NCBI RefSeq assembly: GCF_900019265.1
Contig: NZ_CYGX02000005.1
Span: 208,845-272,844, forward strand
DNA from: Paraburkholderia ribeironis
Lineage (GTDB): Bacteria; Pseudomonadota; Gammaproteobacteria; Burkholderiales; Burkholderiaceae
Length of the DNA: 64,000 nt
Direction: 5' to 3'
The notes beneath the pieces were generated by a model. That model made no database searches, was not told the origin of the DNA, and was given only the letters and a program-made list of their open reading frames with translations. Shown here piece after piece: positions 1-64,000 of the stretch. The position numbers and the translations under genes were made by a program. The first letter of the stretch is position 1, and each line of letters starts with the position of its first letter.

Positions 1-1
1 C

Positions 2-130
2 GTGCATCTGTGCATCATGGATGCGCTTGCGATCGGTGTCGCGCTCAAGGCCGGTCCGAAGACGCTCGAAAAGATGCGCCATGCGAAGGCGAGGTTGGCA
101 TCGCATGAGCCGGAGAGGGCGGGTGATTGA
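2..130 (+). CDS. C-terminal end of a regulator, possibly RpiR/SIS family (partial)
   Basis: An open frame enters from the left edge and ends at TGA 128-130, giving 42 residues that begin VHLCIMDALAIGVALK. The pattern of a hydrophobic helix with MDAL, then GVALK.GP and a basic tail resembles the last helix of MurR/RpiR-type regulators with a SIS domain. That assignment is from memory of the family and is weak, because the DNA-binding part lies outside the window. Confidence 0.4.
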   Translation: MHLCIMDALAIGVALKAGPKTLEKMRHAKARLASHEPERAGD

Positions 131-246
131 TCGGCTGCGTCGTGCCAGCGCGCGTGTCGCTGCCCGAGGGCGGCAGGCCTGCAGAAACTGACCCACCTAG
201 CCTGGTTTCGCTGATTGATCTAGCGCGCTTGCCGGCGCTTTCTCAC

Positions 247-1167
247 TCACGCTTCGCCGATCGCCGCAATCCAACCAAATCTACGCGACAACCTCGCCGT
301 CGCTGCGCGCAGTGTCTGCGCCGGCTGGCCTGCGGGCTTGCTATCGAAGCTGCCGCTCGGCCCCATCAACGCGAGCACGAGGCAGATGCTGCCGGTGTGA
401 TCGAACACCGGCGCAGCCAACGTGTCGATACCGGGCACGGGCCGGCTCAGCGCCGTGTCGATGTCGTCCGTACGGATTTGCGCAAGACGTTGCGCGTACG
501 CTTTGGCGAGCGGCGCCGATCCAGGCGCTGCATGCGCCCGGCGTGCAACGTCGGTCGCGCTGTGTTCCGCCGCTGCCGCTGCCGCCGGCGCGGCCGTCGC
601 CGTGAAAACCTCCGCCACATCCGCACCCGCCAGCCGCAAATGATCCTGCGCCAGCAGTCCCGCGCGTACATCGTCGGCGACGTACGCCGCGAACACACGG
701 CCGATCGCCGTGTTCACCAGCGACATCACCGTGCCGACCCGCAAGCTCACATGCAGCGGCCGCGCCGATTCCTCGAGACGCACGACGGTCGGCCCGAGCG
801 GCCCGAGCACCGCCATTGCGACGCTCATCCCGGTCGATGCCGCCAGTTCGATCACTTCGGGCTCCGCCTCGCGCGTCGGCGACAGGCGCTGCAAGCCGAT
901 CAGGCCCAACTCCAGCGCGAGCGGCCCGGCGGCGAAACAACCCGACGCGTCGCGATCGAGCAGACCGATTTTCAGCAGACTCACCAGATGCGGAAACGCC
1001 TTGGCCGGCGGCATGCCGGCTGCGGCCGCGAGATCGCGCAAGCTCAACGGACGTGCCGCCGCGACCAGTGCCGTCAGCAATTCGCCGGTGCTGTCGAGCG
1101 ACTGGATGCCGCGCTGCGGTTTCACATCGGCGGAATGAGTGGGAGAGCGGTCGGGAGAATCGGTCAC
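247..1167 (-). CDS. IclR-family transcriptional regulator
   Basis: A 306-aa regulator with an N-terminal winged helix-turn-helix (about residues 18-80, including LSLRDLAAAAGMPPAKAFPHL) followed by an IclR effector domain with the ...LHVSLRVGTVMSL...TAIGRVFAAY pattern. The start is GTG and overlaps the stop of the upstream IclR gene (GTGA), so the two are translationally coupled. A low-complexity Ala-rich insert (about residues 190-215) is unusual for the family. It is a paralogue of the gene just upstream. Both lie divergent to a catabolic operon and probably control it; the effector is not known. Confidence 0.9.
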   Translation of the reverse strand: MTDSPDRSPTHSADVKPQRGIQSLDSTGELLTALVAAARPLSLRDLAAAAGMPPAKAFPHLVSLLKIGLLDRDASGCFAAGPLALELGLIGLQRLSPTREAEPEVIELAASTGMSVAMAVLGPLGPTVVRLEESARPLHVSLRVGTVMSLVNTAIGRVFAAYVADDVRAGLLAQDHLRLAGADVAEVFTATAAPAAAAAAEHSATDVARRAHAAPGSAPLAKAYAQRLAQIRTDDIDTALSRPVPGIDTLAAPVFDHTGSICLVLALMGPSGSFDSKPAGQPAQTLRAATARLSRRFGWIAAIGEA

Positions 1168-2021
1168 GATAGGGAAGAGGCGATCACGGAAGGGGCGGAC
1201 GCCAGTGCAGCGCCGATGTCGTGCGCTGTGGCCCGCAGTGCGCGAGCGATCGGGCCGTCGGCGGTGACGTCGATCGCGCCGGTCGAGCCGATCACCGTCA
1301 ACGCGAGCGACAGGTGGCCGTCAATATCCTGCACCGGCGCGCTGATGCTGCTGATGCCCGGGCTCGGCGCATCCACGCTCGATTCCAGGCCGCGTGCGCG
1401 AATCCTGCGCAATGCCGCGTCGAACGCGGCGCGCTCGCCGGGCGGCGTCATCGCGCTGTTGGCGACGCCCGACTGATTCGCCCACATCGCGTCGAGCACG
1501 TCGCGCGGCAAAAACGCGCAAAACACGCGTCCCGTCGATGTGGCCGGCAGCGACATCACCGTGCCCACATGCAAATTGACGTGCAGCGGAAAGCCCGCGT
1601 GCTCATAGCGGACGATGGTCGGCCCCTGCGGTCCGGCAATACAGATCGCGACGCTGAACCCGATTGCCTCGGCCAGCGCCGCAACGCGCGGCACGGCGGC
1701 GCGAAACGCCGGCTGGCTTTCGAGGTGCAGCAAACCGAGCCGCAATGACAGCGGCCCCGGTTCATAACGGCCCGATAGTTCGTCGCGCTTGATGAGCCCG
1801 AGACGAGTCAGGCTCACCAGATACGCGTGCGCCTGTCCGGGCGCGATCTGCGCGGCGCTGGCGAGATCGGACAAGGCCAGCGGAGCGCGCGCCTGGGCGA
1901 GCGCCAGCAACACGCGGCCGCCCACCTCGACGCTCTGGATGCCGCGCTGCGTCTTGCCGCCGTCCGCCGTCTCGCCGCCACCCGCGCCTTTGCCGGTGGC
2001 CGATTTCGCTGCTTTGCTCAC
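1164..2021 (-). CDS. IclR-family transcriptional regulator
   Basis: A 285-aa IclR regulator. The N-terminus has the helix-turn-helix region APLALSDLASAAQIAPGQAH and the C-terminal effector domain carries LHVNLHVGTVMSLPATSTGRVF, which closely parallels the downstream paralogue. The start is GTG at 2019-2021. It is the first gene of a two-regulator transcript reading away from the MBL-fold/hydroxylase operon. A dyad at 2107-2126 in the shared intergenic region is a plausible operator. Two tandem IclR paralogues may act as a heteromeric or sequential switch; that is inference. Confidence 0.92.
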   Translation of the reverse strand: MSKAAKSATGKGAGGGETADGGKTQRGIQSVEVGGRVLLALAQARAPLALSDLASAAQIAPGQAHAYLVSLTRLGLIKRDELSGRYEPGPLSLRLGLLHLESQPAFRAAVPRVAALAEAIGFSVAICIAGPQGPTIVRYEHAGFPLHVNLHVGTVMSLPATSTGRVFCAFLPRDVLDAMWANQSGVANSAMTPPGERAAFDAALRRIRARGLESSVDAPSPGISSISAPVQDIDGHLSLALTVIGSTGAIDVTADGPIARALRATAHDIGAALASAPSVIASSLS

Positions 2022-2106
2022 ACCCGCGCTCGTCCGTAAAAAGGGTCCATGTTAACCGAATGCCCGCGTCAGCCTGCTCCCATCATAGGTGACCATGAAT
2101 TTGCGT

Positions 2107-2126
2107 ATAGCGATACATTTCGCTAT
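2107..2126. promoter_or_regulatory. candidate IclR operator (dyad ATAGCG-N8-CGCTAT)
   Basis: A perfect 6-bp inverted repeat with an 8-nt AT-rich spacer lies between the divergent IclR genes and the MBL-fold operon. Its right arm abuts a TTGACA -35 hexamer, so a bound regulator would overlap the promoter. Size and position suit an IclR-type site; binding is inferred. Confidence 0.45.
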
Positions 2127-2153
2127 TGACAAATAAACTGGCGCGGCCATAAG
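2126..2153 (+). promoter_or_regulatory. candidate sigma-70 promoter of the MBL/hydroxylase operon
   Basis: TTGACA at 2126-2131 is followed after 16 nt by CATAAG at 2148-2153. It points to the operon whose first good start codon is at 2301, leaving a leader of about 140 nt. Confidence 0.45.
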
Positions 2154-2300
2154 ATGCATTCACCCCGACACAACGGCGCAGTTACAGAGTCCGCAGTACA
2201 GAATCGAAACGGGGCGAGACAATCCTCCAATACCGTTGGCTTGCGCGGCACTGCGCAGCCGGCCGTCTCGCCTCACGTCCAACTTTTGAGGGAGACGAGC

Positions 2301-3260
2301 ATGGCAAAGGCATTCGCATCGCAGGCCGATCTGGAAGTCAAGAAAATCACGTGGACCCAGCTGTCCGAGAACGCCTACGCGTACACCGCCGAGGGCGACC
2401 CGAACTCGGGCGTGATCATCGGCGACGACGGCGTGCTGATCGTCGACACCACTGCCACGCCGGCCATGGCGCAAGACCTGATCGCCAGGATTCGCAGTGT
2501 CACCGACAAGCCGATCAAATACGTCGTGCTGTCGCACTATCACGCGGTGCGCGTGCTCGGCGCGTCGGCGTATTTCGCCGAAGGCGCGCAGCAGGTGATC
2601 GCGAGCCGCGGCACGTACGAAATGATCGTCGAGCGCGGCGAGGCGGACATGAAGTCGGAAATCGAACGCTTCCCGCGTCTGTTTGCCGGCGTCGAAACAG
2701 TGCCGGGCCTGACGTGGCCGACGCTCGTGTTCGACAAGGAAATCACGCTGTTCCTCGGCAAGCTCGAAGTGCGCATCGCGCATCTGGGCGCGGGTCATAC
2801 GAAGGGCGACACGGTGGTGTGGCTGCCGTCGCAGAAGGTGCTGTTCTCCGGCGATCTCGTCGAGTACGACGCCGCCTGTTATTGCGGCGACGCGCAACTC
2901 GAGCAATGGCCGGCCACGCTCGAAGCGTTGCGCGCGCTCAACGCCGAGAAGCTGGTGCCGGGCCGCGGTCCTGCGCTGACCACACCGGACGAGGTCAACA
3001 AAGGTCTCGATTACACGAAGGATTTTGTCACCACGCTGCTGCAACAGGGCCGTGAAGCCGTCGCGCAGAAGCTCGATCTAAAGGCCGCGATGGCGCTCGC
3101 GCGCAAGGCGATGGACCCGAAGTTCGGCCATGTGTTCATCTACGAGCATTGCCTGCCGTTCGACGTGTCACGCGCTTTCGACGAAGCGAGCGGCATCACG
3201 CATCCGCGCATCTGGACCGCGCAGCGTGACAAGGACATGTGGGACGCGCTGCAAGCCTGA
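2301..3260 (+). CDS. MBL-fold metallo-hydrolase with altered metal motif
   Basis: A 319-aa metallo-beta-lactamase-fold protein. The chosen ATG follows a good ribosome site (gagggagacgagc); longer in-frame starts to 2154 lack one. Conserved pieces include GVIIGDDGVLIVDTTATP, the third-motif histidine in GAGHTKGDTVVWLP and the bridging Asp in LFSGDLVEYD. The first motif, normally HxHxDH, reads HYHAVR, so one Asp and one His ligand are replaced. It may be a specialised hydrolase with a single metal site. It is the first gene of an operon with an FAD hydroxylase, a DUF2783 protein and an MFS carrier, suggesting a role in aromatic breakdown; the substrate is unknown. Confidence 0.88.
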   Translation: MAKAFASQADLEVKKITWTQLSENAYAYTAEGDPNSGVIIGDDGVLIVDTTATPAMAQDLIARIRSVTDKPIKYVVLSHYHAVRVLGASAYFAEGAQQVIASRGTYEMIVERGEADMKSEIERFPRLFAGVETVPGLTWPTLVFDKEITLFLGKLEVRIAHLGAGHTKGDTVVWLPSQKVLFSGDLVEYDAACYCGDAQLEQWPATLEALRALNAEKLVPGRGPALTTPDEVNKGLDYTKDFVTTLLQQGREAVAQKLDLKAAMALARKAMDPKFGHVFIYEHCLPFDVSRAFDEASGITHPRIWTAQRDKDMWDALQA

Positions 3261-3309
3261 CAGGAACGCAAACATCGCGACGCAGAGCAGAGATGGATGG
3301 AGACACAAG

Positions 3310-5019
3310 ATGAGCATCAACTACCAGACGCTGTCGTTCGAATACCAGCCGTGCCGTGAACAGGGCGCGCAAGGCGATGCGCAGCAGGCGGTCTATCCGG
3401 TGATCGTGGTCGGCGCGGGGCCGGTGGGCCTTGCCACCGCGATCGATGTTGCGCAGCAGGGCGTGCCGGTCGTGCTGGTCGATGACGATTGTTCGTTGTC
3501 CACAGGATCGCGGGCGATCTGCTTTTCGAAGCGCACGCTCGATATCTTCGATCGCCTCGGATGCGGCCAGCGGATGGTGGACAAGGGCATCAGCTGGAAT
3601 GTCGGCAAGGTGTTTCTGAAAGACGAACTGGTGTACACGTTCAATCTGCAACCGGAAGCAGGCCACCACCGGCCCGCGTTCATCAACCTGCAGCAGTACT
3701 ACGTTGAGGGCTTTCTGCTCGAACGTGCGCAGGCGATGCCGAATCTCGAGATCCGCTGGAAGAGCAAAGTGGTCGGCGTGCAGCAGAACGGCACGCCGGG
3801 CACCTGTGATGCAAGCGTGACGCTGACGGTCGACACACCGAACGGGCAGTATCCGTTGCACGGCCGTTACGTGGTCGCCGCCGACGGCTCGCGCAGTCCG
3901 ATGCGCAATCTGATGGGACTCGACAGCAAGGGCGTGACGTTCAAGGATCGCTTCCTGATTGCTGACGTCAAGATGGAAGCGGACTTTCCGACCGAGCGCT
4001 GGTTCTGGTTCGATCCGCCGTTTCACCCGAATCAATCGGTGTTGCTGCATCGTCAGCCCGACAACGTGTGGCGGATCGATTTCCAGTTGGGATGGGACGC
4101 CGACCCCGCGCTGGAAAAGACCCCGGAGCGCGTGATTCCGCGCGTGCGCGCACTGCTCGGCGCGGACGCGAAGTTTGAACTGGAATGGGTCAGCGTCTAC
4201 ACGTTTTCATGCTTGCGGATGGAGCGCTTCCGGCACGGCAACGTGCTGTTTGCGGGCGACTCCGCGCATGGCGTTTCGCCGTTCGGCGCACGCGGCGCGA
4301 ATAGCGGCGTGCAGGATGCGGAGAACCTCGCGTGGAAGCTGGCGATGGTAGTCGACGGCAAAGCGTCCGATGCGCTGCTCGACACGTATGCGAGCGAACG
4401 CGAATTCGCCGCCGATGAAAACATCCGCAATTCCACGCGCTCCACTGATTTTATTACGCCGAAGAGCCCCGTGAGCCGCGTGTTCCGCGACGCCGTGCTG
4501 AAGCTGGCGCGGCATCATCCGTTCGCACGGCAATTGACCAATAGTGGGCGGTTGTCGGTGCCGGCGGTGTTGCGCGATTCCCCGCTGAATACAGCGGATC
4601 GCGATCACTTCGACGGCGCGATGGTGCCGGGTGCATCGTGCGTCGATGCACCGGTGCAGGTGGATGGGCAACCCGCTTGGCTGCTGCGGCAACTTGGCCA
4701 GCAATTCACCGGCGTGCTGTTCTGTGGTGAGCAAGGTATCGATCGGAGCATGCGGGCCGCAGTGGATGCGCTGCGTGCAGGGTCGATTCCGTTGAGGCTC
4801 GTCGTCGTGACGCGTGGCGACGCGCAAGTCGCTGCACTCGATGGCGTGCGAGTGGTCCACGACACCGAAGGCCTCGCAAGCGCGCGCTACGACGCAACTC
4901 ACGGCGCGTTCTACCTGATTCGTCCGGACCAGCATGTGTGCGCGCGTTGGCGCGAACTCGATGCGGGCGCCGTGGCGCATGCACTCAAACGCGCATTGTG
5001 CGTCGAAGGTACGGCCTGA
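3310..5019 (+). CDS. FAD-dependent aromatic hydroxylase (PHBH / MhpA-like)
   Basis: A 569-aa flavoprotein monooxygenase, inferred to use FAD, NAD(P)H and O2 to hydroxylate a phenolic ring. The Rossmann motif VVGAGPVGLATA lies near residue 35. The second FAD motif GDSAHGVSPFGARGANSG, followed by QDAENLAWKLA, lies near residues 315-345. The C-terminal 170 residues match the thioredoxin-like tail of 3-(3-hydroxyphenyl)propionate and phenol hydroxylases. The start at 3310 opens MSINYQTLSF just after the MBL gene. The next gene is a DUF2783 protein, a partner I recall beside this hydroxylase type. The exact substrate cannot be read from sequence. Confidence 0.88.
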   Translation: MSINYQTLSFEYQPCREQGAQGDAQQAVYPVIVVGAGPVGLATAIDVAQQGVPVVLVDDDCSLSTGSRAICFSKRTLDIFDRLGCGQRMVDKGISWNVGKVFLKDELVYTFNLQPEAGHHRPAFINLQQYYVEGFLLERAQAMPNLEIRWKSKVVGVQQNGTPGTCDASVTLTVDTPNGQYPLHGRYVVAADGSRSPMRNLMGLDSKGVTFKDRFLIADVKMEADFPTERWFWFDPPFHPNQSVLLHRQPDNVWRIDFQLGWDADPALEKTPERVIPRVRALLGADAKFELEWVSVYTFSCLRMERFRHGNVLFAGDSAHGVSPFGARGANSGVQDAENLAWKLAMVVDGKASDALLDTYASEREFAADENIRNSTRSTDFITPKSPVSRVFRDAVLKLARHHPFARQLTNSGRLSVPAVLRDSPLNTADRDHFDGAMVPGASCVDAPVQVDGQPAWLLRQLGQQFTGVLFCGEQGIDRSMRAAVDALRAGSIPLRLVVVTRGDAQVAALDGVRVVHDTEGLASARYDATHGAFYLIRPDQHVCARWRELDAGAVAHALKRALCVEGTA

Positions 5020-5083
5020 AGGCGAGCGCCGGTGCGATCCATAGCACGTGCGGAGCAATCACAGAAGACAGCTGGAGACAGAC

Positions 5084-5320
5084 ATGGCACTGAACACGCA
5101 ACCGAACCTCGCCCGCCCCGACGATTTCTACGAGGCGTTGATCGACATGCATCGCGATCTGGACGATGCGCAGAGCCAGTCGGCCAATGCGCAGCTGATC
5201 CTGCTGCTCGCCAACCACATCGGCGATCACGCGACGCTGATCGAAGCGATGCAACATGCGCGTGAAGGCGTAGTCAACGCGTCGGTTGCACGCGTAGGCG
5301 CGCATCCGCTCGCGGCCTGA
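5084..5320 (+). CDS. DUF2783 family small protein
   Basis: A 78-aa protein with the pattern DDFYEALIDMHRDL...AQLILLLANHIGD, which I recognise as DUF2783. It is mainly helical with no signal peptide. The start follows a purine-rich ribosome site (gctggagacagac). It lies 64 nt after the hydroxylase gene in the same operon. DUF2783 proteins occur with FAD hydroxylases, so a small accessory role is plausible. No biochemical function is known to me. Confidence 0.75.
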   Translation: MALNTQPNLARPDDFYEALIDMHRDLDDAQSQSANAQLILLLANHIGDHATLIEAMQHAREGVVNASVARVGAHPLAA

Positions 5321-5503
5321 TCCCGCGCGAAGAAGCAAGCAGGCGAGCGCGTGGCCGTTCGTGCCGCGCGCCATCCAATCCGGCAACGCGGCCACGCGGC
5401 GCATCAACGCGGGCGCGTACCGATCCAGCAGAAGACAATCAAGCGGCGCATCAAGACGCCGGACCTAGCGGGTCCGTTGGACCCTCACGTTTGGAGATAA
5501 CTG

Positions 5504-6838
5504 ATGAGCCAATCTTTCGCCCCCGCGCTCGAGCCGGGCGTATCCGCTGACGCGCACGACGATCTGCTGTATCGCAAGGTCTCGCTACGGATCATTCCGT
5601 TTCTGTTTCTGTGCTACGTGGTGTCGTTTCTCGATCGCATCAATATCGGCTTCGCGCAGTTGCAGATGAAGCACGACCTGGGCTTCAGCGATGCGATGTA
5701 TGGTCTCGGCGCGGCGGTGTTCTATGTCGGCTACGTGCTGTGCGAAGTGCCGAGCAACCTTTTGCTCGAGCGCTTCGGCGCGCGCCGCACGTTCACGCGG
5801 ATCATGCTGCTGTGGGGCATGGCGTCAGTCGGCATGATGTTCGTGTCGACGCCGATGCATTTCTATGTGCTGCGCTTCATGCTCGGCGTGTTCGAAGCGG
5901 GGTTCTTTCCTGGCATCGTGCTGTATCTGACGTACTGGTATCCGGCGCGGCGGCGCGCGGCCGTGCTGTCGATCTTCTTCGCAGGCGTCGCGGTGGCGGG
6001 TGTGCTGGGCGGCCTCGTGTCCGGCTGGATCATGCGCGACATGGGCGGCGTGCTGGGGCTGTTCGGCTGGCAGTGGATGTTCGTGATCGAAGGCGCTCCC
6101 GCGATCGTGCTCGGTCTGATCGCCGCGTTCTATCTGGTGGATGGCCCGCAGCACGCGAGCTGGCTTACCGCTGCCGAACAGGCGCAGCTGATTGCCCGAC
6201 GCGATGAAGACCGCGGAGCCGGATCGTCCGCGCACGCGCATTCGTCGCGCTCGTTCGTGCAGGCATTGGGCAATCCGCGCGTCTATCTGTTCGCGTTCAT
6301 CTACTTCTCGCTGACCTGCGCGTCTTTGACCTTGAACTTCTGGATGCCGCTGATGATTCGCGACTTCGGCGTGCACGATGTTCTGGCGATCAGCCTGTAC
6401 ACCGTGATTCCGAACGCGATCGGCGCAGTGGGGCTGATTCTGATCGCGCGTCATTCGGATCGGCGCGGCGAACGCCGCCGGCATTTTGCCGTTTGCACGA
6501 TCGGCGGCGGCGTGGCGCTGTCGCTGCTGACGCTGCATCTGAGCAGCTTCCCCGCGATGCTCGCGATTCTCTCGCTCGCGGCGGTGCTGATCTTCGCGGC
6601 GCTGCCGATCTTCTGGACCGTGCCGTCGGGCTATCTGTCCGGCACGGGGGCGGCCGCCGGCATCGCGTTGATCAGCAGCATCGGCATTACTAGCGGGATC
6701 GTCAGTCCCTGGGTGATCGGGCAGATCAAGACGCACACCGGCAGCATGGATAACGCGCTGTATCTGCTGACCGCGTTGTTGTTCGTCAGTGGCATCGCGT
6801 TGTTGCTCGGCGTGCCGAAGGACATGAAGCGTATCTGA
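5504..6838 (+). CDS. MFS transporter, anion:cation symporter type
   Basis: A 444-aa carrier with 12 predicted membrane helices. The N-terminal part reads IIPFLFLCYVVSFLDRINIG, the hallmark of the anion:cation symporter (phthalate/tartrate/glucarate) branch. A large hydrophilic loop near residue 220 separates the halves. It is the last gene of the catabolic operon, after a strong ribosome site (ggagataactg). It probably imports the acidic aromatic or related substrate handled by the hydroxylase. Confidence 0.88.
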   Translation: MSQSFAPALEPGVSADAHDDLLYRKVSLRIIPFLFLCYVVSFLDRINIGFAQLQMKHDLGFSDAMYGLGAAVFYVGYVLCEVPSNLLLERFGARRTFTRIMLLWGMASVGMMFVSTPMHFYVLRFMLGVFEAGFFPGIVLYLTYWYPARRRAAVLSIFFAGVAVAGVLGGLVSGWIMRDMGGVLGLFGWQWMFVIEGAPAIVLGLIAAFYLVDGPQHASWLTAAEQAQLIARRDEDRGAGSSAHAHSSRSFVQALGNPRVYLFAFIYFSLTCASLTLNFWMPLMIRDFGVHDVLAISLYTVIPNAIGAVGLILIARHSDRRGERRRHFAVCTIGGGVALSLLTLHLSSFPAMLAILSLAAVLIFAALPIFWTVPSGYLSGTGAAAGIALISSIGITSGIVSPWVIGQIKTHTGSMDNALYLLTALLFVSGIALLLGVPKDMKRI

Positions 6839-6903
6839 TACCGGGGCGGTAGATGCGCGGCGGTGAGGTGGTTATCCAATGAGGCCGCTAACTTTCCAAC
6901 CGG

Positions 6904-7104
6904 TTAAATACTGAGCCCTTTGGCCAGCCAATCGTGTGACGTGACCGGTCGCGCGAGCGCGACCGCCGCGTGGACCTTGCCGTCCATCGGCAGGTCGGGC
7001 GCATGCCAGCGGGCATTGCGCTTCGCGAGATTCAATCCCCAGGTCGTGGTATCGGCTGACAGCGTCGCGCGCACAGGCTTGCGCGGCGCGGTAACGCGTG
7101 ATGT
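6904..7104 (-). pseudogene. coding-like remnant, unidentified
   Basis: The minus strand has an open stretch of 66 codons ending in TAA at 6904-6906 with native-looking composition (for example RATLSADTTTWGLNLAKR and HAAVALARPVTSHDWLAKG). An in-frame stop at 7105-7107 closes it upstream and there is no convincing start. It resembles the C-terminal end of a lost gene. I cannot name the family. The rest of 6839-7590 holds the first copy of a 41-bp repeat and AT-rich sequence without a gene. Confidence 0.3.
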
Positions 7105-7138
7105 TCATGGAACGCGACTGAGCATCGTTCGCTGCCGC

Positions 7139-7179
7139 CTAATGCAACTAACGGCCTGCCGCGCCCGGCACCTCCGGCT
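7139..7179. repeat. 41-bp direct repeat, copy 1
   Basis: This 41-nt stretch starting CTAATGCAACTAACGG recurs at 10021-10061 with 3 mismatches. The second copy lies directly upstream of an MFS gene. The two copies bracket the CdiA remnant and the CsgG lipoprotein trio, so they may be scars of a duplication or insertion. Confidence 0.7.
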
Positions 7180-7592
7180 CCCGAAACGAAGCGGCAGATC
7201 ATCGCGCATGATCAGGCCTATCTCGAAAACGGTCTCGCCCTGTCGCGTTGACAGGGTGCAATCCAGAACGAAAGGTTTGCCCCGCCTGCCTTTCACCCTT
7301 GTGAACGGCAGGGGAGCAATTCGGAAAGTCCCTCAAACTCGCGCCCAAATAATTAGGAATACCTAAGTTATTGGTGGTAACCGAGAGAGGCGGTCCAATC
7401 CCGCATGTATATGCAGCGGCTCTCAGAAACGGCGTCTATCCTTTTAAAGCATAAATGTTATTCGCATCTCAATAGGACAATTCTGATTTTCATGTGGTCG
7501 TTGTTATTCGGTATCGAATTAACATTGTTTGACCAACCATAGCCGTTGTTAGCGTTATTTTTCCCCGAAGTCAGAAGTTACACACAAAGAAA

Positions 7593-8031
7593 ATGAACAG
7601 GAATACGTTCCGGCTGGTCTATAGCCGGTTCCGGGGCATGCTCGTTGCTGTCGCAGAAACCGCAGTTGGACACGGCAATGTGGATGATCGACAAACCGGT
7701 CCATCGGTCACACTCCAGTCCTTTACTCTCTTTGCAGTGCGTCACGTGGTCTTTGCCGCGCTTGCACTGTTCGGGCTTGCACCTGTCATGTCGGACGCGC
7801 AGATCGTCCCCTTTGGCGTGCATGCGCCAGGTGTCATCAGTACTGCGAGTGGCCTGCCGCAGTCAATATCAACAGAGCCTCGGGAGCGGGCGTTTCTCTG
7901 AATACGTATTCGCAATTCGATGTGCAAAAAACGGCGCAATACTCAACAATTCGCCCGTTATCACCAGTTCGCAATTAGCTGGGCAGATCAATGGTAATCC
8001 GGATTTCGGCCCGAATGCACGGACTCACTAA
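7593..8031 (+). pseudogene. truncated CdiA/FhaB N-terminus (frameshifted)
   Basis: The start MNRNTFRLVYSRFRGMLV is an extended signal peptide region (ESPR) nearly identical to that of the intact CdiA at 51251-60406. Reading continues through a signal sequence (VMSDAQIVPFGVHAPGV) to about 7870. The homology then continues in another frame (SLNTYSQFDV, AILNNSPVITSSQLAGQINGNP) and stops at 8031. So a filamentous-haemagglutinin-type exoprotein was frameshifted and cut off after about 140 residues. No adhesin or toxin body remains. Intact lipoprotein genes follow at once. Confidence 0.85.
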
Positions 8032-8121
8032 CGCTATAAACAATGCTACGTCAACAGGTCGAATTTCATGGTTGCTGGCTGACGTTTTCCAATCCTGTTG
8101 TTCTCAAAGTGAGGTGAAGTC

Positions 8122-8799
8122 TTGAAGTTATCGAAAACACCCAGGCTGCTGATTACGACGCTGATCGCTGCCGCTCTTGCGGGCTGTGCGACCGAGGCGT
8201 CGCGTCCCTTGCCTGTTCCGGCGATCAGTAGTGCCCAGACACCCTATACCGGCAGGCGTGTCGAAATCGCCGCGGGCAAGTTCGACAACCGGTCAAGTTA
8301 CATGCGGGGCATTTTCACCGACGGCATCGACCGCCTCGGTGGCCAGGCCAAAACGATCCTGCTGACATCGCTGCAGGAAAGCGGTCGCTTCAATGTGCTG
8401 GAGCGGGACAACCTGGATGAGATCCGGCAGGAAGCTGCCTTCATGAAAAAAGCACAGACGCTGAAGGGCGCCAACTATGTTGTGACGGGCGATGTAACCG
8501 AATTCGGTCGCAAGGAAGTCGGCGATGTCGAGCTGTTCGGCATCCTTGGTCACGGCAAGAGCCAGGTCGCGTATGCGAAAGTCAGCCTGAACATCATCGA
8601 CACCACAACCTCGGAAGTTGTCCTGTCGAGTCAGGGCGCGGGCGAATACAGTCTGTCCAGTCGCGAAGTCATCGGCTTCGGCGGTACGGCGAGTTACGAC
8701 TCGACGCTCAATGGCAAGGTGCTGACCCTCGCCATCCAGGAGGCAGTGAACCGGCTTGCCGCCCAGGTTGATGCAGGTGCACTGAGGCTCGGGAAATAA
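8122..8799 (+). CDS. CsgG/HfaB-family outer-membrane lipoprotein
   Basis: A 225-aa lipoprotein with a signal peptide and lipobox LAGC near residue 22. The body matches the CsgG fold, with FDNRSSYMRGIFTDGIDRLGGQAKTILLTSLQESGRF followed by ANYVVTGDVTEFGR. CsgG forms an outer-membrane channel in curli export; shorter homologues may only assemble complexes. The start is TTG, supported by a GAGGTG ribosome site five bases upstream and the correct signal-peptide register. It leads a tight three-gene operon with DUF4810 and DUF799 lipoproteins, a grouping seen in several proteobacteria and Neisseria (GNA1162 locus, from memory). Confidence 0.85.
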   Translation: MKLSKTPRLLITTLIAAALAGCATEASRPLPVPAISSAQTPYTGRRVEIAAGKFDNRSSYMRGIFTDGIDRLGGQAKTILLTSLQESGRFNVLERDNLDEIRQEAAFMKKAQTLKGANYVVTGDVTEFGRKEVGDVELFGILGHGKSQVAYAKVSLNIIDTTTSEVVLSSQGAGEYSLSSREVIGFGGTASYDSTLNGKVLTLAIQEAVNRLAAQVDAGALRLGK

Positions 8800-8841
8800 C
8801 TCATGCACAGACACGTTATCAGACGGGAGATCGGTCGGACG

Positions 8842-9216
8842 ATGAAGCGAAACGGCAAGCTCAAAGGGAGCCTGCTGGTGCAGGTTCTCACGGCCAGTGC
8901 ATTGCTGGCCGGATGCGCGGCAACGCAGCCGCCGACCCTCTATCAGTGGGACGCCTACCAGCCCCAGGTGTACGAATACTTCAAGGGGAAAAAGGCGCCC
9001 GAAGAGCAGATCGACGCACTGGAGAAGGCGCTCCAACAGATTCGCGCAAAGGGCAACATGCCGCCGCCCGGCTTCCATGCGCAGCTTGGGATGCTGTATG
9101 TGAGCGTTGACAGGATCGGGCAGGCGATGCAGGAATTTGAGGCCGAGAAGGAGCTGTTCCCGGAGTCGTCCACCTACATGGACTTCCTCATGAAGAAAAA
9201 CTCAAAACGACTGTGA
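8842..9216 (+). CDS. DUF4810 lipoprotein
   Basis: A 124-aa lipoprotein, cut at LLAGC. The mature part has the DUF4810 pattern LYQWDAYQPQVYEYFKGK followed by EQIDALEKALQQI and a short TPR-like helix pair (GFHAQLGMLYVSVDRIGQAMQEFEAEK). The start at 8842 opens MKRNGKLKGSLL; an upstream ATG at 8803 would add 13 polar residues. It lies between the CsgG-like and DUF799 genes, probably as a periplasmic or outer-membrane partner of the same assembly. Confidence 0.82.
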   Translation: MKRNGKLKGSLLVQVLTASALLAGCAATQPPTLYQWDAYQPQVYEYFKGKKAPEEQIDALEKALQQIRAKGNMPPPGFHAQLGMLYVSVDRIGQAMQEFEAEKELFPESSTYMDFLMKKNSKRL

Positions 9217-9226
9217 GCGTGCAACC

Positions 9227-9898
9227 ATGTTCAAGATCTTTTCCCTGAAACTGACGACGTCACTAACGACTGTCGCGCTGCTCGCCGCCTGCGCGGCACA
9301 CCCGCAGCATGTCGACTACACCGCCTTCAGGAGCAGCCGGCCGCGTTCGATTGTCGTCCTGCCGCCCGTCAACGAAACGGCCGACGTGCACGCGACGTAC
9401 GGACTACTGTCGCAACTGACGATGCCGCTTGCAGAAGCAGGCTACTACGTGGTGCCCGTTGCGGTGATGGACGAAACCTTCAGGCAAAACGGCCTGACTG
9501 CACCGGCCGACATCCAGTCGGCACCACCGGCAAAGCTGCGCGAAATATTTGGGGCTGATGCCGCGCTATACGCGAAGGTCACCCAGTATGGTTCTGTCTA
9601 TCAGATTGTCGACAGTACGACGGTCGTTGCTGCGTCGGCGAAGCTGATCGACCTGAAGACGGGCGATGTGCTGTGGCAGGGTACCGGCCGAGCGACAGGC
9701 AAGGAACTCGGCGGGAACGTCAACGTTGGCGGCGGACTCATTGGTGCACTGGTACAGGCCGCGGTCAAACAGATCGCGCATACGTTGTCCGACGAAAGCC
9801 ACGACGTGGCGGCACTGACGGGCAACCGGCTGCTGCATGCAGGGGCGCCAGCCGGGCTGCTGTATGGTCCGCGTTCGCCGAAATACGGAACGGACTGA
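9227..9898 (+). CDS. DUF799 (GNA1162-like) lipoprotein
   Basis: A 223-aa lipoprotein with lipobox LLAAC at residue 22. The body PRSIVVLPPVNETADVHATY and LSQLTMPLAEAGYYVVPVAV fits DUF799, the family of meningococcal GNA1162, whose fold resembles TolB N-terminal domains. The C-terminal third is Gly-rich, with GGNVNVGGGLIGALVQAAV. It starts 10 nt after the DUF4810 gene and closes the operon. Function is unproven; an envelope assembly complex with the CsgG homologue is the best inference. Confidence 0.85.
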   Translation: MFKIFSLKLTTSLTTVALLAACAAHPQHVDYTAFRSSRPRSIVVLPPVNETADVHATYGLLSQLTMPLAEAGYYVVPVAVMDETFRQNGLTAPADIQSAPPAKLREIFGADAALYAKVTQYGSVYQIVDSTTVVAASAKLIDLKTGDVLWQGTGRATGKELGGNVNVGGGLIGALVQAAVKQIAHTLSDESHDVAALTGNRLLHAGAPAGLLYGPRSPKYGTD

Positions 9899-10020
9899 CC
9901 GCTTCCTGACAGGCATGCCGTTGCGCTTCGGTAAGGGCGTGACGGCGACCCTTGCAGCCCTGGACAGTTCTGAATCCACCCATGCACCAGAGGCCTCGTT
10001 GGAAAACACTTCACTACTGT

Positions 10021-10061
10021 CTAATGCAACTAACGGTCAGCCGCGCCCGGCGCCTCCGGCT
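10021..10061. repeat. 41-bp direct repeat, copy 2
   Basis: This is the second copy of the sequence at 7139-7179 (38 of 41 identical). It sits 75 nt before the start of the MFS gene at 10136, so it may be native promoter-proximal DNA of that gene. The rest of 9899-10135 has no gene. Confidence 0.7.
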
Positions 10062-10135
10062 ATGATGGCGACTTGCCGCATTCATCTGCCTCACCACGGC
10101 AGGCTCGCAGCATTCTTGCCCACTCACGCCAGCCC

Positions 10136-11371
10136 ATGTCGCCCATCTCGCTTGACACCGCATCGAATTCCACGCCTGCCGAAGCGGCACAGCGCATGCC
10201 CACCCTGACGCTTGCCGCGGCGCTCTCGCTAGGCAGCGCCATCGCGCTGGGACTTGCCCGCTTCGCGTATGCGCTGCTGTTGCCGTCGATGAAACTCGAC
10301 CTCGGCTGGAGCTTCGCTCAAGCCGGCGCGATGAATACCGCCAACGCACTCGGCTATCTGCTCGGCGCGCTGGCTTTCCCGCGACTCGCGCGCCGCTGGT
10401 CGGTCGGCGCGTTGTTCGGCGGCGGTTGCGCAGCCACCGCACTGCTGATGGCCGGCAGCGGACTGCTTGCCGACACGCATTCATTGCTCGCGTTGCGCGT
10501 GATCACTGGCGCGAGCAGCGCGGCGATTTTCATTAGCGGCGGTGTACTGGCCGCGCGTCTCGCGTCGGCGCGGCCACACGACGCGGGGCTCGTCCTTGGA
10601 CTGTATTACGGCGGCACGGGGTGGGGCATCGTGGCGTCGTCGGTGCTGGTGCCGCTGACGATCGTCAACGCCGCGCATGGCTGGCAATTCGCGTGGTTCG
10701 CGCTGGCTGCCGCTTGCGCAGTGTTCGCCGCGGTTGCGATCGGCGCGGCACGCAGGATCGAGAGCATGCATGCGAGCGCGGCATCGTCGGCGCGAAGTCA
10801 TGGCGCAGCCGGCGCGCTGCATTGGCCGCGTTTCAGTGCCGCGCTAATGGGCTACGGGTTGTTCGGCGTCGGCTATATCGGCTACATGACGTTCATCGTT
10901 GCGTTGCTGCGCAATGCGGGGATGAGCGCCGCGGTCGTCACGGGCTTCTATCTGTTGCTCGGCGTGGCGACGGTGGTCTCGGCGCGCGTTTGGTCCGGGC
11001 TGCTCGATCGCATGCGCGGCGGCCAGGCGCTCGCGGTGCTCAACGCATTGCTCGCGGTGGCGACGCTGCTGCCCGCGCTGTTCACGCAAGCTTGGGTGGC
11101 GTTCGCTTCCGGAATGCTATTCGGCGCGACGTTTCTGTCGGCGGTTGCTTCGACCACGGCGTTCGTGCGTCACAATTTGCCTCTGAGTCACTGGCCCAAA
11201 GGGATCAGCGCGTTCACGATCGTATTTGCGTTCGGGCAGATCGTCGGACCGATGGCGATTGGGTGGGTGTCGGATGGCGCAGGGCTCGCGCGGGGGTTGG
11301 TTTATTCCGCGTTGTTGCTGGCGGCCGGCGCGCTGTTGGCGGCCTCGCAGAAATCGTTGCGCAATGAATGA
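10136..11371 (+). CDS. YbfB/YjiJ-family MFS transporter
   Basis: A 411-aa carrier with about 12 membrane helices. The opening LGSAIALGLARFAYALLLPSM and the motifs NTANALGYLLGALAF and GLYYGGTGWGIVAS are typical of the YbfB/YjiJ branch of MFS, whose substrates are mostly unknown. The start at 10136 gives MSPISLDTASNS. It stands alone, with the 41-bp repeat just upstream and a convergent TAXI gene downstream. Confidence 0.88.
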   Translation: MSPISLDTASNSTPAEAAQRMPTLTLAAALSLGSAIALGLARFAYALLLPSMKLDLGWSFAQAGAMNTANALGYLLGALAFPRLARRWSVGALFGGGCAATALLMAGSGLLADTHSLLALRVITGASSAAIFISGGVLAARLASARPHDAGLVLGLYYGGTGWGIVASSVLVPLTIVNAAHGWQFAWFALAAACAVFAAVAIGAARRIESMHASAASSARSHGAAGALHWPRFSAALMGYGLFGVGYIGYMTFIVALLRNAGMSAAVVTGFYLLLGVATVVSARVWSGLLDRMRGGQALAVLNALLAVATLLPALFTQAWVAFASGMLFGATFLSAVASTTAFVRHNLPLSHWPKGISAFTIVFAFGQIVGPMAIGWVSDGAGLARGLVYSALLLAAGALLAASQKSLRNE

Positions 11372-11491
11372 GTAGAGCCAGCGAGAACAATGGCGATGAC
11401 CGACGAATCAACGGTAGCAATTCATTCGCCGCTTGAACGGCCGACGCATTCGTATGACGCATGTGCAGGTCAACGACCTTTTCATGTCGAA

Positions 11492-12790
11492 CTACTCCCC
11501 AACCTTCGCAGCCACTTGCGAAATGCGGTCCCTCACAACGCCGATCGCCTGCTTGAGGGAGTAAACATCCTCGAAGTAGCGATGTGGAATCCGTATCTGG
11601 CTGACATGCGCATCGATGCTCTCGATCTCATTGCGCCAATTCGCGATCTGATCCGCGCTCGGTTGCGGACTTCTCCAGACTTCATCTTCCAGCGATTTGA
11701 TTTCCCGGTACCAAACCACCAGGCGTTTTTTTATGCGCGCCTCCACCATGCGCGGCAATGCCTGCAGTAATCCGATGAGCAGTGCCATGAAGGGAAGCAG
11801 AATGAGAAATCGCCTTTCGATCAGACTGGCCAGCCAGAATGGCAGATAGCGCTGCAGAAAGGGGCGACCGGATTTGAAATAGCGCTCGCTCTCATCGGCA
11901 ATAGGAAATTCTTCGGTGTTCAGGTTGGGGAATGTGCCAAGTGGCGTGAAGTAGTCTTCACCGCCGTGGACCGTTTTGGCCGCATCCAGCAGCAGATAGG
12001 TCAGCGCCGGATGCAGGCTGTCTTTGGACACGAGCAGTGCCGTGGCGGCCAGCAGGGTGACGTCGGTGCGCGGCAGATCGTCGACGATGCTGCTCGAACC
12101 GCGCGGGAAAATGATCTTCGACAGAGACGGAAATTTTTGCACCAGCGCATCGGCCTGCGCAAAACTCATCAGCTTCAGATCGCTTTTCAGTAGCGCTTTC
12201 TGTGTGTCGGCGTCGGGTCTGCCAATAAAGAAAGCCGCATCCAGTTGCCCGTTTTCAAGACCTTGATATGCTTTGAGGGCGTCCACTTCCAGCAGCGTGG
12301 TGTTGTCGCGTGTAATGCCGCTGTAGCCCAGCAGGACAAGCGACACATGAAGCAGCCCGCTACCCGGAACGCCTATGCCAATCTTCTTGCCGCGCAGTTG
12401 CGCCAGTTGGTCGATGACGGTATCGCCACGATAGAACACCCAGATCGGTTCGTATGAAACGGCGGCGATGGTCTGCAGTTGATCGGTGTCTTTCGGATTC
12501 GTGGTGCCCGACTGGATAAAGCCGACTTCGTATTCGCTGTCCGGATTGGCCAGGCGTTGATAATTTTCGACCGAACCGGAAGAACTGCGGATATCGAGCG
12601 TGATGCCTGCACGCTTCAGGACAGGAGCGTAGTGATTCGCAAAGCCTCGATAGATGCCATTGTCCGCACCTGTCGTGATGACGATCGTCCGCTGGAACGC
12701 GGGCTTGAGTGCGTCCGCCAGCCCCCAGCCGAAAGCCGCCATCAGCAAGATCAAGCAGACGATGAGAAGGCGCCGGCGCCTGCGTGTCAT
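11492..12790 (-). CDS. TAXI-family TRAP solute-binding protein, membrane-anchored
   Basis: A 432-aa protein. An Arg-rich start and one helix (LLIVCLILLMAAFGWGLADAL) precede a TAXI binding domain with ITTGADNGIYRGFANHYAPVL and IGIGVPGSGLLHV. A second membrane segment (about residues 320-345, RFLILLPFMALLIGLLQAL) and a cytoplasmic helical tail follow, which is longer than a plain TAXI protein. The ATG at 12790 has a GGAAAG ribosome site; a GTG at 12835 would add 15 residues. No TRAP permease is nearby, so it may act as a sensor rather than for transport. Confidence 0.85.
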   Translation of the reverse strand: MTRRRRRLLIVCLILLMAAFGWGLADALKPAFQRTIVITTGADNGIYRGFANHYAPVLKRAGITLDIRSSSGSVENYQRLANPDSEYEVGFIQSGTTNPKDTDQLQTIAAVSYEPIWVFYRGDTVIDQLAQLRGKKIGIGVPGSGLLHVSLVLLGYSGITRDNTTLLEVDALKAYQGLENGQLDAAFFIGRPDADTQKALLKSDLKLMSFAQADALVQKFPSLSKIIFPRGSSSIVDDLPRTDVTLLAATALLVSKDSLHPALTYLLLDAAKTVHGGEDYFTPLGTFPNLNTEEFPIADESERYFKSGRPFLQRYLPFWLASLIERRFLILLPFMALLIGLLQALPRMVEARIKKRLVVWYREIKSLEDEVWRSPQPSADQIANWRNEIESIDAHVSQIRIPHRYFEDVYSLKQAIGVVRDRISQVAAKVGE

Positions 12791-12988
12791 CGGGGCTTTC
12801 CGGATGCGATGAAGCGCTGGATCGTGTCTGGCCACAGTCAGGTCTCTTTCGTCAGGACTGCCCTGCGGTAATGAGGACTCGGAGCAATCTTACGATACCA
12901 GATCGTCTTGTTGCCCCGTCCGTCAACTGACAGCTCTCGTAGAACGCTGCAAGCTTTGGCATGACGATACGCGTGCCGATACCAGGCA

Positions 12989-14197
12989 CTAGCCCGCGCC
13001 GCTGATCATCTTCAGCGACTGCACGCCGCGCAGGTTGTTGCGGCTATGCCAGGCCAACTGATCGAGATTGATCGGCCGCATATCCGGGAAGCGCGTAACG
13101 AGGCTGGTAATTGCCGCTTCCATTTCGAGCAGCGCAAGCCGCGCGCCGAGGCAATAGTGAATGCCGCCGCCAAACGACAAGGTCGGCGTGCCGCTGCCGC
13201 GATTGAAGTCGAGCTGATCGGGATTCGGGAACACCGCCGGATCGCGATTCGCCGCACCGATCAACATGAACACGATGGTCCCGGCGGGCAAGGCGGCATC
13301 GCCGATCACCACGTCTTCGAGCGCCGTGCGTACCACCATCTGCACCGAGCTGTCATAGCGCATGCACTCCGCGACCGCCTGGGGGATCAAGGCCGGATCG
13401 CGTTTCAGCTGGTCCAGACGCGCGGGTTGACGGAACAGGGCCACCATCGCATTGCCGATCATGTTCGAGGTTGTCTCATGGCCGGCGATAAACAGCAATA
13501 TCGCGTTCGAGACAATTTCCTCGTCGCTCAGTGTCGCGCCTTCATCTTCGACGCACACCAGCGCGGAGATGAGGTCGTCGCCTGGCATGCCCCGCCGTTG
13601 CTTGACGACCTTCTGGAAATACCGCTCGAGTGTCAGGGCTGCGTCGTTCGCCTCGCCGAGCGCGTGCTCGTCCAGCGGCGCGAGATCCAGCGCGGACACG
13701 AGACGGCTCGCCGCAACGCCGAGTTCAGTGCCGTGCGCGGATGGAATATCCAGCAGACGGCAAATGATTTCAATCGGCAGCGGCAACGCGTATTCACTGA
13801 CCAGGTCGAATTCAGCCTTTGTGCCGATACGTTCGACAAGCTCATGCGCCGTCGCCACCACGATGTCCCGCAACTTGCCGATTTGCCTTGCATTGAAAGC
13901 CTTCATCAGCAGCGCTCTTAGCCGCGTATGAGTTGGCGGATTCATCATCAGAAACGTGCGACGCAATGCCTGAAAAACGGGTTGTCCGGTTGCTTCGTCG
14001 CCATAACGCGCACTCACGCTTTGCAGATATGTCTTGCCCATGCGCCGGTCGCGCAGCAATGCATCGATGATCTCAAAGCGGCCCGTGACGCGCGCATTGG
14101 CGCCGACGGGAAGCAACGGACCGGCGTCGCGCACCTGCTGATAAAGCGGATAGGGATCGGCGAAGAAAGCGGGCGAGGAGAAGTCTGTGAAGTTCAT
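12989..14197 (-). CDS. cytochrome P450
   Basis: A 402-aa soluble bacterial P450. The I-helix oxygen-activation motif AGHETT, the ERR/EXXR region and the haem loop FGGGIHYCLGARLA with its Cys ligand near residue 350 are all present. Length matches class I bacterial P450s that use a ferredoxin and reductase. None is encoded beside it. The substrate cannot be inferred. It is a single gene on the minus strand. Confidence 0.93.
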   Translation of the reverse strand: MNFTDFSSPAFFADPYPLYQQVRDAGPLLPVGANARVTGRFEIIDALLRDRRMGKTYLQSVSARYGDEATGQPVFQALRRTFLMMNPPTHTRLRALLMKAFNARQIGKLRDIVVATAHELVERIGTKAEFDLVSEYALPLPIEIICRLLDIPSAHGTELGVAASRLVSALDLAPLDEHALGEANDAALTLERYFQKVVKQRRGMPGDDLISALVCVEDEGATLSDEEIVSNAILLFIAGHETTSNMIGNAMVALFRQPARLDQLKRDPALIPQAVAECMRYDSSVQMVVRTALEDVVIGDAALPAGTIVFMLIGAANRDPAVFPNPDQLDFNRGSGTPTLSFGGGIHYCLGARLALLEMEAAITSLVTRFPDMRPINLDQLAWHSRNNLRGVQSLKMISGAG

Positions 14198-14492
14198 CGT
14201 GTAATGGTATTCCGGCAGGTCGATGGACGGCGATGCGAGGCTGAATCAGGGACAGCATCCGGCAAGTCCGCTTATCGCACTGTACTCGCAACTTGCGTGC
14301 GGAGAAACAGTGCTGCGCGAGTCAGTGAAGCATGGAGCGACTTCATCGGTGTGGAGCCCAAGTATTGCAGCGGCGTGACTTGATCGTGTGCTCGTGTGCT
14401 CGTATGCGCGAGGCGCTCGATCGCGCTCGATCGCGCTCGGGAGCACACGTCCTGGCCCGAGCACCCGGCAACCGACGCAGCCTCGCCGTTTT

Positions 14493-14570
14493 GTATCGCA
14501 GTGTATCTGCGCGATCGGCTGATACATAACATTGCATAGCCAGCGTTCGCGGACACAAGCCAGATACGTC
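14493..14570 (+). promoter_or_regulatory. tandem GTATC promoter module, copy 1 (DUF4148 gene)
   Basis: GTATC at 14493-14497 and 14503-14507 (10-bp periodicity) is followed 53 nt later by CAGATACGT at 14561-14569, with TTGCAT between. The same arrangement precedes the CcdA operon and the second DUF4148 gene. It suggests an OmpR-type response-regulator site upstream of a promoter. The rest of 14198-14666 has no gene, only short GC-rich direct and inverted repeats near 14375-14450. Confidence 0.6.
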
Positions 14571-14666
14571 AGCGCGGTCTAATTCTTTCAAGCCAGATGA
14601 GCTGGCTCGCAGACTGAAACGCAAACAGGATTTGCGGAAATCACATTCTCTTTTGAGGTGGCAATC

Positions 14667-14981
14667 ATGAAACTCGTTCAATCGCTCGTCGTCGCTGCTG
14701 TTCTCGCTATCCCGGCTTTGTCGTTCGCACAGTCGAACCAGCCGCTGACTCGCGCCGAGGTCCGCGCGCAACTGGTCGAACTGCAAAACGCTGGCTACAA
14801 CCCCGCCAGCGATCAGGCGCAATACCCAAAGAATATCGAAGCGGCGCAAGCACGCCTGAATGCGCGAAAGAGCCTGTCGGCGTCGTCATATGGCGCTTCG
14901 ACTGCCGACACCTCGGCATGGGGATCGCACGACGCGCAAGCGGACGTGAGCGGCCTCGGTCCGATCTACGCGAAGCCGTGA
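14667..14981 (+). CDS. DUF4148 exported small protein
   Basis: A 104-aa protein with a clear signal peptide cut after SFAQS. The mature part has the DUF4148 core LTRAEVRAQLVELQNAGYNP followed by YPKNIEAAQARL. The start has a GAGGTG ribosome site. DUF4148 proteins are abundant small periplasmic proteins of Burkholderiales with unknown role. A paralogue lies at 19231-19566 with the same upstream module, so the two are likely co-regulated. Confidence 0.9.
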   Translation: MKLVQSLVVAAVLAIPALSFAQSNQPLTRAEVRAQLVELQNAGYNPASDQAQYPKNIEAAQARLNARKSLSASSYGASTADTSAWGSHDAQADVSGLGPIYAKP

Positions 14982-15023
14982 GTCAGTGGTTGCGCCGTTC
15001 ACGGTGCCGTGCGACTCTACCGA

Positions 15024-15053
15024 TGCGCACCGCGGCAGTGGCCGCGGTGCGCA
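15024..15053. terminator. GC-rich hairpin after DUF4148 gene
   Basis: A perfect 13-bp inverted repeat with a 4-nt loop lies 42 nt after the DUF4148 stop. There is no U tract, so it may act as a stability or termination element. Confidence 0.5.
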
Positions 15054-15131
15054 ATGCAGGATGCGTATGAAAAGCCCTCTTTTTCTCTTATGCGAATGCC
15101 GTATAAATATCCATAGACAAGGAGAATAGCC

Positions 15132-16175
15132 ATGTCGGATCAGATCAATACGCGTCGTCGTCGTTTGCTGGGGACAGCCGTTGCGGGAATCAGTTTGCTG
15201 GATTTGGGATTGAGCGGACTCGCGCACGCGCAGTCCGGCGAAACGGCAGGCAATACGAAGACGGCAACGCGCGTTGCATCGTTCGAGAACATTCGCCAGG
15301 TCAATGCGGGAACACTTAGTATCAGTTATGCGGAAGCGGGCCCGCGCAATGGGCCGGTGGTGATTTTGCTGCACGGCTGGCCGTACGACATTTACAGCTT
15401 CGCTGAGGTTACGCCGTTGCTGGTCGCGGCCGGTTACCGGGTGATCGTACCGTACCTGCGCGGCTATGGTCCGACGCGCTTCCTGTCCGCGGATACGCCT
15501 CGCAATGGTCAGCAGGCGGTCGTCGCGGTGGACATCATCGCGCTGATGGACGCGCTGAAAATTGACAAGGCGGTGCTTGGCGGGTTCGACTGGGGCGCAC
15601 GCACGGTGAATATCATTGCAGCGCTATGGCCCGAGCGATGCAAGGCGATGGTGTCGGTGAGCGGCTATCTGATCGGCAGTCAGGAAGCGAACCGCGCGCC
15701 GCTGCCGCCGAAAGCGGAACTGACGTGGTGGTATCAGTTCTATTTCGCTACCGAGCGCGGCTATGCGGGCTACGATGCGAACCGCCACGACTTCAACAAG
15801 CTGATCTGGCACACCGCCTCGCCGAAATGGAATTTCGACGACGCGACTTACGAGCGCACAGCGGAGTCGTTCAGGAATCCGGATCACGTCGCGGTGGTGA
15901 TTCACAACTATCGGTGGCGTTTGGGTCTGGCCAACGGCGAGCCCCAATATGACGAGATCGAAAAGCGTCTCGCGATGGCGCCGACGATTTCGGTGCCGAC
16001 CATCACAATGGAAGGCGATGCAAACGGCGCGGCGCATCCCGATCCGGCAGCGTATGCGAAGAAGTTTACGGGCAGGTATCAGCACCGGGACATCGGCGGC
16101 GGCATCGGGCACAACCTGCCGCAGGAAGCGCCGAAGGCATTTGCCGAAGCGGTGATCGATGTCGTACGCCTGTAA
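15132..16175 (+). CDS. Tat-exported alpha/beta hydrolase (epoxide hydrolase/dehalogenase-like)
   Basis: A 347-aa protein with a twin-arginine signal (NTRRRRLLGTAVAG) cut near AHAQ. The alpha/beta hydrolase core has the oxyanion motif LLHGWPYDIYSF, the nucleophile elbow GGFDWGA with Asp as nucleophile, and a late His in IGGGIGHNLPQEAP. An Asp nucleophile indicates the epoxide hydrolase/haloalkane dehalogenase group rather than Ser esterases. It probably acts in the periplasm on an unknown substrate. It is a single gene with a ribosome site AAGGAG. Confidence 0.87.
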   Translation: MSDQINTRRRRLLGTAVAGISLLDLGLSGLAHAQSGETAGNTKTATRVASFENIRQVNAGTLSISYAEAGPRNGPVVILLHGWPYDIYSFAEVTPLLVAAGYRVIVPYLRGYGPTRFLSADTPRNGQQAVVAVDIIALMDALKIDKAVLGGFDWGARTVNIIAALWPERCKAMVSVSGYLIGSQEANRAPLPPKAELTWWYQFYFATERGYAGYDANRHDFNKLIWHTASPKWNFDDATYERTAESFRNPDHVAVVIHNYRWRLGLANGEPQYDEIEKRLAMAPTISVPTITMEGDANGAAHPDPAAYAKKFTGRYQHRDIGGGIGHNLPQEAPKAFAEAVIDVVRL

Positions 16176-16324
16176 TCTGTCGTCTTGACGAAAATCCCTG
16201 CACACTCACTTCTCGAGGAGACTATTCGCTAGAAACCGGCGCATCGTAACCGAGGGAACCGTTATGCTAGCCTTACCGACGCAAGCCGGCGTTCGTTGAT
16301 TCAATGCCAGGGAGGCTGGTTCAA

Positions 16325-16711
16325 ATGGACAGGGTTGCTCTTGCATGCGTGGTAGTTCTAGGGCTGCTACTTTTCGGCCTCGGATTGTCCGTCTCGGCAA
16401 TGCGTTTTCGCGAGGGTGCCGTCTCAGGCTGCGAGCCGGACCCCGCGAACCGGTTACACAAGTTCATCCGGGCTCATGCCAACACGGCCGAATACGCGCC
16501 GTTCCTTGCGTTGCTGTTTCTCTATCTTGGTGCACGATCGCCTTCGGCAGCAACAGTCTCGCTGATCGTCGCCGCAACCGTGTGCCGCTGTTTGCTCGTC
16601 ATCGGGCTGATCGCATGGCCAACGATGGCCAAACCGAACCCTTTCCGGTTTGTCGGTGGACTCGGGACTTACGTGACCGGCTTGGCGCTATGCGCGACGC
16701 TGCTGCGTTGA
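16325..16711 (+). CDS. MAPEG-family membrane protein
   Basis: A 128-aa protein with four predicted membrane helices. The segment ANRLHKFIRAHANTAEYAP and the later KPNPFRFVGGLGTYVTG match MAPEG, the family of membrane glutathione transferases. The start at 16325 gives MDRVALACVVVL. Bacterial members are largely uncharacterised; a detoxification role is family-based inference. Confidence 0.85.
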   Translation: MDRVALACVVVLGLLLFGLGLSVSAMRFREGAVSGCEPDPANRLHKFIRAHANTAEYAPFLALLFLYLGARSPSAATVSLIVAATVCRCLLVIGLIAWPTMAKPNPFRFVGGLGTYVTGLALCATLLR

Positions 16712-16851
16712 GATGCGACGCACAGACGGGATCTCGTGGGCTGCGCGATGCCGGCCATATCAATACCGAGCATCTGCGCGAACGCACCGGGCAATTTGTC
16801 TGCGAGCGTTCGTAGTCTAGGCAGGCGCGGCATACCTATGCGCACCGCAAT

Positions 16852-17334
16852 TCATTCACCCGACGTGGACGGAATGAGCGCCGCCTGACCCCGATGCACG
16901 CCGGCGTCATCGTGCAATTGCCAGACCACCACGTTGTCGATCCAGAAGCGCCTGCCCGATCGGGTTACCCGCATGCCGCGGTATGCAGCGACATACCCGT
17001 CACGCTCCACCTGTTCCAGGAAGGTTTGACGCTCATTGCGATCGGGCGCTTCGGCGGACAATCTCGACGGCAGCGCTGTCAGTTCGTCCCAGTCGTATTC
17101 GAACAATTTCTGCGCCATCAGGTTGCCGTACACAAAGACCGGGTCCGCCGCCGTGTTGTGCGCGAGCAGACCGAATGGCGCGCTTTCGTAAAGCCAGCGT
17201 GGCGCGTCTTCAATCGGCACGTGCTCGGGTACGAGCGGCTTGCCGAGCAGACGTGAATAGCTGTTCGACAGTAGCCTGAAAAAATCCGGATCGGTGCGCA
17301 AGGTCGTTTCGGTCTTTCGATATGTTGCATCCAC
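16852..17334 (-). CDS. MEKHLA-domain protein
   Basis: A 160-aa PAS-related MEKHLA-domain protein. The order FRLLSNSYSRLLGKPL, APFGLLAHNTAADPVFVYGN, LPSRLSAEAPDRNERQ and ending VWQLHDDAGVHRGQAAL is diagnostic. I place the start at GTG 17334, which has a GAGGAG site at good distance; ATG 17382 would add 16 residues. No signal peptide or output domain is present, so it may be a small-molecule or redox sensor partner. Confidence 0.85.
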   Translation of the reverse strand: MDATYRKTETTLRTDPDFFRLLSNSYSRLLGKPLVPEHVPIEDAPRWLYESAPFGLLAHNTAADPVFVYGNLMAQKLFEYDWDELTALPSRLSAEAPDRNERQTFLEQVERDGYVAAYRGMRVTRSGRRFWIDNVVVWQLHDDAGVHRGQAALIPSTSGE

Positions 17335-17531
17335 CTGCGTTTTCTCCTCAAGCGTTGGGAATACCGAGTGTCGCTTATGCACACGACAATGTCACGGTGT
17401 CGATGGTCTGCATCTTTCAGATGCTCAACCAGATCCATGTGAAGCGCGCGGGTGAGGCCATACAGCAAGACGGGCCGTGACGATGTCGTGCATCGCCACG
17501 GCCCGTTCGGACGTTCCGCAGTAAGCCAGCA

Positions 17532-18065
17532 TCAATCCTTTTGCGCGAGCAGGGCTTGAATCTTCGCTTCCGTCTGCGCGTAGTCGCCTTCGCCGAAGTG
17601 CGTATAGACAATCTGTCCTTTCTTGTCGATCAGATAGAACGCCGGCCAGTACTGGTTGTTATAGGCACTCCACGTCGCGTATTGATTGTCCTGCGCCACC
17701 GGATAACTGATACCGAAGCGCTTGATCGCGGTCTTGACGTTGTCGGTATTGCGCTCGAACGGATACTCCGGTGTGTGCACGCCAATCACCGTGAGTCCTT
17801 GATCCTTGTATTTCTGGTTCCAGGCTTTCACGTACGGCAGCGTGTTCACGCAATTGATACAGGTATAAGTCCAGAAATCGACCAGTACCACTTTGCCGCG
17901 CAATTGTTGTAGCGTGATCGGCTCGCTATTGAGCCACTTCGTAATACCGGTGAATTCCGGCGCGGGCGGCCCGTTTTTCAGCGGCGCCGCAATTGCGGTG
18001 GCGGCGGTCGCCGTCGTGGCGGCGAATGTGGCGACAATAGCGAGAGTCTTGAGTTGGGAGAGCAT
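17532..18065 (-). CDS. TlpA-like periplasmic thioredoxin
   Basis: A 177-aa exported thioredoxin-fold protein. A signal peptide ends near AIAAP. The redox motif CINC lies in WTYTCINCVNTLPYVK, and the cis-Pro region reads YWPAFYLIDKKGQIVYTHFGEGDY, typical of the DipZ/TlpA group. It starts within a few bases of the CcdA gene stop, so the two form an operon in which CcdA passes electrons from cytoplasmic thioredoxin to this protein. Confidence 0.9.
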   Translation of the reverse strand: MLSQLKTLAIVATFAATTATAATAIAAPLKNGPPAPEFTGITKWLNSEPITLQQLRGKVVLVDFWTYTCINCVNTLPYVKAWNQKYKDQGLTVIGVHTPEYPFERNTDNVKTAIKRFGISYPVAQDNQYATWSAYNNQYWPAFYLIDKKGQIVYTHFGEGDYAQTEAKIQALLAQKD

Positions 18066-18066
18066 G

Positions 18067-18795
18067 TCAGAGTCCTTTCAGAGCGGGAAAAAGGGCGGCG
18101 ATCCTGGCGTAGACCAGAACGTCGTATTGCAGATAGATGGCGAGTGCGGTCAGCATCACCAGTACGCCAAACACCTGTTGCAGAAGATGGGCATGACGTG
18201 CCACGACGCGCACGCGTTGCGTCACGTAATGCCCGCCGTAGATGATCGCGAGCATCGGAATAGCGGCGCCGATCGCGTACAAGGTAAGCAGCAGCGCCGA
18301 CCATCCGAGGTCTTGCGCCTTGACCACCAGCACGAGGATCGAAGCCAGCACGGGCCCGGCACACGGTGTCCAGACGGCGCCCAGCGACATGCCGAGCACG
18401 AAGCCGCCGGCATTGCCGCTGCCCGGCTGCACGCCCCGCTGTACGCCCGGTGTAATGGCCGCGCCGATGCGCGCCAGCGGTTCCTGTAGTTGCGCGACCA
18501 GCCAGTCATACGGGCGTGGCCACAAACGCAACAGGCCGGATAGCGCGAGCAGCGCGATGCCTGTATTGCGCAGTACCTGTTGTGCGACGTGCACTGTGCT
18601 GGATACCGCGCCCAACAGCATCGCGAAAGTCGCGAAAGTCAGAATGAAGCCGGCGACAATGAACAACGGTCGCGAGCGGCCAGGCCGTTCGACCGACGTG
18701 CCGAGCAGAATCGGCATGACCGGCAGAATGCACGGCGACGCAATGGTGAGAAGCCCGGCCAGCAAGGCGAGTGGTGTTTCAAAGGTGCTGTGCAT
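18067..18795 (-). CDS. CcdA/DipZ-like thiol-disulfide membrane protein
   Basis: A 242-aa membrane protein with about six helices. It has the paired Cys motifs expected of CcdA: SPCILPVMPILLG near residue 20 and GAVWTPCAGPVLAS near residue 130. It moves reducing equivalents across the inner membrane. The ATG at 18795 begins MHSTFETPLALLAG. The gene is first in the operon with the TlpA-like protein. A tandem GTATC module about 45-120 nt upstream links it to the DUF4148 genes. Confidence 0.9.
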   Translation of the reverse strand: MHSTFETPLALLAGLLTIASPCILPVMPILLGTSVERPGRSRPLFIVAGFILTFATFAMLLGAVSSTVHVAQQVLRNTGIALLALSGLLRLWPRPYDWLVAQLQEPLARIGAAITPGVQRGVQPGSGNAGGFVLGMSLGAVWTPCAGPVLASILVLVVKAQDLGWSALLLTLYAIGAAIPMLAIIYGGHYVTQRVRVVARHAHLLQQVFGVLVMLTALAIYLQYDVLVYARIAALFPALKGL

Positions 18796-18839
18796 GATGG
18801 ACGTTCCGTTGACTGGTATGGCTGTATTGGAACGTCCGC

Positions 18840-18917
18840 ACGTATCTGGCTTATGTCGGCAGTGGCGTGCGGATGCAATGTTTTGTGTACACGCAGCGTC
18901 CAGATACATTGCGACAC
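18840..18917 (-). promoter_or_regulatory. tandem GTATC promoter module, copy 2 (CcdA/TlpA operon)
   Basis: On the minus strand GTGTC and GTATC occur 10 bp apart (18903-18917). CAGATACGT follows 54 nt further at 18840-18848, with ACATTGCAT between, as in copy 1. It is divergent to copy 3 and ends 45 nt before the CcdA start. Confidence 0.6.
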
Positions 18918-19010
18918 AATCGGCCGCGCAAGGCACGCTGTGAAAGCTGGCACTCATTGCGCGTCGCCCGCCAAACAGCCGCTGCGAATTTGTTCGGAGC
19001 GGCTTTTTTT

Positions 19011-19088
19011 GTATCGCAATGTATCGACGTCGTACCCAGACAAACAAGCTTGCAATAACGGGCCTCACGAAAACATTCCAGATACGTC
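19011..19088 (+). promoter_or_regulatory. tandem GTATC promoter module, copy 3 (second DUF4148 gene)
   Basis: GTATC at 19011-19015 and 19021-19025, then CAGATACGTC at 19079-19088, 53 nt later, with TTGCAA between. This gives the same spacing as the other two copies. Confidence 0.6.
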
Positions 19089-19230
19089 GGCGAGTTCAAA
19101 TAGCTTCACGCAAGGTTGATTCACAACAGTGCGTTTGAATCAGGTGGACACGACGGGTTACTTGCTTTCACTGTCTCGTGCTTCACCTTAGCCCTTGACC
19201 TTTGAATGCTTTGCTATCTGGAGAAAACTC

Positions 19231-19566
19231 ATGAAACTCGTTCAATCACTGATCGTTGCCGCGCTTGTTTCGGTTCCCGTCGTTTCGTTCGCGCAGTCTC
19301 AAACTGCGCTGAGTCGCGCCGACGTGCGCGCGGAACTGGTGCAGTTGCAGAGGGCTGGTTACAACCCATCGAGCGACAACACGCAGTACCCGCAGAACAT
19401 CCAGGCCGCCGAGGCGCGCATCCATGCCGATAACGGCTCGGCTGCCGCGGCATATGGCGGAGTTGCGAAACACAGCTCGGCCTCGGGGTCGCGCTCGCCG
19501 ATGAATCACGCATCGACGAGCGGCACGGAGGTGATCGGCCTCGGCTCGATCTATGCGCACTCGTAA
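19231..19566 (+). CDS. DUF4148 exported small protein (paralogue)
   Basis: A 111-aa protein with signal peptide MKLVQSLIVAALVSVPVVSF. The DUF4148 core LSRADVRAELVQLQRAGYNP and YPQNIQAAEARIHA is followed by a Ser/Gly/Ala-rich tail. It is clearly paralogous to the gene at 14667-14981, including the ending GLGSIYA. It is preceded by the same promoter module. An imperfect GC-rich hairpin follows at about 19579-19620. Confidence 0.9.
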   Translation: MKLVQSLIVAALVSVPVVSFAQSQTALSRADVRAELVQLQRAGYNPSSDNTQYPQNIQAAEARIHADNGSAAAAYGGVAKHSSASGSRSPMNHASTSGTEVIGLGSIYAHS

Positions 19567-19589
19567 TCGGAGTAACGCACTGGCCGTCC

Positions 19590-19787
19590 GTGTGCTTTCA
19601 CGCGGACGGTCGGCCCATCCAATGTCGTTTCAATCCTGTCGAGCTGATCGATCCGCATTTGCAGCAGTCGATGGCTCAAACCATCGATGCGAAGGTGACG
19701 CGGGTCAATGCGAGCCACGTGGCGATGATCAGTCAGCCTCGGGCCGTCGCCGATGCGATCATTGTGGCGGCACGGGCTGCACGGTAA
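19590..19787 (+). pseudogene. C-terminal remnant of an alpha/beta hydrolase
   Basis: The stretch IDPHLQQSMAQTIDAKVTRV and NASHVAMISQPRAVADAI matches the last 50 residues of alpha/beta hydrolases, with the catalytic His in SHVAM. No upstream body of the enzyme exists between it and the DUF4148 gene, so this is the tail of a deleted gene. Confidence 0.6.
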
Positions 19788-19827
19788 AGCGCCGCATCAC
19801 TCGCTGAACCCGGCGCGTCCTGCCGTA

Positions 19828-20199
19828 TCAGCCGGGTTTTGTCGGCGGGCGAATCGCACTCTGTACAGCGACATTGCGATACACGTCGCGGCAAAATTGC
19901 ATGCCGCTCTCGCGCGTACCGTTGACAGCGGCTGCGATCTGCACCGTTCCTTCCACACGTCTTGGCTCCATCGGATTGACGAGCGCGGCGTCGATGGCAA
20001 ACGGATCGGCCGCCGCCGCGCGCATGATGCCGATGCCTGTGATCGTCACCGCGAGGCAGGGATCGGGTAGTTGCGGGCCATGGCTGGCGGCAACGTTGAA
20101 GTTGACATTGAGCGTCCAGAAACCCTCGTGAATATTCTGATCAATGATGATGGCCTTCACCACATCCCGATGCGACAGTGTGTACTCGTTGTTTGCCAT
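19828..20199 (-). CDS. hypothetical protein
   Basis: A 123-aa protein beginning MANNEYTLSHRDVVKAI after a strong AAGGAGGG ribosome site. It is beta-rich with no signal peptide or membrane helix. Motifs such as ITGIGIMRAAAADPFAI and a near-terminal CRDVYRN are visible. I do not recognise the family. It is a single gene. Confidence 0.7.
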   Translation of the reverse strand: MANNEYTLSHRDVVKAIIIDQNIHEGFWTLNVNFNVAASHGPQLPDPCLAVTITGIGIMRAAAADPFAIDAALVNPMEPRRVEGTVQIAAAVNGTRESGMQFCRDVYRNVAVQSAIRPPTKPG

Positions 20200-20454
20200 C
20201 GGTCCCTCCTTGCGCGTACGCGGTGAGTGCGCACGTGTGCAGATATGGCAAATTTGCAGACTGCTGCAATTAGTTTTACCTGCTATTTTCGGCAGTGCAA
20301 GCGGAAAAGGCGCGTACGCCAATGGGTCGAGGCGGACCGTTCGCCCACGCGCGAAAGGCGACGCCCAACAATGAGCGCCGCCTTTCCCACAGCCGCGCTC
20401 GAGTGCGTGTGGCGCCCGGACGGCTGTCAGGTGTACCGCGTATGCGGCGTCGGG

Positions 20455-20529
20455 TTAGTGAAAAATGAGGTACAGGATAATCAGCACGATCAATGGAACG
20501 CCAAGCAACCAACCGAGAAGGTAAGGCAT
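20455..20529 (-). CDS. 24-aa single-helix membrane protein
   Basis: A short frame encodes a 24-residue peptide starting MPYLLGWLLGVPL and ending IILYLIFH. It is preceded by AAAGGAGATCACC, an ideal ribosome site. It is one membrane helix with a Pro kink. Very similar tiny proteins are common in proteobacteria from memory. It is likely real; role unknown. Confidence 0.65.
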   Translation of the reverse strand: MPYLLGWLLGVPLIVLIILYLIFH

Positions 20530-20758
20530 GGTGATCTCCTTTTATACGAGTTCGAATGCGATGGTGGTCGAGCATGCTGCGTGCCCGACGAGATCACAGC
20601 GCCGTTGCCCTTAGCTCAAGGCTGATTCCCGGCAACACGATGGCGGACTAAACCGCCTTGACGTCACGCATCGCGTCGCGCTTTTCGCGGTTAATTGCGG
20701 TTAATCGTGGTTAATCCAGACCGCAATGAAGAACTTGCGACCCGCGGTGGCAGGGCGC

Positions 20759-22405
20759 CTACAGCGCGCCGCGCCGCGGCGGGAGCGGCTCGGCCGGCGC
20801 CGGTTCGTCCACCGGGGCCTCGGTGTCCGGATAGGTGATCCGCACGGGCGGCACGAACCACGCGAGGCACAGCCCGACCAGCGCGGCGGCGCCCGCGACC
20901 AGGATGCCGATGTGGATCGACTGCACGAGGGCTTCGCGTGCGGAATTCATCATGGCGTCGCCGGCATGGCCCGCGCTCACCAGCCGGTTGATCAGCGCGG
21001 CCTGTTCTGCGCGGTCCACCAGCAGTGCGGGACTGGCGAAGGATTTGAACCACTGCGTCGCCTGATACGAATCGAGCGAACGATGCACGCCGCGCGAGTA
21101 GAGATGGCCGAGCAGCGCGCCGGTCATCGCGGTGCCGAGCATGCCGCCGAACGTGCGCAGCGATTGGAGCAGCGCGGTGGCCGCGCCGACGTGATCGCGT
21201 GCGACGATCTGCTGCGAACAGACCGTCAGACTGGTGGCGACCAGGCCGAGCCCGAGTCCGCTCATCGCCATGCAAGACATCCACACCAGATGCGGCTCCG
21301 TACCCCGCAGCACGACCACGCTGAGACACGCGAGAGCGGACAGCGCGAAGCCGACATACATGATGCCGTTCGCGCGCCGGATGCGCGTGACGATACGATT
21401 GTTGAGCACGCTGCCGACGGTCGTGCCGAGCAGCAGCGGCGTGATCAGCATGCCCGAGTCGTGCGCGGACATCGCGTAGCCGCCCTGGAACAGCAGTGGC
21501 ACGTAGAACACCAGCGAGAACAGCGCGAAGCCGCCGAGCAGCGACATCGCGAAGAGCGCGGCGAGCTTGCGGTCCAGCAGCATGTCGACCGGTACGATCG
21601 GATCGCCGACGCGCGCCTCCCATAGCCACAGTATCAATGCGCAAGTGAGCACCACCAGCGCGAGCGCAATGGTGGCCGGATCGACGCCGCGCCTTGGGAG
21701 CAATTCGATCAGGACCTGCACCGTGCCGAATGTGAATGCGAGCACGGCCGCGCCGAGCCAGTCGAGCCGCACCGGTCCCTTGCGCCGCAGGTGACGCAGC
21801 GGCGGCAGAAAGCGCAGCACGAACAGCAGGGAAGCGATGCCGACCGGCAGGTTGACGAAAAATACCAGCCGCCAGCCGCCGTACTGCGTCAGCAGACCGC
21901 CGAGCGTCGGTCCAAACATATTGGCGATACCGAACGTGGCTGTGATGAACACCAGCCAGCGCAAGCGCAGTTTCGGATTGGGGAACAGGTCGGCGACGGT
22001 GGCGAACACCGTGCCGATCAGAATGCCGCCGCCGATCCCTTGCAGGCCGCGTGAAATCACCAGTGTCAGCATGTTGCTGGCGAGTCCGCACAGCAGCGAC
22101 GCGCCGGTAAACAACAGGATCGCCGCGATCAGGAACGGCTTGCGGCCGAACAGATCGCCGAGCCGCCCGAAGATCGGAATCGTGATTACCGAGGCGAGCA
22201 TGTACGACGTCGCGACCCACGCGTACAGATCGAAGCCCCTCAGCTCGGCCACGATACGCGGCAACGCCGTGCCGACGATAGTCTGATCCAGCGCCACCAG
22301 CATCGCGGCGCACGCGATGCCGAGCATGGCCAGCAGCGATTCGCGAAACGGCAGCAGTTGTCCGCCGGGTCGGCCCGAACGCGGCGTGACGACACCGGCG
22401 CTCAT
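20759..22405 (-). CDS. DHA2-family (EmrB/QacA) MFS drug exporter
   Basis: A 548-aa exporter with 14 predicted membrane helices. Motif D1, LDQTIVGTALPRIVAEL, lies in helix 1 and motif A, GRLGDLFGRKP, in loop 2-3. The motif-C region MFGPTLGGLLTQYGGWRLVFFVNLP is also present. A Pro-rich cytoplasmic tail ends it. It starts 7 nt after the DUF3303 gene, so the two are cotranscribed. No membrane-fusion partner is adjacent. The substrate is unknown. Confidence 0.93.
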   Translation of the reverse strand: MSAGVVTPRSGRPGGQLLPFRESLLAMLGIACAAMLVALDQTIVGTALPRIVAELRGFDLYAWVATSYMLASVITIPIFGRLGDLFGRKPFLIAAILLFTGASLLCGLASNMLTLVISRGLQGIGGGILIGTVFATVADLFPNPKLRLRWLVFITATFGIANMFGPTLGGLLTQYGGWRLVFFVNLPVGIASLLFVLRFLPPLRHLRRKGPVRLDWLGAAVLAFTFGTVQVLIELLPRRGVDPATIALALVVLTCALILWLWEARVGDPIVPVDMLLDRKLAALFAMSLLGGFALFSLVFYVPLLFQGGYAMSAHDSGMLITPLLLGTTVGSVLNNRIVTRIRRANGIMYVGFALSALACLSVVVLRGTEPHLVWMSCMAMSGLGLGLVATSLTVCSQQIVARDHVGAATALLQSLRTFGGMLGTAMTGALLGHLYSRGVHRSLDSYQATQWFKSFASPALLVDRAEQAALINRLVSAGHAGDAMMNSAREALVQSIHIGILVAGAAALVGLCLAWFVPPVRITYPDTEAPVDEPAPAEPLPPRRGAL

Positions 22406-22412
22406 GACAGTC

Positions 22413-22697
22413 TCACTGGCGCGACGCCTGATGTTTGCCGAGCGCTGCGCCCAGCTGTTCGTCAGTCATCGCCGGGAAAATGCTCACCGTTAGCAGGTCG
22501 CCCCATTGCAGCGCCATTGCCGCGATGCTGTCCGTGTCGTCGGTCTCGACGATGGCCACTCCATGCAAGCCGCCGATCGCGTGCCAGCGGCCCAGCAGTT
22601 TGACACCCTCCGGCGTCTGGCCGCCCGTTTTCATGAAGCGTTCGATGACGGCATTCTCGGCGGTCGGCAGACCGGTCCATTGCACGATAAATTTCAT
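22413..22697 (-). CDS. DUF3303 protein
   Basis: A 94-aa protein of the dimeric ferredoxin-like type: MKFIVQWTGLPTAENAVIERF, GRWHAIGGLHGVAIVE and ALQWGDLLTVSIFPAMTDEQ. This fits DUF3303. The start has GGAGAC upstream. It lies directly before the MFS exporter gene. The 300 bp upstream (22698-22997) hold no gene. Confidence 0.8.
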   Translation of the reverse strand: MKFIVQWTGLPTAENAVIERFMKTGGQTPEGVKLLGRWHAIGGLHGVAIVETDDTDSIAAMALQWGDLLTVSIFPAMTDEQLGAALGKHQASRQ

Positions 22698-22997
22698 TGC
22701 GCGTCTCCAATCGGATTCGACGACACCGGCTCGTGGCGCGCCGCGATCGTCGTTCGTCGTGCGCGGCGCGTCGAATTGCGCGCCGTGCACACGGCCGCGC
22801 CATCGAGTCGTCCGGATGACGTGTGCCATCGGCGGACGGCTGGCAAAAAACCACGTGGCGCCTTAAGCATCATAGGTGAGCGCGAGGTGGCCGGCGTCGC
22901 CGCGTGCGCAAATTCACCGGGTTAATCGAACCGGCACCCGCTGCCGTATAAACGTCCCAGGGGTGCCGCGTTTCCAATTGCGAACTGCTCGCGCGTT

Positions 22998-23203
22998 CTA
23001 TAAGTAGGTCCCACCAATGCGGCCTTCGAAGATGGCGGTGTTGATCTCCCAGTCGTCGACGTGGCCCACGGCGCCATTGTCCACGGTGACGACCACGGAG
23101 CGGTCACCGCGCAGCGTCTTCATCTGTTCGGCGGTGAGCGTCACTTCTCATGTGCGTGATCCGCGCGACGCGGCAGGTCTTTGATAATGACAGTGGATTC
23201 CAT
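22998..23203 (-). pseudogene. peptide A: frameshifted member of the exported-peptide family
   Basis: From ATG 23203 the frame reads MESTVIIKDLPRRADHAHEK and stops at 23141. A second frame continues at once as EVTLTAEQMKTLRGDRSVVV and ends GRIGGTYL at 22998. Joined by a 1-nt shift it would give about 68 residues, beginning like the neighbouring leaders (IIKDL). No clear Gly-Gly follows; LRGD occupies the likely site. It has its own strong sigma-54 promoter at 23260-23275. Either a real frameshift, a sequencing error or a divergent member. Confidence 0.5.
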
Positions 23204-23259
23204 GGCGTTACGCCTTGAAGTGGGCGGGAGAGCACGGTGCGGTGCTCAGCCCCGTTTTT

Positions 23260-23275
23260 GCAAGGGCTATGCCAA
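23260..23275 (-). promoter_or_regulatory. sigma-54 promoter of peptide A
   Basis: The minus strand reads TTGGCATAGCCCTTGC, with GG and GC exactly 10 nt apart and a near-consensus -24/-12. It lies 57 nt before ATG 23203. Confidence 0.75.
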
Positions 23276-23333
23276 TGGGCGCGAGACTCGTGAGGAAAAT
23301 CCGGCGCGGGTGGCCACGCGAATCCAGACAAGG

Positions 23334-23386
23334 CAAGCCACTAAGCAAGCCATTAAACGGGCCATTAAACGGGCCACTAGGCAAGC
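23334..23386. repeat. 12-bp tandem repeats (about 4.4 units)
   Basis: Units CAAGCCACTAAG, CAAGCCATTAAA, CGGGCCATTAAA and CGGGCCACTAGG follow in register, plus CAAGC. They lie 60-125 nt upstream of the sigma-54 promoter of peptide A, where activator sites usually sit, and just past the terminator of peptide B. Confidence 0.6.
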
Positions 23387-23417
23387 AAAAACGGCACGCG
23401 CGGGTGGCGCGTGCCGT
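23387..23417 (-). terminator. rho-independent terminator after peptide B
   Basis: A perfect 11-bp stem with a 5-nt loop is followed on the minus strand by TTTTT, 24 nt past the peptide B stop. It would end the D-C-B transcript. Confidence 0.75.
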
Positions 23418-23441
23418 TGCAGTGAATCGCCGGAGTCGAAT

Positions 23442-23660
23442 CTAGCCGCGCTGCCTGTTGCGCGGGATGGCGGCGTCAATGATGTTCCGATGCGCGCCCG
23501 GAAAGCCGGGCGGATAGTCGACCACGCGCTGTGTCGTCGGCACCAGCGGCGCGGCCATGCTCGATCTCGCGCCGACACGCGCGCCACCGACAACGGCGGC
23601 CATCGCCTGACGGTCCAGTTCGACGCTGTCGGCCAGATCCTTGATGATCAGTTTTGCCAT
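23442..23660 (-). CDS. peptide B: double-glycine leader peptide (72 aa)
   Basis: A 72-aa precursor. The leader MAKLIIKDLADSVELD continues RQAMAAVVGG, with Leu15 (-12), Met20 (-7), Val23 (-4) and Gly25-Gly26, the canonical C39-peptidase leader. The predicted mature part is 46 residues, starts ARVGARSS, is Pro/Arg-rich (PPGFPGAHRN) and has no Cys. It is the last gene of the D-C-B series, with a terminator after it. A strong hairpin separates it from peptide C. Confidence 0.8.
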   Translation of the reverse strand: MAKLIIKDLADSVELDRQAMAAVVGGARVGARSSMAAPLVPTTQRVVDYPPGFPGAHRNIIDAAIPRNRQRG

Positions 23661-23682
23661 GGCGGCCCCAGAAAAGAAATCG

Positions 23683-23713
23683 GGCGGCCGGCCAGTGAAC
23701 TGGTCCGGCCGCC
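23683..23713. other. stem-loop between peptides C and B
   Basis: A 9-bp GC arm (GGCGGCCGG / CCGGCCGCC) continues into CCAGT/ACTGG, giving a nearly 14-bp stem with one bulge and a tight loop. It lacks a U tract. It may tune how much downstream message is made or kept. Confidence 0.55.
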
Positions 23714-23849
23714 GCTCGTGTGTGTCGTTCGCGTTCCGTGTGCAGTGGTCTCGTCGCACTATCAGTATAGGAAATCTGTTGGCGGCTTGCCTGTTGGTGA
23801 TGTCGAGGCGGCAGTAGAAGAACCCCCGTTCCTTCACTGCTGCTTGCGC

Positions 23850-24134
23850 TCACACGTAGGCGTAGTTGGCGCCCGTAAGCATCGGGCTGACGTCCAGATG
23901 CAACGGCCGGATGTTCGTGCCGATCACGCCAATGTCGTTGAGCGCGGCGACGTTGACAGTCTGAATCTGGGTGAGGTTCTGGTTGATCGAGACGTTGACG
24001 TTGGCGAAGCTGCCGAGGCCGGCCGCGGACGGCAGGCCGGGCACACTGCTGCCGGTGCCGCCGGCCACCGCCGACATTGCGCGGCGGTCGAGCTCGCGAG
24101 TACTGGACAGATCGCGAATCATGAGGGATGACAT
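23850..24134 (-). CDS. peptide C: double-glycine leader peptide (94 aa)
   Basis: A 94-aa precursor. The leader begins MSSLMIRDLSSTRELD and ends RRAMSAVAGG, with Gly-Gly at 25-26 and L15/M20/V23 in place. The predicted mature part of 68 residues is rich in Asn, Gln, Val, Ile and Thr (FANVNVSINQNLTQIQ), has no Cys and ends GANYAYV. Beta-prone Asn/Gln repeats suggest a self-associating or extended structure; that is inference. It lies 88 nt after peptide D. Confidence 0.82.
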   Translation of the reverse strand: MSSLMIRDLSSTRELDRRAMSAVAGGTGSSVPGLPSAAGLGSFANVNVSINQNLTQIQTVNVAALNDIGVIGTNIRPLHLDVSPMLTGANYAYV

Positions 24135-24180
24135 GGTGATTCTCCAAAGGTGCGCGGAAGACGGGCGTGATCGGCGCGAG

Positions 24181-24211
24181 GCGAAGCGGTCCGCAGGCAC
24201 GGCCGCTTCGC
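24181..24211. other. stem-loop between peptides D and C
   Basis: A perfect 9-bp inverted repeat (GCGAAGCGG / CCGCTTCGC) with a 13-nt loop and no U tract. It is the second of a series of intercistronic hairpins in the peptide genes. Confidence 0.5.
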
Positions 24212-24222
24212 TTCGTCGTGCT

Positions 24223-24504
24223 TTACACGTGGATGTTGTTGCTCGACGTGACGTAGGGATCGACCGTCGACGTGATACCGGCGGCGAACGCGACGTTGTT
24301 GCCGTTGGCGTTCTGGATGTTCAGTTCGTTGCTGATCAGTTGCGTCGCGTCGACCTTCTTGCTGTTGTTCGGCGCGTAGACCGGGCTGAAGTTGTAGTAC
24401 GAGCTCGACGGATAGCCGTAGCCATAGCCGCCGCGCACGGCGCTCATGGCCTTGCTGTCGAGTTGTTCGGTGATGGACAGGTCTTTGATCATCAGCGTGT
24501 TCAT
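24223..24504 (-). CDS. peptide D: double-glycine leader peptide (93 aa)
   Basis: A 93-aa precursor, first gene of the D-C-B series. The leader MNTLMIKDLSITEQLD followed by SKAMSAVRGG is identical to that of peptide E. The mature part (67 residues) starts YGYGYPSSSYYNF and ends TSSNNIHV; it is rich in Tyr, Asn, Ser and Gly and has no Cys. Ribosome site GGAGACTTACC. A GG-N10-GC sigma-54 promoter lies at 24580-24594. Confidence 0.88.
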   Translation of the reverse strand: MNTLMIKDLSITEQLDSKAMSAVRGGYGYGYPSSSYYNFSPVYAPNNSKKVDATQLISNELNIQNANGNNVAFAAGITSTVDPYVTSSNNIHV

Positions 24505-24579
24505 GGTAAGTCTCCTGGAAGAAAATATCGCGGTCTTGCGACTGGGTTCGAGCAACTTGTCTGCTCGGGTGTCACTAAT

Positions 24580-24594
24580 GCACGGGCTGTGCCA
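24580..24594 (-). promoter_or_regulatory. sigma-54 promoter of peptides D-C-B
   Basis: The minus strand reads TGGCACAGCCCGTGC, with GG and GC 10 nt apart, 76 nt before ATG 24504. The surrounding 100 bp are conserved with the promoter of peptide E. The rest of 24505-24928 has no gene; a perfect 12-bp palindrome GTAACCGGTTAC lies at 24841-24852 before the kinase. Confidence 0.75.
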
Positions 24595-24928
24595 GCTATA
24601 TTCAAGGGTCCTGACAAAGTTGGCGGATGCCTTCTGCACAAGGCTTGCGCGTTTCACAGACGAGATGCAGACGGCGCGCTGGCCGTTCGTGCGGATGCCC
24701 GACCGGTGGCGCAACTCCGACACCCGGCCGCATGCTGTTGGACGCCGTGCGACACCGCCGCGGCGCGTACGCCATGCATGGCGCGGGCCAATCCTGGTTT
24801 ACGAAAGCGCGGCCCGGCAGCTAGTATCGAAGCGGCACATGTAACCGGTTACGACAGGTTTTCTATCGGCCCGCGTGGCCTCGGTCGCATGCGATCCGGC
24901 CCAACGGCAGCGGCGGCACTTCGCACAA

Positions 24929-27172
24929 ATGGCTAGCCTTGCGCGTGTGATTCACGACTTCCAGAACGGCGAGCTGTCCCGTGACGAGTTCGTCGCTCAA
25001 CTCGACAGCACGTTGACGACCGAAGGACTCGGTCCCACGCAGCTGCTGGAGATGCTTGGCGCCGCGCATCGCCAGGCGCCTTTACCCGACGATCTCTACG
25101 TGGAAGTGCGGCGACGCATCGAGCAACTGCGCATTTCGAATGTGCCCGCGGGCGGCGAAGAAACCGGCATTCAGACCACGGTGGAGATTCCATCGGTGCG
25201 CTCCACGAGCGCGGGCAGTGCGGGCAGCGCGGGCGGCACGGGCGATGGCGCCAACGCGCAGAATGCCGCCGGACACGACCAGATCAAAGGCACTGGCGAT
25301 ACGCTGAATAACCGCTTCGTGCTCGAGGAATGTCTGGGCATCGGCGGGATGGGCACGGTGTACAAGGCGCTCGATCTGCGCAAGCTCGAGGCGTCCGATC
25401 GCAAACCGTATCTCGCGATCAAGGTGCTCAACGTCCAGTTTCGCGGCAATCCGAATTCGCTCGTCGCGTTGCAGCGTGAAGCGCGCAAGGCGCAAGTGCT
25501 AGCCCATCGCAACATCATCACGGTGTACGACTTCGACCGCGACGGGCCGATCGTCTATCTGACGATGGAGTACCTGAGCGGCAAACCGCTCAGCCAGTTG
25601 CTGCGCACGCCGGGCTATCAGGGCATGCCGGTGCGCGCCGCGTTGCCGATCGTGCGCGGCATGTGCGCGGCGCTGGCCTACGCGCATGAGCGTGGCTTCG
25701 TCCATTGCGATTTCAAACCCGCCAACGTGTTTCTGACGACCAACGCCGAAGTGAAGGTGATCGACTTCGGCATTGCCCGCGTGTTCCAGCGCCCGGAGGA
25801 AGAGAGCGATGCGACGGTGTTCGATCCGGGCAGCCTCGGTGCATTGACGCCCGCGTACGCGAGTCCGGAGATGATCGAGCATCGCGAGCCGGACCCGCGC
25901 GACGATATCTACGCGCTCGGCTGCATCACCTACGAGTTGCTGACCGGACACCATCCGTTCGACCGCCTGTCGGCGACCCAGGCGCGCAACGCCGATTTCA
26001 AGCCGCAGCGGCCGCCCAACCTCGATGCGCGCCAGTGGCGCGCGTTGCGTGCCGCGCTGTCGTTCGATCGAAACACCCGCATGCCGAGCGTGGTGCGCTT
26101 CATCGCCGAGTTCGACAACGAAGCGCGTGCGGAAAAGTCGGGCAAGTTGGCGAAGATGGGCCTCGCGAGTTTCGCCGTGGTGTGCGCGGCGGCGGTCGGT
26201 GTGTTTGCACTGCGCTCGGGGCCGAGTCAGGAGGGCGGGGCACCGGCGAATGTTGGTGCTTCGCAGGCGCCGGCGGAACAGGCGGGGGCGGCGCAGGAGA
26301 AGGCGGTGGCGGTCGTGCCGCCGACCGTGGCGCAATCTGCCGCGCCGGGTCCGGCGTCTGCTGCCGCGACGAACGGCACGGCGCCGGCCACCTCGATTGC
26401 CACGCCAACCACGCCCATTGCAACGCTGCCGGCCGCACCACCAGCTGCAGCGCCAGCCACAGCGAAACCCGAACCGAAACCCGAACCGAAACCCGCACTG
26501 ACCCTGGCCGCCATCACACCCGTGCTGGCCCAGGTGCCATGCTCGGCGCTATCCGCCACCGTGCAGGATCATGCGCTGACGGTGCGTGGCTTCGTCTCGC
26601 AGCGCTATGGCGCGGGGCGCCTGAAGGAAACGCTGGCGGCGTTGCCAGGCGTCGATACGCTGACGCTCGAAGTCGAGCCGCTCGCCGACGACAAGTGCGA
26701 TGCCGTCAAGACGCTCGCGCCACATTGGGTTCGCAACTGGCAAGCCGGTCGCGTGGCGGCATTGCACGTGCGGCCGCCAGGCGGCCAGTTGCGCGACGGC
26801 GATCCGTTGGTGGTCGACGTCACCACGCCGGGCTTCGACTCGTACGTGAATCTCGACTACTACCAGCTCGACGGCAGTGTCGTGCACATGGTGCCGAGTC
26901 CACGCGCGAAGGACAATCAGGCGCCGCCGCACTATGCGGCGACCATCGGCGGCGCTGGTGACTGGATTGTCTCGAAGCCGTTCGGATCGGAGATGCTGGT
27001 GCTGATGATTACGCCGGTGCCGCTGTTCGACAAGCCGCGTCCGGAAAGCGAATCGCGCGCCGACTATCTGCGCGCGCTCGACACGCGGCTCACGCAGATC
27101 GGCGGCAAATACGGCCAGGATCGCATCGTCGCCGACTTCGCACCAATCACGACGAAGCCGCGCACGCCTTGA
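24929..27172 (+). CDS. membrane Ser/Thr protein kinase with DUF4384-like sensor
   Basis: A 747-aa kinase. A short helical N-terminus is followed by a kinase domain (about residues 125-390) with GIGGMGTVYKA, the ATP-binding Lys in LAIKVL, catalytic HCDFKPANVF, DFG and YASPEM, so it looks active. One membrane helix lies near 410-428, then an Ala/Pro linker with repeated KPEP, a BON-like segment and a C-terminal DUF4384-like domain (GDPLVVDVTTPGFDSYVNLD) outside the membrane. I use ATG 24929; ATG 24875 is possible. It is divergent to peptide D and probably signals envelope state to the FHA protein and activator. Confidence 0.9.
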   Translation: MASLARVIHDFQNGELSRDEFVAQLDSTLTTEGLGPTQLLEMLGAAHRQAPLPDDLYVEVRRRIEQLRISNVPAGGEETGIQTTVEIPSVRSTSAGSAGSAGGTGDGANAQNAAGHDQIKGTGDTLNNRFVLEECLGIGGMGTVYKALDLRKLEASDRKPYLAIKVLNVQFRGNPNSLVALQREARKAQVLAHRNIITVYDFDRDGPIVYLTMEYLSGKPLSQLLRTPGYQGMPVRAALPIVRGMCAALAYAHERGFVHCDFKPANVFLTTNAEVKVIDFGIARVFQRPEEESDATVFDPGSLGALTPAYASPEMIEHREPDPRDDIYALGCITYELLTGHHPFDRLSATQARNADFKPQRPPNLDARQWRALRAALSFDRNTRMPSVVRFIAEFDNEARAEKSGKLAKMGLASFAVVCAAAVGVFALRSGPSQEGGAPANVGASQAPAEQAGAAQEKAVAVVPPTVAQSAAPGPASAAATNGTAPATSIATPTTPIATLPAAPPAAAPATAKPEPKPEPKPALTLAAITPVLAQVPCSALSATVQDHALTVRGFVSQRYGAGRLKETLAALPGVDTLTLEVEPLADDKCDAVKTLAPHWVRNWQAGRVAALHVRPPGGQLRDGDPLVVDVTTPGFDSYVNLDYYQLDGSVVHMVPSPRAKDNQAPPHYAATIGGAGDWIVSKPFGSEMLVLMITPVPLFDKPRPESESRADYLRALDTRLTQIGGKYGQDRIVADFAPITTKPRTP

Positions 27173-27248
27173 ACGCACCCGGTGCGCGAGCGCATCGCGT
27201 GTTGCGTGCGCTGCTCGCGAACACGCGGCGAACCGCGCGCATCACGTG

Positions 27249-29357
27249 TCAGCGGACATCCTTGACGACCCGCAAGCCATTCTGCGATTGACGCACGCCC
27301 GCGCTGTACTTGAAGCGCGTGGCGGTGAGCATGTAGCCTGCGCCTTCGCGCCATGAACCGCCGCGAATCACGCGCATTTCGCAGCCGGGGCTGTCCCACG
27401 CGTGGCCGTCGACGGGGGCGCTCTGGTAGGTGTTGTGCCAGCAGTCGGCGGTCCATTCCCAGACGCTGCCGTTCATGTCGTACAGCCCGAGTGGATTCGG
27501 GGCGAACGATCCGGCGTTCTCCGGTCCTTCCTTGTGCCACGGATCGCCGCAGTCCTTGCAATTGGCGTTGCCCTTGCGCATCTGGTCACCCCACCAGTAA
27601 GCGGTCGTGGTGCCGCCTCGGTCCGCGTATTCCCATTCCGCTTCGGTGGGCAGGCGGTATGGTTTGCCCGTGATTCTGGCGAGCCATTTCACGTACTGCT
27701 GCGCATCGTCCCAACTCAGATCGCGTGCGGGCGCCGCCTTGTTGGCGTTGCTTTCAGGCGTGAGCTTCTGACACGCATTGGCGGCGACACACGCATTCCA
27801 TTGCTCGACCGTTACCGCGTATTTGCCGATCGCGAACGGCGCGCCGATGCTCACGTGATGGACCGGCTTTTCGGATGGATCGTCGGTACTGCTGCCCATC
27901 GCGAACGAGCCCGCGGGTACGGCGATCATGATCGGGCAGGTCGCGCAATCGCGACTCTCACTGGCGCTGGGCGCGTGCGCGTTGGGCTTTTGCGCGACCG
28001 CTGTCGCGGCGGGCGCAGCCGGCGCGGTGGCTGCGGGCGATGGTGCGGGCGATGGTGCGGGTGTCGCGCGTGGGTGCTCTTGCGCGGGGGGCGTAGCCGG
28101 CGCGATGGGCCGTGCGGCTTGCGGTGCGGGTGCAACCGCGGGTGGCGCTGGCGATGCAGGTGCCGCAACCGCTGGCGCACTCGGTGTTGCCGCCGCCGCG
28201 CGCAGACGATCGATGCGCGCATGCGCGAGCGTGGCAAAGCGGCCGTTCGGATAGGCCTTCAAATAGGCCTCGTAATCGGCCGGATAGTTGCTGTCCTTGA
28301 TCGAATTCCAGAACGTGATTTCGTATTGCTCGCTGCTGTCTTTCGGCAGAATGCCTCTGCTGCGCAGCATCACTACCGGATCGTCGCGAACGGCTAACGC
28401 GTGAGACGCGTTGGCGTTGCGATGAGCGGTTGCGCTCAGGTCGACGGACGAAGGAAGCGCTGCCGCGAGCCACGGCTTCTGCGCATCGTGGGTCGCATCG
28501 CGAACCTGCGCCGCGACGCGTTGAAACAGATCGGCGAGGGTGGGCGCCGCAGCGCCGTTCAGCGCGCGCAGCAGTGCCTCCGTATAAACGCCGTGCCGTG
28601 TCGCGTCCGCAGCGAAGCCACCGGGCGCGGTTGCATATGCGATCACGGTGTCGGCGGGCAACGCGGGCGTGGTGCCTGTCGCGTTGGGCGAGAACGGATT
28701 GTTCAGGCACGTATCGAGAATCACGAGATTGAGGCGACCTGCGCGCGGCGCATGCATCGCCTGCAGCACGGTATTCAAATCGACGCCTTGATTGATCAGC
28801 GACGCGGGCGAGCGTGGGTCGAGTCCTGCGGGAATCAGCAGCGTGCGCCGCCCGATCTGCATGCCATGTCCGGCGAAATAAAACAGACCGACGCCGCCTG
28901 CTCGCAGACGCTGCCGGAATTCGCCGATCGCCTGCTGCATTTGCTGCGGCGTCGCATTCGTGCGCGTGATGACATCGAAGCCGAGCGCATGGAGCGTGTC
29001 GCGCAGCGCTTGCGCGTCGCGTGGTGCGTTGTCCCGCACCGGGTCCGCGAGATCGCCATACGCGCCGTTGCCGATGACGAGCGCAATGCGGGGAGAACGT
29101 GCGTCTCCGTCGCCGATTGACGATGCAAATGGCGCGAACGACGCAAATGGCGCGTTCGGTGCGTATGGCGCGATCGGTGTAAATAACCCAGGCGCCGCCT
29201 CTGCCGTCACAGTGACCGCGCTCGCATTGGCTGCGATGTTCGCAATCGTCGCGCCCCGCAGCGCGTCTTCACGTTGCGTCGACGCACAGGCACTGCCCCA
29301 TTGCGCGTCGATTGCTCCGGCCACGCACATCAGCAGGAATATTCGCCACATCTTCAT
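27249..29357 (-). CDS. secreted caspase-like (C14) protease fused to SUMF1/FGE domain
   Basis: A 702-aa protein with a signal peptide. The caspase-like domain (about 88-310) has its His164 in YFAGHGMQ and Cys217 in [10 protein letters not shown], so the dyad is intact. An Ala/Pro linker follows, then a formylglycine-enzyme-like SUMF1 domain (about 475-702) with [25 protein letters not shown] and VIRGGSW. Such SUMF1 domains often bind or cleave rather than make formylglycine. It is convergent with the kinase gene. Placement suggests periplasmic processing of, or response to, the exported peptides; unproven. Confidence 0.88.
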
Positions 29358-29715
29358 ATCCTGTTTGTACCGGACAGAACGTAGGCATTCGAGGACCGCG
29401 CTGCTCGCAGCGTTCGCTGGAGTACTTCAGGCAAAGCAACGATGCCGCTATCGACCATCCGCTTGCAACCCTTTATTAACGATAGCACGCGATTTGCATG
29501 TCACAACGTTCGCGTGTCCTTGATGCGTCTTACGGTTAACGAGTGTCGCGTATCTTTTTGGCAAGTTACGTCCTAAGCTCATTAACAAAGTAATGCGCCA
29601 CGGTCGTTTTAACTAGGTGGCTGACCGGTCACCCACGTTAGCGACATCGAGCCGGAACGCTCGGCCTGCCTTGCGCAGCCGGGTTGGCCGTGACCGATCT
29701 TCGGGAGAGTGCGCT

Positions 29716-30213
29716 ATGCGAAGAAATCTCGTCCCCGTTGTCCTCGACAGACCTCATCGAGTCAATGCGCGCTTTGGCGCGTTGCGCGCGGCCGCATGCG
29801 CGGCGCTCTGTGTCGCGCTCGGCAGCGTCATGCCGCCCGGTTCCGCTCTGGCGGAGCAGACGCCAGCGCCGCCCGGCGCCGAGGAGTACATCATCTGGCC
29901 GGCCGATGGCGCGGTGATTCACGGCGGCAAGCTGTGGGTGCGCATGGGCTTGCGCAACATGGGCGTGTGCCCGAAGGGCATCGTGTTTCCGAACACCGGC
30001 CATCATCATCTGCTGATCGACACCGACCTGCCGCCGCTCGACCAGGAGATCCCATCGGATCGCAATCACCTGCACTTCGGCGCGGGTGAAACGGACGCGC
30101 GTATCGAGTTGCCGCCGGGCAAGCACACCTTGCAGCTGATTCTCGGTGACCACAATCACGTGCCGCACGTGCCGCCCGTGTATTCGAAAAAGATCACCAT
30201 CACCGTGCAATAA
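29716..30213 (+). CDS. DUF4399 exported protein 1
   Basis: A 165-aa protein with an N-terminal export signal ending near SALAEQ. The DUF4399 body contains NTGHHHLLIDTDLPPLDQEI, SDRNHLHFGAGET and LPPGKHTLQLILGDHNHVPH. The His clusters suggest metal binding, which is inference. The start at 29716 has GGGAGAG upstream. It is followed 52 nt later by a paralogue. The preceding 358 bp (29358-29715) hold no gene. Confidence 0.85.
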   Translation: MRRNLVPVVLDRPHRVNARFGALRAAACAALCVALGSVMPPGSALAEQTPAPPGAEEYIIWPADGAVIHGGKLWVRMGLRNMGVCPKGIVFPNTGHHHLLIDTDLPPLDQEIPSDRNHLHFGAGETDARIELPPGKHTLQLILGDHNHVPHVPPVYSKKITITVQ

Positions 30214-30265
30214 CACGAGCCCGATTCGTTCGAGTAACGCGTGTCAGTCAGGACGGAGAGACCTC

Positions 30266-30700
30266 ATGTACAAGCTCATTGCGGTCGCGGCGCTCGTGAC
30301 GTCGGCGGTATTGGCCGCGCCGGGTTTCGCCGTGGCCGGCACCACACCGGCGCCGCCCGATGCGCATGTTTATATCGGCTATCCGAACGATGGCCAGGTC
30401 GTGCCCGCCAACAAACCCTTCCGCGTATGGTTCGGCTTGCGCTTCATGGGTGTCGCGCCCAAAGGCGTCAAGTACCCCAATACCGGCCACCATCATCTTC
30501 TGATCGATACCGATCTGCCGCCGATGGACCAGGAGATTCCATCGGACCGCAACCATTTGCATTTCGGCGCGGGCGAAACGGAAACGATGATTCAACTGCC
30601 GCCGGGCAAACACACGTTGCAGCTACTGTTGGGCGATGACATGCACATCCCCCACAACCCGCCGGTGTACTCGAAGAAGATCACGGTCATCGCGCGGTGA
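30266..30700 (+). CDS. DUF4399 exported protein 2
   Basis: A 144-aa paralogue of the gene before it, with signal MYKLIAVAALVTSAVLAAPG and the same GHHHLLIDTDLPPMDQEI and HLHFGAGETE blocks. Tandem duplication is clear. Both sit between the caspase/SUMF gene and peptide E and are likely periplasmic helpers in the same cluster, or bystanders. A 10-bp inverted repeat follows at 30727-30759. Confidence 0.85.
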   Translation: MYKLIAVAALVTSAVLAAPGFAVAGTTPAPPDAHVYIGYPNDGQVVPANKPFRVWFGLRFMGVAPKGVKYPNTGHHHLLIDTDLPPMDQEIPSDRNHLHFGAGETETMIQLPPGKHTLQLLLGDDMHIPHNPPVYSKKITVIAR

Positions 30701-30726
30701 GATCCGGCCCGGCACGGTGTCACGAC

Positions 30727-30759
30727 GCAGCCAACAAATTAAAGCGCGCTGTTGGCTGC
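30727..30759. terminator. stem-loop after DUF4399 genes
   Basis: A perfect inverted repeat GCAGCCAACA / TGTTGGCTGC with a 13-nt loop lies 27 nt past the stop. No U tract, so efficiency is uncertain. Confidence 0.5.
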
Positions 30760-30877
30760 GATCCACCATCCCTCAGACGCCAACTGGTCGATTTCGTTGC
30801 GGGCCGGTTGATGGCTCATCCTCGCAGCCCCTTAAATATCTGAGTTCATCGGATTCCTCAGGATCGGAAGGTCATGC

Positions 30878-30892
30878 TGGCACGGCCCATGC
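30878..30892 (+). promoter_or_regulatory. sigma-54 promoter of peptide E
   Basis: TGGCACGGCCCATGC, with GG (30879-30880) and GC (30891-30892) 10 nt apart, 78 nt before ATG 30970. Context is conserved with the peptide D promoter, including a downstream GAGCAGACAAGTTGCTCGAA shared by both. Confidence 0.78.
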
Positions 30893-30969
30893 ATGAGTGA
30901 CGCCCGAGCAGACAAGTTGCTCGAACCCACGCGCAAGACCGCGCAGTTTCCCTTCCCAGGAGAGTTACC

Positions 30970-31254
30970 ATGAACACGCTGATGATCAAAGACCTGTCCA
31001 TCACCGAACAACTCGACAGCAAGGCCATGAGCGCCGTGCGCGGCGGCTATGGCTACGGCTATCCGTCGAGCTCGTACTACAACTACATGCCGGTCTATGC
31101 GCCGAACAACAGCAAGAAGGTCGACGCCACCCAGATGATCAACACGGCGATGAATATCCAGAGCGCGAACGGCAACAACGACGCGTTCGTTGCGGGCGTC
31201 ACGACCACGATCGATCCGCATGTGAGCTCGAGCAACAACATTTTCGTGTCCTGA
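30970..31254 (+). CDS. peptide E: double-glycine leader peptide (94 aa)
   Basis: A 94-aa precursor with a leader identical to that of peptide D up to Gly25-Gly26. The mature part (68 residues) starts YGYGYPSSSYYNYM and ends SSNNIFVS. It differs from D mainly in the second half. Ribosome site AGGAGAG. It is on the plus strand, 6.5 kb from D, so the pair results from an inverted duplication that carried the promoter. A perfect 26-bp palindrome follows its stop, and the TolC-like gene is next. Confidence 0.88.
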   Translation: MNTLMIKDLSITEQLDSKAMSAVRGGYGYGYPSSSYYNYMPVYAPNNSKKVDATQMINTAMNIQSANGNNDAFVAGVTTTIDPHVSSSNNIFVS

Positions 31255-31267
31255 ACGGCGCACGCTG

Positions 31268-31293
31268 CCGCGGAGGCACGCGTGCCTCCGCGG
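31268..31293. other. perfect 26-bp palindrome after peptide E
   Basis: CCGCGGAGGCACG is followed at once by its reverse complement. It lies 14 nt after the peptide E stop and before the outer-membrane gene. It may be a termination or RNA-stability hairpin that separates high peptide output from the exporter genes. Confidence 0.55.
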
Positions 31294-31527
31294 AACTTGC
31301 CCGCTACGGCGGGCGACTCAAAAAAATTTCTATCCAATCGTCCTTTCCACGCACCCCTCGCCGCACCGCCCGATCCCCGCGCCGACACTTCCGCCCGCTT
31401 TGATGATGAAGCCGCGCGGCAGATGCTCGACCTGAAAGGGCCTTCTTTTCATGCGACGAAGCGGGGGTTATCGGAGATAACCGTGTCAGCGTTGCTTGAT
31501 TCATCGGACCGTCAGCGCTTGCTGTTC

Positions 31528-33009
31528 ATGACGCCCGCGCGGCAGCGCAGCGCAAGTCAGCCGGCGCATGCGAGCGGTCGCGCTCGCGTGAGCGCGGCAC
31601 TGCGCGGCGTTTGCGCGGCGGCGGTATGTGCGCTGTCTCTGTGTGCGTGTGTGGACGTCAGCATGCCTGACTACAAGCGCCCCGACACGCCCGCCAAAGC
31701 GTCGTGGTCCGATCACAAGGGCGCACCCGTGTCGGCTGCCGCGACCATCCAGCCTGATTGGTGGAAGGGCTTCCACGATCCGGATCTGGACGCGCTGATC
31801 GCAAAAGCGATTGCGGGCAACTTCGACATCAAGGTACTCGCCGCGCGCATCGACGTCGCCAGCACGCAGATCGGCGAAGCCAAAGCGGGTGCGTTGCCGA
31901 CCATGGACCTCGGCGCTGGCGCCAACTTCGAAAAGACCACGGGCCAGCCCTTCATCAAACAGTACAACGTCGCGACGCAGGTGAACTGGGACATCGATAT
32001 CTGGGGCAAAGTCGAGAAAGGCGTGCAGGCGCAAAAGGCCGAATTCCACGCCAGCGAGGCGGATTGGCGCGCGGGCTATCTCGAACTGGTGGCGAACGTC
32101 TCCAGCACGTACTTCCAGATTCTGCAATTCGACGACCAGATCGAGCAGCAGCAGAAAACACTCGACACCAACCGGCAGATCCTCACGATCTACGACGGCC
32201 AACGCCGCAGCGGTCTCGTGCCGCAAACCCAGGTGCTGCGCCAGCAGGCGGAAATCAATCGCCTGACCAACCAGTTGCTCGAGCTGCGCCGCTCGCGTGC
32301 GCTTGCCAATAACGCGCTCTGCACGCTGATCGGCGTACCGGCGGGCGAGTTTCAACTGCCGCAAGGCCATTTGCAGGAGCGCGTGCAACTGCCGGATGTG
32401 CCCGATGGCTTGCCGTCGCAACTGCTCGCGCGGCGTCCCGACGTGGTGGCCGCCGAGTTCAGGGTACTGGAAGCCTACAACCTCGTCGGCCAGGCGAAGC
32501 TCGCCCAGTTGCCGACCATCAGCCTGACGGGACACGCCGGCACCGCGAGTTTCGCGCTGACCGATCTGCTGAAATCGTTCACGTACGGCTTCATGCCGAG
32601 CATCAACATTCCGCTGCTCGATCCCGGCGTGCGCGCTCACGTGAAGGTGACGCAGGCGGAATCGACAGTCGCGGAGCAGCAGTATCGCGTGACCGTGATG
32701 GGCGCGTTCGAAGAAGTGGAGAACGCGCTGGTCAATCTTGGTTCACATAAGGCGCAGCGCGCGCAATTGCAGCAAGAGGTGTCGCGCCTGCAAATCGTCG
32801 CCGATCAGATCCAGTCGCAATTGCACCTCGGCGTGGTGTCGCAACTGGAAGTTTTCGAAACCGAGCGGACTTTGCTCCAGGCACAGCAGGATCTGCTCGC
32901 CAATCACCAGCTGATTCTGTCGGACACCGTGCTGCTTTATAAGGCGCTGGGCGGCGGTTGGCCGAGTATCGATGTGCAGGCGCAAGTCAAAGAGCCAGAG
33001 AGCAAGTAA
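31528..33009 (+). CDS. NodT/TolC-type outer-membrane export lipoprotein
   Basis: A 493-aa outer-membrane factor. A signal peptide with lipobox LCAC precedes VDVSMPDYKRPDTPAKASW, typical of NodT-family lipoproteins. Two OEP repeats follow with long helices (SSTYFQILQFDDQIEQQQKT, RRSGLVPQTQVLRQQAEINR). I use ATG 31528; GTG 31483 with GGAG upstream is an alternative. It should form the outer-membrane duct for the HlyD/ABC exporter encoded from 33297. It lies directly after peptide E. Confidence 0.88.
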   Translation: MTPARQRSASQPAHASGRARVSAALRGVCAAAVCALSLCACVDVSMPDYKRPDTPAKASWSDHKGAPVSAAATIQPDWWKGFHDPDLDALIAKAIAGNFDIKVLAARIDVASTQIGEAKAGALPTMDLGAGANFEKTTGQPFIKQYNVATQVNWDIDIWGKVEKGVQAQKAEFHASEADWRAGYLELVANVSSTYFQILQFDDQIEQQQKTLDTNRQILTIYDGQRRSGLVPQTQVLRQQAEINRLTNQLLELRRSRALANNALCTLIGVPAGEFQLPQGHLQERVQLPDVPDGLPSQLLARRPDVVAAEFRVLEAYNLVGQAKLAQLPTISLTGHAGTASFALTDLLKSFTYGFMPSINIPLLDPGVRAHVKVTQAESTVAEQQYRVTVMGAFEEVENALVNLGSHKAQRAQLQQEVSRLQIVADQIQSQLHLGVVSQLEVFETERTLLQAQQDLLANHQLILSDTVLLYKALGGGWPSIDVQAQVKEPESK

Positions 33010-33151
33010 AGAAGGCAAATAAAGCAAATAAAGGCAGCAAGTAGAAGACGCAAGTAAAGGAGCATTGAGCTAATCCGCGATGTGGCGCACAAGTGGGGAA
33101 TACCGGCTGTCCATGACGCGTTGATCGCATTTATCACCGATGATCTGAAAA

Positions 33152-33179
33152 TTGACACTCGCGATGCGTGACTTACAAT
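33152..33179 (+). promoter_or_regulatory. sigma-70 promoter of the exporter operon
   Basis: TTGACA (33152-33157), a 16-nt spacer and TACAAT (33174-33179) give a near-consensus promoter 118 nt before the FHA gene. The exporter thus seems constitutively expressed while the peptides use sigma-54. Confidence 0.65.
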
Positions 33180-33296
33180 CCTTAAAGAGCCCGCCGTTAC
33201 ACGGCTCGACACGACAACATCGTTCCGCCGTAGTCCTTCGTCCCGTTTCCGTTGCGCGCTCGCTGCAACGGGTAAACGCTTAGTGATCCAGATAAA

Positions 33297-35933
33297 ATGG
33301 CCACCGGCGAAGCTCCGATTGCTGAGATGGGCGCGACCATGGACGCTGCTTTCGACGTGGTGCTGTCGCCGGTTGCGTCCGCGCAACGCCCCGCGCTCGA
33401 CGCAATCCGGATCGTCGACGACCTGTTCGCAATCGGGCGCAGCGAGGCGCCGTTTACCGATTACCCCACTGAACGAATCGCGCGTCTGTCGCGCCGTCAT
33501 GCGCGCATTTTCACCGAGCACGGCGCGGCCTACGTCGCCGACCTCGGCAGCAAGAACGGCACGACGCTGAACGGCGCCCCGGTGCGGCAAACGCCGGCGC
33601 GCCTGCGAGCCGGCGACCAACTGTGCTTTGGCGGCGAGCTTTGCTACCGGGTGGGGATCGAGCCGCGTGCGCGGATCGTCGCGGCCGCTGCCGCAGCGCC
33701 CGCGCCAGGCCTGTTGCTGGTGCCGCAGCGCGACGACCTCGGCTTGCAGCCGATCGAGGTCAAGGCATTCCCGTTTCTCGTCAGCAAGACGGACGACGTC
33801 TTTGCGCGCTACAAGGATCGCTACCCGCATCAGGTCAACTACATCTCGCGGCGTCACGCGCACATCTTTCTGAAGGGCGGTGATCTCTACGTCGAGGATC
33901 TCGGCAGCACCAACGGTACGTTCGTCGGCGCAAAGCGTCTGGACGAGTCCGCGTTGCCGCTGCGGGACGGCGACCTCGTTGCATTTGGCGGCGACCACTT
34001 CGTCTACAGGGTGTCGTTGCAGAACCCCGCTGACGCCGAACCCACCGTGACCCAGCTATTCCTCGCTCCAGCTGTCGACGATGCGGCGGATGCCGACAAG
34101 ACTACGTTCGTCGGCGCCGCGCATTCGTTCCTCGATATCTTTTGCGTCGATCCGGCGCTACAACGCGAAGACGAAATCAACGAAACGGCACAACGCGTCT
34201 GCGCGCATGCGAAGCGCGATACACCGACTGGCGCCGCGAGAGGTGCGATCGAGGGCAAAGGAGTGAGCGGTACGCATGGAGCTAGCGGCGTGAACGGTGC
34301 GGGCAGTACCGGCGACGCGCGTGCTGCGAGCCGCTCAGGCAGCGCGAGCGCCACGAAACGCAAGCCGCGACGCTGGCGCCTGCTCGCCGGCGAACTCGGC
34401 AAGGCGTTCGCGGACGGCGATCGCCCGAACGTGAGACGCGTCGCGGGTTGGGGCGGTGCGGGTGTCGTCGTGCTGGCGGCAATCGCTGCGACGCTTTATC
34501 TGCATGGTTCGTCGGAGCGCGAATTGAAGAACCTTCTGGCGAGCGGCGATTACGCGAGCGCGGTCGCGGCGGCGAAGGGTTATCTGGCGAATCATCCGAC
34601 CGATACGAAGGTCAGTGCGCTCGCCAGTGAAGCGCTGCTGAAGGCGGAGCTCCCAGGCTGGCTGAACGCGCTGCAAAAGGCGCAGTTCGATCAGGCCGAC
34701 GCGCTGCTCAAGGAGATGCGCTCGTTGAGCGCGAACAATGCGGACGCCACGTCGCTGGTCGGCGAACTGCAGTGGGTGGGCGATCTGGAACGCTTCGTGG
34801 CGACGCGCGGCGGTGTGGACGCGCCGATCCGCATGTATGCGGACGAATCCACCATCAACAATCTGCTGCAGCGCTGGGACGATGACGCGAAAAGTCACCA
34901 GCGCGCGCTCGACCGGATTGCGTCGTACGTGCCGGTGTTTGCCGAGCCCTACGCGCTGGCGCTGAGTCATCTGCGCAAGCTGGAAAGCGACGACTCGGTG
35001 TATGTCGCCGCGATCGACCGGCTGAACGGCGTGATACGCACCGAACTGGCACGCGATAAACCCGACGCGCTGCCGCCCGTGCTCGACGATTACGCGCAGC
35101 GTTATCCGCGGCTGGCGGGTCTCGATCGGGTGCGCGAGGATTTGCGCCAGTACGCCGCCATGCTGAATGCCGCGCTCAGCCGTCAACTGACGCCACTGCT
35201 CGCGATGCTGAAGTCCGTGCGTTTCAGCACGCCGCCTTTTCAGGCGCAGTTCCGGCAACTGGCCGCGAGCCGTTTGCCGTCCGCGGACGTGATCCGGCGG
35301 CTTGACGCAGTGAGCGAGGCCTGGCAGCGCGGCGACGCTCGCGAGGCGCTGGCCGGTTTGCAGGCGATGCCGGCCGGGCCCTGGTCCGACGTGCTTGCGG
35401 CGGAAGCCGCGCACAAGAAGGCGCTGCTCGACCAGTACACCGATTTGCAGAAGACCCGCGGCGGCAAGGACTACGACCAGCGGCTGCTGTCGTTCTACGC
35501 GAGTCTCGATCCGCAGGCGGACGTCTGGTTCGTGCAGGCGATCCAGAAAGATGTCGCCGCGTTGCACGACAAGGCGCTGGCGCGTGCGCAAGACCTGCTG
35601 CTGCGCGCGCAGAGCCTGTGGAAACAGTATCGCGCGAGCGGTTCGATCGGCGGCACGCAACGGCTCGAAGCGGGTATCTCGCCGGGCTTTCGCAGCGAGG
35701 CGCGGTTGCTGTCCGATGCGCAAACGACGGCGCAGCAGGGCATGCGTATCTATACGCAATTGAAGGCCGATCATCCGGCCGAGTTCGATCGCCTGCTCGC
35801 GGATATCGAGGCCGAAGCCAGCTTGCAGCGCCGCTCGTTGACGGAGTTGCGCATGGTGCTGGACCCGGAACTGTTGAAGGCGAAGCTGGCGTTGATCGGA
35901 GGCGAGCAGAGTGAAGCGCGATCCTCACCCTAG
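33297..35933 (+). CDS. double-FHA membrane protein
   Basis: An 878-aa protein. Two FHA phosphothreonine-binding domains lie at about 35-120 (LSRRHARIFTE, DLGSKNGTTLNG) and 150-245 (ISRRHAHIFLKG, DLGSTNGTFVG), both with the RRH and N-G cores. A disordered basic segment leads to one membrane helix near 385-403, then about 470 residues of periplasmic helical repeats. It heads the exporter operon and overlaps the HlyD gene. It probably links the kinase to the exporter by binding phosphorylated partners. Confidence 0.88.
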   Translation: MATGEAPIAEMGATMDAAFDVVLSPVASAQRPALDAIRIVDDLFAIGRSEAPFTDYPTERIARLSRRHARIFTEHGAAYVADLGSKNGTTLNGAPVRQTPARLRAGDQLCFGGELCYRVGIEPRARIVAAAAAAPAPGLLLVPQRDDLGLQPIEVKAFPFLVSKTDDVFARYKDRYPHQVNYISRRHAHIFLKGGDLYVEDLGSTNGTFVGAKRLDESALPLRDGDLVAFGGDHFVYRVSLQNPADAEPTVTQLFLAPAVDDAADADKTTFVGAAHSFLDIFCVDPALQREDEINETAQRVCAHAKRDTPTGAARGAIEGKGVSGTHGASGVNGAGSTGDARAASRSGSASATKRKPRRWRLLAGELGKAFADGDRPNVRRVAGWGGAGVVVLAAIAATLYLHGSSERELKNLLASGDYASAVAAAKGYLANHPTDTKVSALASEALLKAELPGWLNALQKAQFDQADALLKEMRSLSANNADATSLVGELQWVGDLERFVATRGGVDAPIRMYADESTINNLLQRWDDDAKSHQRALDRIASYVPVFAEPYALALSHLRKLESDDSVYVAAIDRLNGVIRTELARDKPDALPPVLDDYAQRYPRLAGLDRVREDLRQYAAMLNAALSRQLTPLLAMLKSVRFSTPPFQAQFRQLAASRLPSADVIRRLDAVSEAWQRGDAREALAGLQAMPAGPWSDVLAAEAAHKKALLDQYTDLQKTRGGKDYDQRLLSFYASLDPQADVWFVQAIQKDVAALHDKALARAQDLLLRAQSLWKQYRASGSIGGTQRLEAGISPGFRSEARLLSDAQTTAQQGMRIYTQLKADHPAEFDRLLADIEAEASLQRRSLTELRMVLDPELLKAKLALIGGEQSEARSSP

Positions 35934-37284
35934 GCCTTTGTCGGAGGCGCTGGAAGATCACAGCGTCGAGGGCATCGCGATCCTGACCGCCGAGCCGGTG
36001 CGGCTCGCGCGTGCGTTGATCTGGGCGATGGTCGCGCTGGTAGTGGCTGGCTTGCTGTGGTCGTTCGTCGGCCGCGCGGATGTGATCGTCAGCGCGCAAG
36101 GGACCTTGTCGCCGGAATCGGAAGTGCGCCGCATCTACGCGCCGATCGACGGCGAACTGGCGGACCTTTATATCGCGGAGGGGCAGCCGGTGTCGAAAGG
36201 CGACGTGCTGGCGCGGCTGAATGCGCGCGGCGCGATCGAGGCGGCGAGCAATGCGCTGCAGGCGCAACTCAAACTCGAGGACGCCGAGCGCGACTGGAAG
36301 CAGTTCCCGGAGAAGAAGGCGCTGATGGAGCGCAAGGCCGCCGCGCTCAAGGCGCAGATGGAAGTGGAAGCGCGTCTGCACGAAAACCGCGTCTCCGAAG
36401 GCACCACCAAGCTTGCAGAAGGGCAGAAGGCCGAACTCGACGAAGCGCGCAGCGTGCTCGACAACGCGCGGCGCACACGCGAGGCGGCGCGTCAGGAACT
36501 GGACCGTTACTCGAAACTGTTCGCGCAACCAGGCGGTGGCGGCATCGCCGAATTGCAGGTTGAACAGAAGCGCACAGCTGCCATGGAAGCGGACAATGCC
36601 TACCGTGTCGCGCAATCGAAACTGGCGGAACTCGACTTTCGCCTGAGTCATGAATATGCGCAGGCGAATGCGCAACTCCAAACCAGCGGCCAGCAGACCA
36701 CTGACCTGCAGCTGCAATACGATGCCGCGGTGCGCGATATCACCGACGCGGAAGACAAGCTGCGTCTGCAATTGCAGACTGCTCGCCTCGTGTCCGAAGC
36801 TGCCGCCCGCGTTCGCTTCGAGAACATCGACAAGGACAATTTTCTGCTGATCTTAGCTCCAGTCTCGGGCGTCATCACCGACGTGACGTCGACGCAACGC
36901 GGCGACAAGATCCAGGCGAACGCGCCGCTCGGCGGTATTGCGCCGAAAGATGCGCGGCCGGTGCTGAAGATCGAGATCGCCGAACACGATCGCGCCTTTC
37001 TGCATGAAGGCTTGCCGGTCAAGCTGAAATTCAACGCGTTTCCGTACCAGCGCTATGGCTTGATCAGCGGCACGCTTGCGTATATCTCGCCGGCCACCAA
37101 ACCGTCGTTGCAGGACAAGCAACCGGTCTACGAGGGGCGCGTCACGCTCGAGCAGGACTACTACCAGATCGCCGGCACGCGTTATCCGTTGCGCTACGGT
37201 ATGACCGCCAACGCGGAGATCGTGGTGCGCGAGCGGCGCCTGATCGATCTGGGTCTCGACCCGTTCAGGCAGGTGGCGGGTTGA
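35911..37284 (+). CDS. HlyD-family membrane-fusion protein
   Basis: A 457-aa adaptor. A cytoplasmic start (about 30 residues) leads to a membrane helix (ALIWAMVALVVAGLLWSFVG), a first half-lipoyl segment (VRRIYAPIDGELADLYIAEG), a long coiled coil and a C-terminal half-lipoyl/beta-barrel region (LAPVSGVITDVTSTQRGD). It starts at GTG 35911 inside the FHA gene end (23-nt overlap), so the two are coupled. It would bridge the C39 ABC exporter and the TolC-like protein. Confidence 0.9.
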   Translation: MKRDPHPRPLSEALEDHSVEGIAILTAEPVRLARALIWAMVALVVAGLLWSFVGRADVIVSAQGTLSPESEVRRIYAPIDGELADLYIAEGQPVSKGDVLARLNARGAIEAASNALQAQLKLEDAERDWKQFPEKKALMERKAAALKAQMEVEARLHENRVSEGTTKLAEGQKAELDEARSVLDNARRTREAARQELDRYSKLFAQPGGGGIAELQVEQKRTAAMEADNAYRVAQSKLAELDFRLSHEYAQANAQLQTSGQQTTDLQLQYDAAVRDITDAEDKLRLQLQTARLVSEAAARVRFENIDKDNFLLILAPVSGVITDVTSTQRGDKIQANAPLGGIAPKDARPVLKIEIAEHDRAFLHEGLPVKLKFNAFPYQRYGLISGTLAYISPATKPSLQDKQPVYEGRVTLEQDYYQIAGTRYPLRYGMTANAEIVVRERRLIDLGLDPFRQVAG

Positions 37285-37321
37285 ATACGCCGATTACATA
37301 TCAATTCAAGGAGCGGATGAG

Positions 37322-38074
37322 ATGACCGCGATAGTGCGTATCGATGATGAAGTCGTGGACGTGGCCGAGTTCATTCGTCTTCTGAAGCTGACCGGCCAGT
37401 TCGAGAGCCTGATCGAGCAGATCGTGCGCGACAAGCTCACGGTGCATGCGGCGAAGAAGCAGGGCGTCGTGGTGAGCGCCGATGAAATCCAGCAGCGCGC
37501 CGACCAGTTCCGCCGTGTGCGCGGCTTGCATCGCGCGACGGATATGAACCAGTACCTCGACGCATTGAACGTGAACCTCGACGAGTTCGAGGCGTTCATC
37601 ACGGACGGCTTGTATCAGGAGAAGATGCTCGACGAAGTGGGCAACGAAGCCGCGATCAGGGACTACTTCGCGCTGAATTCGCCGAAGTTCGACGCGATCG
37701 AGGTGAGCCATATCGTGCTCGACAGCGAGGGCAAGGCGAAGGAAATGATTTCATATCTGCGCGACGATCCCGACAGCTTTGCCGACATGGCGCGCGAGCA
37801 TTCGATCGCCGATACGCGCGAAGCGGGCGGCGTGATCGGCAAGGTGCTGCGCGGCTCGTTGAAGCCGGACATCGAAGCGAAGATTTTCAACGCGGCGGTG
37901 GGCGATCTGCTGGGGCCGTTCGCGTCGGCGGATCGCTCGTGCTTCGAGATTTTCGCCGTGACGGCCAAGTATCCGGCGACGCTCGACGCGGACGTGGCCG
38001 CCGAAGTCAGGCGGTTGTTGCGCGAGAGCTGGTTGATGGCGCGTGCGCAGGAGCATGTGATCGAAGCGCGCTAG
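37322..38074 (+). CDS. leaderless SurA/parvulin-type peptidyl-prolyl isomerase
   Basis: A 250-aa protein with a SurA-like N-terminal helical part and a parvulin domain (about 120-215) with VSHIVLDSEGKAKEMI, FADMAREHSIADTREAGG and IFNAAVGDLLGPFAS. It lacks a signal peptide, so unlike SurA it should act in the cytoplasm. Lying between the HlyD and ABC genes, it is likely a chaperone that keeps precursors unfolded for export. Confidence 0.85.
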   Translation: MTAIVRIDDEVVDVAEFIRLLKLTGQFESLIEQIVRDKLTVHAAKKQGVVVSADEIQQRADQFRRVRGLHRATDMNQYLDALNVNLDEFEAFITDGLYQEKMLDEVGNEAAIRDYFALNSPKFDAIEVSHIVLDSEGKAKEMISYLRDDPDSFADMAREHSIADTREAGGVIGKVLRGSLKPDIEAKIFNAAVGDLLGPFASADRSCFEIFAVTAKYPATLDADVAAEVRRLLRESWLMARAQEHVIEAR

Positions 38075-38197
38075 CCGGGCCCCGTGTTTCGCTCAGCTTC
38101 TGAGCAACGCAAACGCGCCACCGCGCCACGCCACGTGAAGTAACCCGCAGCAAAGTAACCCGCAGCAAAGACCAGCCGAATCGAGGTTCGCAAGCAC

Positions 38198-41100
38198 ATG
38201 GATGCACCCCAGACCGCGCCCTCCACCGCCGAGTTTCTCGCCTCGGTGGAAATTCTCTCGCCGTTTTCGCGCGATGAGATCGAGCGTCTTGCCGACTATG
38301 CGCAGGCCCGCTTCTATTCGTTCGGCGAAACGGTCTGCTCCGCAGGGGAGGTAGCCGACGGTCTTTACGTGGTGCGCACGGGCTCGGTACGCATCTTCAC
38401 GGAGGAGCACGGCAAGGAAGTCAGCGTAGGCGTGCGCAAGTCCGGCGAGATCTTCGCCGACATCGCGATGTTGCGCACGTACGTGCACGAAGCGTCGGTG
38501 CGGGCGTCCGCGAAAACCGAGTTGCTGTTCATTCCGCGCACTGCGATCGAACCCGTGATAACCGGCAACGAGGCCGCGTTGGCGTTCGTTGCGAGCTACG
38601 TGGCGATCAATTCCGCGGGCGGCTTCGTCGCGCAGCTATTTGATTTGCGCGGCAAGCTGAATAAAGCCGAACTCGAGGAATATGTGCGCAGCGTCGGCGT
38701 CAAACGGGTGGCCGCCGGCAAGGAGATTCTCAAGCAGGACGGACGCGAAGACCGGCGGCTTTACGTGGTGCGGCAAGGCTCAGTGCGCATCGTGCGGCAC
38801 GAGGAAGGCCACGACTACACGCTCGCGACGCTCGGCGAAGGCGAGATCTTCGGCGAGAAAGCATGCCTGATGCGCCAGGAACAGATGGCGTCGGCCGTCG
38901 CGGCGACCGACACGCGGCTGCTGGTGATTCCGGAGCGCACGGTTCATTTCATCCTCGAACGCAATCCGAAGCTGCGCGAAGTGCTCGACGAGCGCATTCG
39001 TTACGGCGACCGCGAATTGCAGCGGCAAAAGCGGCTCGAACAGCGGCGCAAGTTGCCGTTGATGCTCGACTTGCAGAGCAAACCCGAGTTCGGCGAGAAG
39101 GTGATCAAGCGCTTCGCATTGGTCGAACAGGCCGAAGAAATGGACTGTGGTGCCGCGTGCCTCGCGATGGTGTGCCGCCACTACAGCATACCGATGACGC
39201 TCGGCAAATTGCGCGAGCTCGCCAACGTCACGACCCAGGGCGCGACACTCGACAGCCTCGCACGCGCCGGCGAATCGCTCGGCTTTACCGCACGCGGCGT
39301 GCAATGCACGTTCGATTCGTTGCGCGGCTTCGAGCTGCCGTTCATCGTGCATTGGGAGGGCTATCACTACGTCGTCGTGTACGGGCTCTCGAAGGAGTAC
39401 GTGTGGGTCGCGGACCCGGCGCTCGGCTTCAGGAAATTGACCGTTGAAGATTTCGAGCGCGGCTGGAGCGGGACCTGTCTGCTGTTCACCGGCGGACCGC
39501 AGCTATTGCAGATGTCGGCGGCGCGCTCGCCGTGGATCCGCTTTGTTGGCTACCTCAAGCCGTACCGGAAGATTCTCGGCCATCTGTTTCTCGCGACCTT
39601 CGTGATTCAGGTGCTAGGCGTGATTCCACCGCTGATCATCCAGAACATTCTCGACGGCGTGATCGTGCATCAGAACGTCAGCCTGCTGCATCTGCTGATC
39701 GGCGGGCTGATCATCTCCAACGTGTTTTCGCAGTTGATGTCGACGATTCGCGCGTATCTCGCCAACTTCATGGTGCGCAACATGGACTTCGCGATGATGT
39801 CGCAGTTCTTCAGGCACACCATGTCGTTGCCGTTCTCGTTCTTCGCGAAGCGCAAGACCGGCGATATCTTCGCGCGCTTCCAGGAGAACCAGACGATCCG
39901 CGCGTTCCTCACCGAATCCACCGTCACCACTGCGCTGAACTTGCTGATGGTGTTCATCTACTTCACGATCATGTTCGTCTACAACGTGAAGATGACCCTG
40001 GTGCTGATCGCCTTCGTGATTCCGATCATGGCGCTGACCGCGTTGGCCACGCCGAAGATCAAGGCCTACGCGCGCGAAGTATTCACCGCGTCGACCGACT
40101 CGAAGTCGTTTCTGATGGAAGCGCTCGCCGGCGTGGAGACCGTCAAGGGCATGGGTATCGAACGGCCGGTGCGTTTGCGCTGGGAGAAGAAGTACGCGAA
40201 GGCGCTCGAAGTGCAGTATCGCGCACATGCGTTCAACATTCTGGTCGGGGCGGGCAGCCAGTTGCTGAACGCCGCGACCACGATCGCGATTCTGTGGGTC
40301 GGAGCGAATCTGGTGTTGGCGCGCGAACTGACGATTGGCCAGTTGATCGCGTTCAATGCGTTCATGGGCAGCGTGCTGGGTCCGTTGATGGGACTGGTCG
40401 GCTTGTGGAGCATGCTCAACGATGCGGGCGTGGCGATGGAGCGACTCGGCGATGTGCTCGACATCGAGCCCGAACAGAAGCCGCAGGATTTGCCTTCGAG
40501 GGTGATGCTGCCGGAGCTGCAAGGCGAGATCAGCCTGAGCGGCGTGTATTTCCGCTACGGCGAAAACGACTCGGCGTACGTGCTGGAGAACATCAGCTTC
40601 GACATCAAGCCTGGCGAACTGGTGGCGATCGTCGGGCGCAGCGGCTCGGGCAAGACCACGCTCGCAAAGTTGCTGGTCGGCTTCTACGCGCCGACCGAAG
40701 GAAAGATGACCATCGACGGCTACGATCTCGGCGTGGTCGACAAGGCCTATTACCGCGCGCAGATCGGCTACGTGATGCAAAGCAATCTGCTGTTCTCCGG
40801 CACGATTGCGGAGAACATCGCGAGCGGCGACGATGCGCCCGAGCGGCGCCGCATCGAAGAAGTGGCGAAGATGGCCGACGCGCACGCGTTCATCAGCAAG
40901 ATGCCGCTCGGCTACGAGCAGATTGTCGGCGAACGCGGGATAGGTCTGTCCGGTGGACAGATTCAGCGGCTGTGCATTGCGCGCGCACTGTATCACGATC
41001 CACGTCTGCTCGTGTTCGACGAAGCGACCTCGGCGCTCGATTCGCAGTCGGAAAGCAATATCCTCGGCAATATGCACGACATTCTGAAAGGGCGTACGGC

Positions 41101-41254
41101 GGTGATCATCGCGCATCGGCTGAGCACGATCATGCGGGCGGACAAGATTCTCGTGCTGTATGAAGGCGCGATCGTCGAACAGGGCCGTCATGAAGAGTTG
41201 ATTCAGCGCGGTGGCATGTACTACCAGTTGGTCCAGAAACAGTTGAGCGCATGA
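38198..41254 (+). CDS. peptidase-containing ABC exporter with two cNMP-binding domains
   Basis: A 1018-aa protein. Two cyclic-nucleotide-binding domains (about 15-130 and 155-270) precede a C39 peptidase (about 305-430). Its catalytic Cys317 (MDCGAACLAM), His390 (YHYVVVYG) and Asp406 (VADPALG) are all present. A six-helix exporter domain (about 445-735) and an ATPase domain with Walker A GRSGSGKTT, signature LSGGQ and Walker B LLVFDEATSALD follow. It should cut the leaders after Gly26 and export the mature peptides. The twin cNMP domains are unusual and imply gating by cAMP, cGMP or a dinucleotide. It overlaps the activator gene by 4 nt. Confidence 0.95.
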   Translation: MDAPQTAPSTAEFLASVEILSPFSRDEIERLADYAQARFYSFGETVCSAGEVADGLYVVRTGSVRIFTEEHGKEVSVGVRKSGEIFADIAMLRTYVHEASVRASAKTELLFIPRTAIEPVITGNEAALAFVASYVAINSAGGFVAQLFDLRGKLNKAELEEYVRSVGVKRVAAGKEILKQDGREDRRLYVVRQGSVRIVRHEEGHDYTLATLGEGEIFGEKACLMRQEQMASAVAATDTRLLVIPERTVHFILERNPKLREVLDERIRYGDRELQRQKRLEQRRKLPLMLDLQSKPEFGEKVIKRFALVEQAEEMDCGAACLAMVCRHYSIPMTLGKLRELANVTTQGATLDSLARAGESLGFTARGVQCTFDSLRGFELPFIVHWEGYHYVVVYGLSKEYVWVADPALGFRKLTVEDFERGWSGTCLLFTGGPQLLQMSAARSPWIRFVGYLKPYRKILGHLFLATFVIQVLGVIPPLIIQNILDGVIVHQNVSLLHLLIGGLIISNVFSQLMSTIRAYLANFMVRNMDFAMMSQFFRHTMSLPFSFFAKRKTGDIFARFQENQTIRAFLTESTVTTALNLLMVFIYFTIMFVYNVKMTLVLIAFVIPIMALTALATPKIKAYAREVFTASTDSKSFLMEALAGVETVKGMGIERPVRLRWEKKYAKALEVQYRAHAFNILVGAGSQLLNAATTIAILWVGANLVLARELTIGQLIAFNAFMGSVLGPLMGLVGLWSMLNDAGVAMERLGDVLDIEPEQKPQDLPSRVMLPELQGEISLSGVYFRYGENDSAYVLENISFDIKPGELVAIVGRSGSGKTTLAKLLVGFYAPTEGKMTIDGYDLGVVDKAYYRAQIGYVMQSNLLFSGTIAENIASGDDAPERRRIEEVAKMADAHAFISKMPLGYEQIVGERGIGLSGGQIQRLCIARALYHDPRLLVFDEATSALDSQSESNILGNMHDILKGRTAVIIAHRLSTIMRADKILVLYEGAIVEQGRHEELIQRGGMYYQLVQKQLSA

Positions 41255-42615
41255 TGATGAAGATACTCGACCAGATTGAAGAGGCCAGTCCGGCGATTTC
41301 CTATGCGGGCTTGATCGAGCGGATCGAGATACTGCGCTCGACCTTGCGCTGGTCGTCGCGGCTGGAGCGCACGGACATCGACAAGCTGCTCAGGCAGGCC
41401 ACCTCGTTACGCGACGAGGTGATGCAGCTTTCGCACAAGGAGCGTTTCGTGCAGGCGGCGGTGGCCGCCGAGCCGCAACAGCCCGCCGATCAATCGCGCG
41501 CTGCGCGCAGAAAGGCGCTGCTCGAACGCAGCTTTATTTTCGAAGGGACGTTCGGCGACAATCCGCGCCTGCTCGAGTCGCTTGAAATCGCCGAAAAGGC
41601 GGCGCCGACCGACTTGCCCGTGTTGATCGACGGTGAAAGCGGCACTGGCAAGGAATTGATGGCGAAAGTGATTCATGCGAACGGCTCGCGCTCGGACAAG
41701 CCGTTCATCTCCGTGAACTGCGGCGCGATTCCTGAAAATCTGCTGGAGTCCGAACTGTTTGGACATCGCAAAGGCGCGTTTACGGGCGCTTCGAATGATC
41801 GCAAGGGAAAATTCGAAAGCGCGCATACGGGGACCATCTTTCTCGACGAAATCGGCGAGTTGCCGCTCGCCGGCCAGGTGAAACTGTTGCGCGTGCTCGA
41901 AGCGCATGAGATCCAGCGCGTGGGGTCGGACGAACCGATCGCGGTCGACACGCGCATCGTCGCGGCCACCAATCGCAATCTGCGGCAGCTCAGCGAAGAG
42001 GGCAAATTCCGCGAGGACCTGTTCTACCGGCTCAGCGTGATTCACGTCACGTTGCCGCCATTGCGCGAGCGCCGCGATGAAATACCGCTGCTGATCTCAT
42101 GGTTCGGCGACGAGGCCGCCGGCACGTTAAAACGCCGTCCCGTCAGACTGACGCCGCGTTTGCGCGACTTTCTGCTGAACTACGCGTTTCCGGGCAATAT
42201 TCGCGAACTGCGCAACGTAATGTATCGGGTGTCGTGTCTTGCGGGGGACATGGCGGATGTCGATCATTTGCCGCTGGACATGCGGCCGGCGGCGCCGGGC
42301 TCGGCGGCTGCAGCGGGCGGCGCGAGCGCGACCGGTCAGGAGCCGATCAGCGTGGCCAATCTGATGTCGCTGAGCGACGCCAAACGGGCCGCCAGTGACG
42401 ATGCCGAGAAAGCCTTTCTGGAACGTGGTCTGCGCGAAGTGAGCGGCACTGTCGCCGAACTCGCGCGGCGCATCGACATGAACCGCTCGCATCTGCAAAT
42501 GCTGTTGAAGAAGCACGGCTTGCATTCGAAGGATTTCCGCAATCGCAATGTGCAAGCCGCGAACCGCAATGGCACCGACGAACGCGAGCGCGACGAAGAA
42601 GACGGCGAGACATGA
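41251..42615 (+). CDS. sigma-54-dependent transcriptional activator
   Basis: A 454-aa bacterial enhancer-binding protein. A short N-terminal domain of about 95 residues, not a receiver, precedes the AAA+ domain with Walker A GESGTGKE (128-135), the sigma-54 contact loop GAFTGA (175-180) and LDEIGELPL. A Fis-type helix-turn-helix lies near 410-435 (VAELARRIDMNRSHLQMLLK). It starts in an ATGA overlap with the exporter gene. It is the only such activator in the window and is the natural candidate for the four peptide promoters. With no receiver, Ser/Thr phosphorylation or FHA binding may control it. Confidence 0.92.
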   Translation: MMMKILDQIEEASPAISYAGLIERIEILRSTLRWSSRLERTDIDKLLRQATSLRDEVMQLSHKERFVQAAVAAEPQQPADQSRAARRKALLERSFIFEGTFGDNPRLLESLEIAEKAAPTDLPVLIDGESGTGKELMAKVIHANGSRSDKPFISVNCGAIPENLLESELFGHRKGAFTGASNDRKGKFESAHTGTIFLDEIGELPLAGQVKLLRVLEAHEIQRVGSDEPIAVDTRIVAATNRNLRQLSEEGKFREDLFYRLSVIHVTLPPLRERRDEIPLLISWFGDEAAGTLKRRPVRLTPRLRDFLLNYAFPGNIRELRNVMYRVSCLAGDMADVDHLPLDMRPAAPGSAAAAGGASATGQEPISVANLMSLSDAKRAASDDAEKAFLERGLREVSGTVAELARRIDMNRSHLQMLLKKHGLHSKDFRNRNVQAANRNGTDERERDEEDGET

Positions 42616-42676
42616 ATTCGAGCCCGGGTCCAGGTCCAGGCACGCGCCCCACTCCGAGCCCTATCTGACGGCGCCG

Positions 42677-43447
42677 TCAGGGCGACGGATTGAGCAGGGT
42701 TTTGTCGGACGCATTCGGGTCTTCTGCTTGCACGACCACCGCAGTGATATTGTCGCGGCCGCCGCGTGCGAGTGCCAGCTCGACCAGTTCCTCGGACGCC
42801 TTCTCGCGCTGCGGCGAGGTCAACACCGAGACTATCTCGTCATCGCTGAGTTCGTTGCTCAGGCCGTCGCTGCATAGCAGGAACACATCGCCATCGGCGA
42901 CTTCGATCACATCGTCGTCGAGTTCGAGCAGATCGGTCGCCCCCACCGCACGCGTGATCATATGCTGCGCCGGATGATGGCGCGCTTCTTCATCGGTGAT
43001 CACGCCGAGCGATTTGAGCTGTTCCACCTGACTGTGATCGCGCGTGAGTTGCCGCAAGCGTCCTTCGCGATACAGATAGATGCGGCTGTCGCCCGCCCAC
43101 AGATAACCGCAGAAGCGATCGCACGCGAGCAGCGCCACCACCGTGCTGCCGATGCGCTGCACCTGACGGCGCGCGGCTTCGTCGCGCAGTTGACGGTTGG
43201 CGGTCTGCAGGCGCGCACGCGCGTCGGCAATCAGCGTCTTCATGCTGACGGGCGCCGCGAGCCGGCTCAGCGCGTCGATCACCAGACGGCTCGCCAGATC
43301 GCCGACCGCATGTCCGCCCATGCCGTCGGCGACGGCCCAGCGCCCGGGTTCGGGCTGGTCGAGGCAGGCATCTTCGTTGATTTCGCGGACGCGGCCGACG
43401 TCGGAGCGAGCGGACGACGTCCAGCGAAATTGGCTCGCACAGGTCAC
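42677..43447 (-). CDS. PP2C-family Ser/Thr phosphatase
   Basis: A 256-aa soluble PP2C phosphatase: SDVGRVREINEDA, ADGMGGHAVGDLAS, YLWAGDSRIYLYREG, SDGLSNELSDDEI and GRDNITAVVV, with all metal-binding Asp residues visible. It should reverse kinase action. Its start lies 5 nt after the stop of peptide F, so both come from one sigma-54 promoter: peptide induction would also raise phosphatase, giving feedback. It is convergent with the activator gene across a 16-bp palindrome (42665-42680). Confidence 0.93.
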   Translation of the reverse strand: MTCASQFRWTSSARSDVGRVREINEDACLDQPEPGRWAVADGMGGHAVGDLASRLVIDALSRLAAPVSMKTLIADARARLQTANRQLRDEAARRQVQRIGSTVVALLACDRFCGYLWAGDSRIYLYREGRLRQLTRDHSQVEQLKSLGVITDEEARHHPAQHMITRAVGATDLLELDDDVIEVADGDVFLLCSDGLSNELSDDEIVSVLTSPQREKASEELVELALARGGRDNITAVVVQAEDPNASDKTLLNPSP

Positions 43448-43452
43448 AACGG

Positions 43453-43740
43453 CTACACCGTATCGTTTCTACTGCGCGCGTCGGGAGAGACGCTGATGTT
43501 CGAGTTCGCGCCGGTGTTGCGGACGTCGACGGACTGGAACTGATTGATCATCTGGTTAGCATAGAAGTTGTTGGACACCTCGTACAGGTTGACGACAGGT
43601 CCAATACTCGGGGTCTCGCGCACATAGGGCTGAATCCAGCCATACACCCACGGCGCGCCACCGCCGCCGCGAATGGCTGCCATCGCTTTACGGTCGAGAG
43701 CGAGGTTCAGCGAGAGGTCGTTCACTGTAATGCAGGACAT
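43453..43740 (-). CDS. peptide F: double-glycine leader peptide (95 aa)
   Basis: A 95-aa precursor. The leader MSCITVNDLSLNLALD then RKAMAAIRGG keeps Leu15, Met20, Ile23 and Gly25-Gly26. The mature part (69 residues) starts GGAPWVYGWIQ and has a central YANQMINQFQSVDVRN that recalls the Asn/Gln stretch of peptide C. No Cys in the mature part. It lies in one operon with the PP2C gene under a strong sigma-54 promoter. Confidence 0.85.
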   Translation of the reverse strand: MSCITVNDLSLNLALDRKAMAAIRGGGGAPWVYGWIQPYVRETPSIGPVVNLYEVSNNFYANQMINQFQSVDVRNTGANSNISVSPDARSRNDTV

Positions 43741-43802
43741 GGTGTTCTCCGAATGGCCGCGTAGGCAACGCGCGAGGTTTAAAGTGATTTGCATCTGATG
43801 GG

Positions 43803-43818
43803 GCAAGTGGTATGCCAA
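43803..43818 (-). promoter_or_regulatory. sigma-54 promoter of peptide F / PP2C
   Basis: The minus strand reads TTGGCATACCACTTGC, a near-consensus -24/-12 with 10-nt GG-GC spacing, 63 nt before ATG 43740. The remaining 43819-44270 hold no gene that I can support. Confidence 0.8.
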
Positions 43819-44270
43819 TTCGCGGCACGGCGGCGGGCTTCGTCGTAATGCTTTGATTGCACGGCGATTCCGTGCGTTTGCGCACGAAAGGCGGTGTCAT
43901 CCGCGTTCGCATAGGTCGGCTTGCAGCCAACAAGCTCGAGCGCGAAGCGATGTGAGACCCAACACATTCAACCGGTTTCACCAGCTTCACGAGATTCTTC
44001 ACGAGACTCGCTGAAACGCGCTTGGCCAACCCTTCGCAGCACTCTTCACAACGCCCTTCCCAACACCCGCAACCGGTGCCCGCCGACGCCCCGAAAAGAG
44101 CGTTGCCCGCCAACACATCGACTCGAATTCTGTCGGCTCACGGCTGACATCTGCTTCGTCAAAACTCCCTCGTTCGAGCGCCAGGCCTTATGAATAAAGG
44201 CTTTGCCGCGCATGGTCCGGATCATGCAGCAGCACTCGCAACAGTGTTGGAAATCGAAACGAGGCCAGCC

Positions 44271-44792
44271 ATGAACACCCACCTCCTTCAGACGAGCAAC
44301 GCAGCCAGCGAATGCAACGCCTGCAATGACGCATTCCACGCCACAGGGTCCACGATCGACCTGCCGATCGGTGCTCATCTCGTCACGCAACGCAATGGCT
44401 ATGAACACCACGGCATCTATGTGGGCAATGGCCGCGTGGTTCACTACGCTGGCTTTGCGAGTTCCGCGCATCGCGGCCCGGTCGAGGAAGTGGAGTTGAG
44501 CCGCTTCGCCGCCGGTCATCCGCTGTCGGTCCGCGCGACCCCGAGCGCGCGCTACGCCGGCGACGAAGCCGTGCTTCGCGCCCGTTCCCGCCTCGGCGAA
44601 AACCACTACCGCCTGCTGACCAACAACTGCGAACACTTCTGCGCATGGTGCCTGCTCGGCGAGAGCCGCAGCGAACAGGTGCATTGCTGCTTGCGCCATC
44701 CGCGTGCCGGTATGCGTGCGCTGGTGTGTCTGGTGAAGGCTTTCGTCGAAAGCGGTGTAAGGCATGGCGGGGTCGCCGCGCAATTGGCGTGA
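44271..44792 (+). CDS. LRAT/NlpC-P60-like (H-box/NCEHFC) protein
   Basis: A 173-aa protein with HHGIYVGNGRVVHY and NNCEHFCAWCL, the His and Cys motifs of LRAT-like papain-fold acyltransferases/hydrolases. No signal peptide. The ATG at 44271 is chosen; ATG 44190 would add 27 residues. It is followed 54 nt later by an 84-aa gene. It may modify or cleave an acyl or amide bond. A link to the peptide system is only positional. Confidence 0.82.
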   Translation: MNTHLLQTSNAASECNACNDAFHATGSTIDLPIGAHLVTQRNGYEHHGIYVGNGRVVHYAGFASSAHRGPVEEVELSRFAAGHPLSVRATPSARYAGDEAVLRARSRLGENHYRLLTNNCEHFCAWCLLGESRSEQVHCCLRHPRAGMRALVCLVKAFVESGVRHGGVAAQLA

Positions 44793-44846
44793 ACGCATAG
44801 CGCCGAACCCAGCGTTTCAAACGTCACAGGATTCAAGGAGAGCATC

Positions 44847-45101
44847 ATGGTTGCCGCCGAAAAAACCCTGCACTGGGCCGTCGACAAATGGCTCGCCCCG
44901 ACCCCGTCGATGCCCGCGCGTGTTGTCGAGTTTTGTCACCGCGCATCGCAGCGGCAATGCTATGTCTGCGTGGAAGCCATGCGTCCAGGCGGCTTGCTGT
45001 CGATCTTCTTCTTTCGCCACGACGATGGCTCGTGGAATGTGTTCCCGCCGCAAGCCGAGCGACCCGCGATGAACGGTCATCGCCGCGCGGCGCTTTGTTA
45101 G
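44847..45101 (+). CDS. hypothetical small protein
   Basis: An 84-aa protein with ribosome site AAGGAGAG. It begins MVAAEKTLHWAVDKWLAP and contains ARVVEFCHRASQRQCYVCVE and LLSIFFFRHDDGSWNVFPP. Three Cys residues; no signal. The family is not known to me. It probably forms an operon with the LRAT-like gene and its last bases overlap the convergent LysR gene. Confidence 0.7.
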   Translation: MVAAEKTLHWAVDKWLAPTPSMPARVVEFCHRASQRQCYVCVEAMRPGGLLSIFFFRHDDGSWNVFPPQAERPAMNGHRRAALC

Positions 45102-45976
45102 CCTTGCCGCGACTCAGCCGCTTCCTTGACGAGCCACTGACTGAATAGCAGCATCGCCGGTGTCATCGGCTTGCCCTTCAGGCAAGTCAACCAGTAGCTG
45201 CCGGCGTGAACTTCCACATCGAATGGGCGCACGAGGCGCCCCGTGTCGATCTCATGATCGAACATCAGCGCAGGTGCGAGCGCGATACCCGCGCCCTGCA
45301 TCGCCGCCTCCACCATCAGCCGCGACGAATCGAACACCGGTCCGCGAACCGGCCGCGGCGCAATGCCAGCGGCGTTGAACCAGTTCATCCAGTCGTCGGC
45401 GCGATACGAACGCAGCAGGGTTTCGTTGGCGAGATCGTCGGGCTGCGTCAGACGCGCGGCGATCTCCGGCGTGCAGAGCAGCGCGAGCGGTGCGTCGAGC
45501 AGACGGGTGGCGAGTGAACCGGGCCAGGTGCCGTCGCCGAAGCGGATCGCGAAGTCCAGGCCCTCGGTGGCGAGATCGACGAGATTGTTGTGGGTCAGTA
45601 GCCGCAGTTCGACGAACGGATGCGCGTCGCGAAACGACTTGAGCCGCGGCATCAGCCAGCCCACCGCGAACGTGCCGACCACGCCGACCGTCAACACCTC
45701 GTGAAAGTGTCCGCCGTCGAATCGTTTTAGCACCGCTTCGATGCGATCGAATGCATCGCTGAGCACCGGGCGCAGCGCGAGGCCTTCATCGGTCATCGCG
45801 AGGCCGCGCGGCAGACGTTTGAAGAGCGCGGTGCCGAGCCGCTCTTCGAGGGCTCGGACCTGCTGGCTGACGGCGGCCTGGGTGACGTTCAGTTCGAGGG
45901 CGGCGCGCGTGAAGCTCAGATGCCGCGCGGACGATTCGAACGCGCGCAGCGCATTCAGCGGAAGATACGGTCTCAT
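45098..45976 (-). CDS. LysR-family regulator (AmpR/PenR type)
   Basis: A 292-aa LysR regulator. The helix-turn-helix (FTRAALELNVTQAAVSQQVR) is at residues 20-45, followed by the effector domain with GVVGTFAVGWLMPRL and RFGDGTWPG, the pattern of the GcvA/AmpR branch. It is divergent to the beta-lactamase gene with 99 bp between, the classic layout in which the regulator induces the enzyme in response to muropeptides. Confidence 0.9.
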   Translation of the reverse strand: MRPYLPLNALRAFESSARHLSFTRAALELNVTQAAVSQQVRALEERLGTALFKRLPRGLAMTDEGLALRPVLSDAFDRIEAVLKRFDGGHFHEVLTVGVVGTFAVGWLMPRLKSFRDAHPFVELRLLTHNNLVDLATEGLDFAIRFGDGTWPGSLATRLLDAPLALLCTPEIAARLTQPDDLANETLLRSYRADDWMNWFNAAGIAPRPVRGPVFDSSRLMVEAAMQGAGIALAPALMFDHEIDTGRLVRPFDVEVHAGSYWLTCLKGKPMTPAMLLFSQWLVKEAAESRQG

Positions 45977-46075
45977 GGCACACGCATAAGATTTTCTTGT
46001 GAGTCGGCTAACTTATCATCGTTTGTCAGCGGCTGCTGGAAAACCGATAGTTGCGGCTTCACACAAGGAGCAGCG

Positions 46076-46993
46076 ATGGTCACAAGACGGAAGTTCGCGG
46101 GTGCGATGCTGGGCGTTTCGATAGCTGGGATTGCGCCCGGCAGTGCTGGCGCATTCGTGAGGACCGTGCAGGGGCGTGAACTGGCCAACCCGGATGCGAT
46201 CCGTCGGCGGCTCGCGCAGATCGAAGCGGAGAGCGGCGGCCGGCTGGGGGTGTCGATCGTCGATACGACGTCCAGTCTGCACGCCGGCTGGCGCGCGGAC
46301 GAGCGCTTCCCGATGTGCAGTACCTTCAAGCTGCTGGCGGTGGGCGCCGTGCTGACTCGCGTCGATCACGGCGCGGAAGACCTGCAGCGGCGCGTCGTGT
46401 TTTCGCTGAACGGCATCGTGCCGAATTCGCCGGCTACCAGCCGGCACGCCCGCGAACTGACCGGCGACACGGGCATGAGCATCGCCGAGTTGTGCAAGGC
46501 GGCGCTCACGCTCAGCGACAACGCCGCGGCCAATCTGCTGCTGGCGAGCTTCGGCGGTCCGGCGGCGTTGACCGCGTTCGCGCGCAGCCTCGGCGATGGC
46601 ATCACGCGTCTGGACCGTATCGAGCCGACGCTGAACGAGGCAACTCCTGGCGATCCGCGCGACACCACTACGCCCAACGCGATGCTCGGCAATCTGCGCG
46701 CGCTCGTGCTGGGCGAGCAACTCTCGTCGGCGTCGCGTGCGCAGCTGCTGGGGTGGCTCGCGGACAACCAGACCGGCGGCGCGCGGCTTCGCGCGAAGCT
46801 GCCGAACGATTGGCGCGTCGGCGATAAAACCGGCACCGGCGAGCACGGCACCGCCAACGATATCGCGATCCTGTGGCCGCCCGGGCGGGGTCCGGTGCTG
46901 GTGACGGTCTATCTCACCGGCACGGACGGCGACGCGGCGCGCAGCAACGCGGCGATCGCGAACGTCGGCGCGCTGGTGGTCGAGTCGGTGTGA
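46076..46993 (+). CDS. class A beta-lactamase (PenA-like)
   Basis: A 305-aa serine beta-lactamase. It has the catalytic CSTFK (S70/K73), SDN loop (TLSDNAAANL), omega-loop EPTLN (E166, N170) and DKTGTG box. The signal begins MVTRRKFAGAMLG with a twin-arginine, indicating Tat export. It hydrolyses beta-lactams in the periplasm. Divergent LysR regulation suggests inducible expression. Substrate range cannot be read from sequence. Confidence 0.93.
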   Translation: MVTRRKFAGAMLGVSIAGIAPGSAGAFVRTVQGRELANPDAIRRRLAQIEAESGGRLGVSIVDTTSSLHAGWRADERFPMCSTFKLLAVGAVLTRVDHGAEDLQRRVVFSLNGIVPNSPATSRHARELTGDTGMSIAELCKAALTLSDNAAANLLLASFGGPAALTAFARSLGDGITRLDRIEPTLNEATPGDPRDTTTPNAMLGNLRALVLGEQLSSASRAQLLGWLADNQTGGARLRAKLPNDWRVGDKTGTGEHGTANDIAILWPPGRGPVLVTVYLTGTDGDAARSNAAIANVGALVVESV

Positions 46994-47268
46994 CGGATAC
47001 GCTGACCCGGCGCTGATCCGGCTCGCATGCATCGCATCGGCGCCGATGCCGGCAGCGGTCGTCGCCAGGATTTTGCCAGTCGAATTGTGCGACACTAGGG
47101 TCACACCGAAAGGGGGCAACCGCACCGGCATCGGCGGATCGCCTCGCGAAAGATGCGGTGAGAAGTTGCATGTCCAGGTGAATTGCTCGACACGTTCTGC
47201 CGACGTTCGTCCAGGTAAGCCGTCGGCTTGTGCAACCGTGCATCATTGCCCTCGATTCGGAGTCCACC

Positions 47269-47760
47269 ATGTCCGTGTATGTCCTGGCATTGCTAATCGG
47301 CGTCGTCGCCGGCCTGCGCGCGATGACCGCCCCGGCGGCCGTCAGTTGGGCGGCGCATATCGGATGGTTGCCGCTGGCAGGCACGTCGCTGGCGTTCCTC
47401 GGCTTCAAGGCCACACCGTACATTTTCACCGTGCTGGCGGTGATCGAACTGATCACGGATCAACTTCCCGAAACACCAAGCCGCAAGGTGCCGATGCAAT
47501 TCGGCGCGCGCATCGTGCTGGGCGCATTGAGCGGTGCGGCGATCGCTGGTGCGCATGGTGGGTTGGCGGGCGGTTCGATTGTCGGCGTGCTCGGCGGGGT
47601 GGTCGGGGTGGCGGGCGCGGTGCTCGGCACGCTCGGCGGGGCCAAGGTGCGAAGCGTATTGGCGCGTACATTTGGACGGGACGCTCCGGCGGCGCTGATC
47701 GAAGACGTGGTGGCGATCCTCGGAGCGGCGTTGATCGTGGTGTCGATGCACGGCTTTTGA
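47269..47760 (+). CDS. DUF4126 membrane protein
   Basis: A 163-aa protein with several membrane segments. The start SVYVLALLIGVVAGLRAMTAPAAVSWAA and later ITDQLPETPSRK with Gly-rich helices match DUF4126. Function unknown. The ATG at 47269 is used; ATG 47230 would add 13 residues. It is a single gene. Confidence 0.82.
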   Translation: MSVYVLALLIGVVAGLRAMTAPAAVSWAAHIGWLPLAGTSLAFLGFKATPYIFTVLAVIELITDQLPETPSRKVPMQFGARIVLGALSGAAIAGAHGGLAGGSIVGVLGGVVGVAGAVLGTLGGAKVRSVLARTFGRDAPAALIEDVVAILGAALIVVSMHGF

Positions 47761-47814
47761 GGCGATCGCGCTAGTGGGAATGCAGGGAGGTGCGTGAAGC
47801 GTTTCGCTGCATCT

Positions 47815-47895
47815 GCGCCACAAATTGGCGAACGCCAACGTGCCTACTGCGATCCCGAAGAAGGCAACTGGAATCGCACCATCCTTGCTGTTCAT
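47815..47895 (-). pseudogene. N-terminal remnant of a TehA/SLAC1-type transporter
   Basis: From ATG 47895, with GGAGG upstream, the minus strand reads MNSKDGAIPVAFFGIAVG then TLAFANLWR, the first helix of TehA/SLAC1 carriers. The sequence then loses all family similarity. The gene is deleted beyond about 27 residues. The rest of 47761-48126 holds no gene. Confidence 0.5.
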
Positions 47896-48126
47896 CACCG
47901 ATCCCTCCGAAAGTTGCGACGCCTCGACGGCTCGGCCAGCGACGCGCCGTGATGAAGCTCGGCGCGTGCTGGCGCTGGACCGGCTCCGACTCAGCGACAT
48001 TCAGCCAGCTTCAACTGCACACAAAGCTGCTCGCCGCATTGACGTCGCCGCCCTGACCGGGCGGGCGTAAAAGGATGGCGGCGAAAAAACAGTGCCGCCA
48101 TCCCGAGGCAAGCGGAAGATCGCGTT

Positions 48127-49875
48127 TCAGAACTGCGCAGTCATCTGGAAACCCAGTGTGACGCTTGACGCCGGAAAACCGGGCGGCGCGTAGATCGGTG
48201 CCCCGATGAATACGTCATAGGCGTACGTACCGAGGCGGGTCGGCGCGCCTCCGCGCAGGCCGAGTACCGCGCCCGCGAGCTGTGTGCCCGCCAGATTCGC
48301 GGCGAACGGCCCCCACAGACGACCATAGTCCATGCCTGCATAGACCGACTGGCCCGTCCCGCCAAGCGCCATCTGCAATTCGTTGCGCCAGTAGAAACCT
48401 TTTTCTGCCGCGAGCATTGTCTGACCGCTGAAACCGCGCACCGTGTAGCGGCTGCCGATAGTCAGGTCATCGATGTAGTTCAGCTCGTCGTTGGTGAACT
48501 GCCCGTGTACGGTTCCCACATAACGCAGCGACTGGCCTGCCACGTTGAACGGCACCGAGAGGTTTGCGTCGAGCGTTGCCATGTGGAAGCGGTACGTCGG
48601 GCCGCCCGGCGTATCGGGCTGCGCGCCGAACCAGCCGATACCCTGGCGGTAGGCAAGCGTTCCGTCGAACTGCGCCGCGCCGAAGTAATGCCGGTTGGTC
48701 AGGCCCGCCTCGATGAACGTGTTGTTGCGTTGCTGCTGCGGAATCTCGGCGCCTTGCAGGAAGCTCTCCCCGAAGCGCCTGACAAGCTGGAACTCGACAC
48801 CGGAAACATCGTTCTGGCTGCGATGAAAGACGCGTTCGAGCTTCAGGCCCGCTGTCTGTGCATTGCCGCTCGCGACAGATACACCGTTGACCGCTGCAAT
48901 CGGCTGAAAATAGGTGTTCGTGTAGCCGTACAGCGTGCCGGTCCAGTAGCCCCACGGCACCGAGTACGAGGCATTCCAGCCGTGCGTGCCGAGGTCGTGA
49001 TTGCCGAACTGCAAGTCCTGGTTGAAGCCCGCTGAGAGAATGTCATTGAGGCCCATGAGGTTATACAGGCCAAGCGTCACGTTGCCGATGTAGCGGCCCG
49101 TTTCGTTTGTGCCGGAGTTGTCGGCCGATATGGCAAGCGACCACGGTTTGGAACGCTGTACGGTAATCATCACGTCGCTTTCTCCGGGCGTGTCGCCGGG
49201 GACGATCTGCATGGTCGCGTCCTGGTTCGGTACGCGCTTCATCTGTTCCAGTCCCTGTTCGAGGTCGCGAAGTTGGAGCACGTCGCCATCGCGCGTGGGA
49301 AACGCCGTCTTCCACGTGCCGCGCGTGGATGCGTCAGCGAACTTCAGATGACGGATAACGCCCGGTACAAAGGCAAATCTGAGCGTTCCTGTCGACAGGT
49401 CCTGCGTCCGCAGCATCACGCGCGTGGTGATATAGCCCTCGCTGAGAATCGCGTGCTGCACGCCTTTCACAAGCACATCGAGGCCCTTCTGGCCGACGCA
49501 TTGGCCCCGGTAGTGGTCGAGCCATTCGCGAGCGAACGCGAAGCGGTCCTGCGGCAGCGCAGATGCGCCTTGCGCACGGACCGCCTCGGATAGCGTTGGC
49601 GGGACGTCCAGCGCGAAGGTATCGATGCGAAAGCAAGGCGTTTCGCTTGGCAGTTCGGGCCAGCCTTCGTTCGCAGGTACGGTCGAGCGCACAACGGGCG
49701 CGGCGACGGTTGCCGCGCGCTGCTGTGCGTCGCGCTGCTGCTGCACCTGTTGGTTCTGTTCGGCGTTTGCGCGTGCCGCTGCTGCGGTGTCGGCTGGCGT
49801 CGGGGTCTGCTGTGCGGAGGCGAACGATACCGCGGCTGTGAGCGGCAAAGCCGCCAGCCTTGTTCTGATTTTCAT
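48127..49875 (-). CDS. cdiB: TpsB/CdiB-family outer-membrane transporter (BcpB-like)
   Basis: A 582-aa two-partner-secretion transporter. A signal peptide ends near FASAQ. A Gln-rich helix, POTRA domains (CFRIDTFALDV; ILSEGYITTRVMLRTQDL) and a 16-strand barrel follow, with the conserved VRGF motif (YTVRGFSGQ) of Omp85/TpsB proteins and a terminal Phe. I use ATG 49875 (MKIRTRLAALPL). It exports the large CdiA encoded upstream. It is last in the locus, as in Burkholderia bcpAIOB. Confidence 0.92.
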   Translation of the reverse strand: MKIRTRLAALPLTAAVSFASAQQTPTPADTAAAARANAEQNQQVQQQRDAQQRAATVAAPVVRSTVPANEGWPELPSETPCFRIDTFALDVPPTLSEAVRAQGASALPQDRFAFAREWLDHYRGQCVGQKGLDVLVKGVQHAILSEGYITTRVMLRTQDLSTGTLRFAFVPGVIRHLKFADASTRGTWKTAFPTRDGDVLQLRDLEQGLEQMKRVPNQDATMQIVPGDTPGESDVMITVQRSKPWSLAISADNSGTNETGRYIGNVTLGLYNLMGLNDILSAGFNQDLQFGNHDLGTHGWNASYSVPWGYWTGTLYGYTNTYFQPIAAVNGVSVASGNAQTAGLKLERVFHRSQNDVSGVEFQLVRRFGESFLQGAEIPQQQRNNTFIEAGLTNRHYFGAAQFDGTLAYRQGIGWFGAQPDTPGGPTYRFHMATLDANLSVPFNVAGQSLRYVGTVHGQFTNDELNYIDDLTIGSRYTVRGFSGQTMLAAEKGFYWRNELQMALGGTGQSVYAGMDYGRLWGPFAANLAGTQLAGAVLGLRGGAPTRLGTYAYDVFIGAPIYAPPGFPASSVTLGFQMTAQF

Positions 49876-49968
49876 TGTTGAATTTGTCCATGATGACGGT
49901 GTTCGCACACATCGCGAACCCACCTAAAACCGAATTCACTTATGGTCAATCGTCACGCACCAGATGTC

Positions 49969-50307
49969 TTATCGTGGGGTGAGTACTCTGTACAACAAAT
50001 CGAAACCTGCCGTCTGAACGATCGACTTTGCCTGTTCGAAGAATCGGCCCCCCGAAACGGACAGGGAATACTTGGCGACAAGTTCAATTTCACATTTGGC
50101 ACCGTGCGCATCGGGATAGGTTTGATAAAACTCACCGCTCTCGATGAATCGGAGGTAAGCGTTGAGCTTTTCTTGGAATAGCCAAAGGTGCTCCTTTTCT
50201 TCCTCAGGAGTGTCCCATCCCAGATGATCGGAAATGGCAAGACGTACGACCTTTTTTTCAGGATCGAGGCCGACGACATCAACCACATTCGTTTCGGCAA
50301 TTGACAC
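49969..50307 (-). CDS. DUF6572-like protein, possible immunity protein
   Basis: A 112-aa protein: VVDVVGLDPEKKVVRLAISD then HLWLFQEKLNAYLRFIESGEF and a C-terminal FFEQAKSIVQTAGFDLLYRV. This fits DUF6572 as I recall it, a family found in polymorphic-toxin immunity arrays. It lies between the cdiB fragment and cdiB, so it is likely an orphan immunity gene from an earlier toxin cassette. Confidence 0.6.
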   Translation of the reverse strand: MSIAETNVVDVVGLDPEKKVVRLAISDHLGWDTPEEEKEHLWLFQEKLNAYLRFIESGEFYQTYPDAHGAKCEIELVAKYSLSVSGGRFFEQAKSIVQTAGFDLLYRVLTPR

Positions 50308-50574
50308 TTACTTAGCTCCTGTCGTCGAAGTTCGTCGGACGATGTTGACAACGCGCAGCACCGGCCATTCCCCTGCCAATGGCGCAGCCGAGCGCACAAC
50401 GGGCGCGGCGACCGTCGCGGCGCGTTGCGGCGCATCGCGTTGCTGCTGCACCTGCTGGTTCTGCTCGGCGTTTGTGCGCGCTGCGGCTGCGACATCCGGC
50501 GGCGTTTGTGCGTTTGACGCCAGTGATACTAGGGCTGTGAGTGGCAGGGCCGCCAGCCTTCTTTGGATTTTCAT
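50308..50574 (-). pseudogene. duplicated N-terminal fragment of cdiB
   Basis: From ATG 50574 the frame encodes 88 residues starting MKIQRRLAALPLTALVSLAS that closely match the first 70 residues of the CdiB at 48127-49875, including the Gln-rich NAEQNQQVQQQRDA. It then diverges and stops. The barrel is absent. It looks like a recombination scar left when an immunity cassette was displaced downstream. Confidence 0.8.
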
Positions 50575-50672
50575 ACGGCTACAAGTTGAAACGCCGGACC
50601 CAATTGAATGGGCCGGCACAAAGTTGCTTTACGGCGACTTGATTTCGATAGTTCTCGCGCCAGCCTAGATTT

Positions 50673-50975
50673 CTAATCCCGAGTTAACGCGTAGAGACGT
50701 TCGCGCAAGGCGTCGAATTCGTTGTTTTCATATTTCAAAACTTTCCCGTCTCTATGCAAAACAATGTCGTTTAGCGAGCCCATTCCGCCGTACATCCTTC
50801 TAATTTCAGGGCGAATGGCTGGATATCCCTCATCTGATCTTTCCGCAATTTGAGTAAGCATGCGTGCCCAGTCCCGCAAGCCGCTTGATTGCAAAAGCTC
50901 GCTCATTCGAATCAGCACATCGCGAATCTCGTTGAATGTATCTATCCCGCTGGAGGCGGCTTGCAAGAGGTTCAA
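50673..50975 (-). CDS. small soluble protein, possible orphan immunity protein
   Basis: A 100-aa helical protein starting MNLLQAASSGIDTFNEIRDV with LLQSSGLRDWARMLTQIAE and MYGGMGSLNDIVLHRDGK. It may belong to the DUF6966 group, which I cannot confirm. It lies 7 nt after the 88-aa gene next to cdiA, and its GC is lower than flanking genes, as is common for toxin-immunity cassettes. Confidence 0.6.
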   Translation of the reverse strand: MNLLQAASSGIDTFNEIRDVLIRMSELLQSSGLRDWARMLTQIAERSDEGYPAIRPEIRRMYGGMGSLNDIVLHRDGKVLKYENNEFDALRERLYALTRD

Positions 50976-50982
50976 AGTTCAT

Positions 50983-51249
50983 CTATCGCTTTGGAAATGA
51001 AAGTCCAACTTCATCCTCGTCACAGATGAATCCGTCTTCTGCCCGGTTATGCGGAGTCCTCTCCGAAGACCAGTAGCGCAACGATGGGACTTTCGTCTGT
51101 ATTTCACGCAATACGTCGGCCGTAAGCGGGCGAGACATATGCACGACCTGCTTTACCTTACTCCATCCAGTTGAAATTTCCTGAATCGAATTATCGGAAT
51201 TTGCCGCAATCTGCACTGCACGATCGATGTGCTGACAATAAATTTTCAT
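50983..51249 (-). CDS. cdiI: probable CdiI immunity protein
   Basis: An 88-aa soluble protein starting one base after the cdiA stop. It begins MKIYCQHIDRAVQIAANS and contains SLRYWSSERTPHNRAEDG and an acidic CDEDEVGL. The family is unknown to me, as expected for immunity proteins, which pair one-to-one with the variable toxin end. Position directly after cdiA is the main evidence. Confidence 0.65.
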   Translation of the reverse strand: MKIYCQHIDRAVQIAANSDNSIQEISTGWSKVKQVVHMSRPLTADVLREIQTKVPSLRYWSSERTPHNRAEDGFICDEDEVGLSFPKR

Positions 51250-51250
51250 T

Positions 51251-54200
51251 TCACTTCCCCAAATTTACCTTGTCAATCAAGTTTAACTGGCTTTGAAAGT
51301 TTTTTATGAAGAACTGAGTAGCGCCTCCAGAACCCAGCGCAGGGTTCGCACTTACCGTTCCGGCGGGAACATTGATATCGCTAGTCACTTGATAGACACC
51401 CATTTGTGGACGATAACCAAATTCAGGATGCGGACTCACCTGCAAGCTTTGGAACAAAGAAGTTTTGCTATATCCAGAATCGATAAGAGCTTGTTCGGTA
51501 GTGTAATATGCAGATTGCCCCGGAAGACCACCATATACGAGACTTCCCGCCGGTAAGGTCTGCGTTGCCCACTGATCCGCTGCGTAGCCCCATTGAACTT
51601 GATCAGAACGGGCCAAGAATACATCGAAGTTGGAAGAAGAGCGTGCCGCCTGACTATCAGCAATATTGTTAAGTACACTAGTACGAACGGCAGATGAACC
51701 ACCTTCGACAGCCGCTTCAACAGTAGACGAAACTGCTTTACTTTCGCCCGCAGTGAGCACGCCCATTGCCGCATCAGCAACGGAGCCGACCGCAAGAGCT
51801 GCACCCATTCCATAGTTGCCATTGGCGAATGCCGTTTGCGCCTGATCGGCCATCTGCTTGCCGGGCACAAGGTTCAGGGCTGCCTGTCCAAAATCCTTTG
51901 CGTACTGGAGCGCTTTGTCCAAAGCTTGGCTGCCCGTGCCGCCCGTGCCATTGGCATTCGTCGTATCACGGTTATAGAGGTCCGCATTCGACGCCGTGAA
52001 TGCGCCCGCAGTGCCCCCGACCAGCGCACCACTGAGACCCGCCAGCACATTCGACACGGTGTTGCCGACCGTCATGGAACCCGTTGCGCCACCAATCGAA
52101 TCAGCCACACTGTTCAGCTTGCCCGGCAGCGTTGCCGACACGCCCGCACCCGCCGCCCCGCCGACCGTACTGAACACACTGCCTCCGCCAAGACCTCCGA
52201 TCAGCGCACCACCCACGACGTGCAGGCCAACACGATTGGTACCGCCTTCGGCCCAGGAATCGGCCTCTGCTTGGTACTGTGCAGCGAGATCAGTGTTGTC
52301 CGCTGCCTTCGCCGCGTCGGCCTGATCCTGTGCCGCTTTTTGTTGCGCGTTAGCGTAAGCGCCTATGCCCTGGGCCACGACCTGGCCCGCCGCCTGCGCG
52401 GCCTGCATCGTGTCGGCCTGCTGCGAGAGGAGGTTGTTCACATCGGGCGTCGCCGACACCGTACCGTTGGTGTTAGTCGTATCGCGGCTCAGGGTTGATA
52501 CGTCCTGCGTCTGCGCGGCCTGGTTTGTGATGTTGATCGAGCCCGCGCTGATCGCGCTGCGCGTGGTCGCGCTCGAATCACCGCTTTCGTTCTGCGAGAT
52601 CGTCGGCGAGACACCGCCCGTACCGCTTACCGAGCCGGGTCCGAGAGCCTTGCCGGTATTGCCAACGCCTACGCCTGCGCTAATGCCGTTACTCGTCGCG
52701 TCGTAATGCGACTGGTTCTGGATATCGCTGTAGGTCAGCGTGCCGGTGGTCAGGCTGTTCTGCGACGGATCGGCCGTACTCGAAATTACCGCGCCCGTCA
52801 GGTTCGTATTGCCCTTGACGTTGACATCGAAGCCGCCGCTGCCTGCCTGAATCCCCGCCTGTTCGTTGACCTGCGCGTAGTTCGAATCGGCGTGCCCGTT
52901 CTGCGCGCTGAAGCTCGCGCTACCGCCGCCCTGGCTGATGCTGAAACCGCCGCCGGCGCTGCTCTGATGCGCGGTGCTGACGGTCGTATCCTGCACACTC
53001 TCGATGTTCAGGTTGCCGCCAACATTCGCCGTTACCTGGCCGCCGCTAACCTGCGAGCCGATGATATTGGTATCGCCGCCCGAAACGACGGTAACGCTGT
53101 TCGCGCCGCTTACATGTGAGGCGTTCTGGATCGCGGCATCGCTGTTCGCATCGCCGTGCGCGTTGGACATTGACGCCGAGACGCCGAAACCCTGCGTGCC
53201 ATACGACACACCGACGCTCGCGCTACTCGATTTATTCGTGCTGGCGGTCGTATCCGTGTTCGTGGTGTTGACGATGTTCACCTGATTCTTCGCGGCGAGC
53301 ACTACGTCGTTCGCGCTCACGTCCGAACCGGCGATTGTCAGGTTGCCGCTGCCGGGCGTGCCATCGCCGGTTGCGACGAAAGCCGCGGTGCCGCCCGCCT
53401 GAACGTTCGAACCCTTCTGCGTCGTCTGATCCTCGGTGAACGTATTTTTGCTCTGGTTGCTCCCGAAACTCAGTTGCACGCCGATGCTTGGATTCTGTCC
53501 GCCCAGCGAGCCGCCCATGAGACCCGCTCCCGCGATTGCCGAATCGCCCACCGCTGCAATCGCATGCAGCGCCTCGGCGCGTCCGTTGCTGTTGCCGCTC
53601 GCGAGCGCCTGGCCCTGCGATACCGCGCCGTTGATCGCATCGCCCACGCTGCCCGACAGGCCGAGCGTGAAACCGCTCTGCTTCGTTTCCTGGGTGTCGT
53701 CGTGGTGCGAGGTACTGGTGGCCGCATCAATGATCACGTTGGCCGCCGTGCCAGTGACATTCTGCGCTGCCACGAGATCGCTGCCCGTGACGTGCAGGGT
53801 GTTGCCCGCCTGGATCGTGAGGTTGCCGTTCGTGCTGCCCACGAGACTGCCGTTGTTCGTCACGCTGCTGTCGTGCGTCGTCTCCTGCGTGTCGCTGGTG
53901 CCGTAGTTGAGGCTCACTCCACCACCGCTCATCGCGCCAAAGCCCGACTTCTTTTCCTCGTAGGACGAACTGCTCTGACTCGTATCCTGCGTCGTGGTGA
54001 TGTTCACGTCATGCACGGCGCTCAGTGATACATCGTGCGTCCCGACGATCGTGCTGCCCGCGACGTTGATGTCCTTGCCGCTCGTGATCGACACGCCGTC
54101 TGCCGAAATCATGCTGCCCTGCGAAAGCGTCGTCGTCGTATTGCTCGAACTCGATACCTCCTTGCCGCTTACCACATTGCTATGGCTATGCTGCTCCTGC

Positions 54201-57200
54201 GAATTGTCGACATAGGTGGCCGTGGCCGCGCCGATGTTGACGTTGTTCGCTGCCGCGAGCGTTGCCGTCCCCTGGTCGAGGTTGATCGTGCTACCGGTGA
54301 GGTTGATATCGTGGCCCGATGCGACGGTCAGCGAATTGCCGGAATTGAGCGTCGTCGCCGTCAGCGTATCGGCGGAGGTGTGCAGCGACGCCGAGTAGCT
54401 GCCGTGACTGTCGCTGCCCGAGCTGTTGCTGTCGACGGTCGAGGTCGCCTTCGCCGCCTGGAGCGTGACGTCGCCCTTCGCCACAACCGTCCCGCCGCCA
54501 CCGAGGTTGATATTGGCGCCGGTCGCCGTCAGGTTGCCGCCCACGCCGATCTGCGAGACGCCGCCGACATTCACGGAACTGCCGGTCGTCCGGTTCAGAC
54601 TGGTATCCGACACCCCGTTCGCGCCCGCGACCACCTTGTGTTCGCCGGTCTGCACCGAACCGAGATCGTAGTTGCCGCCCACGGCCATGCCGAGATTTCC
54701 GCCGACATTCAGGTTGCCGCCGTTCTGCTCGAAGTTGCCACCCGTCACGATCGCCGCGTTACCCGTCACGTTCAGGTTCGCGATAGGGCCGAGTGTCGTC
54801 GTGGTCCGTGTCGCGCCCGTCGCGCTGACCTGGTTCACGGTATTCGCCGCGGTATTCAGCAGCAGGTCGCCACCCGCGTTCAGCGCGAGGCTCCCGGCGT
54901 TCACGGTGGCCGAGGTCAGGTTGACATTGCCCGTCGTCGCCAGCGACATGAGGCCGCCGCTTTGCAACGTACCGAACGCGTTGTTGATCTGCTGGCCCTG
55001 AATCGAGAGCGTATTGCCCGCCTGTACCGTACCGCTGTTATTGAAGGTCTGCGCGTTCTGCAAATCGATGTCGGTCGCCGCGATCAGCGGCCCGTTCATG
55101 TTCTGCTGGCTGGCCTTCGCGAGATAGACGACCGGCACCAGCACGGACTGCCCGTCCACGACTTCCGTCTGCATGATGATCACGTTGCTGGTGAGTGCCG
55201 CCACCTGGTCAGGTGACAGGCTCATGCCGAGAGGGAGGTCCAGCGACTGCGCGAGCGACGCGCCCGCCGCCAGCAGTGCTTCATACATCGACTGGACGTC
55301 GGTGTAAGGGCCGAGTACGGCCTTGCCGGTCAGCGAGGTAATCTCGTTCTGCACGAGCTGCTGCTCGTACAGGCCGTCGCCGAGGCGCTTTTCCACGCTC
55401 TGCGGATTCAGGCCGAGCTGCTGGAGATAGTAGTCGCTTGAGATAAACGATTTCTGGCTGGTAAAGGCCGGGTTCGTCTCGATCAGATACGGCGCGTTCG
55501 GCGCGGTATCCGGTCTGAACAGGCCCCCCTGGGGAATCGTCAGGTTGCTCAGGACATTGACCGCCGTCGCGCTCGCGATGACAGGATTAACGGGCCCCGA
55601 ACCACTGTTGACTGACGCAGTTCCCCCCTTCGAACCACCCGCGTTGCCACTAACCCCGCCGACGCTCACGCCGCCTGGCGACTGGCCGGGGACAAGACCG
55701 AGCGAAGGGACGCCCGCATTACCCGCCGTATTGTTGATATTGACGCCCGTGCCGGAAAGCGTGCCGCCCGCGACGAAGCTCGACTCGTAGCTCGGCAGTG
55801 CGTAAGAGCGGATATCGGCGGGCGCTGCCTGGTAGCCGCCCGGATTGGAGCCGACAAACGGCGCATTGCCGAACGGCAGGGTCCAGTCTGCAATGCTATG
55901 GTCATAGTTCGTGTAGTGATAGTACCCGGAGTACGTCACCTGCACTTCAGGCGCGGCCTGGCCCTGCCAGCTATTCTGGTCGAGCGTGATGGGCGCGGCA
56001 ATGTTGCCGACTGCTGCTACCGCACTCCATTGGTTCTGGAACAGCCCCACTTTCGACGCGTCCAGGTTGCCGCCCGCAATGATCTGCGCCTGTGGGCTGA
56101 TGGAGGCAATCAGGTTCGCCACCGCCACACCCGTGTAGGTCGTGTACTGGTAGCCGCTATTCCACTGGCCACCGTTCGGAGGCACCGTGTACACACCGCC
56201 GATCATCGTGAGGAAAGCCGGGTTATTCGGGGTGGTCCAGCCGACATTCGGATTACCTGCGGAGCAGGCGGTCATGTCGATCGCGGTACACCCGGACAGG
56301 CTGATGCCGAACTGTGTGATCAGGGCTGGATCGACGGCCTGATTCAGACCTGTCGTGGTCATCGTCGTCCGCGTATTCGTGACCTGACTGGCGTCGAGCG
56401 TCATGTCGCCCGCCGACTGGATCAGCGCCGACTGGTTGCGGATAAGGTTCGCGTTCGTATAGTTGCCATTCGCATCCTTGCCGCCCGCCAGCACGACCTT
56501 GCCGAGACCATAAATCGCGGTCGTCGCCTGCGTATCGGTCATCGTGGTGTCGTCGCGGTTCTCGATATCGGGCGCGAGCAGTTCGAGCAGGCCTTTACTG
56601 TCCGTCGCACCGATCAGCGCGGTCGGCCCGACATTCGTGATCGATTGCGCGGCGTTGAGCGAGACGCTGCCGCCAACTATTGCGCCGGTGTTCTCCAGCG
56701 TGTTCGAGTGCGTGGTGAGCGTGCCGCCCGCCATCATCGAGCCGCTGTTTTCGATATCGCTCGCGTTGACGTTCAGATTATCGACCGCCTGGAGCGTGCC
56801 GGAATTGCTGAACGTGCCGGGCAGCGTAAAGGTCAGGTCGTGACCGGCGCTGAATTGCAGATCCGGGGTGGGCGCGAAGTTGCCCTGAACGTTCACCGCC
56901 ACATCGTTGGTGGCGCTGTATGCACCGCCCCCCGTCAGTGCCGCTGCATTCAGAGTGAGGTCATGCGTCGCGCCGATCTGCCCGTTCGTGTTCGTAATTG
57001 CGCCAGTCGTCGTGATGGCAACGTCGCCGGTCGAACCCGCGAAACTGCCGATCTTGCCGCCGCTGTTGTCGACGGTATCCGCCTGAACCGCGACGCTCGC
57101 GCCGCTCAGTTGGCCGCCCTGCGTATTGGAGAGCGATGACGTGTCAACGGCCACATTACCGTTACCCGTCATCGCGCCGCCACTGTTGATGATCTGGCTG

Positions 57201-60200
57201 CCACCCTGTACGGTCGTATTTCCCGTACCGAGGTTACTGACGAGACCTCCCGTGTTGTCGATGGATGCAGCCTGAATGGCGAGCGTACTCGCATCGCCCG
57301 CCGCGCCCGTACCCGACTGGATCTGTCCGTTCGTATTCGCCAGCGCGCCGCCGCTCGCGAGCGACAGGGACGCAAGTGACCGTATCGCCCCCTGTGTATT
57401 GTTGATATTGCCCGCGACGTTCGCCGCGATATTGCCCTGCGCAGCGAGTACGCCAGTCGCGTTGTTCAGGCTCCCGGCCTGCGCCACGAGCTGGCCGGCA
57501 GCGATGATCTTCCCGCCTACGTTTGAGAAGGAACCCGAACCGCGCCCCGAAGGAAGTCCCCCTGGGGGATTGCCCGGCGCAATAGTCAGGGTCCCCGTTC
57601 CGGCTGCGAGGATCGTACCGCCATCGTTGTCGAGGGTGGCCGGGGCGAGCGTCAGGTCCGTACTGTTCGTCTGGATCGTGCCGCCGTTCGAGTTATCGAG
57701 CGTGTTACTGACGTTGACGCTCATCGGCGACGCGCCGTACTGCGTGATTGTGCCGCCGTGATTCAGAAGGTCGGTTGCGGACAGCGCAAGCTGGTTCGCC
57801 TGAATGGTGCCGCCGCTGTTATCGAGCGTCGAGCCGATTGCGAGCGCCAGATGCGGCGCGACGATCGAGCCACCGTTATTGGTCAACGACCCGCTTTGGA
57901 TCGTTTCGGTCGAGGCCGCGCCGATCTGACCGCCATTATTGGCCAGCGACCCGCTCACGAGGCCCAGCTCTGTATTGGAAAGCAGCTTGCCGTTCGTATT
58001 ATCGAGAGCGTTTCCGACGGTTGCCGTCAGGCCGGTCTGGCCGAGTACCAGACCCGCCGCATTGCCAAACGTACCGGCCTGGGCGACGACCTGCCCGTTG
58101 CTCTGGATGGTGCCACCGGCGTTCGAGATCGCCCCCGCGCCGCTGCCCGCATCAAGCGTCAGTGTGCCCGTACCCGCATGAACAATCTTTCCGCCGTCGT
58201 TGTCGAGTGTAGCCGGGGCGAGCGTCAGGTCCGTGCTGTTCGTCTGGAGCGTGCCGCCCGCCGAATTGTCGAGCGTGCCCGATACTGCGACATTCATCGG
58301 CCCGCTACCCGTCTGCGTAATCGTCCCTGCGTGATTGACGAGGTTGGTCGCGTTGAGCGATACCTGCGCGGCCTGCGTCGTTCCCGAGCTGTTGTCGAGC
58401 GTGGTCGCGCTCTCCGTCACCGTCTGACCTGCCGCAATCGATCCGCCGCTATTGGTCAGATGCGAACCGGCATTCACCGTCGTGTTGCCCGATGCGTCGA
58501 GCGAGCCGCCGCTATTGTCGACCGATTGCCCGGTGACCTGGAGGTTCGTCTGCGCCGACACCGTGCCGTGATTGGCGATGGTGCTGCCCTGAAGCGTAAC
58601 CGCACCATTGCCGCCGATGACGCCGCCCTGCGCGCCGGTTGCGGTCGTGCCTGCCGCATTCACCAGCCGGCCCGTCGTCGTGACCGAAAGGCCGTCGCTG
58701 TTCAGTGACGTAATGCGGCCCGCAGTATTGTCGAGCGACACCCCGGCGACCGACAGACCGGCAGCGCTCTGAATCGTCCCCTGGTTGTTCGCGATGGCAC
58801 CGCCACTTACCTGCATCGCGCCCTGCGAGACAATCGATCCACCCTGATTGGTGAGCTGGCCGGACGCCTGCGCGACGAGCGGGCCTTGTGCCGAAATGTC
58901 ACCGCCCTGGTTCGACAGGTTGCCCGCGTTAAGCGTTACGCCGCCCCCCGTCAGCGAGCCGTTGTCGTTATCAAGCGTACCCGTGGCATTCGCTACGACC
59001 GAGCCGCCTGCGCTCGTCGTTGCGCCCACCAGGTTCAGATCGCCCGCGTTTGCTGTCAGCGATACGTTACCGTTCGCCGCCGTCTCGCTACCCGCGAGAT
59101 TGACGCCGCTGCCCGAGAGAGACGCATTGCCGCCCGCGACGTTCTCGCCGGTCGCGTTGAGCTGCCCGGTCGCGGAGACATTGAGATTGCCCGAGTTACC
59201 GACCGAGCCATCGTTGTTCACGCCTGCGCCGAGGGTACCGGTTGAAGCGACGGCCCCGGCATTGACCGCAGTGTTTTGTTGCGCGGCAAGCGTACCGTTA
59301 TTCGTCAGCATGCCTGACGAACCAATGGTCGTGTTCTGCTGCGCGTAGATGGTGCCGCTGTTGGCGACGCCCGCTGCATTGATGCCGATATTGCCGCTCG
59401 CCTTCATCGTGCCGGTCTGCACAAGCTGGCCGGAACTCGTGAGCGTCAGGTCGCCTGCCTGTGCGGCGATGGTGCCAGCGTTCGCAACACCAACCCCGTT
59501 CTCCGTCCCGACCAGGATGATGCGGCCACTGTACATGCCACCCAGTTGCGACACGTCGATGGACACACCGGGCGCAGCGCCATTCCCCGCGATGGGTGTC
59601 GGATTCAGGCTCGCATAGTCGATGCTGTTCGAACCGGTGACGACATGCAGCGTATTGCCGTAAATCGCTGCATTGGCTTGCACCGCACGGGACAATAAAT
59701 CAACCTCATCGATATTCAAGGCGTTCAGGCCCGCACCCTGTACGGTAATCAGGCCGCCCGTCACGTTGAAGCCGGTAAGATTGCCGCTGCCGTCGATAAT
59801 CGGGTTACCGGTGGTGAGGATGCCTCTCGACGTGTTGATGAAGCCGCCACCGTCCACGACCAGGCCCGAGGAATTGGCGATCACGACAGCGGCAGCTTTC
59901 TGGCCCGCAACCTCGACATAACCTCTTAACAGCGATGGATTATTGCTGTTGACCTGGTTGACGATAATCTTCGCGGCATCGTTCGGCCCGAAATTCGGAT
60001 TACCGTTAATCTGTCCGGCTAACTGTGTGCCGGTGATAAGGGGCGAGTTGTTGAGGATCGCGCCTCTGGGCGATACGTCGAACTGTGAGTACGTGTTGAG
60101 CGAGACGCCGCCAGAGGACGGCTTCGTGATGTTCACCTGGGGCAGACCGTTTGCTGTACTGATGACATTCGGTGCATGCGCGCCCGATGGGACAATCTGC

Positions 60201-60406
60201 GCATCAGAAAGGACGGGCGCGAGGCCGCACAGCGCGAGCACGGCAAAAGCCGTGTGACGCATCGCGAACAGTGTGATGGAGCGCCGTACGGTTAATGAAC
60301 GGGTTTCGCCCTGATTTGCGTTGCCGTGGGCGATGGCGGTTTCTGCGACGGCGACGAGCATACCCCGTAACCGGCTATAAACCAGCCGGAACGTATTCTT
60401 GTTCAT
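51251..60406 (-). CDS. cdiA: CdiA/BcpA contact-dependent inhibition exoprotein (3051 aa)
   Basis: A 3051-aa two-partner-secreted protein. An ESPR signal (MNKNTFRLVYSRLRGMLV), a TPS secretion domain (about 70-330, with GAILNNSPLITGTQLAGQIN) and long beta-helix repeats (NTAGRITSLN, DNSGGTIQ type) follow. A receptor-like insert with aromatic and Cys residues lies near 1270-1700, then a second repeat block with DTTASTNKSSSASVGVSYG-like units. The Burkholderia delivery motif appears as NADLYN at 2807-2812, so the toxin end is about residues 2813-3051. Its tail (RPQMGVYQV, GGATQFFIKNF) matches no toxin family I can name. ATG 60406 lacks a strong ribosome site. Confidence 0.93.
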   Translation of the reverse strand: MNKNTFRLVYSRLRGMLVAVAETAIAHGNANQGETRSLTVRRSITLFAMRHTAFAVLALCGLAPVLSDAQIVPSGAHAPNVISTANGLPQVNITKPSSGGVSLNTYSQFDVSPRGAILNNSPLITGTQLAGQINGNPNFGPNDAAKIIVNQVNSNNPSLLRGYVEVAGQKAAAVVIANSSGLVVDGGGFINTSRGILTTGNPIIDGSGNLTGFNVTGGLITVQGAGLNALNIDEVDLLSRAVQANAAIYGNTLHVVTGSNSIDYASLNPTPIAGNGAAPGVSIDVSQLGGMYSGRIILVGTENGVGVANAGTIAAQAGDLTLTSSGQLVQTGTMKASGNIGINAAGVANSGTIYAQQNTTIGSSGMLTNNGTLAAQQNTAVNAGAVASTGTLGAGVNNDGSVGNSGNLNVSATGQLNATGENVAGGNASLSGSGVNLAGSETAANGNVSLTANAGDLNLVGATTSAGGSVVANATGTLDNDNGSLTGGGVTLNAGNLSNQGGDISAQGPLVAQASGQLTNQGGSIVSQGAMQVSGGAIANNQGTIQSAAGLSVAGVSLDNTAGRITSLNSDGLSVTTTGRLVNAAGTTATGAQGGVIGGNGAVTLQGSTIANHGTVSAQTNLQVTGQSVDNSGGSLDASGNTTVNAGSHLTNSGGSIAAGQTVTESATTLDNSSGTTQAAQVSLNATNLVNHAGTITQTGSGPMNVAVSGTLDNSAGGTLQTNSTDLTLAPATLDNDGGKIVHAGTGTLTLDAGSGAGAISNAGGTIQSNGQVVAQAGTFGNAAGLVLGQTGLTATVGNALDNTNGKLLSNTELGLVSGSLANNGGQIGAASTETIQSGSLTNNGGSIVAPHLALAIGSTLDNSGGTIQANQLALSATDLLNHGGTITQYGASPMSVNVSNTLDNSNGGTIQTNSTDLTLAPATLDNDGGTILAAGTGTLTIAPGNPPGGLPSGRGSGSFSNVGGKIIAAGQLVAQAGSLNNATGVLAAQGNIAANVAGNINNTQGAIRSLASLSLASGGALANTNGQIQSGTGAAGDASTLAIQAASIDNTGGLVSNLGTGNTTVQGGSQIINSGGAMTGNGNVAVDTSSLSNTQGGQLSGASVAVQADTVDNSGGKIGSFAGSTGDVAITTTGAITNTNGQIGATHDLTLNAAALTGGGAYSATNDVAVNVQGNFAPTPDLQFSAGHDLTFTLPGTFSNSGTLQAVDNLNVNASDIENSGSMMAGGTLTTHSNTLENTGAIVGGSVSLNAAQSITNVGPTALIGATDSKGLLELLAPDIENRDDTTMTDTQATTAIYGLGKVVLAGGKDANGNYTNANLIRNQSALIQSAGDMTLDASQVTNTRTTMTTTGLNQAVDPALITQFGISLSGCTAIDMTACSAGNPNVGWTTPNNPAFLTMIGGVYTVPPNGGQWNSGYQYTTYTGVAVANLIASISPQAQIIAGGNLDASKVGLFQNQWSAVAAVGNIAAPITLDQNSWQGQAAPEVQVTYSGYYHYTNYDHSIADWTLPFGNAPFVGSNPGGYQAAPADIRSYALPSYESSFVAGGTLSGTGVNINNTAGNAGVPSLGLVPGQSPGGVSVGGVSGNAGGSKGGTASVNSGSGPVNPVIASATAVNVLSNLTIPQGGLFRPDTAPNAPYLIETNPAFTSQKSFISSDYYLQQLGLNPQSVEKRLGDGLYEQQLVQNEITSLTGKAVLGPYTDVQSMYEALLAAGASLAQSLDLPLGMSLSPDQVAALTSNVIIMQTEVVDGQSVLVPVVYLAKASQQNMNGPLIAATDIDLQNAQTFNNSGTVQAGNTLSIQGQQINNAFGTLQSGGLMSLATTGNVNLTSATVNAGSLALNAGGDLLLNTAANTVNQVSATGATRTTTTLGPIANLNVTGNAAIVTGGNFEQNGGNLNVGGNLGMAVGGNYDLGSVQTGEHKVVAGANGVSDTSLNRTTGSSVNVGGVSQIGVGGNLTATGANINLGGGGTVVAKGDVTLQAAKATSTVDSNSSGSDSHGSYSASLHTSADTLTATTLNSGNSLTVASGHDINLTGSTINLDQGTATLAAANNVNIGAATATYVDNSQEQHSHSNVVSGKEVSSSSNTTTTLSQGSMISADGVSITSGKDINVAGSTIVGTHDVSLSAVHDVNITTTQDTSQSSSSYEEKKSGFGAMSGGGVSLNYGTSDTQETTHDSSVTNNGSLVGSTNGNLTIQAGNTLHVTGSDLVAAQNVTGTAANVIIDAATSTSHHDDTQETKQSGFTLGLSGSVGDAINGAVSQGQALASGNSNGRAEALHAIAAVGDSAIAGAGLMGGSLGGQNPSIGVQLSFGSNQSKNTFTEDQTTQKGSNVQAGGTAAFVATGDGTPGSGNLTIAGSDVSANDVVLAAKNQVNIVNTTNTDTTASTNKSSSASVGVSYGTQGFGVSASMSNAHGDANSDAAIQNASHVSGANSVTVVSGGDTNIIGSQVSGGQVTANVGGNLNIESVQDTTVSTAHQSSAGGGFSISQGGGSASFSAQNGHADSNYAQVNEQAGIQAGSGGFDVNVKGNTNLTGAVISSTADPSQNSLTTGTLTYSDIQNQSHYDATSNGISAGVGVGNTGKALGPGSVSGTGGVSPTISQNESGDSSATTRSAISAGSINITNQAAQTQDVSTLSRDTTNTNGTVSATPDVNNLLSQQADTMQAAQAAGQVVAQGIGAYANAQQKAAQDQADAAKAADNTDLAAQYQAEADSWAEGGTNRVGLHVVGGALIGGLGGGSVFSTVGGAAGAGVSATLPGKLNSVADSIGGATGSMTVGNTVSNVLAGLSGALVGGTAGAFTASNADLYNRDTTNANGTGGTGSQALDKALQYAKDFGQAALNLVPGKQMADQAQTAFANGNYGMGAALAVGSVADAAMGVLTAGESKAVSSTVEAAVEGGSSAVRTSVLNNIADSQAARSSSNFDVFLARSDQVQWGYAADQWATQTLPAGSLVYGGLPGQSAYYTTEQALIDSGYSKTSLFQSLQVSPHPEFGYRPQMGVYQVTSDINVPAGTVSANPALGSGGATQFFIKNFQSQLNLIDKVNLGK

Positions 60407-60624
60407 TTTTTACGTAGCGTGTTTTTCTTGGACCTCCGTAAAATATCCCTGATAGGCGTTTGAGTTAGTGAATGAATGTCAAGGAACGAGACATAACAAC
60501 AAAATCGCAAGAAACGGATATGTCTGATAGACGTCGAGGGGAAACCATGCAGGCATATTGAGAACGGACAGACAGCCGTTTCTTACGAGCGGCGGTTTAA
60601 AGAAAAAGGCGGGAAAAAGCGAAC

Positions 60625-60899
60625 TGACCCGTAAAGTTGGACAGTTTTTTCGGCTAGGCCGCAGAGGGCTGGGTTCTGTACATCACGGGACTCAGCCCTT
60701 TCAATTTCGGCTTGATGCGTTTGTGGTTGTAGTAGTGAATGTAATGTTTGATGCCGGCCTTCAGTGCGTCGAGGTTCTCGAACCTGTTCAGGCGGAAGAA
60801 CTCCGACTCGAGTGTGCCAAAGAAGCTTTCCATCGCTGCGTTGTCGTGGCAGTTTGCCTTACGCGACATACTCTGGGTCAGTCCACGTTGATCGAGCAT
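60625..60899 (-). mobile_element. IS3-family remnant (OrfB C-terminus and right end)
   Basis: The minus strand encodes GLTQSMSRKANCHDNAAMES, then FRLNRF and YIHYYNHKRIKPKLKGLSP, the C-terminal part of an IS3-family (IS150-group) DDE transposase with the final Glu (MESFFGTLESE). It is cut upstream near 60899. Past the stop at 60654 lies TGTCCAACTTTACGGGTCA, a typical IS3 end. OrfA and most of OrfB are missing. It sits 220 bp before cdiA. 60407-60624 has no gene. Confidence 0.8.
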
Positions 60900-61068
60900 C
60901 CTTCGCCCCGAAGATGAAGAGGTCTACTTTCTCGTGCGTCACATTCCTGAAATTGTCGACCGCTTCCTCGCCCCAATCCTTGACAAGGAGCTGATAGTAC
61001 GCAGGCGTCCAATCACCCGCCGCTCCCCCGACCCGGGGACCTCGAAAGAGAGCTAACCCCACCGTCAA
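60895..61068 (-). pseudogene. unidentified coding remnant beside the IS3 fragment
   Basis: A minus-strand frame reads GDWTPAYYQLLVKDWGEEAV then DNFRNVTHEKVDLFIFGAKD and is interrupted at the IS junction. It has normal residue composition but no recognisable family and no secure start. It may be the end of a gene broken by the IS. Confidence 0.35.
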
Positions 61069-61169
61069 GGGGACGTCTTATGGCAGATCGCAAGCCACCC
61101 CTTTCGTCGAACGGTGAGCGTCCGCTAATGGGCTCGGAGTCCCGCTACGTCGATAACCGCAACGGGTCG

Positions 61170-61197
61170 GTGACAGCCGATCACGACAGGCTGTCAC
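61170..61197. terminator. stem-loop after porin gene
   Basis: A perfect 9-bp inverted repeat (GTGACAGCC / GGCTGTCAC) with a 10-nt loop lies 13 nt past the porin stop on the minus strand. There is no U tract. Confidence 0.5.
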
Positions 61198-61210
61198 ACG
61201 CCAGCAAGCC

Positions 61211-62350
61211 CTAGAACGAATGACGCATGCCGACCATCACGCCGGTCTGGCCAGTACCCGCCGCCGGTGTGGTGCCGCCGCCACCGCCGCTGACCGAGTA
61301 GCGTGCCTTCGCGCTGTTGCCGAGATACGAGCCTTGCGCGTAGACGGCGGTGCGCTTGGACAGCAGATAGGTGGTGCGCAGCGTGCCCATTGTGGCGCGC
61401 GTGTCGTGCTCGTGATTGTTGATGTGATAGACCTCGCCATCGACGATAAACGCGGGCGTCACGAAATACGACGCGCCGACGAAGTACAGATTCGAACGCA
61501 CGTCGGTGCGCGTGGCCGCGGCCGGATCGACGCGACGGTTGAGCCAGCCCGCGCCGAGCTTGAATTTGCCGAGGTTGGCGTAGGCGCTCACATGGGTGCG
61601 GATGTCCTTGTCGGCGGCGTCGATGAGCGGAGTCGGCGCGATGCCATCGAAGAAATTCGCCGCGGCGGTACTGCCGCCGCGCTGCTCTTCATATGACGCG
61701 GCGACACCGAACAACGGCGCGTCATACTTCAGCATTACCGACCAGTTGCGGCACTCGGTCGGGTGACCGGCCACGGAGCCGGCGCAGGTGCCCTGGCCCG
61801 GCGAGTTGCCGGTGCCGGCCGCGTCACGCCCGAACGAGTAGTTCGCGCCGAGCGTCACGCCCGCGTAGCTGCCGAGGTAGCTGACCGAGTTGTCGGCGCG
61901 GGCGTTCGGCACATAGGCGTCGAGCGAACCCAGGCCATAGATGTCCGGGCCGATTATGTCCGCGCCCTGCAGCGCGAGGTACGTCATCGTGTACTGGCGT
62001 CCGAACGTGAGCGTGCCATACGGGCTCTTCATGCCGACGAACGCCTGGCGGCCGAACAGGCGGCCGCCCTGACCGGAGTCGCCGGCACGCAGGTTGAAGC
62101 CGCTTTCCAGCGTGAAAACAGCGCTATAGCCGCCGCCTAAGTCTTCGTTGCCGCGCAGCCCCCAGCGCGAGGGCAGCTCGCCGGTGACGCCCGGCATGCG
62201 GAACACGCTCTTGCCCGCGGCGTTCGCGTGCGAAACGTATTCGATGCCGGTGTCGACGATGCCGTACAGGGTCACGCTCGATTGAGCTGCTGCTGCGCCG
62301 CTGACGGCGCACAGTGCGCCGCAGAGCAGAAGGCGTGCGGATACTTGCAT
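61211..62350 (-). CDS. Gram-negative porin (Burkholderia OmpC-like)
   Basis: A 379-aa trimeric-porin-type protein. Signal peptide cut near AAAQS; mature start SVTLYGIVDTGIEYVSHA. Conserved GLRGNEDLGGGYSAVFTLESGF and GRQAFVGMKSPYGTLTFGRQY follow, and it ends HSF as outer-membrane barrels do. It lies 70 nt after the aromatic-acid MFS gene, so it may be the matching outer-membrane channel in one operon. Confidence 0.92.
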   Translation of the reverse strand: MQVSARLLLCGALCAVSGAAAAQSSVTLYGIVDTGIEYVSHANAAGKSVFRMPGVTGELPSRWGLRGNEDLGGGYSAVFTLESGFNLRAGDSGQGGRLFGRQAFVGMKSPYGTLTFGRQYTMTYLALQGADIIGPDIYGLGSLDAYVPNARADNSVSYLGSYAGVTLGANYSFGRDAAGTGNSPGQGTCAGSVAGHPTECRNWSVMLKYDAPLFGVAASYEEQRGGSTAAANFFDGIAPTPLIDAADKDIRTHVSAYANLGKFKLGAGWLNRRVDPAAATRTDVRSNLYFVGASYFVTPAFIVDGEVYHINNHEHDTRATMGTLRTTYLLSKRTAVYAQGSYLGNSAKARYSVSGGGGGTTPAAGTGQTGVMVGMRHSF

Positions 62351-62420
62351 GAAAGGTGTCTCCAGGCCGTTGATTGAGTGTGTGTTGTTGTTGGTTTTTT
62401 GATGCGGATGATGCGGACGC

Positions 62421-63668
62421 TCACTCGTCGGCGCGCGGGCGGCGCAGCAGCAGCAACGCCGCCGCGGCTGCGATCACCGTGACCGGAATGCTCGCGCCGA
62501 TCACGGTCGACGAGCTGCGGCCCATCGCCAGCAATTGCGCGGCGGCCAACGGCCCGACCACCGAGCCGATGCGCCCCACGGCGACCGCTGCGCCGACCCC
62601 GGTGCCGCGCATCGCGGTCGGATAGAACGCGGCGGACAGCGCATACAGTACCGATTGCCCGCCGACCACGAACATCCCCGCGAAGAAGGCCGCGATCGTG
62701 AGGGCGGTCAAGCCGGGCGCCAGCGAGAGCGCCGCGAGCGAAGCGATGATTCCGACATACATGCCGGCCACCACCACGCCCGAGCGCATGCGATCCATCA
62801 GCATGCCGATACACAACGCGCCGATCCCGCCGCCCACGTTGAAGAAGATCTGCACCGAGCCGACCTGGGCACGCGTCAGACCGCTTGCCGCCATCAACGA
62901 AGGCAGCCAGTTGAGCAGGAAGTAAAGGACGATCAGCGTGCAGAAGTAGCTGATCCAGATCTGCACGGTGGACAGGCCGCGTGCGCCGCCGAACAGCACT
63001 TCGCCGACCGGCGCGGGCCTTGCCTGGCCGTCGTGCGAAGCTTTCGCGAATGCCTTCGAATCCGCCAGAAACACGAGCAGCAGCGGCACCAGCACCAGCG
63101 GACCCGCGCCGCCGACGTAGAAGATGTGACGCCAGTCGGCGTCGCCTGCGCTCAGCACGCCGATCACCGAAGCGATCGCGCCGCCGAACGGAATGCCGCA
63201 ATACATCACGCTGACGGCAGTGCTGCGCGAACGCGGCTCCACCGCTTCGGACGACAACGCGATCAGGTTGGGCAGCGCACCGCCCAGGCCGATGCCGGTC
63301 AGCACGCGCACGATCACCAGGGTATGAAAGTCGCTCGCGAGCGCGGTCATGATCGACAGCAGGCCGAACAGGCAGGCGGAAATCACCAGCACGCGCTTGC
63401 GGCCGATCCGGTCGGCGAGCCGTCCGCCGACCATTGCACCCGGCAGCAGACCGAAGGTGCCGGCGCTGAACGCCAGTCCCATCTGTCCGACCGACAGGCC
63501 GAACTCGCGCGCCATGCGCGGCGCGGCCACGCCGACCGACTGCAGGTCGAGCCCTTCGAGCAGGGCGATCGCAAAACACAGGCCGAGTGTGACGGCGGCG
63601 GCGGTACGCCCGGGCGTCGCCGTGACCGCAGCGCTTTGCGTGGAGGAGAAGGTTCCGGCTCTTTTCAC
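62421..63668 (-). CDS. AAHS-family aromatic acid MFS transporter (MhpT-like)
   Basis: A 415-aa carrier with 12 helices. LEGLDLQSVGVAAPRM in helix 1 and GGRLADRIGRKRVL in loop 2-3 match the aromatic acid:H+ symporters such as MhpT, PcaK and MucK. The start is GTG 63668 with AAGGATT upstream. It probably imports an aromatic acid, working with the porin downstream. 63669-64000 upstream holds no gene I can support, only likely promoter DNA. Confidence 0.9.
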   Translation of the reverse strand: MKRAGTFSSTQSAAVTATPGRTAAAVTLGLCFAIALLEGLDLQSVGVAAPRMAREFGLSVGQMGLAFSAGTFGLLPGAMVGGRLADRIGRKRVLVISACLFGLLSIMTALASDFHTLVIVRVLTGIGLGGALPNLIALSSEAVEPRSRSTAVSVMYCGIPFGGAIASVIGVLSAGDADWRHIFYVGGAGPLVLVPLLLVFLADSKAFAKASHDGQARPAPVGEVLFGGARGLSTVQIWISYFCTLIVLYFLLNWLPSLMAASGLTRAQVGSVQIFFNVGGGIGALCIGMLMDRMRSGVVVAGMYVGIIASLAALSLAPGLTALTIAAFFAGMFVVGGQSVLYALSAAFYPTAMRGTGVGAAVAVGRIGSVVGPLAAAQLLAMGRSSSTVIGASIPVTVIAAAAALLLLRRPRADE

Positions 63669-64000
63669 ATTAGTAATCCTTATTAAATTGCGTGGCTTTC
63701 CGGTTTCGATACAGAACAGCAGATGCCGGTTCTACGCGCAGCGCGTGCAGGGGCCGGGCCGCCCGGGTCGCCGGACGGCCTTGGCAAAGCGGGATTCAGA
63801 TCAGCGTCCAGGTCGTGATGGAACGCTCAGGCGAACTACGCCGCGCGGCGCATCGGGTCGATGTCCGCGTGCCTGCGTGGTGGCCTCGTAGCGATGCAGC
63901 GCGTTTTCACACGCTGCATCGTGGAGTGGATTTAATATCAGGTAGGCTGATAACACAAGCGCAAATCGGTCGGTGAAAACACCTAGGGAAACGCTGATTA

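What the first reader, a model, noticed from the sequence alone, without database searches (positions are those of the whole stretch)
22998..43740. A family of double-glycine leader peptides scattered through one 21-kb cluster
Five intact small genes (B, C, D, E, F) have Gly-Gly at exactly residues 25-26, with Leu at 15, Met at 20 and Val/Ile at 23: the -12/-7/-4/-2/-1 pattern cut by C39 peptidases. The shared block is LDxxAMxAVxGG. Mature parts of 46-69 residues lack Cys and are rich in Asn, Ser, Gly, Tyr or Gln. They are too long and unlike common bacteriocins, and I know no named family. With a C39 exporter in the same cluster this looks like an undescribed secreted-peptide system. Roles could be toxin, signal or surface polymer.
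Basis: partly seen in the sequence, partly recalled or inferred. Interest (0 to 1): 0.95.

Follow-up and report, generated by a model that had tools for sequence, protein, structure and literature searches.

The report
Co-regulated peptide family with dedicated exporter
Soil and plant bacteria related to Paraburkholderia carry a set of small genes that share one export-tag motif and sit near an exporter gene with a predicted tag-cutting domain; the genes are predicted to be switched on together, and their products would likely be secreted and assemble into a protein matrix on or around the cell.

Summary
In detail: five intact small genes (B-F) carry a 26-residue double-Gly leader, and the leader's DNA pattern occurs at these five places only in the 7.28-Mb genome. 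A sixth member (A) is frame-broken here. New here: D/E and F have a sigma-54-type box at a nearly fixed distance before the ATG (48 of 58 and 26 of 27; random segments 2%), and the exporter operon encodes a sigma-54 activator. Remote peptide arrays in other genomes have the same box. Mature parts of C, D/E and F share an Asn-rich, Cys-free core under purifying selection and match no curated family. Likely working: the activator switches the peptides on, the exporter cuts and exports them, and they build a surface matrix, as EbfG peptides of Synechococcus do. Sequences, boxes and co-occurrence are shown; activation, cleavage, secretion and assembly are inferred, and two structure-type tests gave no support for assembly. 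Toxin or signal roles are not excluded. New variant of a known kind.

The parts
22998..23203 (-). Gene A, sixth family member, frame-broken here; intact 68-aa orthologues elsewhere (Gly-Gly at 33-34)
23442..23660 (-). Peptide B, 72 aa, leader 1-26, mature 46 aa
23850..24134 (-). Peptide C, 94 aa, leader 1-26
24223..24504 (-). Peptide D, 93 aa, leader 1-26; first gene of an inferred D-C-B unit
30970..31254 (+). Peptide E, 94 aa, leader 1-26; lies directly before the channel gene of the exporter operon
43453..43740 (-). Peptide F, 95 aa, leader 1-26; 5 nt before the phosphatase gene, same strand
24579..24594 (-). sigma-54-type -24/-12 box of D (score 13.5 of 15)
30878..30893 (+). sigma-54-type box of E (14.0 of 15)
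43802..43817 (-). sigma-54-type box of F (13 of 15)
23259..23274 (-). sigma-54-type box before the broken gene A (13.5 of 15)
24875..27172 (+). Ser/Thr protein kinase (weak C-terminal DUF4384 match, below cut-off)
27249..29357 (-). Caspase domain (C14) fused to an FGE-sulfatase domain
29617..30213 (+). DUF4399 protein, first copy
30146..30700 (+). DUF4399 protein, second copy (ORF from its first GTG; real start probably later)
31282..33009 (+). NodT/TolC-type outer membrane channel (ORF from its first GTG; real start probably later)
33297..35933 (+). Protein with two FHA domains
35911..37284 (+). HlyD-type adaptor
37322..38074 (+). Parvulin-type prolyl isomerase, below cut-off match to TIGR04500
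38198..41254 (+). Exporter: two cNMP-binding domains, C39 peptidase, ABC transporter
41251..42615 (+). sigma-54 activator (GAFTGA present, no receiver domain among Pfam matches)
42677..43447 (-). PP2C-type phosphatase
44190..44792 (+). LRAT-domain protein, divergent from F; membership of the regulon uncertain

Best explanation
This cluster encodes small peptides with one shared double-glycine leader motif beside a cNMP-C39 exporter gene, and it likely works as a sigma-54-switched export system whose cut peptides would assemble into a matrix on or around the cell. Steps: (1) the sigma-54 activator encoded at the end of the exporter operon is predicted to turn on the units D-C-B, E, F-phosphatase and, where intact, A (boxes shown, activation inferred). 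(2) The leader is predicted to dock on the C39 domain and to be cut after Gly26 (motifs shown, cleavage inferred). (3) Exporter, HlyD adaptor and channel would carry the 46-69-residue mature peptides across both membranes, with the parvulin as possible helper (genes shown, transport inferred). (4) cNMP domains, kinase, phosphatase and FHA protein would gate export (genes shown, role inferred). (5) C, D/E and F, which share an Asn-rich Cys-free core, would co-assemble outside the cell into a fibre or matrix, with the tightly conserved F as possible anchor or nucleator (inferred).
For: Leader specificity: 5 hits in the whole genome, all in this cluster. Leader-exporter co-occurrence 109 of 110 against 2 of 34, and 55 of 57 against 1 of 162. 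Exporter motifs present. sigma-54-type boxes: D/E 48 of 58, F 26 of 27, C 0 of 26, B 1 of 30, random 250-nt segments 2.0% of 3000; distance of box to ATG 83-101 nt (D/E) and 56-103 nt (F), backwards control 0 of 58 and 1 of 27; 76 of 80 named F loci, at 59-99 nt; machine genes mostly without it, e.g. kinase 0 of 27, FHA 0 of 31, channel 2 of 31. Shared mature core: D/E-F 87%, C-F 74% profile probability. Purifying selection, mature omega 0.136-0.374. Composition: Cys 0%, Asn 15-16% in D/E, F and C, near-neutral. Precedent: EbfG1-4 with the C39 protein PteB; EbfG1-3 gave amyloid signals in E. coli (passages).
Against: No experiment. The polymer step is weakly supported: the beta-amphipathic test gave P<0.05 in only 5 of 23 C, 7 of 54 D/E and 0 of 27 F, and P 0.18-0.50 for the window's own peptides; the F model is unusable and the D model has no assigned strands; Foldseek found nothing; none of the 52 D/E members matched a curlin model in Pfam. 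B is unrelated to the core. The D/E-C profile link is weak, 22%. The box is not enriched by plain count in the window (28 against 35 expected) or genome (18 against 15 backwards); its evidence is position. No shared activator site was established. My simple pattern for the Arg motif of cNMP domains found nothing, so the ligand is open. G334 and G115 have four leader hits but no such exporter.
Confidence: 0.5

Rival explanations
1. Secreted toxins: antibacterial microcin-like or contact-dependent peptides exported by the C39 system, or peptides that lyse the producer's own kind.
For: Double-Gly leader plus C39 exporter is the classic layout of microcins and of the Cdz system (passages); Neisseria Naps show that bacteriocin-like peptides can promote autolysis (abstract). 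B is cationic.
Against: GxxxGxxxG in only 5 of 147 peptides; purifying selection and a conserved orthologous set rather than rapid turnover; leader of 26 residues and mature Gly of 5-8% in D/E, F and B against 15-18 residues and 12-26% quoted for class II microcins. No immunity gene was recognised among the neighbours annotated, but I made no systematic search for one.
Confidence: 0.2
2. Secreted signals: the peptides report cell density or state to neighbours and feed the kinase/phosphatase/FHA pathway.
For: HetC, a cNMP-C39 exporter, is needed for heterocyst differentiation and is proposed to export a signal (passages and discussion section); kinase, phosphatase and FHA genes lie in the cluster.
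Against: Mature parts of 46-69 residues in five classes are long and many for a signal (general knowledge). No two-component histidine kinase or peptide-receptor domain among the cluster proteins scanned.
Confidence: 0.12
3. Precursors of modified peptides (RiPPs), matured before export by the FGE-like or parvulin protein.
For: The parvulin matches TIGR04500 'putative peptide maturation' (4.6e-27, 95 bits, cut-off 180), and peptides B, D and E resemble RiPP leader families weakly (E 0.014-0.11, all below cut-off).
Against: No ATP-grasp, radical SAM or lanthionine enzyme among the cluster proteins scanned; mature parts lack Cys, the residue that formylglycine-generating enzymes act on (general knowledge).
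Confidence: 0.08

Closest known systems
EbfG1-4 / PteB of Synechococcus elongatus PCC 7942 (PMC4997328 and PMC9981879, passages seen)
   Same: Several small GG-leader proteins (9-10 kDa precursors, 6-7 kDa mature) tied to a C39-domain protein; roles redundant; biofilm matrix.
   Different: EbfG proteins are reported to lack homologues; I did not compare their sequences. Here there is a sigma-54 box, an activator in the exporter operon, cNMP domains, and kinase, phosphatase and FHA genes. Biofilm and amyloid are untested here.
HetC of Nostoc PCC 7120 (PMC10986499, passages, discussion section)
   Same: cNMP-binding part, C39 peptidase and ABC transporter in one protein, in that order.
   Different: HetC has one cNMP domain, no adaptor gene nearby and no known GG substrate gene nearby; here two cNMP matches, HlyD and channel genes, and substrates in the cluster.
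Cdz bacteriocin of Caulobacter crescentus (PMC5380434, passages)
   Same: Small leader proteins with a type I exporter, kept on the cell surface as aggregates.
   Different: Cdz proteins carry hydrophobic glycine zippers and come with the immunity gene cdzI; glycine zippers are nearly absent here (5 of 147).
Fap amyloid system of Pseudomonas (PMC5557850, passages)
   Same: Asn/Gln-rich subunits and a C39-type peptidase.
   Different: FapD is a separate periplasmic peptidase, Fap proteins lack canonical C39 sites, and FapF is a barrel channel; here an ABC-fused C39, canonical leaders and a NodT/TolC channel.
Class II microcins (PMC10680697, passages)
   Same: GG leader and a nearby C39 exporter.
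   Different: Leader 26 residues instead of 15-18; mature Gly mostly below 12%; no immunity gene recognised.

Membership tests
GG peptides exported by a C39 ABC exporter (PCAT) | Leader with hydrophobic residues at -12, -7, -4 and Gly-Gly at -2/-1 | tested here: met
   L15, M20, V/I23, G25, G26 in five of five
GG peptides exported by a C39 ABC exporter (PCAT) | Catalytic Cys, His, Asp of C39 and ABC motifs in the exporter | tested here: met
   QAEEMDCGAA, HWEGYHY, ADPA, Walker A, LSGG, SALD, H-loop
GG peptides exported by a C39 ABC exporter (PCAT) | Peptides occur together with the exporter | tested here: met
   109 of 110 against 2 of 34; 55 of 57 against 1 of 162
GG peptides exported by a C39 ABC exporter (PCAT) | Cleavage after Gly-Gly and secretion | not testable with these tools
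   needs mass spectrometry
EbfG/PteB-type matrix peptides | Several small GG proteins plus a C39 exporter | tested here: met
EbfG/PteB-type matrix peptides | Biofilm role and amyloid formation | not testable with these tools
   needs mutants and staining
EbfG/PteB-type matrix peptides | Sequence homology to EbfG | not tested
   EbfG sequences were not fetched
Curli or Fap amyloids | Match to a curated family model of these subunits | tested here: not met
   no such match for the five peptides, for 52 D/E members against Pfam or for 18 F members against NCBIfam
Cdz contact-dependent bacteriocins | Extended glycine zipper GxxxGxxxG | tested here: not met
   5 of 147 peptides have one
Cdz contact-dependent bacteriocins | Immunity gene next to the peptide genes | tested here: inconclusive
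   none recognised among annotated neighbours; no systematic search
Class II microcins | Leader of 15-18 residues and 12-26% Gly (quoted in PMC10680697, passage) | tested here: not met
   leader 26; mature Gly 5% D/E, 8% F, 7% B, 12% C (mature parts only, so not exactly the paper's measure)
HetC-type cNMP-C39 exporters | cNMP, C39 and ABC domains in one protein in this order | tested here: met
HetC-type cNMP-C39 exporters | Ligand (ppGpp in vitro for HetC) bound by the N-terminal part | not testable with these tools
   needs a binding assay
RiPP precursors | Precursor family match above cut-off and a modifying enzyme nearby | tested here: not met
   best E 0.014, below cut-off; no typical modifying enzyme among proteins scanned

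The most novel reading that the evidence does not exclude
A new class of bacterial surface polymer: a sigma-54 regulon of short double-Gly peptides, cut and exported by a nucleotide-gated C39 exporter under kinase/phosphatase control, that co-assembles several paralogous Asn-rich subunits (C, D, E, F) with a cationic partner (B) into a fibre unrelated in sequence to curli and Fap, some genomes adding further subunits from remote arrays.
Probability: 0.35. Interest if true: 0.85.

Novelty: new variant of a known kind. Interest (0 to 1): 0.72.

Why it matters
If true, a large group of soil, plant-associated and symbiotic bacteria (Paraburkholderia, Caballeronia, Burkholderia and relatives) has an unrecognised secreted-peptide system with its own transcription switch, exporter and probable phosphorylation control. 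Leader plus sigma-54 box gives a simple genome-wide way to find its substrates, remote arrays included. It would also supply candidate substrates for a cNMP-C39 exporter, the point left open for HetC, and a genetically tractable case of GG-peptide matrix outside cyanobacteria.

Tried and rejected
Toxin readings: glycine zipper nearly absent (5 of 147), purifying selection; kept as a rival. Curlin, Fap and RiPP families: no match above cut-off. PDB sequence profiles: D/E no match at E 10, F best E 0.13, C best E 0.43, none meaningful. Structure: D model pLDDT 68 overall and 83-89 in residues 51-90 without assigned strands; F model pLDDT 41, unusable; Foldseek found no match for D, so VIA-align had nothing to compare. 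Beta-amphipathic periodicity: not supportive. Shared palindromic activator site upstream of D/E and F: best dyad in 5 of 58 and 3 of 27 upstream regions, above letter shuffles but GC-rich, so inconclusive. Peptides beside exporters outside the family (L105, L106, L109-L115): I recognised none with a looser leader pattern; several of these contigs end nearby. Defence-system models: only generic kinase, ABC, caspase, phosphatase and cNMP similarity. sigma-70 promoters and terminators at 30600-31700: none found.

Literature: ten full-text searches listed no paper that I could recognise as treating this cluster; only listings were seen for most hits, the library is open-access only, and the 2004 screen of Gram-negative genomes for GG peptides by Dirix et al., known to me only from reference lists, was not read. 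Papers opened: PMC4997328, PMC9981879, PMC5380434, PMC5557850, PMC13174018, PMC10680697 (passages), PMC10986499 (passages and discussion section), PMC11798529 (outline and abstract).

Rows dropped or limited: one search dropped 1 of 147 harvested peptides as spurious and re-sorted 26 unassigned ones by hand-made rules. One search used the first copy where a genome has two and 10 of 12 close genomes for F, because F was not harvested in two. One search left out peptides with under 200 nt upstream (C 26 of 27, the satellite class 3 of 4). One search kept the best 80 of 191 loci. Box weights and the threshold of 13 were set by me; the consensus is recalled.
Full report
Observation. The five genes have Gly-Gly at residues 25-26, and ten leader columns are invariant. 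With one mismatch allowed, the leader DNA pattern is found at these five places only in the 7.28-Mb genome and never in the backwards control. Gene A (22998-23203) is a sixth member whose frame is broken here; 68-aa orthologues with the Gly-Gly at 33-34 are open in L069, L085 and L087.

Surroundings. The exporter operon runs on the + strand: NodT/TolC channel, FHA protein, HlyD adaptor, parvulin, cNMP-cNMP-C39-ABC exporter, sigma-54 activator. Around it lie a Ser/Thr kinase, a caspase-FGE protein, two DUF4399 proteins, a PP2C phosphatase and an LRAT protein. Main catalytic motifs of exporter, kinase, caspase domain, phosphatase and activator are present; my simple pattern for the cNMP Arg motif found nothing.

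Conservation of the unit. The N-terminal 431 residues of the exporter are found in 110 of 144 genomes of the genus (E 1e-60), in 79 of 249 genomes of the family from 7 of 25 genera (E 1e-30; 22 of the 79 are the same genus) and in 10 of 369 genomes of the class, the window's own included (E 1e-40). In the 18 Burkholderiaceae neighbourhoods that I fetched (10, 8), peptide F and the phosphatase sit side by side in 18 of 18. Two exporters from other families (L105, L106; 68% and 63% identical over this part) keep channel, FHA, HlyD, parvulin, exporter and activator in the same order; in more distant relatives exporter, HlyD, parvulin and activator recur in part. Named carriers of F include Paraburkholderia, Caballeronia, Burkholderia sp., Cupriavidus, Pararobbsia and Massilia (best 80 of 191 loci). 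In these 80 loci, which reach up to 4.5 kb from F, the phosphatase is found in 79, the LRAT gene in 78, the activator in 74 and the exporter in 73. In G018 an F-type leader lies about 39 kb from the exporter. In G264 and G243 a kinase-D-C-B block lies roughly 100-120 kb from the exporter, still together. So in these cases peptides stay with the kinase or the phosphatase when the cluster splits.

Two or more leader hits occur in 109 of 110 genus genomes with the exporter and in 2 of 34 without (Fisher P 1.7e-28); in 219 genomes of other genera, in 55 of 57 and 1 of 162 (P 3.6e-48). With one hit as the bar it is 110 of 110 against 10 of 34, and 57 of 57 against 37 of 162: single one-mismatch hits occur by chance. 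The genomes are related, so the P values overstate independence. Exceptions: G004 (two one-mismatch hits), G115 (86% complete, four hits) and G334 (four hits); in a full-length search at E 1e-60 G115 gave only matches to the ABC part and G334 none.

Peptide classes. A harvest from the window and 74 loci gave 147 peptides; one was dropped as spurious, leaving D/E 58, F 27, C 27, B 30 and 4 others. Profile comparison of mature parts links D/E with F (87%) and C with F (74%), D/E with C weakly (22%), and not B. Composition: no Cys in rounded percentages, Asn 15-16% in D/E, F and C; B differs, with Ala 19, Pro 13, Arg 12% and mean charge +4.7. Selection is purifying in leader and mature parts among 12 close genomes (10 for F); F is tightest (mature omega 0.136), the others 0.311-0.374. 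The 120 listed of 258 relatives of D, where named, are Paraburkholderia or Burkholderia. No Pfam or NCBIfam family reaches its cut-off.

sigma-54 control, a new finding. I scored a recalled -24/-12 consensus with GG and GC required. Boxes of at least 13 of 15 lie within 250 nt upstream of D/E in 48 of 58 and of F in 26 of 27 cases, at 83-101 and 56-103 nt from the ATG; C 0 of 26 and B 1 of 30, as expected inside a D-C-B unit; random segments 2.0% of 3000. Backwards control 0 of 58 and 1 of 27. In 80 named F loci 76 have a box at 59-99 nt; background 3.0%. Machine genes mostly lack it: kinase 0 of 27, caspase-FGE 1 of 29, DUF4399 0 of 29, channel 2 of 31, FHA, HlyD and parvulin 0 of 31 each, activator 0 of 32, phosphatase 0 of 27, exporter 1 of 6. 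LRAT has it in 14 of 25 in that scan but 18 of 78 in a shorter-range scan of named loci, so its place in the regulon is uncertain. In the window 11 sites reach 13; the three best belong to E, A and D, with F at 13. Against it: by plain count the box is not enriched in the window (28 against 35 expected) or genome (18 against 15 backwards); the evidence is position. Sequences are related, so the counts are not independent. Remote peptide arrays in genomes of the genus labelled g10 also have boxes 79-80 nt before the ATG in 10 of 18 array genes listed.

Structure and periodicity. The D model has pLDDT 83-89 in residues 51-90 but no strand assigned, which could mean a rung that needs neighbours, or nothing. 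The F model is too poor to read. The beta-periodicity test gave P<0.05 in 5 of 23 C, 7 of 54 D/E, 0 of 27 F and 9 of 29 B, and in none of the window's five; it does not support the polymer idea.

How it most likely works. Shown: leader, exporter motifs, co-occurrence, boxes, conserved set. Inferred: activation, cleavage, export, gating, assembly. I favour a matrix because several conserved paralogues with an Asn-rich Cys-free core, nearly no glycine zipper and no immunity gene recognised resemble in logic the EbfG peptides of Synechococcus (passages) more than Cdz (passages) or class II microcins (passages). Neisseria Naps (abstract) show that bacteriocin-like peptides may promote autolysis, so a lytic role stays open.

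Known or new. Ten full-text searches listed no paper that I recognised as treating this cluster (calls named under Tried and rejected). It belongs to the broad GG-peptide/C39 kind, and its exporter layout is that of HetC, but its peptides match no curated family tested and I know of no described GG-peptide system with this sigma-54 and kinase/phosphatase setting. I rate it a new variant of a known kind.

Noticed in passing
L107, L108, L119, L121, L122: Tandem arrays of related peptides away from the exporter, with a 24-residue leader (LDRAEMxAIxGG type), a different mature part and sigma-54-type boxes 79-80 nt before 10 of 18 listed genes.
   Followed up: partly
window 22998-23203: Gene A is frame-broken with Gly-Asp in place of Gly-Gly, but still has a sigma-54-type box; intact copies exist in relatives.
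   Followed up: partly
window 31268-31293: A perfect 26-nt palindrome lies between peptide E and the channel gene; no T-run terminator was found there.
   Followed up: no
window 24223-24504 and 30970-31254: D and E share their first 38 residues and an identical leader-core DNA; in C, D and E synonymous divergence is lower in the leader than in the mature part (0.10-0.17 against 0.35-0.41), but not in F, and hardly in B, as if leaders were homogenised or constrained in DNA.
   Followed up: partly
L116, L120: In G264 and G243 the kinase gene stays with D, C and B roughly 100-120 kb from the exporter.
   Followed up: partly
L083, L084 (G129, 5.2-Mb genome): Several cluster genes look broken or shortened (FHA, caspase-FGE, kinase, exporter match over 313 of 431 residues), as if the system were decaying there.
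   Followed up: no
window 50001-52000: GC content drops to 0.519 against 0.617 and 0.638 in the neighbouring 2-kb steps.
   Followed up: no
window 45920-46993: ORF that looks by eye like a class A beta-lactamase next to a LysR-type gene, just outside the cluster; not scanned against any library.
   Followed up: no
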